From Siphonodentalium dalli (lineage: Eukaryota > Mollusca > Scaphopoda > Gadilida > Siphonodentaliidae), in NCBI GenBank assembly GCA_032622095.1, contig CP136069.1:123310126-123374125 (forward strand): a stretch of 64,000 nucleotides of DNA, written 5' to 3'. Made by a program: the position numbers and the translations under genes. This document shows positions 1 through 64,000 of the stretch, piece by piece. The notes under the pieces were generated by a model. The model had not been told where the DNA came from. It saw only the letters and a list, made by a program, of their open reading frames with translations, and made no database searches. Each line of letters begins with the position of its first letter. Within the stretch, counting starts at the first letter, position 1.

Positions 1-2999
1 ATTAGGGAACACTAGAAGTAGATGAACATATCCAAAATCCAAGAAAAATCCAATCTGGGGAAAATGTTTTAGAGCTCCTCCAAGTCAGAAAATGCTTCTA
101 CTAAAAAGTCAGGTTTGGGATACAGGGTTTTGGCACTGATTTTGTGGTTGGTCGGTTGGTAGTAAATAAATAGTGTCAAATTAGGTTTTGGAAGAGAATA
201 GAGTGACATGAACAGAATATAATACAAATGCGGCCATGAAATGGCTGTCAAATTGGCCACAACTCTTAAGACATGCCACAATGAAAGCAACACACTGGAT
301 AACTGCAAATATATGTGGGAAATATACAAGTCTGTTGTTCAATATCTATAAAAGTACATATATCACTAAAACATCAATCTGATTAATTTATCGGTGGCTC
401 CACTGATTTATGTCTTTAAAATTTGGGTTTTCTGCTTTGATTACCTCCAACAGCAAAACAGTTAATTTCGGTCATGCAACAGACGAAGTAATGTTTCGCC
501 ACACAGTGCGTGGTAGTTTCATTCGGCATAATGATTAATTATTGAATTTAATGCAGAAACCGAAGTGCATAGCCTTACGGTATAGATACTTGTTAAATTA
601 CCGGGATTGTGAACACTTTCCGTGATAACAAACCATACACGTATGCCAAAATGCTTATACTGTAAAGAAACCCTCATCTCTTCAATAACTTAGCACCCTA
701 CCATTGGATATTTATACCGGACATTAAACTGCCGCAAAATGTGACAGTCGAGAATGCTGGTAAAGATTGATACCTGACATAACAAAACTAACGCAAATGC
801 GACTATTACTCAGCAGTGAATGTTACCCGGTTACCAATTATCGTAATGCCCTTCATCCAAATACAAAATGGCAATAGATTACAACGTACTGTTACCGGTA
901 CTGAAATTGTCTTCTAATGTTTCTGAATAAACCAAAGATCTATTTCCTGTTGCCACTTTCTGAGTAATTATATCATTTGCACCAACCTTTGCTGTTCTTA
1001 ATTCAACTTTGATAAAGTGGAGAAATTAAAACCATGTGTGATGTGTGTGTGTTATGTTGCCAACCAGAAGAGCGGTCAATCGGCGGGTTATTTGAAGAGC
1101 CGGACCAATCCGGTGGTAGCAAAGAGCCTCACCCAAATAAGGAAGTTGAATTTATTAGTCGAGTTTTTTCAAAAACTCGACTTATGGTTTGACGAGGGAC
1201 GGTGGTTGGTGGGCGGGCGGACCTAAAGAATGCTTTATAACTTTGACATTTGTGAACGGATTCAAAAATATTTTGGTATGTGAGTTGCTCCCAATGACTA
1301 TTTACTGCCTGTAGGGTCACGTCCGAACTTTTTGACAAGAGTTCTCCATCTTTGATGACTTTTTTGCAATTTTATCACCTGTTAGCGCGATAACTCCATC
1401 AAATATTAACTGATTACAACCATATTTGATATATGAGTCTCTTGCAACAATATCTCGGACGAGTTCGAAAACCAGGTTTGTCCAAATTTTTCCGCCGGAG
1501 TTATGGACCTTAGTTTGTTTCATTTTTAGCATGTTTTTCACTGTTAGCGCGACAACTCAATTAAATATTAACTGATTCAAACCATATTTGATAAATGAGT
1601 CTCTTGCAACAATATCTCGGACGAGTTTGAAAACCAGGTTTGTCCCGACTTTTTGGGCCTTGTGTGGGCCTTATTGCCAAGTTATTGGATTTTTCCTGTT
1701 TTCTTCGCAGAAGTTTAATTTATAATCTGAGATGGGATGTGTATTCCCTGTATATCTAGGATTTCCCCCTAAACGAACAGAACAGTCTGTTCAATGTTTT
1801 CTGGCGACACTCAACTTTTTTGGCATAAATAAAAATGGCATTTTCTCCATTCCTGTATGATATAGACCCACCAGTTCCGTTGTATAGGTGTGATTCTCAC
1901 AATCAACAATTTAACTGGTAATAAGCTGTGGAATAACGGATACAATTTGCCTTGAAATGTTACCTATTTCGACAGTGTTCAAGAAAATTGAGGTAACAAC
2001 ATGTCTAATGAAATTATCAATAAGCGAATGCAACATAATCGCTGCCATATTACGCCCTGTTGTCTGCTTTGACATTACCTGTGAGGGCTGTCCCGGGTAT
2101 TAGGTAATGTTACAGGTACCCGTTAGACACGTCATTGAGGGTTAAAAAGTTAATGGGCTTATAACCATTCAGGCCTTCGATTCTGTAAAATGCAGGAGTG
2201 TGGTTGGTCACTCGCCTAACCTGAAACCCAGGCGTGTGATTTTGGTGGATATTTCGGGGGTATAAAATGACAAACGAAGACTCAAAATTAAATCAATTTT
2301 ATCACCATTGTGATTCATCTTGTACACATGTATTCTCCACATTGAAGTAATTAAAACTCCATTCTCGAATTGCGTCGTAATGCTTCCGTTGGATGTAAGT
2401 TGTTATGAAATGCGGTCAGAGACCATGTAACCACGTGAGAGTTTCCTGTTGTGTGAACTCTATCGATATTTTTAAAAATAATGTTTGATTGCCCCGAACT
2501 CAAGTTTCAATTTCTATTCATCTTCACCGCCCATCGGGGCGGCTTCATTTAGAACGCAACACAATCATGGTACCAAAATTACGTTGCATTGGTGATGGGG
2601 TGCACAGTGGGATTAATTTAAATATGTCATGTTGGTAACAATATCTAGCCGAGAATTACTCAGACCTGCATACGAATGCGACGACATCGCTAAACGCACC
2701 TGACTATAATAATGTTCTAGCGCATGCGCAAAACTTAAAACAATTACTTCCGTCGTATACGGCATGTCTGTCAGTCTTCTCCAGCAAACAAGGTTGATCG
2801 TTATTATAAACCCTTTTTCAATCGTGCGCCGAATATCGCCGAGGAGTGTGATTAATTACTCGCCAAGATTTAATTTCAGGCGTGCTATGGTGCGCGATCG
2901 CGATCGCACGCCTCATAATCGAAGGCCTGACCATTACAAATTTATTGCCATAACAACTGATTATAACTGTAACTCACTTGTTCATGATCACTCTTTTAT
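1..2999. other. Non-coding, probably intron of the SERBP1-like gene
   Basis: No convincing exon is visible on either strand. The stretch ends at a good splice acceptor (CTCTTTTATAG, 2991-3001), so at least its right part should be intron of the gene whose last exon follows. It contains an imperfect two-unit repeat (about 1381-1483 and 1543-1644) and an 11-bp inverted repeat with a 2-bp spacer (GTCGAGTTTTT, 1158-1181). It also has a TATA-like GGTATAAAATGAC near 2260-2271 and a GCGCATGCGC-type motif near 2719-2729. None of these proves a promoter. The short open frames here have no recognisable domain. Confidence 0.6.
1381..1644 (+). repeat. Two-unit imperfect direct repeat
   Basis: Two units of about 102 bp, 1381-1483 and 1543-1644, both run from GTTAGCGCGA to ACCAGGTTTGTCC and differ by scattered substitutions. 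About 60 bp separate them. The wording (CAACAATATCTCGGACGAG) looks like part of a dispersed element rather than a gene. I cannot name the family. Confidence 0.7.
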
Positions 3000-3001
3000 A
3001 G

Positions 3002-3259
3002 GATGAAGACGATGACCAGTTTCATGCTAAAAACCAACTGAACATCAAGATTACGTTCAATGACTCCCCAAGAGGAGGCCGAGGCCGAGGAGGCAGACGA
3101 TCAAGAGGTCCCCGAGGGGAACGAGGAATGCGAGGCGACAGAGGATCCGGAGGAGAAAGAGGAGAAAGGGGAGGAGGAAGAGGATTCAGTAAGCGGGAAT
3201 CGGCCCCTCATTTCGATGACGAGAATGATTTTCCTCGTCTTGTGAAGACGGAAGCTTAA
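3002..3259 (+). CDS. SERBP1: SERBP1/HABP4-family RNA-binding protein, terminal coding exon
   Basis: This is the last coding exon (85 codons plus stop) of a protein resembling SERBP1/HABP4, which bind mRNA and associate with ribosomes, including inactive ones. It opens directly after the acceptor CTCTTTTATAG. Residues 1-9 are an acidic lead-in (DEDDDQ). Residues about 12-20 (NQLNIKITF) match the conserved segment just before the RGG region of the family. Residues about 24-65 are Arg/Gly-rich with repeated RGG/RG motifs, the usual RNA-binding and arginine-methylation region. The tail carries the diagnostic acidic-aromatic end FDDENDFP and finishes LVKTEA. A longer open frame at 3060-3242 is a shadow in another frame. 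Upstream exons lie outside the window. The family assignment is strong. Whether it is the sole SERBP1/HABP4 orthologue cannot be judged from one exon. Confidence 0.88.
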   Translation, partial: DEDDDQFHAKNQLNIKITFNDSPRGGRGRGGRRSRGPRGERGMRGDRGSGGERGERGGGRGFSKRESAPHFDDENDFPRLVKTEA

Positions 3260-6200
3260 AGCATTAATGAACTAACTTACTTTTAAATAGTTCACGAAGG
3301 CATAGCTTCCACGATCCCTCGTCTGGGCGAGTTTCACGAAAATATTCTGAACATGCGTGTGTGAAAACTGGAATTTATTTGGCTGAAATTGACTGATGGC
3401 TTCGAGATGGAACGGTTTCCATAGAGACGTGCCACAGGTCACAGATGACAGCCACTCCCTGTTGCTCAATTGTATCATCTGGAGCTAAACATCACCGTGG
3501 TTTTGGTTGGATTCAATGCAATTGGTTCCTTGGCCAAAATAACTTGATGCAATGTGCATAATTTTGACATATTAGTGCTGATATACCCTCATTGGTGATT
3601 TGTGCTCGGACACTTGATATTTTTATTATACTGCAGGGCAACCTGTATTTGCTATATCATGTCGTATGATCTCAATGGTTGAAGGTATATTCTGGGTTCC
3701 TCAATGGATGCACTGTGTGATCCAATATTGGTTGGCTTTCTTCAGTTTGCATTTCAATTTAGATTCTGTATTTCTCCAACAAAATTGGTTTCCATGCAAG
3801 ACCAGTATAGTTTCAGAATATCTTAAGCTGCTCTTAAGTAATTTGACTACACAATGAGGCAATATCTGAAACTTTAATAATTGAAGCTTAATAAGAAAAG
3901 CATAAAAAAAATACACATTTCTACTTATTTGCATGGGCCATGAAAAATACCATTAAGATTCTAGATGTACATTTGAGTCTCGGGTACAATTCTTTGGTTA
4001 AAACGCCTATATGGGACTTAATAAAAAGAGTCAGCCCTCTTAATTCAAATTGTTTGGCTTCAGCAATCAGCTACGGCAATCCTTTGCCGTGGCCAGTTTT
4101 CCTCGGCAAATGGCTTCGCCTTTGCTGATTGTCGTAGCCAATTATGAGGGCTGTTGGAGCAGTGTCTCTGTTGGAAATGTATGAATTTAAATTTTCTCTA
4201 AATATGTTAGAACCCAGAATATTCCTAAAAATAACATGGTTTGTTTATACTAATCATTATGGATTTTCCAGGTAGCTTCCTCATGACTGGATAGGGCAAT
4301 CATTTGAATTGAACTTCAACCTTCCCTCATGGCTTCACAGGACGAGCATTTGATTAAAACCCATATGCATTTCATTGAATCAAATTCTGTGTCCTTGTTC
4401 CATTGAATAGTAATTGTTGAAATCAAACATTGAATCCCTTGTCAAATAATTAAAAATTGCTTTGTTTAGCATTTTATGAAATGAGGATAGTGTCCAATAT
4501 TTAAAAAATAAAAACATAGTGCTTTGAAAATAATGGAAGCACTTGACAATTTATAGTTCTAGAATAAATTCAGATTAAAAGTTGTATTTAATGGATATTC
4601 TCTCTTTCCAATTAAAATACAGCATTATATTTCATAAAATCATTTCAATTCAAATGCTTATTTTTTTTCTTCTAAATTCTTCAAATGAAACCCGACATGG
4701 ATATTAAGTCTATATGCACAGATTTGAGGAATTCCGACCCAGAAAAGTGTTTGTGTCATGTCTTTGATTTTATTTAACGGCTATTATGAAATCATTAGAA
4801 TTAAACTTGTAAAAATAGACAAATCACAGAATTGAGCTAAAGTTGAATTTTATAAATGGCTGTTCTTGTCATAGACCCATGTCAGTCATACTTTATTTAG
4901 CTGGGAAGAGAGAATGCATTTTTAATTATGTTATTATTCGGGGGACTAAATTTGTTGAATGCATGTATGATCAATTTCTGTGGGTTCTTTCCTGTGAAAT
5001 GTCACATTCATATGAAAATATTTGTTAGTCTCTATTTAAGACTGAATACTGACCATCGTTGGTGACATCTCTTGGGTGATTGTCTATGTTAAATTAATAC
5101 TGGAATAGCTTTGATGATTGATCGAGTGATTGAGTGATAGACGCTGTATTCATATATTGGTATATGTACAAAGTAACTTGTTCAATTGATCAGTTTTTGT
5201 TTTAACATGAAAAATTGAAACTGACTAATCATTATTTAAAAATTTATATTTGGTTGAACGTAAATAGGTATTAACTTTTGAATGTTTCCTATATTTAAAA
5301 TCAAGAATTTCTTTACAAATTACCATTTTGCAGTGTTATGTTGTTTTTTTCTTCTGTTATTTTTGGCAGGTCTGAATTTCCATGTGCTTTGAATTTGAAC
5401 ATGTCCTGATCTCTTTGCCCATTCTAAAATATTGAGGCAAGTCAGCGAATTATGTGCATGCAATTGTGACTGATAAGGCTATAAATTTTAAGTTAGCAAT
5501 ATACCCATGTCGTATTTCCAAAATCTTTTGCAGTGTTCATGTAGGCATGAATTCTTATTGTTAATTTGATAGCTTAAAATTGACAAAATGTATGTTCTGA
5601 ATATGGTTTTCAAAACATTTTTCAAATTGCCGAAAAATTAGAAATTTTCAGACCTGTCTTGAATAGAAGCTGAACAGTTATTCCTCATTCCATGAACACT
5701 GGGAGAGGTTTATATACTAGTTGTGGTGCTCATTTTTCCATTATTTAGCCTTTAGCAGTTTTCAACAAAATTAAAAGAGACATATTACCTGTTATGTTAA
5801 GTTTGCTTTCCAATTTATCATCTGTCTCATGTTTTTGTTGACTTAATATCAACCAATATATTTCTTTCCATTACCCGACATTAGTGCAAGTTTTGATTTT
5901 GGTCCAGATAGAAAGTTAGACTGCTTGGTTTATAATTATTTACAAAACATTACATGACTTAAAAATAAAACAAATGTGAAGAAAAAAAAATCTCATATAA
6001 ACAATTGTTAGGTTTTTGCCAACTTGTGCATTCAAATGTCACTGTAGAATATATAATTGGATCACACGTTAAATACAAGCTGTATCCATGTTGAAGTTGC
6101 TGGTCTTGTATTCTCCAAAATTATTTCAACATTTAATACCTTTGAAAGATGCTTGTAAAAATTTATCAGTGGAAGAACGGAGTTGAATTCATTTGTAAAC

Positions 6201-7914
6201 CAAGCTGTTGTGAATCTGTCTCTGTGTTTGTGCCACTTTTGGCTTGCAAAATACTGGTATTTAAAACTTGTGCAAATTATGGCAATTCTCTCAGCTGATT
6301 CTCTTATAAAAATACTGTCTGTTCAAAGCGTGTGTGCTGATGGTTGCAATTCTCATATCCCCAACCTTTGTCATGGATATGTAAGTATGAATCACGATGA
6401 TGTATGGGTTGTGATATTGGCTGCAATGTAATAAAACTGTCCTAGACCATTTTGCATATTCTCAACAGACATCTTGCAATTATTATTCTCCTGGCTTTAT
6501 AGATAAGGCAGCATATACAATATAAATTTGTAGTTTATATTGACATCAATTTCACAATTATAACTTATAAGACAGCTTGGCATTTATTTGAAATTGGGAA
6601 TTCTAGATGAACATAAATATTATTCTTTTTAACAATTTTCATGGAAAATTTAAGATTCAAAGATGTGTCCAGTGCCCTTTGGTTTCAAACTTATTGGCCT
6701 CTGTTGATAAAATATGAAGATATAAATTTTCAAAACCACATAATTTCTGGGTGTTGGGGGTGAAAAAGGTGTGTTTAGAATTTTAAACAAAAACAGATTT
6801 TCTGACCAAGACAAAGTTTGGTAAAAATAAAATGGCCAGTGACCGCCATAGTTTTTTTGGGAGAAGGTATCTGTTTTCAGAATAGTTAGCCGAGTAAATA
6901 TCTATTCTTGATGAAAAGCTCTGAACACAAATTATGTTCATTGGAAATTATTTAGTTACAATAAAACCAGGGGCGTATTATACTAGTAGTCGCATTTCAG
7001 CATATCATCAAATTGTATAGAAGTGTGTCAGTGTGTTCTATATCATTTTCCATTCCTTGTTATATTCATTGAATTATGTTGGCGAATTAGGGCAGAACAT
7101 TCCGGGTAAAGGATACTGAAATAATTTCTAATGATTAAGGGAGCATACAATCTTACAGATGAGAATGATAAACTGAAACACTTTCTCTGGATACATGATA
7201 CATACATGAAATTTGGAATATTGGCAGTACATTGGATTTTCTTCCAAATTTTGCATTGTGAAAATATTTAGAGGGAATTGTTTTCCGTTGTTTATGTTTA
7301 ATTTACCTCGTAACTGAACACCACTTTTCAAAAAGACACTATCAAGAAATTGTATTGCAAACAGTCAAAATATTGATTAATAACTGAAAATGAAAGTTAG
7401 TAGGAAAAAAAACAAACTATTTATTTATGTTCTATTAGTAACCATAGAAATTATTGGATTGATGGATTTAGGTACCCTTGTCTTGTAGGCCATTACCCGG
7501 AGTGTTCATTGTCCAGCGTTTTGTTTACGCCAGGTTAACTGAAGCATGCGTTAGTTACCAGGTTACCCCTCTGCCAATCATGTTTGTACCTTACTCATGC
7601 TCACCCAGGGAGTCAACTATTTATTCTGTGACTGACTGCTGTAGTCAATTCTTGAAACCGGTCAAATTCCATTAAGATTAAACTCAGTGTAATTCATTAT
7701 TGTTGTTCATCATTTCTTTGTGCTGTCATGCCATGATCGGTCCTGCTCGAGTTAGGTTCTAAAGTGAAAATGTGATTTTATATACTGAATACCTCAGTTT
7801 ACTTCAGGGGTTTTAGTCAGTGCATATAAGCAATAACCACACAGTTCGAGCCGAACACTGCAAAGATATAACCTATAATGGAGATTAGAGCAAATCCTTC
7901 TAAGGGTGGTTAGA
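3260..7914. other. 3'UTR and intergenic AT-rich DNA
   Basis: The region after the SERBP1-like stop is AT-rich and lacks credible coding exons. Part of it must be 3'UTR. AATAAA-like signals occur (for example 4507-4512 and near 5965), but none can be singled out. One small inverted-repeat element lies at about 4032-4152. Open frames of 60-80 codons here have no recognisable domains and sit in low-complexity sequence. Confidence 0.6.
4032..4152. mobile_element. MITE with CAGCCCTC termini
   Basis: An element of about 120 bp with terminal inverted repeats CAGCCCTC...AATT and AATTATGAGGGCTG, internally palindromic (GGCAATC/GATTG, GGCTACGGC-type arms). A second copy lies at 32470-32594, where an empty counterpart site exists. 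Ends beginning CAG suggest a hAT-type non-autonomous element. No target duplication is obvious at this copy. Confidence 0.7.
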
Positions 7915-7976
7915 ACCAGGCAGCGTCACTAAATTAACCCTCTGGGGACCACATTCTGCTTAGGCCCCATTTTCTT
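7915..7976 (-). mobile_element. Fragment of the GAATGAGG/TTCACCCTCTGGGG palindromic MITE family
   Basis: A short piece (TCACTAAATTAACCCTCTGGGG, CATTCTGCTTAGGCC) matches one inner arm of the nested-palindrome MITE found complete at 24009-24437, 25632-26050 and 48899-49336. It abuts the outer end of the first giant inverted repeat. Confidence 0.55.
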
Positions 7977-8838
7977 GTTTAGCTTGACTTTGTAAGTTTG
8001 AGCTATTGCCATGGGTTGTCGTGCGTGTGTCTGTCAACAATTTCCTTTGGCGCGGGCTACAGGTTGTATCTTTGGTCTGATCTTGGATGAAATTTTTCAT
8101 GAATGTTGACATTGACATGTAGATGGGAACGAGTCATTTTGGGGTCATTCGGCCAAAAAACATGGCCACTGGTGGCCATCTTGGATTTCAAAATTAAATC
8201 CATTGGCGCGGGCTACTAGTTGGGGAGCCCGCATATGTTCTATTTACACTTTTGCGTACAAAAGGTTTGACCCCCTAAAGTTGGTACCAATAATGGAACA
8301 TTCCGAAAAACCGATTTCTTAAGTTGCGCATTCCTGGGGTTTAGGGGCTGCTGAACCCCAAAAAGTGCCAAAAATCACTTCTATTTACACTTCCGCGTAC
8401 ATCGATGAATTTTGGTTTGATGATACTCCTAAGTGTACTGATTAAGAAAACACAACTTAAGAAAGGGATTTTCCTGGGGTTTTCAGATAAGAAAGGGGGT
8501 CCCATGCTGAACCCCAAAACGTGATTTTTCACTTTTTTTTACACTTTCGCGTACATCCATAATTTTTGGTCTCAAAGTACTTTGATATATACTAATTATA
8601 AAAACACAACTTAAGAAGCAACTTTTCCTGGGGTTTTAAGATAAGAAGGGGGTCATCGGGTCACCCCTCAAAACGTAAAAAAATCACTTTTATTTACATG
8701 ATTGCATTCGTCCAACGTGTGTGCATGTGCGTACACCCCTGGAACGTTGCACTATTACAACCAATACATCCCTAAATCGATACGATCAACTTAAGAAATA
8801 TAAATTCATGTCGTTTCTGATAAGAACGAGACTTGTTA

Positions 8839-8856
8839 CCCCCCCCCCCCCCCCCC
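8839..8856 (+). repeat. Poly-C tract in the palindrome arm
   Basis: An uninterrupted run of 18 C followed by further C-runs. The opposite arm carries the complementary G-run at about 14148-14163, and copy 2 carries one at about 42644-42658. Similar C-runs occur at 37621-37639 and 50769-50796. Confidence 0.9.
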
Positions 8857-10079
8857 AACCCCCCCAACCCCACCCCCACAACCCGATCCATTTTCTAGAA
8901 CTATAAGTGAGCCAGTTTTATGAATATTATAGCGGGAAAATCTAGTAAAATGTATACAAATGTATATATTGTCGTGAAGCTAAGACATATTGACACTTTT
9001 TTGGGCCAAAATTGAAACTCGCCATCCAAGATGGCCGCCAAAATGGCCACCGGAAGTTGAAAATATGACATATTTTCACAAATATCTTCTAGATCAATTC
9101 ATTCTGTTTGGAACTGGTTGAGTAATGCAACTTTATTTTGTGTTTTGTATATTAACTGATCATTGGAGCAATTAAATATGCAATTATTGGGGTCCGATCC
9201 CTCAAAAATTCGATTGTACAGAATGCGGTATAAAATTTCACAAAAAATCACAATTGGGATTCTAGTCATATTTCAACAAGAAATGAACAGAACTTTGTAA
9301 TGTAAGTGAGGCATATCAATACCTATGAATATCCAAATCATTGGAACCAAAATTCTTACTTTGGCTCAAAATGGCTGCCAATATGGCCGCCAAAATATGG
9401 AAAATGGTAAATATTACACCAACGTGTCCTGCAATCGCTTACAAGTTGTGTTGATGTATAAAATTGGCTATTCTGCATTCTATACATTGAATACTAACAT
9501 GTCTGATGCACCATGGTTAATTGTTACTATTTTCACCACTGACATCGTCAAAAATATTGGACTTTTCTCTCACAAACGTGACATAAATATTGGCAAAAAT
9601 TCAGTTTTCAGGTTTGGACCATTTTTTCAGGTAAAATATAACTATCTTTGAATTGAAAGGTGTTTATTGTTTTGGTCTATCTTAAATGTGTCACACTACG
9701 GTGTTTACAGACCAAATGGCAACCAAATTTGTTAAATGCTAAATGTTTACATATTATATCCCGAACATTCTCTACATTATCCGAAAAGGTAGCAAATTGT
9801 GACTCACTTGGTTATTATACGTGTTAGTTAATTAACTGACAACTACATGTTCTATTCCCAGTAGTGCCAGTTCCGTATGGGGCATGACAAATTCATTTTA
9901 AAGTATGTAATTTTTCCGAGAACCTCTTTTGTGATTTTGACCATATTTATTGAAAGGAAATCGGCAGAACTTTGAGACAGAACTGAGATGGACCATAATC
10001 TTTGGCTATTCTGGTCCATTATGATAAAAAAAATGTCAACAGGATACAGTGTGGATGCCAAGATCGTAGCCAGGGAGTT

Positions 10080-11706
10080 ACTCTGTGATCATATGTTAGG
10101 TGAATAGGTATACAGGGAGTTATTGTATGTCATGACTGATGTGAGTAGGTATACAATGAGTGACTATATGGTTATGAGTGGGTTGTCCATGGTAAGATGC
10201 ATCTAGGTATACAGGGGGAGGTCATGGTCAGGTGTGGGGTGAATCGGTATGCATGTAGTGACTGCATGGTGTATGCTTGTGTATATCCAGTACGGGTGCA
10301 CCCGGTGTGCCTGTATGGCCATTGGTGTGGTGTGTGGATATAGCTACATGGTCATCTATGTGTTGACTATGTATATGTGGAGTGACTGTAAGGTCATGGT
10401 GGGATGTACATGTGTTGTCTGTATGATCATGGATGGGGTGTGTGGATAAATATGTAGTGATTTTATGGTTACGGGTAATGTGTATAGGTATACATGGAAT
10501 GACTGTACGGTCATGATTGAATATGAATACCTGGAGTAAGTTGGGTGGACTTTATCGAGCGTGTGGGTACATAGGGAGTGTCCTTGTGGTAACGGGTGGG
10601 ATGTATATTTATATATCTCGTGGATGTATTATCATTGGTGGGTGTATAGGGCTTAGCTGTATTATCATGGATGGTGTGTATGATTATACAGTGAATTGAT
10701 TAATTGTCATGTGTGAGGTGTATATGCAAGTATGGATTGTTTGAGTTGTCGTATGTGCAGGTTTGTTTTGTATATCTGGAAGGGCTGAATGGCCATTAGT
10801 GAGGTTTACATGTATACGTGGAGTAAATCTATGGTCTAGGGTGGGCTGCATATGTATATCGAGTGGTTATATGACTGTGTGTCGAATAGGCCTACATGTA
10901 GTGACTATATGGTTAATGGTGATATGAGTACATGTAGGTATACAAGTAGTGACTATGAGCATAAATGTAATGAACATCTATACAGGGGGTGACAGTCGTA
11001 TGAGTATACATGTACCTGGTGTTCCTGTTTGGTGACCCGTGTCGGTATCGTCATGTGTAGGTTATACCAGTACACACACGTGTTGCTTTGTTGTCATGGG
11101 CGAGGGATATGTGTATATAGCGAGTGGCTATATGGCCATGGATGAGGTGCATATGCACACATGGAGTGACTATACTGACATGGCTGGGTGTATTAGTATA
11201 TCTTGAGTGGCTATGGTGTGATAAATAGGGATACAGGGATTGACATGGCCAATGTTGAGGTGAATATGTATACAAGGATTGACCATGATCGTGTATGAAT
11301 GTTTTGAATAGGTACACACGGGGTGACCATATGGCCATAGGTCAGGTGAAGGAGTATACCAGGTAACATGGGTGAGGGTATGTGTATGAAGCGAGTGGCT
11401 ATATGGCCATTGGTGATGTGCATATGTATACCGGAGTGACTTTATGGTCATTGTTGTGGTGTTGATGTATATATTGATTGACTATTTGACCATGCGTTTG
11501 GAGAATATGTATACAGGGGATGGCCAATGGTGAGATGAATGGGTATACAAGGAGTGACTATATGGTTATGGGTCATGTTTAGGAGTATACCCGGTGTGCC
11601 TGCATTGTGACGCGTGGCTGAATGGTCATCCGTGGTCATGGGTCAGGTGTACATGTATACAGTGGGTCACTCTATTGTTATGTCTGTGGTGTTTATGTAT
11701 ATATGT
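10080..11706 (+). repeat. Degenerate minisatellite of about 40-50 bp units (left arm, palindrome 1)
   Basis: Repeated core words are GGTATACA, GGAGTGACTATATGGTCATGG and GTGAGGTG(A/T)ATA, spaced roughly every 40-50 bp with many substitutions and indels. The array occurs in reverse complement at 12690-13325 and 35330-37970, and shorter at 33640-34020. Open frames rich in H, T, Y and I in this region are periodic translation artefacts. Confidence 0.85.
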
Positions 11707-12115
11707 AACTAGAAGGTGACCCGACTTCGTCCGGGCTATTCAAAAACCAAATTTCAAGTCGATTGCTCCACCCGTTTCCTAGATCTGGTCTGCGCATGCG
11801 CGAAGCTGGTGTTGCGCGTGCTCGGCGACCCGATAAAATTCGTATCCGGGGCAAGATACATTCACATAACAAATTTAAAGTCAATATCTCAACCCGTTTC
11901 CGAGATCTCGTCTGCGCATGCGCGAAGCTGGCGTCGCACGTGCTCGGCGACCCGATAAAATTCGTATCCGGGGCAAGATACATTCACATACCAAATTTCA
12001 AGTCGATAGCTACACCCGTTTCCGAGATATATAGCCCAATGTCATTTGCGGATATCTCGGCCGGTGATGAGTTAACGCGACACAGTCAAATGCATCGGCA
12101 GGGTGAGAGTTAACG
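11707..12115 (+). repeat. Retroelement-like 3' tail with 122-bp tandem units
   Basis: Begins GGTGACCCGACTTCGTCCGGGC, a wording typical of 3' ends of RTE/CR1-type non-LTR retroelements. It then repeats a unit of about 122 bp: CTGCGCATGCGCGAAGCTGG occurs twice, and the ACCAAATTTCAAGTCGAT start occurs three times (about 11747, 11870 and 11991). It lies in the centre of the first giant palindrome and is absent from the equivalent place in the second. The family is inferred from style only. Confidence 0.5.
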
Positions 12116-12419
12116 TAATCTAACTTTATGACCTCTGACGACGTCATAGAAATTACGCATTGATTTTATCCCGATAAAAGCATTGTACCACTTGTACCTA
12201 ATAATTGAGGCAGATAACTAAAACGGATACATACATATTATATATCGTTGGAAAGATGAAGCCACACAGATTCTAACCGTGCAAATTATATGACTGGCAA
12301 TTTATTATTCGCGCTATATCGAATCGATTTGTGAGCACCGAACTGAAATATATTAGCGCAAAAACGGCGTAAAAATAGATTTGACCTCCGCACGTGAAAA
12401 GTTGACCTCGCACGGACAA

Positions 12420-12562
12420 ATAAATATGCCTATGTTCGTCTCCGGCCGAAAACACATCCAAATACCAAATTTCATCGAAATTGGCTTAGTCGTTTTCGAG
12501 TCCATCGATTTCAAACACACACACACACACACACACAAACAAACACATACATACACACACAG
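12420..12562 (+). repeat. Retroelement-like tail ending in an (AC)n microsatellite
   Basis: ACCAAATTTCATCGAAATTGG followed by TTTTCGAGTCCATCGATTTC and then an (AC)n run (about 12514-12560) looks like the 3' end of a non-LTR retroelement with a simple-repeat tail. No coding part remains. Confidence 0.5.
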
Positions 12563-12599
12563 ATCTTTCAAAATATATAATAGATGGCTGTGTGATAAT

Positions 12600-12684
12600 G
12601 GGTGGCTATCGCTTTCCACGATATGACATGACCCCTCTATTGGTTAACATATCCTTGAGTTATTGTGGAAAGCGATAGCCACCC
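12600..12684. mobile_element. Hairpin MITE with GGGTGGCTATCGC ends
   Basis: Perfect 20-bp terminal inverted repeats, GGGTGGCTATCGCTTTCCAC at 12600-12619 and its complement at 12665-12684, surround 45 bp. A diverged copy in opposite orientation lies at about 34023-34144, in the same position relative to the second palindrome. It therefore appears to be an ancestral central component of the palindrome family rather than a recent insertion. No target duplication is evident. Confidence 0.75.
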
Positions 12685-12689
12685 AAGGT

Positions 12690-13325
12690 ACACATGTACA
12701 ACCCACCCATTACCCCAGTCACCCCATATGCACATAAACACCACACAACTGACAACATAGTCACCCACTTTATACACGTACTAGTACACCTGATCATACA
12801 GCCATACTTGGTTATACCCGTACATACCACAAATGACCATACAGCCACGAGTCACCATGCATGAACACCAGGTATACACCTACACCCGACACATGACCAT
12901 ATATGTATACATATTCACTACATTCACGATCATACAGTCACTCATTGTATACATATTCACCTCACCATGGACCATACAGCCACTACATGTATACCTATTC
13001 GCCATACCCATGACCATAGAGTCAATCCAGGTATACATATGCACATCACCAATGGTGAGCCCATCCAGATATACCAATATCCGCACATACGACCACTCAT
13101 AAGTTCCATACTTGCCATACTCATACACGCCATCCATGATAATAAATCTACTCCCCATACACCACCAATGATAACACATCCACAACATATATAAATATAC
13201 GTCCCATCGTTACCAACAGGGCACTCCCTATATACCCACACATCATTCATGACCATACAATAACTCCCTGTATTATCTATTACCTATTATCCTCATCTAT
13301 GATCATATAGTAACTCCCTGGCTGC
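12690..13325 (-). repeat. Degenerate minisatellite (right arm, palindrome 1)
   Basis: Reverse-complement counterpart of the 10080-11706 array, shorter by about 1 kb. The core reads CCATACAGCCACT and GTATACATATTCACCTCACC. It is repeated almost exactly at 40825-41450 in the second assembly block. Confidence 0.85.
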
Positions 13326-15402
13326 CATCTTGGCTTCCACCCTGTATCCAGTTGATACATTTGTATCATAATGGGCCAGAATACCCAATATATGGTTCAT
13401 CTCAGTTCCGTCTCAAAGTTCTGCCCATTTCCTTTCAATAATATGGCCAGAATCACAAAAGAGGTTCTCCGCAAAATTCCATACTGCAACTTTAAAATGT
13501 ATTTGTCATGCCCCATACGGAACTGGGACAAGCATAATAGAACGTAGTTGTCAGTTAATTTGCATTGTAACTAACACGTACAATAACCAAGTGAATCACA
13601 ATTTGCCACCCTTTTCGGATAACGCAGAGAATAATGTTCGGGATATTTACAAATTTGGTTGCCATTTTGGAAGCCATCTTGAGCAATTTAGTCTATAAAC
13701 ACCGTAGTGTGACACATTTAAGATAGACCAAAACAATAAACACCTTTCAATCCAAAGATAGTTACATTTTACTTGAACAAATGGTCGAACCCTGAAAAGT
13801 GAATTTTTGCCGATATTTATGTCAAGTGTGTGAGAGAATAATCCAATATTTCTGGTGATGTCAGTGGTGACAATAGTAAAAATGATCCATGGTGCATCAG
13901 ACATGTTAGTATGCAATGTGTAGAAAACATATTAGCCAATCGTGTACATCAAGCACAACTTGTAAGCGATTGCAGGACACCCTGGGGCAATATTTACCAT
14001 TTTCCATATTTTGGCGGCCATTTTCGCAGCCATTTAGAGCCAAGGTAAGATTTATGGTTCCAGAGATTTGGATATTCATAGGTAATGATATGCCTCACTT
14101 ACATTACAATGTTCTTTTCATTTCTTGTTGAAATATGATCGGGTTGTGGGGGGGGGGGGGGGGTTACAAGTCTCGTTCTTATCAGAAAACGACATGAATA
14201 TATATTTCTTAAGTTGATCGTATCGAATTAGGGATGTATTGGTTGTGTAATAGTGCAACGTTCCAGGGGCGTGCGCACATACACACACGTTGGACGAATG
14301 CAATCATGTAAATAAAAGTGATTTTTTACGTTTTGAAGGGCAACCCGATGACCCCCTTCTTATCTTAAAACCCCAGGAAAAGTTGCTTCTTAAGTTGTGT
14401 TTTTATAATTAGTATATATCAAAGTACTTTGAAACCAAAAATTATGGATGTATGCGAAAGTGTAAAAAAAAGTGAAAAATCACGTTTTGGGGTTCAGCAT
14501 GGGACCCCCTTTCTTATCTGAAAACCCCAGGAAAATCCCTTTCTTAAGTTGTGTTTTCTTAATCAGTACACTTAGGAGTATCATCAAACCAAAATTCATC
14601 GATGTACGCGGAAGTGTAAATAGAAGTGATTTTTGGCACTTTTTGGGGTTCAGCGGCCCCTAAACCCCAGGAATGCGCAACTTAAGAAATCGGTTTTTCA
14701 GAATGTTCCATTATTGGTACCAACTTTAGGGGGTCAAACCTTTTGTACGCAAAAGTGTGAATAGAACATATGCGGGCTCCCTAACTATACAGGCTGTACT
14801 GTTTGTGTGATCATCATAAAATTTGTCATGAATGTTGACATTTACATGTAGATGGGAACGAGTCATTTTAGGATCATTCGGCCAAAAAACATGGCCGCTG
14901 GTGGCAATCTTGGATTTAACTCTTTGCATCACTAAATCCTTTGACACATCCTACAGACCACATCTCTGATCTGATCATTACCAAACTTCATATGGATCAT
15001 CGGGGTGACCTCTAGATGGGAACGAGTCATTTTGGGGTCATTTGGCCAAAAAACATGGCCGCTGTCGGCCATCTTGGATTTTACTCTTTGCATCACTAAA
15101 TACTTTCACACACTCTACAGACCACAACCCTGATCCGTTCATCACCAAACTTCATATTCATCATTGGGGTGGCCCCTAGTTGGGCACGAATCATTTTGGG
15201 GGTAATTTGGCCAAAAAACATGGCCACTGGTGGCCATCTTTGATTTCAAAATTGAATCCATTGGCGCGGTCTACAGGTCGTACTGTTTGTCTGATCATCA
15301 TAAAATTTGTCATGAATGTTTACATGTAGATGGGAACGAGTCATTTTGGGATCAATCAGCCAAAAAACATGGCCGCTGGTGGCCATTTTGGATTTTACTC
15401 TT
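12705..15402 (+). repeat. Large duplication block A, copy 1
   Basis: Matches 40825-43895 in direct orientation (offset 28120 at the left edge) with few substitutions. The main difference is a missing segment of about 365 bp in this copy after 14138. The match stops at 15402, where this copy runs into AGGATATC and the other continues TGCATCAC. The partner begins exactly at the edge of an N gap. Confidence 0.95.
14765..15402 (+). repeat. Tandem units of about 165-180 bp with AAACATGGCCGC core
   Basis: Successive units read GATGGGAACGAGTCATTTTGG, GGCCAAAAAACATGGCC, GGCCATCTTGGATTTTACTC and TTTGCATCACTAAAT. Related arrays are at 8050-8215, 26206-27187, 43270-44230 and 59765-60746. Their open frames (for example HVFWPNDPKMTRSHL) arise from repetition and do not show a conserved domain. 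Confidence 0.8.
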
Positions 15403-15479
15403 AGGATATCAGGACATGCTAGAATAGGGATTCATGGTCTGATGTCCGTCCGCGGACGAGTTAATTACTTCACCTATGC

Positions 15480-15725
15480 ATGAATACACACCTTCACGTT
15501 TTTATTCTTCAAAAATGGCGATGCTACTACTGTCAAAAGAAAGTTGGAGATGGGAACGCCACACTACAACACACACTCGCCAATCACGGTGATCGTGAGA
15601 TCACGCTCCTCTACTCCGATTGCGATGGCACACGTTATACGGTCAGACATTTTGGTGTATACCCCATGCATTTTTTGGACAGGGATGTTGATAATATGAA
15701 AATAGGGTTTTTTCCCCTGATTTAA
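15480..15725 (+). pseudogene. Possible C2H2-finger protein fragment, perhaps transposon-derived
   Basis: An 81-codon frame with a plausible zinc-finger pattern, CYYC then LQHTLANH (C-x2-C, then H-x4-H), followed by LLYSDCDGTRYTVRHFG. Residues before about position 12 look random. No start context, splice sites or longer frame support a host gene. Small N-terminal C2H2 or BED-type fingers are common on transposon ORF products, so a decayed element fragment is the more likely reading. The assignment is tentative. Confidence 0.3.
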
Positions 15726-15743
15726 GTCAATAAGTAAACCATA

Positions 15744-15929
15744 CAGTAATGCTCTAATTAATCAACTCCTTAACCACAGCAGAATTATGGATAACTTTTC
15801 AGGATTTAGTCGGAAATATGGCTCGAGAGCTTTTCGATGAATGGCAACAAGCCATATTTCCGACTAAATCCTGAAAAGTTACCCATAATTATGCTGTGGT
15901 TAAGAAGTCGATTAATTAGAGCATCACTG
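15744..15929. mobile_element. Palindromic mariner-type MITE (CAGTAATGCTCTAATTAATC ends)
   Basis: The left arm CAGTAATGCTCTAATTA... and right arm ...TAATTAGAGCATCACTG are inverted repeats extending about 85-90 bp toward the centre, flanked on both sides by TA (15742-15743 and 15930-15931). This fits TA-targeting Tc1/mariner/pogo-type non-autonomous elements. A fuller copy is at 25149-25361, and single arms are at 23108-23197 and 56858-56945. Confidence 0.85.
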
Positions 15930-16240
15930 TATGAGGTAAGAAAGCCCGCATGCAGTGACACTGCATGCATGTATAGGATATTACCACAGTAAAGGCTAAA
16001 ATTTGTGCAAAAATAAATTAAAAACATCATACAAAAAAATACTAGAGTTCCGGGAAGTAGACATCAATTCTTTGGATAGAGGGATGCTGATAATATGTAA
16101 TTAGGGATTCTCATTGTTGAACACAAACTCACAGTTGACTGTTGAGTACAGGTTAAAATTAGCTCAATGCTCATCTTGTGTTGCTAGGTGATACACCAGG
16201 TCATGCTAATAGTTTATGGGTAGGTTAGATAGTAGTCACA

Positions 16241-16344
16241 ATTACACTTAAGCGCAATTGATTGCGCTTAAGTGCAATTGATTGCGCTTAAGCGCAATTA
16301 ATTACGCTTAAGCGTAAATGCCCTATTTGCGCTTAAGCACAATT
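16241..16344. repeat. 20-bp palindromic tandem array centred on CTTAAG
   Basis: Units start at 16241, 16261, 16281 and 16301, with a fifth at 16325, each close to ATTGCGCTTAAGCGCAAT, itself a perfect palindrome. The first four are exactly 20 bp apart. No gene is adjacent. Confidence 0.9.
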
Positions 16345-17844
16345 CATTATTAAATGTGAATTTGGCCTCCCATACAATACATATGACTCACACCCAAGTG
16401 GATTATCCACATGAATGTGAGCCACACAAGAAAACACATAGCGAAGACAAATAGTATAAATAGAAAATAATTGCAAAATGGCTATAAGAATAGACATGTA
16501 ATCCATACAACTGACCCCAAGCATGTGGTGTAAACCACTAAGGTCCATGACAATAAATATATGAATACATGAATATATAAATACGAATAATGAAAATCCA
16601 ACATTGGTGCATACACACATGATGGCGTCACAAATCAGAAACAGAGCACTGACCACCAAAACGACGCAAATGTCGAAATAAAACAATTATACATACAAAC
16701 GGCCACTCAAATACACACATAAACATATATATATATACACTTACACATTTGCGGGTTTGTAATTTGGCGTTCGCAATGAAAATCTGGTCACGATTATCGG
16801 GGAACATCAATGAACGATGAGAATAAAAACACCCCCCACTGGTCCATCAACGTTCTATCACCCCGTGATACACATGCAATGTGTAGTTTAGCTCTTTTTT
16901 AGCCACAGCAGGACTAGTAGCGTGGGATTACTCTATTAAAACACTCTTACTACCTGATTGTGTTGTAAGTTTTGCTCGAATGGACCTAATTGCATGAACC
17001 TGTGTATAGTCATAGCTGATATCGTGTTTAGTTTTTCGCGGTTATTCCACCAAACTACGTAAGAATGTTTGAGGTTTTCCGGTTTCGACTGCTCGGTTGT
17101 TTCAAAATCTCAGCATGATATTTTACATGAAACATGATATTTGTGAACACTGGTGCAACAGTTTCTGTTGGGGATATAACAAGGATAATGACCTATTAAT
17201 TGCCATAAACCAACCAACTATGTCACATTCCAAGATTGGCCACAATTACAGTTACACAATAAAAATACGTTCGACAACCATTTCCTGAACAAGAATTGAG
17301 CGTTTGTTATCAGTTATATCCAATAGAACACATAGAAATAATTATAGATTACATAGTTCATGCATATACTCCCCATTGCGTTTGCTACCCCAGAAATACG
17401 TGATTAATCGAACAAAGTATGCCTTTATGGACGTATATGCGACGCAAAATAACATATTAAGTTTATTACCCCCTAACCAACGCATAATATTTAGTATTTA
17501 TTCGCTTTTTTGCTTGTTATAGCACAATACATGATCCTGGGGAGAGCACTTGACTATTGGGAGAGCACTGAGCACTCTGTTAAGTATCGGAATATAATTA
17601 TAAAATGTCGATTTACAGGCATTCCTACGGATTTCTTACATTTTCTCACATATCAATGTGAACATCAATATAAATAATCCATTGGTTAAAAGAAACCTGC
17701 AATATACTTACATAATCTGTAATTTTTCTTCACTTTTGTGCGGCGAAAATAAAAAATCCACAGTAAAGCACCGGAATGTCACGATAAAAATTGCTCAAAA
17801 AATTGGTAGAGCACCACATTGCTAGGAATAGATCCTCCACAGTG

Positions 17845-19639
17845 CGGCTGCTAGAGCTATTCAAAATGTGGACATGCTTGAATTTCAAATAAGATGCATA
17901 TGGTGTGACTGTTTGAAATATGTGACATTTCATATCGGATGAGGACAAACAGGAATCGTCTCGGTGAAATATTAACGGAAATCAGCTGGGAAAGTTTGAT
18001 TTGGTGGAGAAAATAGCAGTTAAAAACAGACATCGTGAATATAATCAACAAATCTTACTGATCGGCTCGATATTTCGAAGTTTGGTCAATGAACATAGAT
18101 AAAATCAATGGCCAGTATTTTTATATATAACAGCTATCAATGAATGCTCACACATATATAGTATTCCTCACGATATAAATTCTTACCATTTTCTGCAATG
18201 TCTTGTCCCTTTCTATTGAAAATGCAAGAACACACTGACATTGGCAAATGCGCACCTTGTCCACACCTGAATGCGAACTAGTTCTCATGAGGCAGGTGCG
18301 ACCCCGTGCTATTATAACAAACTATGCCCAGAATCATGGGTGGGAGTTATCTTGCTTGTTTGTCTTTGGTCAAATGGACGCTTTGCATATATGAACAGAG
18401 GGCAGCCTTTTTCAAGCATGATGATGTCAAACATGCTTATATCAGAGGTCCGCTGAATGTCAAAGAAATGAGAATTATATGTAAACAAAGCCTTGTTTTC
18501 CAGAGAATTTATATTTGTCACGCAATCAGAAAATGTATGTAAACAATATATAAAACGATCACGGTAAATGATATATCATTTTGATGACGGATTAATCGCG
18601 GACATGTCAGATGAATAATCACATTCAGCGGTTACCGTGTAAATGTGGTACGTCTTTTCATTGAAAGTCTGTAGAGTGAAAGGTCTAAACCAGCCTCATT
18701 CCAACTGATATACCAAGCTGTTGAGAACAGAGAAGACTTGGTCTATGCAAGGGGAACCGTAGTCCCATCTATAGTAGTTTTGTTTTGGAATCTGGGCCAT
18801 GGAGAAGGTTCTCCAACAATATCTATAACATTATTTAGTTTTTTCATAGAAACGTATAGTGTACCATATATATAGAGAATTGAGTCCAGGTATTTTGAGT
18901 ATAGCTATTGCAACAATAGGACATTTCTATCAAAGTTCTGAAGGTAGCCAGACCACAAAAGGTAATGACCAGCAAACGATGCATTCTGTAAAGTTAGGAA
19001 ATGTCATTATTTTCTATTATCAGTGTTACCGCAAGAGTTTTCGCTTAATTGTTGGTGGAGTTAACATTGCATTCACAATTCAATATAAAACATAAAGTAG
19101 AATTGAGTATGTATTTGTGCCTCAAGATCACAAGTTGTTAACATTCCATACCCAGAGTTGTAATTTTTTACAGAAATAATGTTCAATTATTCTTTGATTA
19201 ACACTTTCATATATTTGGTGTAAAGAAAATAATGACATTTTTTCCAGTGTTCGATTAGAAATTTTGTAGAGGTGCGGTTTTGTGTGACACTTTTCTCAAA
19301 ACACGAGAACTAAACTTCATTTCTATCAATAGCGCGATGACTGAATAACTGGTGTGATTAATAACATGGAGAAATAATAGTATTACGCTCCATTTTTTCT
19401 AAAAATTTGGCAGCGTAGAAAACAAGACAGTCAATGACTACCAGACTGTAAAGACGGAGAAGACTGGGACTCTGAAGACTACATAGTCAGTACGTTGTTA
19501 TAACGTAATTAGTTTTTCAAAATTTAAATTAAAATTTTTTTTAAAAGGAGTAAAATGTTGTTTTTTTCATTTAAAATTAATTATTTTGTTTGTTAAATTA
19601 AGCTAATGCTTAATTAAATCATTTTTTTTTTTTTTTTTT
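17845..19639. other. Non-coding AT-rich DNA in block B
   Basis: No credible exon is visible. Small frames here (for example 18324-18542 and 18859-19095) are preserved in copy 2 simply because the whole block is nearly identical, which is not evidence of coding. A short dispersed repeat lies near 19430-19495 (CAGACTGTAAAGACGGAGAAG), with relatives at 44863-44925 and 53149-53215. Confidence 0.6.
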
Positions 19640-19978
19640 AAAGATATTGACCCTGGCTCTGCCCATGTTTTCCCAGTGACCCCATTTTAACAGATCTGAA
19701 CCCCAGTAATCCAAGGACCCTACATGCCAAATATAAGGTTAATGGTTCTTGAGAAGAAGTTGTTTTAAGACTTAATCTGGAGGGAAAGAGTTATGGCCCT
19801 GACTTTGCAACTATTTGACTTAGTGACCTCATTTTAGTCATCTAGGGAACATCCACACCAAATATGAACCCATTCAGTCTTATGGGTCTGGAGAAGAAGA
19901 TGTTTAAACAATTTTTGATGGAAGGACGGATGATGGCCGACGAGCTCCACAGGAGATTTTGCCTCAGGTGAGCTTAAA
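19640..19978 (+). mobile_element. Dispersed element with GTTATGGCCCTG units and GTGAGCTTAAAA end
   Basis: Units containing CCCCAGTAATCCAAGGACC, GAGTTATGGCCCTGACTTTG and ACATCCACACCAAATATGAAC are followed by GAGCTCCACAGGAGATTTTG and the terminus CAGGTGAGCTTAAAA. Relatives are at 20706-22262 (interrupted), 49790-50302, about 53370-53707 and 54433-56009. This style of repeat is widespread in molluscan genomes as I know them. Coding capacity is absent. Confidence 0.65.
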
Positions 19979-20705
19979 ACTATAATCACGGGAACCGATA
20001 TATTAGTACCAAACTTGAACTCAACAACTCAAATAGTTTGTCCTATGGAGGGGGTTAAAGTTTTTGCAGTGAGTGGCTAACTCTTAAACTTATAAAGCTG
20101 TCTGTATTAGAAAGTCTCAATCAACAAAAGGTGGTCCACACAAACTACAGAACCATTCATAGGGTAGAAATTAATTCACTAAAAGGAAGTGTTAAAACTG
20201 TATAAACAACATATTTTCACTGACCCACCACTGATTAGAGACTGAAGGCTCCTGGGAATACATGTGACATTCAATTTCAAAACTAATTACCAAAACAAAA
20301 CCCTCTGGCTGGAGAGAGCAGACTGGTATTATTTTCACTGTTAGAGTTAATATTCTAGCATATGCACAGGGTGTATTGCATTGTGACTGTGAAATATATT
20401 TAAAACAGGTGTTTGATAACAGGGATGCTAGAAGCACCAATGGGCAAGGCAATGACTTGTTAGATGGTGGTTTATTTTTTATTGAAATAAGGCATCAGTG
20501 TATCTCGTGTGCTGTCAAATTTTGCCAAGAATATTTCTATCTGATGAAAATGGATGAGGGTGAGGAGGTTCTTTAATATTTGTGTCTTTAATAATTAACT
20601 TAAAAAAATATATATATATTATTGAACTAATTAAAAAAATATTTAATTTAAAATAATTTTTTTTTTTGAATTGATCAAGGAGTTTAATCTAATTTGTTTT
20701 GTTCT

Positions 20706-22262
20706 TTAGTTATGTCCCTGGCTCCGCCCACATTTGACCCAGTGACCTCATTTGAACAAATCTGAACCCCAGTCACCCAAGGATCCTTCATACCAAATAT
20801 GAACCCATTCAACCCGATGGTACAAGAGAAGAAGTCGTTTTAACCCTTTGAACCCTGGCTCCCCACAGCGATCGACACCATGACACCATGGCTCCCTGTG
20901 TTATTTTTTATTTATTGTAGACTTTGTTTAGGCGCAATGTGTGGGTTCTGTTTAAGTGGTGCCATAGATCTGAAACTTTACATGTATGTTCCCCATGGAC
21001 CACTGAGTATTTTAAGACCGGGATACATTGCCACAAGATCACTCCCTGGCAACGGTTGCTATGCAGCTACCCGAAATTGAATATAAAATGCAATTATAGC
21101 TTTTATCGACGTATTTCAGCCCTAGGAAATGGCATTTTCGATGCAGCCCATGCCCCATTGTGAAATTTGTTATATATCTGGCCGGATGAGTGAACCAAAC
21201 TTTTGTTTAAGGGTAGCAACGGTTGCTAACTCCAAATGATCCAATGACACCATTGCCCTGAGCATTCAATCGTATTATGTCTCATTTTAGACATTGCCTA
21301 GGCGCATGTTACGTTTTTTCCGAAATCACGTGACGAGCGTTTCGGTCGGTCTCGTCGACAATCAAATTCCAGAGTGCATCATCCCAAAATAAATTTAAGC
21401 AATCCACCTTGGGGTGTACTGTCCAAACTTATTGAAGTTGGTACATTCTTTGGTCCCGGCTTCTCTTTCGGTGTAAGGTACGAATAACAAACCAATTTGC
21501 GTCCATTTTCAACGTATGGACATTATGATCACCGTGACTAATTGCAGGTATGAAGCCACGCCCCCTGCCACGCCCCTACCTCGACATAAGCTCCGCCCAC
21601 TTCCACAACACCTCAACTACCCCATACATTGATCTCTTGTCGTATCTCTATTTGAAAAAACGCCACCCGCTCCTGGATTGACTGAATCTCTCCCAGTGTC
21701 AATGTGCTTTCGTTCTCCCATTCTAACTCACAAATGGCGTAGTCATCATCATCAAAATCTTCCGCGTCCGATTCCAAAATTTGCCGGACCACCTCACCTC
21801 GTCTACCGAAAATGTTTTAGGCTTCATAATTCATTATGTTGTGTGCTTAAACACAATAGCAACAAGACACTAACAAAAACATAATTATTGGACAAGCAGA
21901 CGACCGCGATGGTGTATGTAAACAACAAACACGTGGCGGTCAATATATGGCCGGTCCGGGGTATTTGGAGGTTCACGCTGCGGCCGGTTTTCCGGCCGCT
22001 CGGGTTCAAAGGGTTTAAGAAATACTATGGAGGGAAAGAGTTATGGCCCTGTCTTCGCAACTATTTGACCCAGTGTCCTCATTTGAACAAATCTGAATGT
22101 TAGTCACCTAGGGCACATCCACACCAAATATGAACCCATTCGGTCTTATGGATTGGGAGAAGATGTTTAAAGAATTGTTGACGGATGGATGGACAGATGG
22201 ACGACGGACGAGGAGTGATGACTATAGCTCCACCGGAGACTTCGTCTCAGGTGAGCTAAAAA
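20706..22262 (+). mobile_element. Same dispersed family, split by a piggyBac-type insertion
   Basis: The left part 20706-20843 runs up to GAAGTCGTTTTAA. The right part 22014-22262 resumes TTTAAGAAATACTATGGAGG and continues to the CAGGTGAGCTAAAA end. The interruption is the 1.17-kb element at 20844-22013. The nesting gives a relative age, with this family older than the insertion. Confidence 0.75.
20844..22013 (-). mobile_element. Internally deleted piggyBac-type transposon
   Basis: Terminal inverted repeats CCCTTTGAACCC and GGGTTCAAAGGG abut TTAA on the left and TTTAA on the right. Piggybac elements insert at TTAA and have ends beginning CCC. On the minus strand (about 21640-21830) is a start-like MKPKTFSVDE followed, after a shift of frame, by an acidic stretch (VVRQILESDAEDFDDDDYA). 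This resembles the acidic N-terminus of piggyBac transposases. A direct GAGGT repeat at the junction explains the frameshift. The DDD catalytic core is missing. The copy at 54572-55759 shares the same lesion. Confidence 0.65.
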
Positions 22263-22513
22263 GTAAACCGAGAACGGGATGTGGCAACAAACCACAAAGA
22301 AGTGATTACAGAGTGTGAAATAGCCCTGGCATGAAGTGAAGAACTAGTGTGATCGATTCATAGAATTTATTCATCAGAGAATCAATAAAATAAATACTAT
22401 CTTAATCTTATAAACAAATGAAGGACGGAATGTAAAACTTGAGTAGTAGCAAGTTCAAAGAATGCGGACACTATTTGTAAGCCATATAGGAAATTATCTT
22501 GGTTGATCAAAAT

Positions 22514-22768
22514 ATTTGTGACTAGCTGAAACAGGCTCCATTTGGGAGCCTTTATTCAGCGTTGGAGGACTGCGGCCTGCCGCACAAAGTTACATCTTAG
22601 ACAGCAGTGGCACCTTTGTGCACTTTGCACACGTTTTGGCCATTTATATAATCAAAATTTTGAAAAACTAATGCCAAGTCACCAAACCAAATTTAGTTGA
22701 AATCGGTCCAAGGGTCTGGGAGATAAGTCAGAACAGACCGACAGACATATCCTACTCTATATATACAT
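22514..22768 (+). repeat. Non-LTR retroelement 3' tail
   Basis: CCAAATTTAGTTGAAATCGG, AAGGGTCTGGGAGATAAG and an AGACCGACAGACATA end followed by an AT-rich simple tail are typical of RTE/CR1-type 3' UTR fragments. GGCTCCATTTGGGAGCC forms a small hairpin at its start. No coding sequence is present. Copy 2 is at about 56268-56530. Confidence 0.5.
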
Positions 22769-23107
22769 GTATATATAGATAATGAAACTACTGTAAAAGA
22801 CAGTTTTCCCCAAACTCAGTGACATAAAATATGGGTGTTTTCCATGTCCACACCAGTAATATGATTATTAAATGTAAACAAGAAGTTACATGTGTTTTCA
22901 TCCGATTTTCAGAGTATCGCATAATATACTACTGGTATATTCATAATGAGTCTGGCTCTGATGTTATGAGTATTTATCACTGTATTGCAGGAATATTATG
23001 CATTATGATGAAGCTCAATTACCTGAAAGCATATTCGTATCTTTGTATTAAGTTACATTAAGTATGCCATGCAACATTGCTGTTTCCAAAATACAAAGAA
23101 TAATAGT

Positions 23108-23197
23108 TTTCCAATGAATGGCAACAAGCCATATTTCCGACTAAATCCTGAAAAGTTACCCATAATTCTGCTGTGGTTAAGGAGTCTAGGGCATTAC
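23108..23197 (+). mobile_element. Single arm of the CAGTAATGCTCTAATTA MITE
   Basis: GATGAATGGCAACAAGCC through AAATCCTGAAAAGTTACCC to GGCATTACTATATG matches one arm of the palindromic MITE at 25149-25361, without its partner arm. The same half-copy is in copy 2 (56858-56945). It lies just downstream of the IFT74 stop, possibly in its 3'UTR. Confidence 0.75.
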
Positions 23198-23366
23198 TAT
23201 ATGTCTTTGACAACATCTATCTTAACCCTTTCTATACTAAATGGAATCTCCATTCATGTTATAAAAGTACACAATGGAATGGTCTATTATTCATCTGGAG
23301 GGGTTCTCAGGAAAAAAAAGCAGACGACAGATATTAAAAGTGCAGAAGGAATCCTATTTAATGGAG

Positions 23367-23434
23367 GGAAATGTTCAGATAATAAGTTCAATAAACGACC
23401 TATGGTTTGTTGAACTTATTATCAGAACATTTCC
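23367..23434. repeat. 25-bp-arm hairpin downstream of IFT74
   Basis: GGAAATGTTC(A)GATAATAAG... at 23367-23391 pairs with 23410-23434 with one mismatch, leaving an 18-base loop. It is identical in copy 2 (57114-57181). A single arm recurs at about 27414-27438. It lies about 120 bp beyond the IFT74 stop on the gene's 3' side, so it may be transcribed in the 3'UTR, or it may be a hairpin MITE remnant. Confidence 0.8.
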
Positions 23435-23557
23435 TAAGGGATAACTACTCATCAATGAATATTTAGTATTTTGACAGGTGATGGAAACATAGTACAGGAA
23501 CGCTCAAAACAATTCTTCATGGTCAGCTGATCAATATCCTGTCGGCTGTCGTGGAGA

Positions 23558-23676
23558 TCACATGGCCGATTTTTTCGTCAGCTGATTTTGTAGGAGTTGA
23601 TTATAGTCGTTCATGGCCTCGCTGACTCTCTTTGATATTGACCTGTAATCACACTCCATGGATTTGGCAGCAATAA
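23558..23676 (-). CDS. IFT74: IFT74, terminal coding exon (copy 1)
   Basis: This is the last coding exon of intraflagellar transport protein 74, a coiled-coil IFT-B core subunit that partners IFT81 and is needed for cargo and tubulin transport in cilia. The acceptor is TGTTGAACAG at 23677-23686 on the minus strand. The split codon joins the preceding exon's T to give F, then IAAKSMECDYR, SISKRVSEAMNDYNQLL and QNQLTKKSAM followed by TGA. The register and spacing match the C-terminus of animal IFT74 (known pattern FIATKSQESDYQ). The exon is 2 bases plus 39 codons including the stop. Copy 2 is at 57305-57423. Confidence 0.92.
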
Positions 23677-24008
23677 CTGTTCAACAGTTAAGGTAAACAA
23701 ATTTAAAATGTAAGCTCAATTATGCCACAATTTTTGCAAAACTCATTAGATGTCAAATCACTCAATAAAACCTGGTTTGTCCATGGACATATTAGACTAA
23801 TTACACTTATGAGTATACAATATTAATTTACTTCTAATTCTTGAGAATTTCAAAGTTTTGCAATAACAATGATACTTATAACTATAAAGCAATGTGAAAC
23901 ATTCATTTTTGGTAATTTGATAGAAATAGAAAATAACCTTAGTAGTTATTCTCCTAAGTTTTATATCCAAATTGTCAACAAACAAAGTCATTCTTATATA
24001 TGAACAAA

Positions 24009-24437
24009 CCTTGAAATAGTGTGTCTGTCATTTGCAGAATGAGGTCTCCAGAAGGTGAATTTCATGAGCTATCCTGCACAGCGGGCTAGCATCACCAAAT
24101 TCACCCTCTGGAGACCTCATTCTGCTTAGGCCTAATTTTCTGGTAAGTATCTATAGTCTCAAAATAACTCTGTTTTTTTTTGGTCACTTCTGTTCAATTT
24201 CAATATCCCCTAATTTGCAGAAGATCAAATGCATAACCGAGGTGACTAATGGGTGAACATCACCAACATCAACTGGGGAACTTCAATCTGATTCTAGGTC
24301 TCCCATATCAGTTGCCTAAGCAGAATGAGGATCCCAAAGGGTGAATTTGGTGACGCTAGCTCACCATGCAGGATAACGACACTAAATTCACGCTCTGGGG
24401 ACCTCATTCTGCAAATGACAGACACACTATTTCAAGG
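24009..24437. mobile_element. Nested-palindrome MITE (CCTTGAAATAGTGTGTCTG ends)
   Basis: The outer inverted repeats run CCTTGAAATAGTGTGTCTGT at the left to ACAGACACACTATTTCAAGG at the right and continue inward through CATTTGCAGAATGAGG. Inside each end is a second palindrome with GGTGAATTT.../...AAATTCACC arms. It lies in the last intron of IFT74. Family members are at 25632-26050, 39921-40132, 48899-49336, 57756-58182 and 59188-59606. No coding sequence is present. Confidence 0.85.
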
Positions 24438-24516
24438 ATTATATACAGATTATAAGCAGTGATTCTTGCAGGTGAAATCATTGCTGTTTGTTTATCATTG
24501 GTTAATTTGTCCTGAA

Positions 24517-24953
24517 TTAAAGGTACTCAGTCCGATTCGATGGTCCCCATATCATCAGATTCCAACAACAACAACATTTTTTGAAATGCCACTTCAATTA
24601 TCATATAATGCTAATCACAATCAACTATATAATAAAATTGCCCAAAACGTGTTAATTATCAACATTTTGTTCGACGAAATTTGGCCGAATTGTCAAATAT
24701 CTAACACCCAAAGTCACTTGATTTTAGAGATATCCATCTTCATCCGCAATTTGTTCCGAGACTGTCAGCTTGACGAATATTTACCAGGCGGCCAAAAATT
24801 ACATATCTGGGGAAACAACAAATTTCAAAAATCGATATCTGATCACCCTGGGCTTTAATGGGTGGGTTCCTCGACTCCAATAAAATATTTGTTACCCCCT
24901 GAAGTCAAAGAAATAGTAATTTGGGAGCGTTAATTCGGATTTTACATCTTTAA
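24517..24953 (+). mobile_element. MITE family with TTAAAGRT ends, copy 1
   Basis: About 437 bp beginning TTAAAGGTACTCAGTCCGA and ending TTACATCTTTAA, giving imperfect inverted ends TTAAAG(G/A)T. Relatives are at 27883-28286 (opposite strand), 31685-32126, 58262-58698 and 61452-61884. The 130-codon frame across it (24466-24858) is not coding: it is broken in the other copies and has no domain. Confidence 0.75.
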
Positions 24954-25148
24954 GGAGTATATATTTTTAATTTATGTATTTCAGACGTTTTCTGAAATGA
25001 TGTGGTTGGAGTTTTCTGCAATAGTAGTTTATTGTAGTCTGGATATTCACTCATCAGTTTGGCTCACTAAACTAAGGGTATAAATATATCTTTACCTGCA
25101 ATGTTTGGAAAATTGAAATGACTGAAACATTACAACATTGCTGACATA

Positions 25149-25361
25149 CAGTAATGCTCTAATTAATCGACCTCTTAACCAAAGCAGAATTATGGGTAAC
25201 TTTTCAGGAATTAGTCGGAAATATGGCTTGTTGCCATTCATCGGAAAGCTCTCGGCGAGAGCTTTCCGATGAATGGCAACAAGCCATATTTCCGACTAAA
25301 TCCTGAAAAGTTACCCATAATTCTGCTTTGGTTAAGAGGTCGATTAATTAGAGCATTACTG
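25149..25361. mobile_element. Complete palindromic MITE, insertion present only in copy 1
   Basis: A nearly perfect 213-bp palindrome with 106-bp arms around a single central base, starting CAGTAATGCTCTAATTAATC and ending in its complement, flanked by TA on each side. The homologous site in copy 2 reads GACATACCTTCGG with one TA (58903-58904). The insertion is therefore recent and its TA duplication is seen directly. TA targeting and CAGT ends fit a Tc1/mariner/pogo-type family. It lies in the final IFT74 intron, about 60 bp beyond the 25425-25485 exon's 3' end. Confidence 0.95.
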
Positions 25362-25424
25362 TACCTTCGGTAAAGTTCCATTCATAATCCAAGTTCCAAC
25401 CAAAAATAAACAATAAAAGGATAC

Positions 25425-25485
25425 ATTCTTTCATGACGAAGTTATTCTGTTCATGGTGCTGCCATTTCTTCTCAAGGTTGCCAAG
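25425..25485 (-). CDS. IFT74: IFT74, penultimate coding exon (copy 1)
   Basis: A 61-bp exon with acceptor ATATTTGCAG and donor GTATCC. It encodes LGNLEKKWQHHEQNNFVMKE plus one base of the next codon, matching the near-C-terminal IFT74 segment (known pattern [20 protein letters not shown]). It begins in phase 0 and ends in phase 1, exactly complementing the neighbouring exons. Confidence 0.93.
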
Positions 25486-25631
25486 CTGCAAATATTAAGC
25501 GAATTATTAGTGACACAGTGAACAAGCGAGTACCTGGACAGAAATGCTCCCTTGGAGATTGAATTCCAGTAGCCGGCAGAAAGTAGCTTCCGGGATAATA
25601 ATTGATCCATGCATTGAAAACTAATTTCAGT

Positions 25632-26050
25632 CAAGCCTGGATATAGTGTGACTGACATTTGCAGAATGATGTCCCCAGAGGGTGAATTTAGTGACGCTAT
25701 CTCATAATCTGGGAACCTCATTCAACTTAGGCCTCATCTACTGGGAAGTATCTATAGTCTCAAATTAACATTGTTTCAAATGAGTTACTTTTCCCCTCTG
25801 TTCAGTTTCTATATCCTCTAATTTGCAGAAGATAAATTGCATTATCAAGGTGACTATTGGGTGAACATCACCAATTTTAACTGGGGAACTTCATTCTGAT
25901 TCTAGGTCTCCCATAGCAGTTGAAGTCTAAGCAGAATGAGGTCCCAGAGAGCGAGTTGGCGGTGCTAGCCCACTGTACAGGATAGCTTCGTTAAATTCAT
26001 CCTCTGGGGACATCATTATGCAAATGTCAGACACACAATATCCAGACTTG
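25632..26050. mobile_element. Nested-palindrome MITE, second copy
   Basis: Outer ends CAAGCCTGGATATAGTGTG and CACACAATATCCAGACTTG are inverted repeats. Internal arms contain GGTGAATTTAGTGACGCTA and complementary forms. It is in the IFT74 intron between 25485 and 27499. Same family as 24009-24437; copy 2 is 59188-59606. Confidence 0.8.
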
Positions 26051-26205
26051 ATTTATTCTTGATAATAAAAGCCTTGATTGCAGTCTAATGTAAATAATAA
26101 ATGGATAACTATTTTTATTATTAAATTAATCTATAAACAAGGGGAGCACATCGGAAGACGGTGCTTGTGAGAGAGTGCCTGAGAGAGTGGATCTGTCGCA
26201 AAAGA

Positions 26206-27187
26206 ATCATTGGCGGCCATGATTTTTTTAAAGAAACTTCGGGAAAAAGGGAGGCTCCCATCCAGAGGTCACCCTGACAATCCATATAAAGTTTGGTGAC
26301 GATTGGATGAGAAATGTGACCTGTAAGGTGTGCTAAAGGATATAGTCATACAAAGAGTAAATCCAAGATGGCCACTGGCAGCCATGTTTTTTTAACAGAA
26401 AATGGTAAGAACCATCTAGATGTCACCCCGAAGATATTTTAGATTGCAAAGAGTAAAATCCATGATGGTTGCCGGCGTTTTTTATCGAAATTTTTTCAAA
26501 TTCAATAGCTCCCATCTAGAGGTGATCCTAGACTCATATACCGGATATCGTTGACCATGTTTTTTAATGAATTTCTGAAGTAATCTAGAGGTCACTCCAA
26601 CAATTGGTGGTGATCAAATGAGGAATGTGGCCTGTAGGGTGTGCCGAAGGATTTAGCCATATACAAAATCTAAGATGGACACTGGCAGCCATGTTTTTCC
26701 ACAAATTTCAGAAAAAAATTGATGGCTCCCATCTAGAAGTCACCCTGAAGATCCAGATATTGTTTGGTGATTATCGAATGCAGGATGTGGTCTGTAGGGT
26801 GTGCCAAACGATTTAGACAGACAAAGAATAAGATCCAAGATGGCTGCCAGCGTCCATGTTTTTCAGCGAAAATCACTCAAATTTGATAGCTCCCATCTAG
26901 AGGTGATCCTAAAAATGCCTGCATATTTTCAAAATATTTCTCCAATAAATGTGGGCTGCAGGGTGTGCCAATGGATTCAAATTTGAAATGAAAAACGGCT
27001 GCTGGCTGCAATGTTTTTTAACGAATTTTGGAAAAAACGATGGCTCCCATCTAGAGGTCACCCCAAAGATCATCGGATGAGGGATGCGGTCTGTAAGGTG
27101 AGCCAAAAGAAATTGTTAACGGACGCATGCACAGATAACAACCCATGGCAATAGCTCAAACTTTTCATAAAGTTGAGCTAAAAAACC
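26206..27187 (-). repeat. Degenerate tandem array with CCATGTTTTT / AAGATGGC units
   Basis: Five to six diverged units of about 165-185 bp read GCTCCCATCTAGAGGTCACCC, GGTGTGCCAAAGGATTTAG, AAGATGGCTGCC and CCATGTTTTT. They end toward the right in AGTTGAGCTAAAAAACC, the same outer terminus as the giant palindrome near 7978. The array is embedded in an IFT74 intron. Short frames such as 26625-26816 are repeat artefacts. Confidence 0.75.
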
Positions 27188-27498
27188 TTGTAGTGTGATT
27201 GCTTTGATATGAACCATGATCATGCATAGACCAACTAAGATGGTCAACACAGGCAAAATATCCATAAAATTTCTCAATGTGGATAAATATTTCGTACCTG
27301 TATATAGGACACATGTGTCCCGAACAGCACCTGTATACATGTGCAATGAGTGGACACAGCAACTGTGAAATTGTTTAACCCTAATACTCATTGATGATTA
27401 GTTATCCTATAGGAAATGTTCAGATAATAAGTTCGACAAATGACCATAGGTCAAATGTTGAAAATGTTCACTACGAGTAATCGAGTATAGTAATTTAC

Positions 27499-27624
27499 CT
27501 GAGCATAAGTTTCATTTGTATTCAGACTGGCCTTCTTTGATTCACATTCTGCAGCCAAGACAACCATCATCTTCTTAAAATTATCTCGCCTCTTTTGCAG
27601 TGTTACTCGGTCTGCCATGAGTTT
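27499..27624 (-). CDS. IFT74: IFT74 coding exon (copy 1)
   Basis: A 126-bp exon (42 codons, phase 0 on both sides) with acceptor TTCTCATCAG and donor GTAAAT. It encodes KLMADRVTLQKRRDNFKKMM through ASLNTNETYAQ, matching the IFT74 coiled coil (known pattern [20 protein letters not shown]). It reads directly into the 25425-25485 exon. Copy 2 is 61063-61188. The upstream intron (27625-31458) hosts the Tc1-type element. Confidence 0.93.
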
Positions 27625-27882
27625 CTGATGAGAATAAAAGTGAGAACACACTGGAGTAATAAACAATATAATTCTTAAATGTAATTCGGGGTAATTAGGC
27701 CAAATAAATAACAATATACTGTGTTCTCGTGGACCTTCCTTATCACCGGAAGACGACATCATTATAACAACTTATTGTCAAATTAACCCAGAAAATAACA
27801 GAAAGAGTTCAAAACTCAATTTCCCATTTTATTCACAATTTTAAATTCAGAAAGTATTCTGATGAAGAGGTAATGGCTAAAA

Positions 27883-28286
27883 AGCATTATCCAATTAAGC
27901 GCCTCTCAATTACTATTTATTTGGATTCGGGGGTAAAAAATATTTGATTCGAGTCGAGGAACCCACCTATCAAAGCTCAGAGTTATTAGATATCAATTTT
28001 TGAAATCTATTATTTTTCACCATCAAGAGTTATTATTGGCCCAGTAAAAAGCTGACGAGAGTCGATCTCGGACCAAATTGTGGATGAAGATGGATAACTC
28101 TAAAATCAAGAGGCATTGTGTTGATAATAACGACAAATTTCGATGAACAACATTTTGATAAATAACACCTAGCATTATGTTTGGGCAATTAATCAATTCT
28201 GATAACTGAAGCAGCATTTCTAGAAATGTTGTTTTTGTTGGAATCTGATTATATGGGGCCCATCAAATCTGATTGAGTACCTTTAA
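27883..28286 (-). mobile_element. MITE family with TTAAAGRT ends, minus-orientation copy
   Basis: Reverse-complement relative of 24517-24953, ending GAGTACCTTTAAAG. The left terminus has lost a few bases (GCATTATCC instead of TTAAAGATGCATTATCC), which are retained in copy 2 at 61452. It sits immediately left of the Tc1-type element. Confidence 0.7.
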
Positions 28287-28329
28287 AGATGGGATAGGAT
28301 AATTTTATTTACAATATACACATGAAATA

Positions 28330-30110
28330 AACACCGCACAAAATGTAAGTTCCCCCCTAAATGACGACCGATATTTTCCGAATTAATGATCGGATATTGA
28401 TGTAATTTGGCATGTTTGTTCTATAGCATTCTGCCAGTGTGTAGCATAAATTTAAATGTTCTGGTCCATTGCATGCTCGACTGGTCAACAATTGAAGATG
28501 AAAATGATGTTTTTTCGAAATCGCACTTGACCATTCGGAGGTCTATAGCTTCAGCGAAATATGAGTTACCCTCGCGTTCTTTATCTCTTGAGCAGTATCG
28601 GTATAACGACAGATTAGGATAATCCCCTATTTGACCTGTAGTCACGGTGCGGCCGATGCATTGCACGGAATCGATGTCACCCCATTTTTTTGGATACAGA
28701 TTCAGTTCAATTTGTGCAACCTCATGCACACAACGATGCCGCACCTTACATAACAGGATCGTGCGATTGCCATTGGGCTTTTGCAAGCCAATACTCCAGT
28801 AAAGTAGGTAGCGCGGAGAATGGGTGTGTCGCCGAATGCTATTCGGAAACTACGGACGAAATTTCAGCAAACTGGTTCGGTGAAGGATCGACCAAAGAGC
28901 GGGCGTGGAAAAGTGACAACACCACGCGATGACAGGTTTATCGCATTGACAGCACTGAGGAGGCGAACACTTACAGGTGAGAGGACATTTTCGTTATTCA
29001 ATGGGCGAAAATATCCTTCTTTTTTTTTCGTAACGCAACCAATTATGGTCATTCTCATGTTTTTCAGCTGTAGAGATACGAGACCAGGTGCACACAGTCG
29101 CTGGTAGAGGGGCCAGAAGACTCAGCCGCCAGACCATCCGGAACCGGCTACATGGTGCCCAGCTACGGGCCCGGCGTTTGGTGAAAAAGGCAGCCCTCCT
29201 GATGCGACACAAGGCAGCGAGGTTGGCGTGGGCCAGACATCACGCACGCTGGACAAGACGACAATGGGCAAACATCTTGTTCACCGACAAGACGAGGATT
29301 TGTCTGCGACATGTTGATGGCAGAAGACGAGTTTGGCGCCGTCACGGGGAGCAGCACGCGGACTGTTGTGTTCAACCAGTGACGGCTTATGGTGCCGGCA
29401 GCGTCATGGTTTGGGGAGGGATTCGTGCTGGTAACAAGACAGAACTGGTCCCGATCAACGGCAACCTCAATGGTGTGATGTACCGGGACAATGTGCTCCT
29501 ACCACATGTCATCCCACAAGCTCAGGTAGCTGGTAACCAGCTCGTACTTATGGATGACAATGCCCGCCCCCACCGAGCCCGGGTTGTGAACGAGTTTCTG
29601 ATTGCCAATGGGATCAAGCGAATGGTATGGCCGGCAAATTCCCTCAATCTGAATCCCATCGAACACTTACAGAATCAACTCAAGAGGGCTGTTTACCGGC
29701 GAGTTGACAAGGGGACCACTAATGGCTGATCTGCGGTGTCTTTTACAAGAGGAATGGGCAGCAATTCCGCAAAACCAAGTGACAAAGCTTGTGAACACCA
29801 TGAGGGCATGGTGTCAACACGTCCTGCATCGACACGGAAGTTACACCAGATATTGAACAGTCACGAAATCAAAAAAATCAAATTCCCTTACCCGAAATCA
29901 ATGAATTAAATGTTCTGTAGAATTAAAATTGACCCCTTGTTTGGTTACTTGCTGCTCATTGAGCCATGTCGCTATGAATATGTTCACAAATAAGCGCATC
30001 ATATTGGTAAATGGACCATTGTAATAAGTGTGAAATTTCAAATATCCACCTATAATATTTGGAATTATTGGTCATTATATGAGGGGGGAACTTACTTTTT
30101 GTGTTGTGTT
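28330..30110 (+). mobile_element. Tc1/mariner-type transposon, 1.78 kb (copy 1)
   Basis: Inverted ends AACACCGCACAAAATG and CAAAAAGT...GTTGTGTT share the inner segment GTAAGTTCCCCCCT and are flanked by TA on both sides (28328-28329 and 30111-30112). The whole element carries one transposase gene on the + strand, antisense to the host gene IFT74 in whose intron it sits. The copy at 61928-63685 occupies the identical site in block B copy 2, so insertion predates the duplication or haplotype split. Confidence 0.88.
28724..29856 (+). pseudogene. Tc1-like DDE transposase, inactivated, with a 91-bp intron-like gap
   Basis: Encodes a cut-and-paste transposase of about 340 residues. The order is an N-terminal helix-turn-helix region (MPHLT, then LLEANTPVKQVA, KFQQTGSVKDRPKSG), a second HTH-like part (RRLSRQTIRNRLHGAQLRAR), then a DDE domain. 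Visible catalytic residues are D in FTDK, D in LMDDNARPH and E in LNPIEHL, with 34 residues between the last two (DD34E). A gap at 28977-29067 has GT and TTTTTCAG borders and restores frame as a phase-1 intron. Lesions: TAA at 28751-28753 near the start, and a +1 shift near 29720. The natural end is SYTRY then TGA at 29854-29856. The protein cannot be made from this copy. Confidence 0.88.
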
Positions 30111-30146
30111 TAGTATAATAGCAGTCAGTCCTGAAAATATGGTGCT

Positions 30147-30440
30147 GGACATTTGCAAAATGAAATTCCCAGAAGGTGAATTTAGTGACGCTCCCCCGCA
30201 CAGTGGGCTAGCATCACTAAATTCACCTTCTGGGGACCTCATTCTGCTTAGGCCTCATCTTCTCTGGAAAGTATCTTTATTCTAAAATTAACGAGTTTTT
30301 TAGTTTCTTTAGAAAATTTCTTTTCATTTTTCAGTTTAGTTTACCGGTATCTATATCCCCAAATTGGCAGATGACACAACCCATAATTGAGGTGCCCTAT
30401 GGTTGTGCACATCACCATCTTCCCTGTCTGAAGTAAATCA
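30147..30440 (+). mobile_element. Partial nested-palindrome MITE
   Basis: ACATTTGCAAAATGAAATTCCC pairs with GGGGACCTCATTCTGC around GGTGAATTTAGTGACGC. It continues with CCCCAAATTGGCAGATGACAC, internal sequence of the same family also seen at about 44460-44530. It lies right next to the Tc1-type element. The right outer end is missing. Confidence 0.6.
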
Positions 30441-31458
30441 TATGGAGACTATCAACTAACTTTTGTGGACATTTGTTTGGGTAATGATGGCCTCAGGCAA
30501 CTGATACTAAACCCACAGCGAGACAATCCAGGGTTGGAATGCTTAGTTGGCATCAGTATGGTTGCAACAATTCATTGTGATTACAATGCATCGCATTTTA
30601 AAGTTTGCGATGTAATGCAAAAACAATTCATGCAGAGTTATCAATAGTCAGAGATACAAACTTGTCCACTCAAAACTTTCCATCTGGGCAGATTTGGGGA
30701 CTGTATTAGCTATTATAGTCTACTTGTAATAGCTGGCCATGCATTTTGGTCATTTTAGTTAGGTGTTGTAATTTACTTCAATGAATATGCTGAGGTGAAC
30801 ACTGATGTGAATATACATATACTAAAAATTATTAAAGTGATGTGAAACACTCCGGTAGGGTGATCAAATATAAATGGAGAATAATCTAGTTCAAAGTAGT
30901 AATTTTTACAAATATTATATCCAAATTGACAATACATACAGTCATTCTTATATATTAATTAAATGCAGTGACTCTCGATGGAGAAATCATTTTCGTTAGT
31001 TTATCGCCAATAGATGCGTCCCGAATCGAGTAGTAAATATTTACATTTGAGAGTAGTTCAGACGATGATTTCTATGGAGTGGTACAGTCGATTTGCTTGA
31101 GATTTTCGGCGATATTAGTAGAATGGTACATTCCTCCAGTTGGCATAGCATCTGAGTACTAACTTAACAGTTACAAACACCCGAACAAGTACATAATATG
31201 TCTTTAAGCGGTTCATCTAGTTTTCACAGCCATCAGTTGCCAAAAATTTGCATCAGGATGCGCATCATGGAGGTCTGAATCGTTGCAGCCCTATTGGCGT
31301 GTGGCCCAGGAATAATAAATAGAAGTAAAACTGTGCGCTTGCATACTTTTCATAAATGTTTGGCATTACAAACAGGTAATTGATTTTGCATTGCCTTACC
31401 CAGTGGCAATAGCACCACATAATAAGACACTTCAAGTTGTCAATTCTGAATGCAATAC
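30441..31458. other. IFT74 intron, no gene seen
   Basis: Unique-looking AT-rich intronic DNA between the MITE fragment and the next IFT74 exon. Nothing else is recognisable. Confidence 0.6.
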
Positions 31459-31622
31459 CTGTCTCTTCTTCTCTGCTTGCTGTTTGAGTGCTTTGAGGTC
31501 TGAGAATGTCACCAGCTCACCCTCCATGGCGGTGATCTTATTCCGAAGCACATCTTGTTCTGTCTTTATCTTATCCTCCAGTTGCTCTACTTTGATCAAA
31601 TCTTGCTGCAGTTTCTCTTGTT
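31459..31622 (-). CDS. IFT74: IFT74 coding exon (single copy in window)
   Basis: A 164-bp exon with acceptor ATCTCCACAG and donor GTATTG. The first two bases complete a codon (E) with the G left by the upstream exon. The remaining 54 codons read QEKLQQDLIKVEQLEDKIK, TEQDVLRNKITAMEGELV and TFSDLKALKQQAEKKRQ. This is the heptad-rich coiled-coil segment of IFT74 (known pattern LQLDLQKMELLESKM). It ends in phase 0 and joins KLMADR of the next exon. No copy-2 counterpart is expected within the window, because copy 2 ends just before it. Confidence 0.93.
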
Positions 31623-31684
31623 CTGTGGAGATGATTAATAAAGATACGGACATCATACGGTAATGTTGGTGGTGGGTATTGCTG

Positions 31685-32126
31685 TTAAAGATACTCAATC
31701 CGATCAGATGGTCCCCATATCATCAATATACAACAACAACATTTCTTCAAAATAGGCTTTAGTTATCAGAATCGATTTATTGCAACAAAATAATGCTAAC
31801 CACAGTCAACTATGGTATAAAATTTCCCAAAACTTGTTATTTATCAACTTTTTATTCAACAAAATATGGACGTACTATCACTTAAGTATCATGAAATGTG
31901 GCCCTATTACCACTTGATTTTAGAGTTATCCATCTTCATCCGCAATTTTGTCCGAGACCACCCATTTGACCACGTGTTTCTGGGCCACATATAATTGCAC
32001 ATCTTGAGAAATAACAAACTTCGAAAATCGATATCTGATCACTCTGAGCTTTGATCAAATAATTTTTACCCCCGAAGCCAAAGAAATAGCAATTTATGAG
32101 TGTTAATTTGGATAATGCATCTTTAA
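31685..32126 (+). mobile_element. MITE family with TTAAAGRT ends, third copy
   Basis: Starts TTAAAGATACTCAATCCGA and ends GATAATGCATCTTTAA, giving inverted TTAAAGAT ends. It is diverged from 24517-24953 but clearly the same family (GATGGTCCCCATATCATC, CAACAACAACA). It lies in the long IFT74 intron, 63 bp upstream of the 31459-31622 exon in gene direction. Confidence 0.75.
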
Positions 32127-32469
32127 ATTTGTCACATCCATTAAAACTGCCATAAACAGAGAGACTTATATTATAGACAAATTTTGTTCTTATACCAATC
32201 ATAACTATCGCATAATTAGTCCGGGAGCTAATAGGTGTACCCTTGCACCCCCCCTGGGACTTAACTTCACCCCACTCATTTTGTTCCTTATTATGTCCTT
32301 CAACTTTTAAGCAATGTTAACAAGAAAAAAAAGTGGCCGTGTAGACTCCAGACAAGATGGCGTCCATCATGGCCGCCGTTTTTCAGCCCAGACCCTAAGT
32401 CAGTTTATGCAAATTATAGCGGGAAAATCTTGTAAAATGTATACAAATGTATATATTTTCGTGAAGCTG

Positions 32470-32594
32470 AGCAGCCCTCTAAATTCAGATTGTTTGGCTT
32501 TGGCAATCCGCTACGGCAACAGTATGCCGTGCCCCAGTTTGCTTCAGCAAATTGCTTCGGCAATGCTGATTGCCGTAGCCAATTATGAAGGCTG
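32470..32594. mobile_element. MITE with CAGCCCTC ends nested in the palindrome's left arm
   Basis: Inserted in GTGAAGCTGAG|AGCTGAGACAT, with the target word AGCTGAG present on both sides. The uninterrupted forms GTGAAGCTAAGACAT (about 8972) and the reverse of it at about 38990 and 42530 show the empty site. The same family is at 4032-4152. Confidence 0.85.
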
Positions 32595-33639
32595 AGCTGA
32601 GACATAATGACACATTTTTGAGCCAAAATTGAAACTCACCATCCAAGATGGCTGCCAAAATGGCCACCGGAAGTTGAAAATATAATTTTTTTTCACAAAT
32701 ATCTTCTAGATCAATTCATGCTATTTGGAACTGGTTGAGTAATGCAACTTTATTTTGTGTTTTGTATATTAACTGATCATTGGAGCAACGAAATATGCAA
32801 TTATTGGGGTCCTAACCCCTTCCGATCCCTCAAAAATTCGATTTTACAGAATGCGGTATAAAATTTCACAAAAAAATCACATTTGGGATTCTAGTCATAT
32901 TTCAATAAGAAATGAACAGAACTTTGTAATGTAAGTGAGGCATATCATTAACTATTAATGTTCCAAATCACTGGGACCAAAATTCTTACTTTGGCTCAAA
33001 ATGGCTGCCAATATGGCCGCCAAAATATGGAAAATGGTAAATATTACACCAGCGTGTCCTGCAATCGCTTACAAGTTGTGGTTGATGTATACAATTGGCT
33101 AATCTGTATTCTATACATAGCATACTAACATGTCTAATGCACCATGGATCATTTTTACTATTGTCACCACTGACATCACCAGAAATATGGGATTTTTCTC
33201 TCACAAACTTGACAAAAATATTGGCAAAAATTCACTTTTCAGGGTTCGACCATTTGTTCAAGTAAACTGCAACTCTCTTTGGTATCAAAGGTGTTTATTG
33301 TTTTGGTCTATCTTAAGTGTGTCACACTGTGATGTTTAAAGACTGAAATGCTCAAGATGGCTTCCAAAATGGCAACCAAATTTGTAAAAAGTTAAAAGTT
33401 AACATATCCCGAACATAATTCTCTGCGTTATCCGAAAAAGATAGCAAATTGTGACTCACTTGGTTTTTTTACGTATTAGTTAATTAACTGACAAATACGT
33501 TCTATTATATTTGTTCCAGTTCCGTATGGGGCATGACAAATTCATTTTAAAGTTGCAGTATGGAATTTTGCGGAGAACCTCTTTTGTGATTCTGGCCATA
33601 TTATTGAAAGGAAATGAGCAGAACTTTGAGACGGAACTG

Positions 33640-34020
33640 AGATTAATATGTTTACCTGGAATGACTCTATGGTCATGTGTATGGCGAATAGGTATACATG
33701 TAGCGGCTGTATGGTCCATGGTGAGGTGAATATGTATACAATGAGTGACTGTATGATCGTGAATGTAGTGAATATGTATACATAGAGTGACTTTTTGTCA
33801 TGCGTCGGGTGTAGGTGTATACCCGGTGTTCATGCATGGTGACTCGTGGATGTATCGTCATTTGTGGTATGTACGGGTATAACCAAGTATGGCTGCATGA
33901 TCAGGTGTACGTGTATAAAGTGGGTTACTATGTTGTCATTTGTGTGGTGTTTATGTACATATGGAGTGACTTGGGTAATGGGTGGGTTATATCTTGGTGG
34001 TAATGGGTGGGTTGTATCTT
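33640..34020 (+). repeat. Minisatellite segment (left arm of the 7-kb palindrome)
   Basis: Same units as 10080-11706 (GGTATACATGTAGCGGCTG, GAGTGACTGTATGATCGTG), much shorter than in the opposite arm. Confidence 0.8.
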
Positions 34021-34022
34021 GA

Positions 34023-34144
34023 GTGGCTATCGCTTTCTACAATAACTCAAGGGTATGTTAATCAATAAAGAGGTCATGTCAGAGTTCTCCATCTTGATGT
34101 TTATGTAGATGGGGGGTGTTAAGCGTGGAAAGCGATAGCCACCC
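34023..34144. mobile_element. Diverged GGGTGGCTATCGC hairpin MITE
   Basis: AGTGGCTATCGCTTTCTAC and GTGGAAAGCGATAGCCACCC are the inverted ends around about 80 bp. It corresponds to 12600-12684 in the reverse orientation. Confidence 0.7.
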
Positions 34145-34168
34145 ATTAGCACACAGTCATTACATATA

Positions 34169-35326
34169 CAGGGCTGGCGATCTAGAAAATCCAGGAGGGC
34201 TATTAATAGCCCTCCTAGATATGCCTAGGAGGGATATAGCCCTCCTCAACTTTTAAAGTTTAAAATGATTTATTTTATCTGAGTTACTACTGCCGTTAGT
34301 TTGTCTATTTTTGATGTTGTATAACTCCATCTAAATTAAAAAAATTTCATGTGGAAACAAAGTGTCCACAGAGTTGTGAACGTCAAAATCCCCCACAGTA
34401 ATTATGGTATGGTGAATATTTAACTATGTTTTATATGTTATGAATATGATAATTTATATGAACCAGAAACAAAATGTAAGAGTGTTTGTACTCAACAATT
34501 TGTCAGTCGGTGTCCAACCCATGCAACGGAATTGGGTGAGTTTGTCCAGGTTAAAAGCATTCTCCATGAAAGTGTAATTTTACATAAAATACACAATCAA
34601 GAACAATATTAACACCAGTATATTTGCACTTGAATATTGACTGCTGTTTCTCTCAAAGTAATCCATATTCCATTGCCGATCGCAGACTGCTGCTTGCAGC
34701 GGTCAAGTCGCTATCTATAGATTTACTGGGTGTTTGCAATTGGGGACATAGAAAATAGTTTCTGAACTTTAATAACTGAATAACAGTGTAAACTAGAATA
34801 CGTGGATACATTTAGCTAATTATATTAAAATATTGTCAATCGAAGCGATAAAAGACGGCTGCAAGCTAAATACAATTTTCACTGATAGGAACCGGAATCG
34901 GAACGAAAGGTTGACCTTAATTGGGACAGTGACATTTCATTCTCACTATCAACAAACATGTGTTCATTTTATCCAGTGAAATATATTGTAAGCTCAATCT
35001 TATGAAGAGAAATAATTTATTTTGGTCATAAAATGTGTGAGAATCGATCAAAAGATCAGATTTACGAAACAGTTCGTTCCGGAATTTACTGATTCCGATA
35101 TAATTCCCATTTGACATTACCGTCAGGTCACGCATGCGCACAGTCCCCACACTGTACAATATAATTACGATTTCGATGCAGTATTTTACTCATTAAACAC
35201 AATAAAATAACTAAATAATAAATGTCCTATCGTAGGCGAGGCGGGCTATAAAAAGCCCGCCTTGGAAAATTCTAGGCGGGCTGTAGGCGGGCAGCCCGCC
35301 AGCCCGCCTTGAGATTTCCAGGCCTG
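34169..35326. mobile_element. hAT-like non-autonomous element at the centre of the 7-kb palindrome
   Basis: About 1158 bp from CAGGGCTGG to CCAGGCCTG. The flanks TACATATA and CATATATA form a plausible degenerate 8-bp target duplication (6 of 8). The homologous centre of palindrome 1 reads ACATATATACATAAACACC without it. Inside the left end is a perfect 24-bp palindrome (34193-34216). Near the right end there are GCGGGCT...AGCCCGC hairpins. No transposase frame is visible. Confidence 0.6.
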
Positions 35327-35329
35327 CAT

Positions 35330-36947
35330 ATATACATAAACACCACAGACATAACAATATAGTAACCCACTGTATATATGTACACCTGATCCATGACCAC
35401 GGATGACCATACAGCCATGCGTCACAATGCAGGCACACCGGGTATACTCCTAAACATGACCCATAACCATATAGTCACTCCCTGTATACCCATTCATCTC
35501 ACCATTGGCCATAAGGTCACCCCCTGTATACATATTCTCCAAACGCATGGTCAAATAGACAATCAATATCTACATCAACACCACAACAATGGCCATAAAG
35601 TCATTCCGGTATACATATGCACCTCACCAATGACCATATAGCCACTCGCTTCATACTCATACCCTCACCCATGTCACCTGGTATACTCCTTCATCTGACC
35701 TATGGCCATATAGTCACCCCGTGTGTACCTATTCAAAACATTCATACATGATCATGGTCAATCCTTGTATACATATTCGCCTCAACATTGGCCATGTCAC
35801 TCCTTGTATCCCTATTTGTCACACCATAGCCGAATAGCCACTCAAGATATACTAATACACCCCATCCATGTCACTATAGTCACTCCATGTATGCATGCGC
35901 ACCTCATCCATGGCCATATAGCCACTCGCTATATACACATATCCCTCGCCCATGACAATAAAGCAACACGTGTTATACTGGTATAACCTACACATGACCA
36001 TACCGCCACGAGTCACCAAACAGGAGCACCAGGTATACTCATACGCCTGACACATGACCATTTAGTCACCCAGTGTATAGATGTTCATTACATTTGTGAC
36101 CATACAGTCACTACTGTCTTGTATACCTACATGTTCTCATCTCACTATTAACCACACAGTCACTACTTGTATACCTATTTGACACACATATTCATATAAC
36201 CACTCGATATACATATGCAGCTCACCCTAGGCTATAGATTTACTCCAGGTATACATGTAAACCTCACTAATGGCCATTCAGCCCTTCCAGATATACAAAC
36301 AAACCGCACACACGACCACTCAAACACTCCATACTTGCATATACACCTCACACATGACAATTCAGCAATTCACTGCATAATCATACACGCCATCCATGAT
36401 AATACAGCTAAGCCTTATACACCCACAAATGATAATACATCCACGAGATATATAAATATACATCCCACCATTACCACACGGACACTCCCTATATAACCAC
36501 ACCCTCGATAATGTCCACCCAGCTTACTCCAGGTATTCATATTCAATCATGACCGTACAGTTATTCCATGTATACATGTACACATTACCCGTAACCATAA
36601 AATCACTCCCTATTTATCCACACACCCCATCCATGATCATACAGACAACACATGCACATACCTCCCAGGACCTTACAGTCACTCCATATATACATAATCA
36701 ACACATAGATGACCATGCAGCTATATCCATACACCACACCAATGACCATACAGGTACACCGGTTGCACCCGTACTGAATATACACAATCATACACCATAG
36801 ACTCACTCCATGCATACCGATTGACCTCACACCTGACCATGACCTCTCCCTGTATACCTAGATGCATCTTACCATGGACAACCCACTAATAACCATATAG
36901 TCATTCATTGTATACCTACTCACATCAGTCATGACATACAATAACTC
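35330..36947 (-). repeat. Minisatellite segment (right arm of the 7-kb palindrome)
   Basis: Reverse complement of 10080-11706 over nearly its whole length, continuing at 37929-37970 after the hAT-like insertion. Open frames rich in I, H and T are periodic artefacts. Confidence 0.85.
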
Positions 36948-36955
36948 CCTGTATA

Positions 36956-37928
36956 CAGTGTTCGCGCTGTCGGTAGCCAAATTAGCCAATGGCTAATCTT
37001 TTTCGAATTTGGCTAATAAAAATTTCATTTGGCTAAACTTTTGGCTAAACTTTTTTTGGACCCCAAATGGAGAATGAAAGCATGAATTATTGGCAAGTGG
37101 GTTTTCAATTCTGTGATGTGAACGATCTAGTCCGAAAACATCGTAAGTGGGAATATATCGCCGATTCTACAAAGGGAAACCCGATCGCGGACAGTACAAA
37201 GGGAAACCCGTCACTCTGCACGAAACAGCAAAAGTCTTTATTTTAAATTTAATCCGCTAATCCCCCATTGTCCGTCTGGTCACCCACGGGGCTCCTGCAC
37301 AATGCATGTTTATGATGACATTGTATTTACGACGGTCAAGGTTTATGAGCACCAAGTGTAAGACAATAGCTTAATCAGCCAAATGTGAATCACGACATAT
37401 ATTTTGTGGCTATTTGTCAAAACCGATACATTCAAAATAATATGCATGCTTTTATGACAGATTGTAATTTGATAATGGCGTAACAATATTAAGTTATTAG
37501 TTTCCAGATGTCACTTAGATATTTTCGCAAGGATAATTAATATTTCATGATTTAATCAATTAAAAGATATTGATATAAAACAAAAACATAATGACATTAA
37601 GAAGGACAATCCCGGGTCACCCCCCCCCCCCCCCCCCCCAAATCACTCTTTCACATAAAGATTAATAATTTTTTAATAAATGATATATATAAAAATATTT
37701 CTAGTTCATCAAAATTAGTTAAATTAATGTGTATTTTACCTGTGTCTGTTAGATTTGACGTTTTAGTCATTAATTGTGAACCGACCAGACAACGATGATT
37801 TAATTTGGCCATAGTTTTTTTTAATTTGGCCAAAAAACATTTGGCTAAAGTTTTTTTCATTTGGCTAAACAAATTTTCATTTGGCTAAACTTTTGGCTAA
37901 AGTTTTTTTCGGTCCAGCGCGAACACTG
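36956..37928. mobile_element. 973-bp hAT-like non-autonomous element
   Basis: Perfect 14-bp inverted ends CAGTGTTCGCGCTG / CAGCGCGAACACTG, flanked by an exact 8-bp duplication CCTGTATA (36948-36955 and 37929-37936). The empty site is visible in the opposite orientation at 10109-10116 (TATACAGG). CAG-type ends and 8-bp duplications are hallmarks of hAT elements. Subterminal regions repeat TTTGGCTAAA many times. A C-run (37621-37639) lies inside. Only a short frame (about 37073-37240) with a duplicated DSTKGNP word is seen, so a transposase is absent. Confidence 0.9.
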
Positions 37929-39245
37929 CCTGTATACCTATTCACCTCACATATGATCATAGAGTAACTCCCTGGCTATGATCTTGGCATCCACACTGTA
38001 TCATGTAAAATTACAAAAGAGGTTCTCAGCAAAATTGCATACTTTAAAATGAATTTGTCATGCTCCAAAAGGAACTGAGACAACCAGAATAGAACATGTA
38101 GTTGTCAGTTAATTAAATAACATGTATAATAACCAAGTGAGTCACAATATGCTACCTTTTCGAATAATGCAGAGAATGTTCGGGATATATGTAAAAAATT
38201 AACATTCTACAAATTTGGTTGCCATTTTGCAAGCCATCTTGAGCAATTCAGTCTATAAACACTGTAGTGTGATACATTTAAAATAGACCAAAACAATAAA
38301 CACCTTTCAATCCAAAGATAGTTATATTTTACCTGAAAAAATGGTCCAAACCTGAAAAGTTAATTTTTGCCCATATTTATGTCAAGTTTTTGAGAGAAAA
38401 GTCCAAAATTTTTGACGATGTCAGGGGTGACAATAGTAACAATTAACCATGGTGCATCAGACATGTTAGTATTCAATGTATAGAATGCAGAATAGCCAAT
38501 TGTATACATCAACCACAATTTGTAAGCGATTGCAGGACACGCTGGTGTAATATTTACCATTTTCCATATTTTGGCGGCCATATTGGCAGCCATTTTGAGC
38601 CAAAGTAAGAATTTTGGTTCCAGTGATTTGGAATATTAATAGTTAATGATATGCCTCACTTACATTACAAAGTTCTGTTCATTTCTTGTTGAAATATGAC
38701 TAGAATCCCAATTGTGATTTTTTGTGAAATTTTATACCGCATTCTGTAAAATCGAATTTTTGAGGGATCGGAAGGGGTTAGGACCCCAATAATTGCATAT
38801 TTCGTTGCTCCAATGATCAGTTAATATACAAAACACAAAATAAAGGTGCATTACTCAACCAGTTCCAAACAGCATGAATTGATCTAGAAGACATTTGTGA
38901 AAAAATGTTATATTTTCAACTTCCGGTGGCCATTTGGCGGCCATCTTGGATGGTGAGTTTAAATTTTAGCTAAAAAATGTGTCATTATATCTCAGCTTCA
39001 CGAAAATATATACATTTGTATACATTTTACAAGATTTTCCCGCTATAATTTGCATAAACTGACTTAGGGTCTGGGCTGAAAAACGGCGGCCATGATGGAC
39101 GCCATTTTGTCTGGAGTCTACACGGCCACTTTTTTTTCTTGTTAACATTGCTTAAAAGTTGAAGGACATAATAAGGAACAAAATGAGTGGGGTGAAGTTA
39201 AGTCCCAGGGGGGGTGCAAGGGTACCCCTATTAGCTCCCGGACTA

Positions 39246-40193
39246 AATTCTCTGTTATTCTTATGTCAGTATAAATCTGTATTATGTAACAAACGACATG
39301 TTATGTAAACAAACACTCAACACCGGGAGACCCCATAGGTGAACTTCGGTTAGAAATGCCACCAAGTTGTTTACAACATACCGATATAGCGTTTGCTAAT
39401 CCTCACCTCTCAAGATTTTGATGTTGAATGGGTCACCGTGAATCACTATCCTAAATAATTGACATGGTGTTGAGTGTTTTGCTTATCGCTCTATATTTGC
39501 GTGCCGCATATAAACAAATGTTCGGCTCACACAAAGTGTATTTTGGGGATAATATCGCATACATACTATATCATTATATATTACCATTTGTATATATATT
39601 CTTAAGGAAATTTTCATAATTTGGTAACTGTTATTCTAAATTATAACCTATAACGAAAGGTATCCGTGCCTTTAAAAGTAAGAATCTGTGATGTCAAAAT
39701 ATTTGTTGCCATGAGACTTTTTTGAAGCAATAAGCTGTCAGTTCGTCAGAAAAACAAACATGGTACTGGATTAGTGTGACATTGATTTTTAATCATCTTT
39801 GCGAAATATGATTTTGGATTATCACTCCTATCAAACTCACAAAATGGCAATTAAACTATTATACTTGAATATAACTATAAAAGTTGAATTCAGGGGGTGT
39901 GTGACCTGGCAGAGAGGGTGCCAAGCCTTGAAATAGGGTGTCTGTCATTTGCTATGCGGGGTAGCATAACTAAATTCACCCTCTGGGACCTCATTCTGCT
40001 TACACTTCAGCAGAATGAGGTTCCCAGAGGGTGAATTTGGTGATGCTAGCCCGCTATGCGGGGTAGCATCACTAAATTCACCATCTGGGGACCTCATTCT
40101 GCAAATGACAGACACCCTATTTCAAGGCTTGGAGGGCGCTGACATTCTATAATATCGTACAGTCTGACACTGGTACTCTATGTTAATATTCAC
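39246..40193. other. IFT74 intron upstream of the 7-kb palindrome
   Basis: AT-rich intronic DNA with one palindromic MITE (39921-40132). No coding signal. Confidence 0.6.
39921..40132. mobile_element. Compact nested-palindrome MITE
   Basis: 212 bp with outer ends CCAAGCCTTGAAATAGGG and CCCTATTTCAAGGCTTGG, perfect inverted repeats extended by TGTCTGTCATTTGC. It contains a shortened set of GGTGAATTT/AAATTCACC arms. It sits 62 bp from the IFT74 exon at 40194. Confidence 0.85.
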
Positions 40194-40314
40194 CCTTAGC
40201 AAGTCCAGTTGTTGTCATCTCTGCCCGCCGCATTTCATCCTGCTTGAATGATAAATCATCTTTCATCCCTGCTAACTCCCCCTGACTTGGGAGATTAGTG
40301 AAACGCCCCATGTT
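40194..40314 (-). CDS. IFT74: IFT74 coding exon, most upstream in the window
   Basis: A 121-bp exon with acceptor TTCATTTCCAG and donor GTGAAT. It encodes NMGRFTNLPSQGELAGMKDD then LSFKQDEMRRAEMTTTGLAK plus one G. It matches the IFT74 segment ahead of the C-terminal coiled coil (known pattern ITNQELKMMQDDLNFK). The leftover G combines with AA of the 31459-31622 exon to give E, so the junction across the 8.57-kb intron is consistent. The upstream exons that should follow at higher coordinates are absent: the sequence hits the N gap 410 bp later and then returns to duplicated DNA. Confidence 0.9.
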
Positions 40315-40724
40315 CTGGAAATGAAAGTAGCACACCTCAGAAAACACAAAACAAAAATAAGCATTAACCATTTGTTCTTCAGTTGTATGCATTTTCTGAA
40401 GCATCAGTTACATTCTGTTAAAGGGTCATTTTCACAGAAAGGGGCAAATAACGGTAAAGACATTTGTCACTTTCATGACCACAAAGATTTCTATTTGGGA
40501 TGCCCCACCATGAAGCTTTTCTTGACCAGTTTCCATATATAAACCAGCAAAGCTTGGGATCTCCTAGTTTATGTTCGACACAAACTTAAAAATTTCAACA
40601 ATTGTCCATACCGTTGCCACATAACGGTAAAGACATATGATGTATTGAATATGCAGAATCCCTTGATTAATATTGAAATTTAAAGCTCCGTAGTATTGCT
40701 CTGATTTGCTATCATAAACATCCC

Positions 40725-40824
40725 NNNNNNNNNNNNNNNNNNNNNNNNNNNNNNNNNNNNNNNNNNNNNNNNNNNNNNNNNNNNNNNNNNNNNNNNNNNN
40801 NNNNNNNNNNNNNNNNNNNNNNNN
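40725..40824. other. Assembly gap (100 N)
   Basis: Exactly 100 N, the usual placeholder for a gap of unknown size. To its left is an IFT74 intron. To its right the sequence restarts at a position equivalent to 12705. The join is therefore an assembly inference, not read sequence. Confidence 0.99.
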
Positions 40825-43800
40825 ACCCATTACCCCAGTCACCCCATATGCACATAAACACCACACAACTGACAACATAGTCACCCACTTTATACACGTA
40901 CTAGTACACCTGATCATACAGCCATACTTGGTTATACCCGTACATACCACAAATGACGATACAGCCACGAGTCACCATGCATGAACACCAGGTATACACC
41001 TACACCCGACACATGACCATATAGTCACTCTATGTATACATATTCACTACATTCACGATCATAGTCACTCATTGTATACATATTCACCTCACCATGGACC
41101 ATACAGCCACTACATGTATACCTATTCGCCATACCCATGACCATAGAGTCAATCCAGGTATACATATGCACATCACCAATGGTGAGCCCATCCAGATATA
41201 CCAATATCCGCACATACGACCACTCATAAGTTCCATACTTGCCATACTCATACACGCCATCCATGATAATAAATCTACTCCCCATACACCACCAATGATA
41301 ACACATCCACAACATATATAAATATACGTCCCATCGTTACCAACAGGGCACTCCCTATATACCCACACATCATTCATGACCATACAATAACTCCCTGTAT
41401 TATCTATTACCTATTATCCTCATCTATGATCATATAGTAACTCCCTGGCTGCCATCTTGGCTTCCACCCTGTATCCAGTTGATACATTTGTATCATAATG
41501 GGCCAGAATACCCAATATATGGTTCATCTCAGTTCCGTCTCAAAGTTCTGCCCATTTCCTTTCAATAATATGGCCAGAATCACAAAAGAGGTTCTCCGCA
41601 AAATTCCATACTGCAACTTTAAAATGTATTTGTCATACCCATACGGAACTGGGACAAGCATAATAGAACGTAGTTGTCAGTTAATTTGCATTGTAACTAA
41701 CACGTACAATAACCAAGTGAATCACAATTTGCCACCCTTTTCGGATAACGCAGAGAATAATGTTCGGGATATTTACAAATTTGGTTGCCATTTTGGAAGC
41801 CATCTTGAGCAATTTAGTCTATAAACACCGTAGTGTGACACATTTAAGATAGACCAAAACAATAAACACCTTTCAATCCAAAGATAGTTACATTTTACTT
41901 GAACAAATGGTCGAACCCTGAAAAGTGAATTTTTGCCGATATTTATGTCAAGTTTGTGAGAGAATAATCCAATATTTCTGGTGATGTCAGTGGTGACAAT
42001 AGTAAAAATGATCCATGGTGCATCAGACATGTTAGTATGCAATGTGTAGAAAACATATTAGCCAATCGTGTACATCAAGCACAACTTGTAAGCGATTGCA
42101 GGACACCCTGGGGCAATATTTACCATTTTCCATATTTTGGCGGCCATTTTCGCAGCCATTTAGAGCCAAGGTAAGATTTATGGTTCCAGAGATTTGGATA
42201 TTCATAGGTAATGATATGCCTCACTTACATTACAATGTTCTTTTCATTTCTTGTTGAAATATGACTAGAATCCCAATTGTGATTTTTTGTAAAATTTTGT
42301 ACTGCGTTCTGTAACATCGAATTTTTGAGGGATCGGAAGGGGTTAGAACCCCAATAATTGCATATTTAATTGCTCCAATGATCAGTTAATATACAAAACA
42401 CAAAATAAAGTTGCATTACTCAACCAGTTCCAAACAGCATGAATTGATCTAGAAGATATTTGTGAAAAAATGTCATATTTTCGAGTATTGGCGAGTTTCA
42501 ATTTTGGCCCAAAAAAGTGTCAATATGTCTTAGCTTCACGAAAATATATACATCATTTGTATACATTGTACCAGATTTTCCCGCTATAATTTTCATAAAA
42601 CTGGCTCATTTATAGTTCTAGAAAATGGATCGGGTTGTGGGGTGGGGGGGGGGGGGGGTTACAAGTCTCGTTCTTATCAGAAAACGACATGAATATATAT
42701 TTCTTAAGTTGATCGTATCGAATTAGGGATGTATTGGTTGTAATAGTGCAACGTTCCAGGGGCGTGCGCACATACACACACGTTGGACGAATGCAATCAT
42801 GTAAATAAAAGTGATTTTTTACGTTTTGAAGGGCAACCCGATGACCCCCTTCTTATCTTAAAACCCCAGGAAAAGTTGCTTCTTAAGTTGTGTTTTTATA
42901 ATTAGTATATATCAAAGTACTTTGAAACCAAAAATTATGGATGTACGCGAAAGTGTAAAAAAAAGTGAAAAATCACGTTTTGGGGTTCAGCATGGGACCC
43001 CCTTTCTTATCTGAAAACCCCAGGAAAATCCCTTTCTTAAGTTGTGTTTTCTTAATCAGTACACTTAGGAGCATCATCAAACCAAAATTCATCGATGTAC
43101 GCGGAAGTGTAAATAGAAGTGATTTTTGGCACTTTTTGGGGTTCAGCGGCCCCTAAACCCCAGGAATGCGTAACTTAAGAAATCGGTTTTTCAGAATGTT
43201 CCATTATTGGTACCAACTTTAGGGGGTCAAACCTTTTGTACGCAAAAGTGTAAATAGAACATATGCGGGCTCCCTAACTATACAGGCTGTACTGTTTGTG
43301 TGATCATCATAAAATTTGTCATGAATGTTGACATTTACATGTAGATGGGAACGAGTCATTTTAGGATCATTCGGCCAAAAAACATGGCCGCTGGTGGCAA
43401 TCTTGGATTTAACTCTTTGCATCACTAAATCCTTTGACACATCCTACAGACCACATCTCTGATCTGATCATTACCAAACTTCATATGGATCATCGGGGTG
43501 ACCTCTAGATGGGAACGAGTCATTTTGGGGTCATTTGGCCAAAAAACATGGCCGCTGTCGGCCATCTTGGATTTTACTCTTTGCATCACTAAATACTTTC
43601 ACACACTCTACAGACCACAACCCTGATCCGTTCATCACCAAACTTCATATTCATCATTGGGGTGGCCCCTAGTTGGGCACGAATCATTTTGGGGGTAATT
43701 CGGCCAAAAAACATGGCCACTGGTGGCCATCTTTGATTTCAAAATTGAATCCATTGGCGCGGTCTACAGGTCGTACTGTTTGTCTGATCATCATAAAATT

Positions 43801-43895
43801 TGTCATGAATGTTTACATGTAGATGGGAACGAGTCATTTTGGGATCAATCAGCCAAAAAACATGGCCGCTGGTGGCCATTTTGGATTTTACTCTT
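40825..43895 (+). repeat. Large duplication block A, copy 2
   Basis: Near-identical to 12705-15402 and therefore a copy of the right arm of the first giant palindrome. It keeps about 365 bp (42265-42629) missing from copy 1. It begins at the first base after the gap. Confidence 0.95.
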
Positions 43896-44230
43896 TGCAT
43901 CACTAAATCCTTTGACACATCCCTGATCTGATCATTGCCAAACTTCATATGGATCATCGGTGTGACCTCTAGATGGGAACGAGTCATTTTGGGGTCATTT
44001 GGCCAAAAAACATGGCTGCCGGCAGCCATATTGGATTTTACTCTTTGCATCACTAAATACTTTGACGCACCCTCCATACCACATCCCTGATCATATCATC
44101 GCCAAACTTCATATGGATCATCGGGGTAACCTCTTGATGGCAACGAGTCATTTTGGGGTCATTCGGCGAAACAAATATGGCCATTTTGGATTTTACTCTT
44201 TGTATGACTAAATATTTCTACAAAATCCAT
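43270..44230 (+). repeat. AAACATGGCCGC tandem units, extended array in copy 2
   Basis: Same units as 14765-15402, but continuing beyond 43895 for about two more units, ending near TTTGTATGACTAAATATTTC. The 112-codon minus frame (43739-44077) repeats the word HVFWPNDPKMTRSHL, as expected for translated tandem repeats. Confidence 0.8.
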
Positions 44231-45333
44231 TAGCATGGGTTATTCCTGCCCTTACTATCTAGTTAACATTGTTCATTCATATACATTGTCATTCCATTTC
44301 TACTTCCACCAATATTTATTTTGTGGTCTCTTCACATTTACATCTGGTCTTACTTAGACATTTCAATTAGCACCTTTCCTAATTCCTCCATTTACTGTCA
44401 ACCATTTAATTATTCCCCTACCTAAGTTGAGCTACAGTGTCATTGACACTTTCATTTAGTTTCACTATATCCCCAAATTGGCAGATAGATGAGAGAATGC
44501 ATAATTGAGGTGCCCAATGGTTGCACTTTACCAAGGCATGTAGCTCCTGCACAAACAGACCGATGGAATGTGTTCCGTACAAATTTTCAGACTCTTAGGA
44601 CAAGATTGGAGTCGGTATTTCCAGACTAAAGTGTCTCCGCTATTGGCATTTCAGGAATGAAGGTCAAGCATTTTAGTGTCTAACCACAGCCACAGGTTAT
44701 GATTATACCAGCCATAAGACCTAAAGGGCCATTTTGCAATAAATCCACATCCATATTAGGTACCTTAGTTCTTTTCATATGCATCTCATCATTTATGACG
44801 TTCAGTCAAAAGGTGGGGGGGTGGATGGCAAATTAACCTAAGTATGTAAAAATTAGAGTCAATGACTGGAGACGCTCACCAGACTGTAAAGACTGAGAAG
44901 ACTGGGACTAGAAAGACCACAAGAAATAGTACTTGTCAAAATCATTTTAAAACAAGTAGTCCTAAAGAGGGACGTAGCTAGTGGGTCTCCATTAAGCACT
45001 TTTAAATTTTCAACTGCATGGCCCTGATCACCCCCACCCTGCATAGTCTGCTCCCACCTAACTGAAGTGAACACACTCCCAATTTTTTGCTAAGTGGGAA
45101 GGGTTTCGAAAGGTATCTTACCCATTTTCAAACCTCTCCTATAAAAAAGATTTAGAAGTTGTAGTCTAGTGCTCAGGCTAATTCAGGATTAACAATATTT
45201 AGTATTGAACCTTTCAATTAATCTGAATTGTGAAGCTTTCTAGATTGAATTGTCAATGACCCAATAGAATTCAGAATAAAAAAAATATATATATATATTC
45301 CTGACCTACCTACCCTAATTATTTTGGACCATG
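44231..45333. other. Copy-2-specific non-coding DNA
   Basis: No exon seen. Contains a fragment with CCCCAAATTGGCAGATAGATG (about 44470), related to the nested-palindrome MITE interior, and a short dispersed repeat CACCAGACTGTAAAGACTG (about 44876). Confidence 0.6.
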
Positions 45334-48300
45334 CCCATATAAAAATGTACCATGGTAAACCTAGATATTACCAAGGTTTTACCAAGGTAAATCAATATAT
45401 ACCTCGGTAAACCAAGTATTACCTCGGTAAACCAAGTATTACCTCGGTAAACCAATATATACCTAGGTGATACCATGGTAATATGTGATTTACCTTGGTA
45501 AGTTTACCAAGATATACCGAGGTAAACCAATATATACCTAGGTAAGTCAAAATATACCTTGGTAATTCAAAATATACCTCGGTAAGTCAAAATATACCTT
45601 GGTATATCTCGGTATATCTGGACTTACCTCGGTATATATATTAACTTACATTGGTATACCTCGGTAAGTCCAAATATACCTTGGTATATCTCGGTATATC
45701 TGGACCTACCTCGGTATATATATTAACTTACATAGGTATACCTCGGTAAGTCAAAATATACCTTGGTATATCTCAATATTTCTGGACTTACCTCGGTATA
45801 TATATTAACTTACATAGCTATATTTTACATTTGACTATATATGCTTCCACAGTATAATACCATATAACAAGGTACCGTAGGCCTACTCTATTATGAGTAT
45901 TTAACACAGCATACTACCATAGTAAACTTTCCAGGAACTCCAGTTATCACGGTCAGACTGCTGCCACAGTATTTTCCCCATATATAGTGTAGAATACCAT
46001 TGTGAAATTACCACCTATACTATGTTCTACCATGATAAAAGTAACGTCAATGTGGTCTCATGAAGTCATCTTAGTTACTGAGTTTTCACCAGAATTCTAC
46101 CATGGTAATTTTCCACTTATTGTGGTCTACCATGGTAAAAGTTACTTTAATAATGTGTTTACTTTAATAATGTGTTTGTAAACAGGTAAATGTCCATGTA
46201 TTGTGTGGTAAAGGTAAAATGTCTCCCTTTGTTTGTTTACCGTGGTAGGCCTAGCTATTACAGTTTCCCAATTAATAATTGTTAATATTACTCTAATTTA
46301 ATCCAGAAAAAAGAGTACACGAGTTCAAAACATAAACGAAACGAACCGCGCATAAATTACTGTCCGAAATCGCCATTACGCAATCACGAAAATAAAAAAA
46401 ACTGATATTTCATGAATTATATAACTAGTTGGTTGGTTGATTATTTAATGTGTGTCATGTATACATTATATGATACTAATATGAACTGCTTTAAACGTGT
46501 TCGTTTTTAATTGTCCGTTTCGCTAATTCTCAGTTATCGATCGACGACCTCCACTCTTCACTTCCGTCAGTTCCAATGTTTTTGGCGGTATAGATTTTCA
46601 TTTTGTTTTCGAAGCTAGTAACGAATCATTCTCCTCGTTATGTCGAAGGACAAACTTAAACATTATAAACGATACTTGGAGGACCCACTGAGTGAGAATA
46701 TTCCAAAAAGCACAACTAGACGCTGTATGTGTGAGGCTGATCGTTTCGATTCGACTGCAAGTGGAACTTCAACTTGTGAACACACAGTGACAGTGAAACT
46801 GCCGGCCACAATTCTCAAAGTGAAAGTGTCTCAAATACAGTGTCAAATGACTCAGACTTAATTTTTTGCAACACCTAATGAAATGGAACAAGTTGAACAT
46901 ATTGATAATGAACAAGTTCAACTAAACATGCTAAATGATCAACAAGAAACACAGGATTCAATCAATGGTTCCGCGGCCGTCAGTTCCGCAGTCAGATATT
47001 GAATATGAGCTTCAAGTTGAAGAATATATCGACTCAGAGGAAGTAAGTTTGGAGATTGGTGATAATGTGATATTTCAAGACTACGGATTTGCTAACGATG
47101 GAAATGAATCAGTCCAAATCGAACTTGAACAACTTCAAGCCAGTGACGATGAGCGGGGAATAATCGACATGAACTAGAATTAGAATATTAAACAAAAATT
47201 TCTCAATTATACTAATTTATATCATTGTGGTGAATGTCGGTTTTTGGAGAACTTGGCTTATGTTAACTTTCATGTCTGTACGAACAGAGACCAACTGCGT
47301 CAATGTAAACAGAACAGCTACAGTGTGTCAGTATGCCGTAATTCGTGACCCAGTGTTGTGACTAGAGTGGACAAAGCGGACTGCTCACGGAGTTCTACTC
47401 AGCACGCAATGTGTGTGAACTGTGACGCGGTAGGCTGACCAGGAGAACAATAACATTAGAACTCGGCTATCGATCACGGTCGGATGTGGAGTTGTGGACG
47501 TATTTCTAACATCACAGTTCCATCATGGAGACACCAAAAGACATTGACGGTGATATTGTTACCATCTTATATACCTTCATACAATTAAACATCTCATTAT
47601 TTTAAACACATCGCTGTCACTTCGATACGTTTACCCCAAATGAATACCATTAGAACTTTGGTCCATCGCAACTAGAAATCATTATAGGAAAAGTTCTAAC
47701 ATCATTGATCAATTCCCCCAAAACTGGCGAGCAATATTACATCACAGATGCTTAGTACCAGTACTAGATATTATAGATGTGTGTATATGGGTTCAATTAA
47801 ATTAAATGATCGATGTACGTATCTACCAGGGTAGATTCCAATATTTATTTACCATTTTACCTATTAATTATCATGGTACTTTCAACTGACATACCGGTAC
47901 CCTAGTACTTATTCATTGGTAAATCGATACTGCGTCAAATTTCCTTGGTGGATTTTTACCATTCTAGATTCACATATACATGTAAACTCTGGTAATACAT
48001 GTATACCTTGATCTATTCAACTTTTTTACTAGGTACTCCAGAAAATACCACGGTTAAAGAACCTGGGTAAACTGTTGAAATACCTCAGTATTTTGCCACA
48101 GTGAATATAGCGTGGTAAATTTTACTAAGGTGTTCTACCAAGGTCAAATACCTTGGTAGAACATCTTGGTAAAATTTATCATGCTAAATTCACCGTGGTA
48201 AAAATACAGTAGTATTCCAACAATTTACCGAGGTTCTTTTACCATGGTATTTTCACCATGGTAAAGTTTTACTGTGATTTTTTCACCTTGGTAAAATTTA

Positions 48301-48491
48301 CCGACGTGATCAATTGACCAGGGTAAAAAACCATGGTAAAATTTACCTCGGTAAATACCTTGGTAAATTTTTACCTTGGTAAAGCACTAAAATTTACCTT
48401 GGTAAAATTTACCGACGTGATCAATTGACCGTGGTACAAATACCATGGTAAAATTTACCTTGGTAAATACCTTGGTACATTTTTATATGGG
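45334..48491 (+). mobile_element. 3.16-kb DNA transposon-like element with TACC-NN-GGTA subterminal palindromes
   Basis: Terminal inverted repeats CCCATATAAAAATGTACCA at 45334 and its complement ending at 48491 are flanked by TG on both sides. Both flanks of the interior (about 45350-45830 and 47850-48485) are packed with 10-bp palindromes of the form TACCNNGGTA (TACCTTGGTA, TACCTCGGTA, TACCATGGTA), more than ten by eye on each side. Between them lies a low-repeat core with a decayed coding region (46640-47177). Subterminal repeat arrays are known in CACTA/EnSpm-type elements, but the ends here do not start CACT, so the superfamily is open. Confidence 0.75.
46640..47177 (+). pseudogene. Decayed ORF of the TACC-NN-GGTA element
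   Basis: Open pieces in different frames look like one broken protein. Piece one (46640-46861) starts MSKDKLKHYKRYLEDPLSEN and IPKSTTRRC, a basic N-terminus. Overlapping it in another frame is a Ser-rich stretch (NSQSESVSNTVSNDSDLIF). Then comes an acidic/Gln-rich part (EQVEHIDNEQVQL), and the last frame (46935-47177) gives IEYELQVEEYIDSEEVSLE and ends GIIDMN. A basic start with KRYLED...P(K/R)(S/T)T followed by acidic low-complexity sequence recalls N-termini of some metazoan transposon proteins, from memory and not verified. No catalytic domain is present, so this would be an internally deleted relative of an autonomous element. Confidence 0.4.
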
Positions 48492-48898
48492 TGTAACCCT
48501 AAACACAGGTATTATTTTGTTTGGCCTTATATACAACTCTCTACCAGGCAGATATCTCTGAGACATCAATCAAAGCTTTCACTCGAAGCATATTTTGTTA
48601 ATGCTGCCATTTCATTAATCGCCTTAGTCAGCACAATGTGACTTCTATACCAGTATACTGTTATTAAAGTAAACATTATGTCTACTCTGGAACCCTGCTC
48701 TACGTGTCTGCTGTTTGCATGTTTTTGATTTTAGACTGATTTAAATAAAATTTGGTGTGGTCAACCTGATGGCTGTTATAATGGTGTTAGTTGTTTTGTT
48801 AAATATTTTTGTTTATTATTTTTTTTTTTTTTGTGGTTAATTTGAGAAATGTGTTCAATCTAAAAAAAAAAGTATTTTTTTAAAAAGAGTTATGAATT

Positions 48899-49336
48899 TA
48901 GTGTGTCTGACATTTGCAGAATAAGGTCCCCAAAAGGTGAATTTAATGACACTATTTGGCAAGGCGGGCTAGCATCACCGAATTCATTCTCAGTCTGATT
49001 AGGCCGTTGAATTAGGCCTCAATGGCCAATAGAAACCTAGGAACAGATTGAAGTTCTACAGTTGAAATTGGTGATGCACACCCATTGAACACCTCAATTA
49101 TGCATTTTATCTTCTGCAAATTAGGGGGACATTGAAACTGAACAGGTAGCAAAAAGTAACTAAAACAACATTTCAATTTGATACTTAGGATACTTCCCAG
49201 AAGATGAGGCCTAAGCAGAATTAGGTCCCTGGAGGGTGTATTTGGTGATGCTAGCCTGCTGTACGGGGTAGCAACACTAAATTCACCATCTGGGGACCTC
49301 ATTCTGCAAATGTCAGACACACTATGTCCAGGCTTG
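48899..49336. mobile_element. Nested-palindrome MITE, copy-2-specific region
   Basis: Outer words TAGTGTGTCTGACATTTGC and GCAAATGTCAGACACACTA are inverted repeats, continuing to GTCCAGGCTTG on the right. Internal arms are GGTGAATTT and AAATTCACC. Same family as 25632-26050. Confidence 0.8.
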
Positions 49337-49789
49337 AAGAAATGAACAATGGACTATTCCTATTTATTCTTGTAGAATAGGTGTTTAACTAATGTCATGT
49401 CATGTAATGACAGATGGTAAACTGGTCTGCAAGCAAGCAGTCTTCAGCCAGAGTATCAGGTGTCCACACTGTTATAAATTGGCTTCTTCAATAATACAGG
49501 CTTCAGTGTTGTCATGTTCTCTTAAAAATTCATAGTGCACAGCAAAGATGTGTGAATTATAAAAGGCCATAACTCTGTTAAAATATATCGGATCAAACCC
49601 ACATTTGAACTTATCTGTATATAAGTGTCAAAAATTCATATACCAAATTTGGTGTCGATCAGATGAAAAATGTTTGAGTATTAAATCCGGTCTTGGATGA
49701 ATTCTATATAAAAACAAGCGTGGAAGGGCTGTGATGTGTCTAAAAAAAAAAAAAAGGTCAAAATGCAAAAATTAAATTTTTTGTTTTTA
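49337..49789. other. Non-coding DNA with fragments of dispersed repeats
   Basis: Contains AGGCCATAACTCTG and a CAAATTTGGTGTCGATCAG tail near 49565-49700, typical of 3' ends of dispersed non-LTR-like repeats. No exon seen. Confidence 0.5.
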
Positions 49790-50302
49790 GAGTTATGTCC
49801 CTGGCTGTGTCCCTATTTGACCCAGTCTATTTGAACAAATCTGAACCCCAGTCAACCAAGGTCCCTCCGTACCAAATATAAGCTAAATCAGCCCAATATT
49901 TCTTTTGAAGAAGACATTAAAAGAATTACTATGAGTTATGGCCCTGGTTTCTCAACTAATCATCCTGGTGACCTCATTTGAACAAATCTGAATGTGAGTC
50001 ACCTAGGGAACATCCACACCAAATATGAACCTATTATGCCTTATAGTTCTGGAAAAGAAGTCGTTCTAAGAATTACTATGAAGGAATAAAGTTGTGGCCC
50101 TGTTTTCGCAACTATTTGACCCAGTGACCTCATTTGAACAAATCTGAATGAGAATCACCTAGGGAACATCCACACCAAATATGAATCCATTTGGTTCTAT
50201 TGGATCTAAAGAAGATGTTCAAAGAATTGTTGACAGACGGACGATGGATGAGGAGTGATGACTAGAGCTCCACTGGAGAATTCGTCTCAGGTGAGCTAAA
50301 AA
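49790..50302 (+). mobile_element. Dispersed GTTATGGCCCTG element, three internal units
   Basis: Three consecutive units of about 150-165 bp share GACCTCATTTGAACAAATCTG and ACATCCACACCAAATATGAA, followed by GAGCTCCACTGGAGAATTC and the terminus CAGGTGAGCTAAAA. Same family as 19640-19978. Confidence 0.7.
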
Positions 50303-51488
50303 CTAGATTGACTTTGTAGTTCTCATTTTCATTATTAAGGGGGAGATTTACGATTTGCATAAATCCAACCAAAAATGACAGATTTTCAGCAAAGATTTTC
50401 TCTGGATCTATCTGGCAAAAAATATTGAATTTCACATACATGTATCATCCTAGTATGTTGAATCTGAGCAATTATTAAGTGACGACAAAAACAATGGATT
50501 TTAATAATAATTGAGAGGTTGAAAATATATATATATTTTTTTGGTCCTGAACTTGGTATTGTCGATTTCTATGGAGGATTCAGACATATTCCTGAACCCA
50601 TCCTGCCATTTTCAATCAACTGAAACAAATGCCTCTCTTCTGGCTACCAGCACTCCCATCCAACCGAACCTATGTGCCGGACCACCAATATATTCAACTG
50701 AGTTTCCTTGCAGGAATGCAACTACAAAACTGCTATTCGCGGTAACTTAATCTGACACAATAAGGGGCAGAACCCCCCCCCCCCCCCCCCCCCCCCCAGT
50801 AATCCATGTGACAAAACAGTTTTGTGAGGCCTATGAGCCGATAGTGTCTTCCTCCACGACACATGCTGCAGCAAATTCCAAACCAGGTGTGGTCTGCATT
50901 CTCATTATGGTCAAGCATTGCTAAAGACTCGAATGACAAATCTAAATGTTGGCAACAGGAACACCTGAATTTGCTCTGAACAATAAACAAGACGGGGAAT
51001 TGGTATATACGTGAGATATGGGCCATTTTATCATAGTTAAACATAATGTAACCTCTACAGGAACATGCATACTGCTAAAATGTATGGAACTGCAATCCTT
51101 GAAATATGATTAATACACAAAACTCAAGAAAACCCAAGTTGTTTCCCCTCACTGGTCTTCCACTCATGCTGATCAAAAGAAAACTTTGACCAGTATTCTT
51201 GTGAAACATATTAAACAGACGCACGGATATCAGTGTGACCATGTCCCTTTCTACTGCCTGTCAGTGAATGTTCATGTTCCAATGCCACGAGTCATAATTA
51301 TGGTTATATCCTGGATATACAGAGACTTGATATTATGCTACCAAAATATGAGCCAAACAGATATGAACTCTGCATACAATGAATGCATACATGAAGTGCA
51401 TAGTATCCGCTTAGGAACAAATATGTCCACAATTGTAAGACACATTTTGAAAAAAATCCGTATTATTCCAAGATGTTTTACCCCATTA
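50303..51488. other. Copy-2-specific DNA up to block B, no gene recognised
   Basis: Holds a long C-tract (50769-50796) and several small frames (50541-50750, 50733-51044 minus, 51186-51539). None of them has a recognisable domain, splice context or conservation that I can show. Confidence 0.5.
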
Positions 51489-53369
51489 CGGCTGCTAGAG
51501 CTATTCAAAATGTGGACTGGGGCCTATCAAATGTTGTAGAATTCGAACCTTAGCATCCGAAAATGCGCACCGGGACATGCTTTAATTTCAAATAAGATGC
51601 ATATGGTGTGACTGTTTGAAATATGTGACATTTCATATCGGATGAGGACAAACAGGAATCGTCTCGGTGAAATATTAACGGAAATCAGCTGGGAAAGTTT
51701 GATTTGGTGGAGAAAATAGCAGTTAAAAACAGACATCGGGAATATAATCAACAAATCTTACTGATCGGCTCGATATTTCGAAGTTTGGTCAATGAACATA
51801 GATAAAATCAATGGCCAGTATTTTTATATATAACAGCTATCAATGAATGCTCACACATATATAGTATTCCTCACGATATAAATTCTTACCATTTTCTGCA
51901 ATGTCTTGTCCCTTTCTCTTGAAAATGCAAGAACACACTGACATTGGCAAATGCGCACCTTGTCCACACCTGAATGCGAACTAGTTCTCATGAGGCAGGT
52001 GCAACCCGTGCTATTATAACAAACTATGCCCAGAATCATGGGTGGGAGTTATCTTGCTTGTTTGTCTTTGGTCAAATGGACGCTTTGCATATATGAACAG
52101 AGGGCAGCCTTTTTCAAGCATGATGATGTCAAACATGCTTATATCAGAGGTCCGCTGAATGTCAAAGAAATGAGAATTATATGTAAACAAAGCCTTGTTT
52201 TCCAGAGAATTTATATTTGTCACGCAATCAGAAAATGTATGTAAACAATATATAAAACGATCACGGTAAATGATATATCATTTTGATGACGGATTAATCG
52301 TGGACATGTCAGATGAATAATCACATTAAGCGGTTACCGTGTAAATGTGGTACGTCTTTTCAATGAAAGTCTGTAGAGTGAAAGGTCTAAAACAGCCTCA
52401 ATCCAACTGATATACCAAGCTGTTGAGAACAGAGAAGACTTGGTCTATTCAAGGGGAACTGTAGTCCCATTGGGACAGTCTCATCTATAGTAGTTTTGTT
52501 TTGGAATCTGGGCCATGGAGGAGGTTCTCCAACAATATCTATAACATTATTTAGTTTTTTCATAGAAACGTATAGTGTACCATATATATAGAGAATTGAG
52601 TCCAGGTATTTTGAGTATAGCTATTGCAACAATAGGACATTTCTATCAAAGTTCTGAAGGTAGCCAGACCACAAAAGGTAATGACCAGCAAACGATGCAT
52701 TCTGTAAAGTTAGGAAATGTCATTATTTTCTATTATCAGTGTTACCGCAAGAGTTTTCGCTTAATTGTTGGTGGCGTTAACATTGCATTCACAATTCAAT
52801 ATAAAACATAAAGTAGAATTGAGTATGTATTTGTGCCTCAAGATCACAAGTTGTTAACGTTCCATACCCAGAGTTGTAATTTTTTACAGAAATAATGTTC
52901 AATTATTCTTTGATTAACACTTTCATATATATTTGGTGTAAAGAAAATAATGACATTTTTTCCAGTGTTCGATTAGAAATTTTGTAGAGGTGCGGTTTTG
53001 TGTGACACTTTTCTCAAAACACGAGAACTAAACTTCATTTCTGATAATCAATAGCGCGATGACTGAATAACTGGTGTGATTAATAACATGGAGAAATAAT
53101 AGTATTACGCTCCATTTTTTCTAAAAATCTGGCAGCGTAGAAAACAAGACAGTCAATGACTGGGGTCGCTCACCAGACTGTAAAGACGGAGAAGACTGGG
53201 ACTCTGAAGACTACATAGTCAGTACGTTGTTATAACGTAATTAGTTTTTCAAAATTTAAGTTAAATTTTTTTTTTAAAGGAGTAAAATGTTTTTTTTTTC
53301 ATTTAAAATTAATTATTTTGTTTGTTAAATTAAGCTAATGCTTAATTAAATCAAATTTTTTTTTTTTTT

Positions 53370-53707
53370 TTAAGATATTGACCCTATCTGCCCATGTTTT
53401 CCCAGTGACCCCATTTTAACAGATCTGAACCCCAGTAATCCAAGGACCCTCCATGCCAAATATAAGCTTAATGGTTCTTGAGAAGAAGTTGTTTTAAGAC
53501 TTAATCTGGAGGGAAAGAGTTATGGCCCTGACTTTGCAACTATTTGACTTAGTGACCTCATTTTAGTCATCTAGGGAACATCCACACCAAATATGAACCC
53601 ATTCAGTCTTATGGGTCTGGAGAAGAAGATGTTTAAACAATGTTTTATGGAAGGACGGATGATGGCTGACGAGCTCCACAGGAGATTTTGCCTCAGGTGA
53701 GCTTAAA
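53370..53707 (+). mobile_element. Dispersed GTTATGGCCCTG element (copy of 19640-19978)
   Basis: Same sequence and end (CAGGTGAGCTTAAAA), with small indels. One GCTC-type word is lost near 53385. Confidence 0.65.
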
Positions 53708-54432
53708 ACTATAATCACGGGAACCGATATATTAGTACCAACTTGAACTCAACAACTCAAATAGTTTGTCCTATGGAGGGGGTTAAAGTTTTTGCAGTGA
53801 GTGGCTAACTCTTAAACTTATAAAGCTGTCTGTATTAGAAACAGTCTCAATCAACAAAAGGTGGTCCACACAAACTACAGAACCATTCATAGGGTAGAAA
53901 TTAATTCACTAAAAGGAAGTGTTAAAACTGTATAAACAACATATTTTCACTGACCCACCACTGATTAGAGACTGAAGGCTCCTGGGAATACATTTGACAT
54001 TCAACTTCAAAACTAATTACCAAAACAAAACCCTCTGGCTGGAGAGAGCAGACTGGTATTATTTTCACTGTTAGAGATAATATTCTATCATATGCACAGG
54101 GTGTATTGCATTGTGACTGTGAAATATATTTAAAACAGGTGTTTGATAACAGGGATGCTAGAAGCACCAATGGGCAAGGCAATGACTTGTTAGATGGTGG
54201 TTTATTTTTTATTGAAATAAGGCATCAGTGTATCTCGTGTGCTGTCAAATTTTGCCAAGAATATTTCTATCCGATGAAAATGGATGAGGGTGAGGGGGTT
54301 CTTTAATATTTGTGTCTTTAATAATTAACTTAAAAAAATATATATATTATTGAACTAATTAAAAAAATATTTAATTTAAAATTAAATGTTTTTTTTAATT
54401 GATCAAGGAGTTTAATCTAAAATTTTATTTTT

Positions 54433-56009
54433 TTTAGTTATGTCCCTGGCTCCGCCCACATTTGACCCAGTGACCTCATTTGAACAAATCTGAACCCCAG
54501 TCACCCAAGGATTCTTCATACCAAATATGAACCCATTCAACCCGATGGTACAAGAGAAGAAGTCGTTTTAACCCTTTGAACCCTGGCTCCCCACAGCGAT
54601 CGACACCATGACCCTCGGCTCCCAGTGTTATTTTTTATTTATTGTAGACTTTGTTTAGGCGCAATGTGTGGGTTCTGTTTAAGTGGTGCCATAGATCTGA
54701 AACTTTACATGTATGTTCCCCATGGACCACTGAGTATTTTAAGACCGGGATACATTGCCACACGATCACTCCCTGGCAACGGTTGCTATGCAGCTACCCG
54801 AAATTGAATATAAAATGCAATTATAGCTTTTATCGACGTATTTCAGCCCTAGGAAATGGCGTTTTCGATGCAGCCCATGCCCCATTGTGAAATTTGTTAT
54901 ATATCTGGCCGGATGAGTGAACCAAACTTATGTTTAAGGGTAGCAACGGTTGCTAACCCCAAATGATCCAATGACACCATTGCCCTGAGCATTCAATCGT
55001 ATTATGTCCCATTTTAGACATTGCCTAGGCGCATGTTACGTTTTTCCGAAATCATGTGACGAGCGTTTCAGTCGGTCTCGTCGACAATCAAATGCCAGAG
55101 TGCATCATCCCAAAATAAATTTAAGCAATCCACCTTGGGGTGTACTGTCCAAACTTATTGAAGTTGGTACATTCTTTGGTCCAGGCTTCTCTTTCGGTGT
55201 AAGGTACGAATAACAAACGAATATGCGTCCATTTTCAACGTATGGACATTATGATCACCGTGACTAATTGCAGGTATGAAGCCACGCCCCCTGCCACGCC
55301 CCTACCTCAACATAAGCTCCGCCCACTTCCACAACACCTCAACTACCCCATACATTGATCTCTTGTCGTATCTCTATTTGAAACAACGCCACCCGCGACT
55401 GGCGTCTGAATCTCTCCCAGTGTCAATGTGCTTTCGTTCTCCCATTCTAACTCACAAATGGCGTAGTCATCATCATCAAAATCTTCCGCGTCCGATTCCA
55501 AAATTTGCCGGACCACCTCACCTCGTCTACAGAAAATGTTTTAGGCTTCATAATTCATTATGTTGTGTGCTTAAACACAATAGCAACAAGACACTAACAA
55601 AAACATAATTATTGGACAAGCAGACGACCGCGATGGTGTATGTAAACAACAAACACGTGGTGGTCGATATATGGCCGGTCCAGCGGCCAGTATACCGGAC
55701 GCTGGGGTATTCGGAGGTTCACGCTGCGGTCGGTTTTCCGGCCGCTCGGGTTCAAAGGGTTTAAGAAATACTATATGGAGGGAAAGAGTTATGGCCCTGT
55801 CTTCGCAACTATTTGACCCAGTGTCCTCATTTGAACAAATCTGAATGTTAGTCACCTAGGGAACATCCACACCAAATATGAACCCATTCGGTCTTATGGA
55901 TTGGGAGAAGATGTTTAAAGAATTGTTGACGGATGGATGGACAGATGGACGACGGACGAGGAGTGATGACTATAGCTCCACCGGAGACTTCGTCTCAGGT
56001 GAGCTAAAA
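54433..56009 (+). mobile_element. Dispersed GTTATGGCCCTG element split by piggyBac-type insertion (copy 2)
   Basis: Left part 54433-54571 and right part 55760-56009 flank the insertion exactly as in copy 1. Confidence 0.75.
54572..55759 (-). mobile_element. Internally deleted piggyBac-type transposon (copy 2)
   Basis: Same CCCTTTGAACCC / GGGTTCAAAGGG ends and TTAA context as 20844-22013, about 18 bp longer through small indels (for example near 55681-55705). It keeps the same GAGGT duplication that shifts the N-terminal frame, so the inactivation predates the split of the two copies. Confidence 0.65.
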
Positions 56010-57113
56010 AGTAAACCGAGAACGGGATGTGGCAACAAACCACAAAGAAGTGATTACAGAGTGTGAAATAGCCCTGGCATGAAGTGAAGAACTAGTGTGA
56101 TGATTCATAGAATTTATTCATCAGAGAATCAATAAAATAAATACTATCTTAATCTTATAAACAAATGAAGGACGGAATGTAAAACTTGAGTAGTAGCAAG
56201 TTCAAAGAATGCGGACACTATTTGTAAGCCATATAGGAAATTATCTTGGTTGATCAAAATATTTGTGACTAGCTGAAACAGGCTCCATTTGGGAGCCTTT
56301 ATTCAGCGTTGGAGGACTGCGGCCTGCCGCACAAAGTTACATCTTAGACAGCAGTGGCACCTTTGTGTGCTTTGCACACGTTTTGGCCATTTATATAATC
56401 AAAATTTTGAAAAACTAATGCCAAGTCACCAAACCAAATTTAGTTGAAATCGGTCCAAGGGTCTGGGAGATAAGTCAGAACAGACCGACAGACATATCCT
56501 ACTCTATATATACATGTATATATAGATAATGAAACTACTGTAAAAGACAGTTTTCCCCAAACTCAGTGACATAAAATATGGGTGTTTTCCATGTCCACAC
56601 CAGTAATATGATTATTAAATGTAAACAAGAAGTTACATGTGTTTTCATCCGATTTTCAGAGTATCGCATAATATACTACTGGTATATTCATAATGAGTCT
56701 GGCTCTGATGTTATGAGTATTTATCACTGTATTGCAGGAATATTATGCATTATGATGAAGCTCAATTACCTGAAAGCATATTCGTATCTTTGTATTAAAT
56801 TACATTAAGTATGCCATGCAACATTGCTGTTTCCAAAATACAAAGAATAATAGTTTTCCAATGAATGGCAACAAGCCATATTTCCGACTAAATCCTGAAA
56901 AGTTACCCATAATTCTGCTGTGGTTAAGGAGTCCAGGGCATTACTATATGTCTTTGACAGCATCTATCTTAACCCTTTCTATACTAAATGGAATCTCCAT
57001 TCATGTTATAAAAGTACACAATGGAATGGTCTATTATTCATCTGGAGGGGTTCTCAGGAAAAAAAAGCAGACGACAGATATTAAAAGTGCAGAAGGAATC
57101 CTATTTAATGGAG

Positions 57114-57181
57114 GGAAATGTTCAGATAATAAGTTCAATAAACGACCTATGGTTTGTTGAACTTATTATCAGAACATTTCC
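57114..57181. repeat. 25-bp-arm hairpin downstream of IFT74 (copy 2)
   Basis: Identical in structure to 23367-23434. Confidence 0.8.
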
Positions 57182-57304
57182 TAAGGGATAACTACTCATC
57201 AATGAATATTTAGTATTTTGACAGGTGATGGAAACATAGTACAGGAACGCTCAAAACAATTCTTCATGGTCAGCTGATCAATATCCTGTCGGCTGTCGTG
57301 GAGA

Positions 57305-57423
57305 TCACATGGCCGATTTTTTCGTCAGCTGATTTTGTAGGAGTTGATTATAGTCGTTCATGGCCTCGCTGACTCTCTTTGATATTGACCTGTAATCACA
57401 CTCCATGGATTTGGCAGCAATAA
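57305..57423 (-). CDS. IFT74: IFT74, terminal coding exon (copy 2)
   Basis: Same length and phase as 23558-23676, encoding FIAAKSMECDYR to QNQLTKKSAM and TGA. The acceptor is intact (one intronic base differs). Under the haplotype reading this is the other allele of the same exon. Confidence 0.9.
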
Positions 57424-57755
57424 CTGTTCAATAGTTAAGGTAAACAAATTTAAAATGTAAGCTCAATTATGCCACAATTTTTGCAAAACTCATTAGATGT
57501 CAAATCACTCAATAAAACCTGGTTTGTCCATGGACATATTAGACTAATTACACTTATGAGTATACAATATTAATTTACTTCTAATTCTTGAGAATTTCAA
57601 AGTTTTGCAATAACAATGATACTTATAACTATAAAGCAATGTGAAACATTCATTTTTGGTAATTTGATAGAAATAGAAAATAACCTTAGTAGTTATTCTC
57701 CTAAGTTTTATATCCAAATTGTCAACAAACAAAGTCATTCTTATATATGAACAAA

Positions 57756-58182
57756 CCTTGAAATAGTGTGTCTGTCATTTGCAGAATGAGGTCTCCAGAA
57801 GGTGAATTTCATGAGCTATCCTGCACAGCGGGCTAGCATCACCAAATTCACCCTCTGGAGACCTCATTCTGCTTAGGCCTAATTTTCTGGTAAGTATCTA
57901 TAGTCTCAAAATAACTGGGTTTTTTTGGTCACTTCTGTTCAATTTCAATATCCCCTAATTTGCAGAAGATCAAATGCATAATCGAGGTGACTAATGGGTG
58001 AACATCACCAACATCAACTGGGGAACTTCAATCTGATTCTAGGTATCCCATATCAGTTGCCTAAGCAGAATGAGGATCCCAAAGGGTGAATTTGGTGATG
58101 CTAGCTCACCATGCAGGATAACGACACTAAATTCACCCTCTGGGGACCTCATTCTGCAAATAACAGACACACTATTTCAAGG
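57756..58182. mobile_element. Nested-palindrome MITE (copy of 24009-24437)
   Basis: Same ends and site. Small substitutions and a short T-run difference. Confidence 0.8.
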
Positions 58183-58261
58183 ATTATATACAGATTATAA
58201 GCAGTGATTCTTGCAGGTGAAATCATTGCTGTTTGTTTATCATTGGTTAATTTGTCCTGAA

Positions 58262-58698
58262 TTAAAGGTACTCAGTCCGATTCGATGGTCCCCATATCAT
58301 CAGATTCCAACAACAACAACATTTTTTGAAATGCCACTTCAATTATCATATAATGCTAATCACAATCAACTATATAATAAAATTGCCCAAAACGTGTTAA
58401 TTATCAACATTTTGTTCGACGAAATTTGGCCGAATTGTCAAATATCTAACACCCAAAGTCACTTGATTTTAGAGTTATCCATCTTCATCCGCAATTTGTT
58501 CCGAGACTGTCAGCTTGACGAATATTTACCAGGCGGCCCAAAATTACATATCTGGGGAAACAACAAATTTCAAAAATCGATATCTGATCACTCTGGGCTT
58601 TAATGGGTGGGTTCCTCGACTCCAATAAAATATTTTTTACCCCCTGAAGTCAAAGAAATAGTAATTTGGGAGCGTTAATTCGGATTTTACATCTTTAA
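58262..58698 (+). mobile_element. TTAAAGRT MITE (copy of 24517-24953)
   Basis: Same boundaries. A handful of substitutions. Confidence 0.75.
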
Positions 58699-58980
58699 GG
58701 AGTATATATTTTTAATTTATGTATTTCAGACGTTTTCTGAAATTATGCACGATCGATGTGGTTGGAGTTTTCTGCAATAGTACTTTATTGTAGTCTGGAT
58801 ATTCACTCATCAGTTTGGCTCACTAAACTAAGGGTATAAATATATCTTTACCTGCAATGTTTGGAAAATTGAAATGACTGAAACATTACAACATTAGTGA
58901 CATACCTTCGGTAAAGTTCCATTCATAATCCAAGTTCCAACCATAATCATGTTTACCAAAAATAAACAATAAAAGGATAC

Positions 58981-59041
58981 ATTCTTTCATGACGAAGTTA
59001 TTCTGTTCATGGTGCTGCCATTTCTTCTCAAGGTTGCCAAG
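58981..59041 (-). CDS. IFT74: IFT74, penultimate coding exon (copy 2)
   Basis: 61 bp, encoding LGNLEKKWQHHEQNNFVMKE plus one base, with donor and acceptor as in 25425-25485. The adjacent intron lacks the 213-bp MITE found in copy 1. Confidence 0.92.
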
Positions 59042-59187
59042 CTGCAAATATTAAGCGAATTATCAGTGACACAGTGAACAAGCGAGTACCTGGACAGAAA
59101 TGCTCCCTTGGAGATTGAATTCCAGTAGCCGGCAGAAAGTAGCTTCCGGGATAATAATTGATCCATGCATTGAAAACTAATTTCAGT

Positions 59188-59606
59188 CAAGCCTGGATAT
59201 AGTGTGACTGACATTTGCAGAATGATGTCCCCAGAGGGTGAATTTAGTGACGCTATCTCATAATCTGGGAACCTCATTCAACTTAGGCCTCATCTACTGG
59301 GAAGTATCTATAGTCTCAAATTAACATTGTTTCAAATGAGTTACTTTTCCCCTCTGTTCAGTTTCTATATCCTCTAATTTGCAGAAGATAAATTGCATTA
59401 TCAAGGTGACTATTGGGTGAACATCACCAATTTTAACTGGGGAACTTCATTCTGATTCTAGGTCTCCCATAGCAGTTGAAGTCTAAGCAGAATGAGGTCC
59501 CAGAGAGTGAGTTGGCGGTGCTAGCCCACTGTACAGGATAGCTTCGCTAAATTCATCCTCTGGGGACATCATTATGCAAATGTCAGACACACAATATCCA
59601 GACTTG
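59188..59606. mobile_element. Nested-palindrome MITE (copy of 25632-26050)
   Basis: Same ends and internal arms. Confidence 0.8.
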
Positions 59607-59764
59607 ATTTATGCTTGATAATAAAAGCCTTGATTGCAGTCTAATGTAAATAATAAATGGATAACTATTTTTATTATTAAATTAATCTATAAACAAGGGG
59701 AGCGCATCGGAAGACGGTGCTTGTCAAGTTTTTTTGCCTGAGAGAGTGGATCTGTCGCAAAAGA

Positions 59765-60746
59765 ATCATTGGCGGCCATGATTTTTTTAAAGAAACTTCG
59801 GGAAAAAGGGAGGCTCCCATCCAGAGGTCACCCTGACAATCCATATAAAGTTTGGTGACGATTGGATGAGAAATGTGACCTGTAAGGTGTGCTAAAGGAT
59901 ATAGTCATACAAAGAGTAAATCCAAGATGGCCACTGGCAGCCATGTTTTTTAACAGAAAATGGTAAGAACCCATCTAGATGTCACCCCGAAGATATTTTA
60001 GATTGCAAAGAGTAAAATCCATGATGGTTGCCGGCGTTTTTTATCGAAAATCGTTCAAATTCAATAGCTCCCATCTAGAGGTGATCCTAGACTCATATAC
60101 CGGATATCGTTGACCATGTTTTTTAATGAATTTCTGAAGTAATCTAGAGGTCACTCCAACAATTGGTGGTGATCAAATGAGGAATGTGGCCTGTAGGGTG
60201 TGCCGAAGGATTTAGCCATATACAAAATCTAAGATGGACACTGGCAGCCATGTTTTTCCACAAATTTCAGAAAAAAATTGATGGCTCCCATCTAGAAGTC
60301 ACCCTGAAGATCCAGATATTGTTTGGTGATTATCGAATGCAGGATGTGGTCTGTAGGGTGTGCCAAACGATTTAGACAGACAAAGAATAAGATCCAAGAT
60401 GGCTGCCAGCGTCCATGTTTTTCAGCGAAAATCACTCAAATTTGATAGCTCCCATCTAGAGGTGATCCTAAAAATGCCTGCATATTTTCAAAATATTTCT
60501 CCAATAAATGTGGGCTGCAGGGTGTGCCAATGGATTCAAATTTGAAATAAAAAACGGCTGCTGGCTGCAATGTTTTTTAACGAATTTTGGAAAAAACGAT
60601 GGCTCCCATCTAGAGGTCACCCCAAAGATCATCGGATGAGGGATGCGGTCTGTAAGGTGAGCCAAAAGAAATTGTTAACGGACGCATGCACAGATAACAA
60701 CCCATGGCAATAGCTCAAACTTTTCATAAAGTTGAGCTAAAAACCT
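59765..60746 (-). repeat. Degenerate tandem array (copy of 26206-27187)
   Basis: Same units and same AGTTGAGCTAAAAACC terminus. The sequence just before it (59725-59740) differs from copy 1. Confidence 0.75.
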
Positions 60747-61062
60747 TGTAGTGTGATTGCTTTGATATGAACCATGATCATGCATAGACCAACAAAGATG
60801 GTCAACACAGGCAAAATATCCATAAAATTTCTCAATGTGGATAAATATTTCATACCTGTATATAGGACACATGTGTCCCGAACAGCACCTGTATACATGT
60901 GCAATGAGTGGACACAGCAACTGTGAAATTGTTTAACCCTTTCTGTACTAGATCTATACTCATTGATGATTAGTTATCCTATAGGAAATGTTCAGATAAT
61001 AAGTTCGACAAATGACCATAGGTCAAATGTTGAAAATGTTCACTACGAGTATAGTAATTTAC

Positions 61063-61188
61063 CTGAGCATAAGTTTCATTTGTATTCAGACTGGCCTTCT
61101 TTGATTCACATTCTGCAGCCAAGACAACCATCATCTTCTTAAAATTATCTCGCCTCTTTTGCAGTGTTACTCGGTCTGCCATGAGTTT
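61063..61188 (-). CDS. IFT74: IFT74 coding exon (copy 2), last one before the window end
   Basis: 126 bp, phase 0 at both ends, encoding KLMADRVTLQKRRDNFKKMM to NTNETYAQ as in 27499-27624. The next upstream exon is expected roughly 1 kb past the window end, by analogy with copy 1. Confidence 0.92.
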
Positions 61189-61451
61189 CTGATGAGAATA
61201 AAAGTGAGAACACACTGGAGTAATAAACAATATACATCTTAAATGTAATTCGGGGTAATTAGGCCAAATAAATAACAATATACTGTGTTCTCGTGGACCT
61301 TCCTTATCACCGGAAGACGACATCATTATAACAACTTATTGTCAAATTAACCCAGAAAATAACAGAAAGAGTTCAAAACTCAATTTCCCATTTTATTCAC
61401 AATTTTAAATTCAGAAAGTATTCTGATGAAGAGGTAATGGCTAAAAAGCAT

Positions 61452-61884
61452 TTAAAGATGCATTATCCAATTAAGCGCCTCTCAATTACTATTTATTTGG
61501 ATTCGGGGGTAAAAAATATTTGATTCGAGTCGAGGAACCCACCTATCAAAGCTCAGAGTTATTAGATATCAATTTTTGAAATCTATTATTTTTCACCATT
61601 AAGAGTTATTATTGGCCCAGTAAAAAGCTGACGAGAGTCGATCTCGGACCAAATTGTGGATGAAGATGGATAACTCTAAAATCAAGAGGCATTGTGTTGA
61701 TAATAACACCAAATTTCGATGAACAACATTTTGATAAATAACACGTTTCGGACAATTTTATACTAGCTAGCATTATTTTTGGGCAATTAATCAATTCTGA
61801 TAACTGAAGCGGCATTTCTAGAAATGTTGGTTTTGTTGGAATCTGATTATATGGGGACCATCAAATCTGATTGAGTACCTTTAA
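61452..61884 (-). mobile_element. TTAAAGRT MITE (copy of 27883-28286, fuller end)
   Basis: Retains TTAAAGATGCATTATCC at the left end, lost in copy 1, and has additional internal sequence near 61741-61770. Confidence 0.7.
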
Positions 61885-61927
61885 AGATGGGATAGGATAA
61901 TTTTATTTACAATATACACATGAAATA

Positions 61928-63685
61928 AACACCGCACAAAATGTAAGTTCCCCCCTAAATGACGACCGATATTTTCCGAATTAATGATCGGATATTGATT
62001 TAATTTGGCATGTATGTTCTATAGCATTCTGCCAGTGTGTAGCATAAATTTAAATGTTCTGGTCCATTGCATGCTCGACTGGTCAACAATTGAAGATGAA
62101 AATGATGTTTTTTCGAAATCGCACTTCACCATTCGGAGGTCCATAGCTTCGGCGAAAAATGGGTTACCCTCGCGTTCTTTATCTCTTGGGCGGTATCGGT
62201 ATAACGACAGATTGGGATAATCCCCAATTTGACCTGTAGTCATGGTGCGGCCGATGCATTGCACAGAATCGATGTCACCCCACTTTTTTGGATACAGATT
62301 CAGTTCAATTTGTGCGATCTCATGCACACAACGATGCCGCACCTTACAGAACAGGATCGTGCGATTGCCATTGGGCTTTTGGAAGCCAATACTCCAGTAA
62401 AGCAGGTAGCGCGGAGAATGGGTGTGTCGCCGAATGCCAATCGGAAACTACGGGCAAAATTTCAGCAAACTGGTTCGGTGAAGGATCGACCAAAGAGCGG
62501 GCATCCAAAAGTGACAACACCACGCGATGACAGGTTTATCGCATTGACGGCACTGAGGAGGCGAACACTTACAGGTGCGAAGGACATTTTCGTTATTGCG
62601 AAAATATCCATTTTATTTTTTTCGTAACACAACCAAGTTTTTCAGCTGTAGAGATACGAGACCAGGTGCACAGTCGCTGGTAGAGGGGCCAGAAGACTCA
62701 GCCGCCAGACCATCCGGAACCGGCTATATGGTGCCCAGCTACGGGCCCGGCGTTTGGTGAAAAAGGCAGCCCTCCTGATGCGACACAAGGCAGCGAGGTT
62801 GGCATGGGCCAGACATCACGTATGCTGGACAAGACGACAATGGGCAAACGTCTTATTCACTGACGAGACGAGGGTTTGTCTGCGACATGTTGATGACAGA
62901 AGACGAGTTTGGCGCCGTCGCGGGGAGCAGCACGCAGACTGTTGTGTTCAACCAGTGACGGCTTATGGTGGCGGCAGCGTCATGGTTTGGGGAGGGATTC
63001 GCACTGGTACCAAGACAGAACTGGTCCCGATCAACGGCAACCTCAACGGTGTGATGTACCTGGACAATGTGCTCCTACCATATGTCATCCCACAAGCTCA
63101 GGTGGCTGGTAACCAGCTCGTACTTATGGATGACAATGCCCGCCCCCACCGAGCCCGGGTTGTGAACGAGTTTCTGATTGCCAATGGGATCGAGCGAATG
63201 GTATGGCCGGCAAATTCCCCGATCTGAATCCCATCGAACACTTATGGGATCAACTCAAGAGGGCTGTTTACCGGCGAGTTGACGAGGGGACCACTATGGT
63301 TGATCTGCGGTGTCTTTTACAAGAGGAATGGGCAGCAATTCCGCAAAACCGTGTGGCAAAGCGTGTGAACACCATGAGGGCAAGATGTCAACACGTCCTG
63401 CATTGACACGGAAGTTACACCAGATATTGAACAGTCACGAACTCAAAAAAATCAAATTCCCTACCCGAAATCAATGAATTAAATGTTCTGTAGAATTAAA
63501 ATTGACCCCTTGTTTGGTTACTTGCTGCTCATTGAACCATGTCGCTATGAATATGTTCACAAATAAGCGCATCATATTGGTAAATGGACCATTGTAATAA
63601 GTGTGAAATTTCATAAATATCCACCCATAATATTTGGAATTATTGGTCATTATATGAGGGGGGAACTCACTTTTTGTGTTGTGTT
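61928..63685 (+). mobile_element. Tc1/mariner-type transposon (copy 2)
   Basis: Same insertion site, TA flanks (61926-61927, 63686-63687) and ends as 28330-30110, slightly shorter through deletions. Confidence 0.88.
62322..63406 (+). pseudogene. Tc1-like DDE transposase, inactivated by other lesions (copy 2)
   Basis: Exon-like part one (62322-62574) is open here, unlike copy 1, with GAA at the position of copy 1's stop. The intron-like gap is 62575-62645 (71 bp, against 91 in copy 1). Part two has a 2-bp loss near 62669 and a 1-bp loss near 63220, just before the catalytic E segment. It ends at a TGA (63404-63406) that is a sense codon (CGA) in copy 1. D in FTDE, D in LMDDNARPH and E in NPIEHLWD are recognisable across frames. 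Confidence 0.88.
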
Positions 63686-63714
63686 TAGTATAATAGCAGT
63701 CGTCCTGAAAATAT

Positions 63715-64000
63715 GGTGCTGGACATTTGCAAAATGAAATCCCCAGAAGGTGAATTTAGTGACGCTCCCCCGCACAGTTGTCTAGCATCACTAAATTCAC
63801 CTTCTGGGGACCTCATTCTGCTTAGGCCTCATCTTCTCTGGAAAGTATCTTTATTCTAAAATTAACAAGTTTTTTAGTTTCTTTAGAAAATTTATTTTCA
63901 TTTTTCAGTTTAGTTTACCGGTATCTATATCCCCAAATTGGCAGATGACACAACCCATAATTGAGGTACCCTATGGGTGTGCACATCACCATCTTCCCCA
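63715..64000 (+). mobile_element. Partial nested-palindrome MITE (copy of 30147-30440)
   Basis: Same arrangement beside the Tc1-type element, cut by the window end. Confidence 0.6.

Follow-up and report, generated by a model that had tools for sequence, protein, structure and literature searches.

In the window considered here (the whole stretch of DNA analysed, 64 kb long), two alleles of one heterozygous place have very probably been assembled as separate contig ends and scaffolded across a gap. The doubling would thus be an ordinary assembly matter, and what looks like another partial copy of the cilia gene IFT74 is almost certainly spurious. The elements that define the arrangement, in window numbering (used throughout, also for positions past the window edge), are the following:

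12705 to 40724, forward strand: copy 1, the last 28,020 bases of contig 1, colinear with contig 2
40725 to 40824, no strand: scaffold gap of exactly 100 N, the only gap in the window, separating the copies
40825 to 64000, forward strand: copy 2, forming the start of contig 2; the whole copy runs to 80935, outside the window, and measures 40,111 bases

The self-BLAST comparison returned colinear blocks in both copies (12705 to 14138 with 40825 to 42264, 14118 to 15402 with 42606 to 43895, 17870 to 25149 with 51573 to 58905, and 25347 to 30424 with 58885 to 63998), and the pairing continues outside the window, where 30425 to 40724 correspond to 64131 to 80935. These blocks bear out what an earlier note on this DNA had described, namely, blocks occurring twice in the same order with small differences, the second series starting from the first base after the gap. 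In particular, the first base of contig 2 (40825) pairs with 12705, with 84 of 84 initial bases identical, and the final base of contig 1 (40724) pairs with 80935 (C9:123391060), 16.9 kb past the window edge; the dovetail is thus exact to the base at both contig ends. Since the match reaches both exact ends, it points to overlapping contigs of one place rather than to a tandem repeat broken at random.

None of the same-strand 20-mers tested from the 100 bases past 80935 occurs in contig 1, and positions 1 to 12704 have no colinear counterpart in contig 2 up to 104000. The 20-mers of 12665 to 12685, which recur at 67474, were considered as a continuation of the overlap and rejected, as they seem to mark where a dispersed repeat ends. 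The family PF04774 (SERBP1/HABP4) has a single match in the genome (three of three candidates scored), at C9:123309585-123309716, 410 bases to the left of the window, and the exon at 3002 to 3256, which we take to be SERBP1-like, gave no Pfam match at E up to 0.01. This exon lies in the part without a counterpart, and the doubled unit begins at 12705, so that the proposal of the earlier note that the whole SERBP1-IFT74 interval is allelic does not hold.

The arrangement could also be read as a tandem duplication, real and recent, of some 28 to 40 kb that broke inside IFT74; a 5'-truncated copy would then lie to the left of the gene with the 5' exons, and the assembly would have to break precisely at the junction. 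Order and orientation fit such a direct repeat, but the junction would be unique sequence at which the assembler had no reason to stop, breaks being expected within the repeat, and the gap coincides to the base with both ends of the match. Where a true tandem duplication would offer a sequenced junction between the copies, the 100-N gap stands. We regard a real duplication of this kind as very unlikely; what discriminates is the dovetail, exact to the base at the gap, the earlier note having already argued that such an event would need a breakpoint exactly there.

The gene interrupted at the gap was identified with a 104-aa two-exon query, residues 13 to 99 of which match PDB 8bd7 chain G, "Intraflagellar transport protein 74" (E 0.00074, 23 bits), the sole PDB sequence matched by it at E up to 0.001. 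The exons in the window are as follows:

40195 to 40278, reverse strand: IFT74 exon, copy 1, edges approximate; counterpart at 80405 to 80488, outside the window, 84/84 nt identical
31459 to 31623, reverse strand: IFT74 exon, copy 1, edges approximate; counterpart at 65153 to 65317, outside the window, 1/165 nt different
27499 to 27624, reverse strand: IFT74 exon, copy 1, edges approximate
61063 to 61188, reverse strand: IFT74 exon, copy 2, 126/126 nt identical to 27499 to 27624
25426 to 25488, reverse strand: probable next 3' IFT74 exon, copy 1, presumed from a short motif
58982 to 59044, reverse strand: probable next 3' IFT74 exon, copy 2, presumed from the same motif

A genome-wide search with a 331-aa IFT74 composite gave 12 matches, every one at this place, with six 5' exons found once (one of them at E 0.11 only) and three 3' exons found twice. 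Past the overlap, contig 2 holds seven further 5' exons (82979 to 100043), six of which were those recovered by the genome-wide search, and it carries every IFT74 exon found. Thus, IFT74 is indeed cut at the gap, as had been noted, while the impression that only its last exons reappear reflected where the window ends. The truncation had also been held against a real duplication, an argument that we set aside, since a tandem duplication would be expected to leave just such a 5'-truncated copy beside the full gene. The three doubled exons differ at 1 of 375 nt, with amino acids unchanged, and this lack of decay in a truncated copy speaks against a real duplication, although a recent origin would explain it too.

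The exact divergence between the copies, a figure that the earlier note had looked for from a self-alignment, is 1.23% (279 substitutions in 22,704 aligned bases), accompanied by 57 short indels and by larger differences at ten junctions. The substitutions are scattered across all eleven aligned blocks. Within the overlap, a Tc1-like stretch (28300 to 30000) is 4.06% divergent (68/1674) versus 1.16% for the rest of its block, and mismatches of CpG type make up 22 of its 68 versus 6 of 39 in that remainder. This excess counts against the haplotype reading, and a mosaic or second event was considered for it; faster CpG decay explains only part of it. The difference in length between the copies comes largely from copy-specific segments:

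15403 to 17869, no strand: segment of copy 1 only, 2467 bases; its middle (16300 to 17100) is a dispersed repeat, with other copies about 90 to 98% identical
43896 to 51572, no strand: segment of copy 2 only, 7677 bases; its middle (46500 to 47300) is a dispersed repeat, with best other copies 99 to 100% identical
25150 to 25346, no strand: short palindromic element, copy 1 only
33906 to 35326, no strand: 1421 bases in copy 1 versus 49 in copy 2
36957 to 38006, no strand: 1050 bases in copy 1 versus 76 in copy 2

The first two segments were searched genome-wide, and both carry dispersed repeats: at least 45 matches on 8 of 9 contigs for 16300 to 17100 (40 of 1474 candidates scored) and at least 42 on all 9 contigs for 46500 to 47300 (40 of 107 candidates scored), the query included in each case. 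One haplotype assembled twice from sequencing errors (homotype false duplication) would likewise leave a gap between the copies; however, errors would not create kilobase-size differences, two of them with dispersed repeats, nor substitutions over all eleven blocks, and we consider this origin extremely improbable.

Low divergence alone proves nothing and was rejected as a discriminator, since a near-identical tandem pair of kinase sequences exists on C3 without a gap (3.4 kb shared at 98.3% identity, 13 kb apart, no N within 20 kb); that at least one such pair exists in the genome is also a point in favor of a real duplication at IFT74. As a yardstick for heterozygosity, the passages of PMC7203741 used here give 0.6 to 1.6% for their test genomes, which are other genomes than this one, and the 1.23% found here can be set beside this range and beside 0.22 to 2.02% in 10 of 13 near-identical pairs elsewhere in this genome. 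The 13 pairs were picked by hand and eye, mostly for location on the same chromosome, and are no census. Ten have shared flanks, with members 0.27 to 3.4 Mb apart on the same chromosome, five in direct and five in inverted orientation; the other three failed (L013/L014 at 7.35%, L027/L028 at 7.06%, and L029/L030 at 3.66%). To judge by their sequences, the ten verified pairs look as unpurged haplotypes would be expected to look. That these pairs, half of them inverted, and the IFT74 pair are instead real recent intrachromosomal duplications, from a burst of segmental duplication that truncated genes such as IFT74, seems highly improbable.

Further near-ties were observed on single chromosomes (among them C3:80.57/80.67, C3:86.52/86.85, C6:67.68/67.90/67.95, C7:183.24/183.68, C6:159.53/159.67, C7:117.450/117.455, C1:187.953/187.962, C9:113.1136/113.1142, C5:193.393/193.399, the C2:42.6-43.3 group, and many in the C5 Ras cluster); location on one chromosome applies to the ten verified pairs and to three two-way ties of equal score and equal range, but not to all ties. 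Across chromosomes, there are one Ras exon (C1:49.52/C5:69.84) and many Helicase_C matches, lying in open reading frames some 140 to 320 aa long, which we took for putative mobile elements. On C2, 96 TSSK6-like kinase matches are clustered, which was judged more curious than the IFT74 doubling; in a literature search on TSSK arrays, none of the titles listed (10 of 20) concerned such an array.

On the very probable reading that two haplotypes were joined end to end, contig 1, from one haplotype, enters from the SERBP1 side and ends within IFT74, and contig 2, from the other, begins 28 kb earlier within a dispersed repeat and continues through 5' IFT74. The allelic overlap would have gone unrecognized and hence untrimmed, probably on account of substitutions at about 1.2% between the haplotypes together with copy-specific segments amounting to several kilobases, and a scaffolder would then have placed one contig after the other, separated by a gap of nominally 100 N. 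In that case, IFT74 would be single copy, and the tandem duplication would not exist. The haplotype reading of the earlier note is thus favored by the exact dovetail and the exon copy numbers, with a divergence that may be of the size of heterozygosity, but not its extent: the putative allelic stretch is 12705 to 40724 with 40825 to 80935, rather than the second half of the window.

It follows that, for this assembly, gene counts and any tandem or segmental duplication claimed should be checked by read depth, the 3' exons of IFT74 being liable to annotation as a second, truncated gene; the same caution extends to the 10 of 13 hand-picked pairs that look alike. If allelic, the overlap would provide a pair of alleles that differ by several insertions, from which the activity of mobile elements could be measured.

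A tandem duplication specific to one allele, with both homologues mixed in the assembly, is mentioned in the portion of PMC9516828 drawn on here, where the case sat inside one contig; at IFT74 it would require two things, a duplication and an assembly break where its copies meet, the sequence gives no reason to assume it, and its probability appears almost negligible. The comparison with known systems agrees better with two described classes. Unlike ours, which is known from sequence alone, these were defined, in the parts of the sources used, by a read-depth criterion (purge_dups, PMC7203741) and by read depth, linked reads, and k-mers (PMC9516828). Overlaps retained among primary contigs are a class described in the former, and the heterozygous contig overlap removed by purge_dups resembles the present one in its colinear contig ends, arising from haplotype divergence and both retained in the primary assembly; here, the colinear match runs up to both contig ends (12705/40825 and 40724/80935). 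Moreover, the published marks of false duplication in the latter include a gap between a duplicated pair on the same scaffold, as found here at 40725 to 40824, and its false heterotype (haplotypic) duplication with false gene gain shares with our case an adjacent duplicate on one scaffold, a gap in between, and the repetition of part of a gene.

The alignment of the window to itself revealed near-identical colinear blocks in two series, one from 12705 and one from 40825, which bears out the claims of the earlier note that blocks recur in the same order with small differences and that the second series begins at the first base after a 100-N gap. The features concerned are listed below in window numbering, continued past 64000 for the DNA to the right.

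Features of the repeat and of IFT74
12705-40724: copy 1, right end of contig 1
40725-40824: 100 N, single gap within the window
40825-80935: copy 2, left end of contig 2
25426-25488 and 58982-59044, minus strand: further 3' IFT74 exon, presumed from a short motif
82979-100043, minus strand: span of seven 5' IFT74 exons

When 40 kb right of the window were added and contig 1 (1-40724) was aligned to contig 2 (40825 onwards), the series comprised eleven blocks and stopped at the last base of contig 1, whose partner, 80935, is C9:123391060. At the left end of the overlap the first 84 bases are identical, and at the right end 98 of the last 100; in the 100 bases right of 80935, no tested same-strand 20-mer is present in contig 1. 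Among the 20-mers tested in the 100 bases left of 12705, two (12665-12685) are present in contig 2, at 67474, apparently as the end of a dispersed repeat. Since the match reaches the first base of contig 2 and the last base of contig 1 and ends there, the overlap is a dovetail, of 28,020 b in contig 1 against 40,111 b in contig 2. The proposal that the second half of the window is the other haplotype of the first is thus supported, with the doubled unit corrected to 12705-40724 and 40825-80935. The stretches 10108-11705, 12624-13241 and 35327-36956 are dispersed sequence, related to one another and containing degenerate internal repeats; contig 2 starts within the counterpart of one of the three, a plausible site for an assembly break.

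The window (C9:123310126-123374125) belongs to a genome of 2,226,750,531 bases in 9 contigs, whose sole PF04774 match found is the SERBP1-like sequence at the left edge, at C9:123309585-123309716, 410 b outside the window. IFT74 is encoded by the minus strand, and a two-exon peptide matched PDB 8bd7, "Intraflagellar transport protein 74" (E 0.00074). A 331-aa composite of IFT74 exons, searched genome-wide with all 117 candidates scored, gave 12 matches, every one of which lies at this locus. Six 5' exons had one match each, in one case with an E of just 0.11, and three 3' exons had two each, one per contig; a seventh 5' exon (87580-87627), missed by this search, was seen in other comparisons of the locus. 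The three doubled exons differ at 1 of 375 nt, with all amino acids the same. Every IFT74 exon found is on contig 2, where the gene is likely complete. As to the claim that IFT74 is cut at the gap and that only its last exons reappear, contig 1 does stop after 3' exons, but contig 2 also carries the seven 5' exons.

A real tandem duplication with its junction coinciding with the gap would agree with the block order and the truncated IFT74; however, the assembler would have to halt exactly at a unique junction, and we regard this explanation as very improbable. We are confident instead that the assembly retains a heterozygous contig overlap, which scaffolding converted into a false tandem duplication.

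The earlier note had called for a self-alignment to obtain the exact divergence; the alignment of the two contigs gave, over the eleven blocks (adjacent ones overlapping by 36 b in contig 1), 279 substitutions in 22,704 aligned bases (1.23%; 144 transitions) and 57 short indels totalling 260 b. Substitution divergence per block ranges from 0.21% to 2.12%. The copies diverge most at 28300-30000 (counterpart within 58885-63998), where 68 of 1674 aligned bases are mismatched (4.06%); for the remainder of that block the figure is 39 of 3366 (1.16%). This most diverged stretch contains part of a Tc1-like transposase (DDE_3, E 3.4e-11; HTH_Tnp_Tc3_2, E 1.8e-9). CpG-type mismatches number 22 of 68 there, only a third of the differences, versus 6 of 39 in the rest of the block.

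Much of the length difference between the copies is accounted for by larger segments at ten junctions.

Copy-specific segments
Different sequence at one junction: 7677 b in copy 2 in place of 2467 b in copy 1
Extra pieces in copy 2: 4535, 3885, 574, 341 and 132 b
Copy 1, 1421 b; copy 2, 49 b
Copy 1, 1050 b; copy 2, 76 b
Extra pieces in copy 1: 197 and 123 b

The genome search covered parts of two segments. The copy 1 part, 16300-17100, has at least 45 matches, spread over 8 of the 9 contigs, and among the 40 of 1474 candidates scored the full-length matches besides the query itself are 90-95% identical; the copy 2 part, 46500-47300, has at least 42 on all 9, the best others at 99-100% among the 40 of 107 scored. 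Both are dispersed repeats, and thus at least at these two segments the copies differ by the presence of elements, as alleles may. A short palindromic element, about 218 b long and self-matching in both orientations, occurs at 25145-25363, 15740-15931 and, beyond the window, 92372-92589; that at 25150-25346 is in copy 1 and missing from copy 2.

Elsewhere in the genome, five families were searched and 13 pairs with equal or near-equal score and range chosen by eye, the 6 or 8 kb around each match being then aligned. In 10 of these 13, a sample that is no census and whose majority was chosen for lying on one chromosome, the exon surroundings match across 3.1-7.8 kb with 0.22-2.02% substitutions; the other three fail (7.35, 7.06 and 3.66% divergence). 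Each of the ten lies on a single chromosome at a spacing of 0.27-3.4 Mb, five direct and five inverted, as would be expected from the scaffolding of unrecognised second-haplotype contigs. Three two-way ties (equal score and range in one family table), chosen regardless of chromosome, were all same-chromosome; cross-chromosome ties are present in the tables, mostly Helicase_C matches, which we took for putative mobile elements. A real duplication may account for one of the ten, C2:163.70/163.98, which is located among clustered similar genes. Two close pairs served as a contrast: that on C1 shows diverged similarity only, whereas at C3:108991000-109011000 (comparison stretches L032 and L033) a kinase gene is surrounded by a gap-free tandem repeat (3.4 kb, 98.3% identity), probably a real recent duplication. 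Since near-identical gap-free tandem repeats thus exist in this genome, divergence as the sole discriminator was rejected.

A further cluster, C2:149826753-150603706 (0.78 Mb), holds at least 96 of the genome's at least 135 Pkinase matches (134 of 984 candidates scored); among the 96 listed, 95 are on one strand and 67 of equal score. Within it, a 7-kb stretch (C2:150285000-150292000, L031) carries three 281-aa kinase open frames 2889 b apart and identical to the base; among solved structures, testis-specific kinase 6 is the closest to them in sequence (E 2.5e-56). Judged from sequence, the cluster would be a tandem array of TSSK6-like genes, between which lies a repetitive 432-aa open frame; its two sub-arrays, with spacings of about 2.36 and 2.89 kb, may, at a guess, be two haplotypes again, and it merits separate study. 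A dense cluster of Ras-family exons occurs at C5:69788735-70214201, with exons of similar score at C1:49.52 Mb.

The repeat at IFT74 is an ordinary assembly matter, which serves as a caution for gene counts. The marks of false duplication described in PMC9516828 include half depth, a same-scaffold gap between the pair, discordant linked reads and single-copy k-mers, and here the duplicated pair is separated on one scaffold by the 100 N. Overlaps retained among primary contigs through haplotype divergence are a class described in PMC7203741, whose authors state that, to their knowledge, scaffolders do not handle them.
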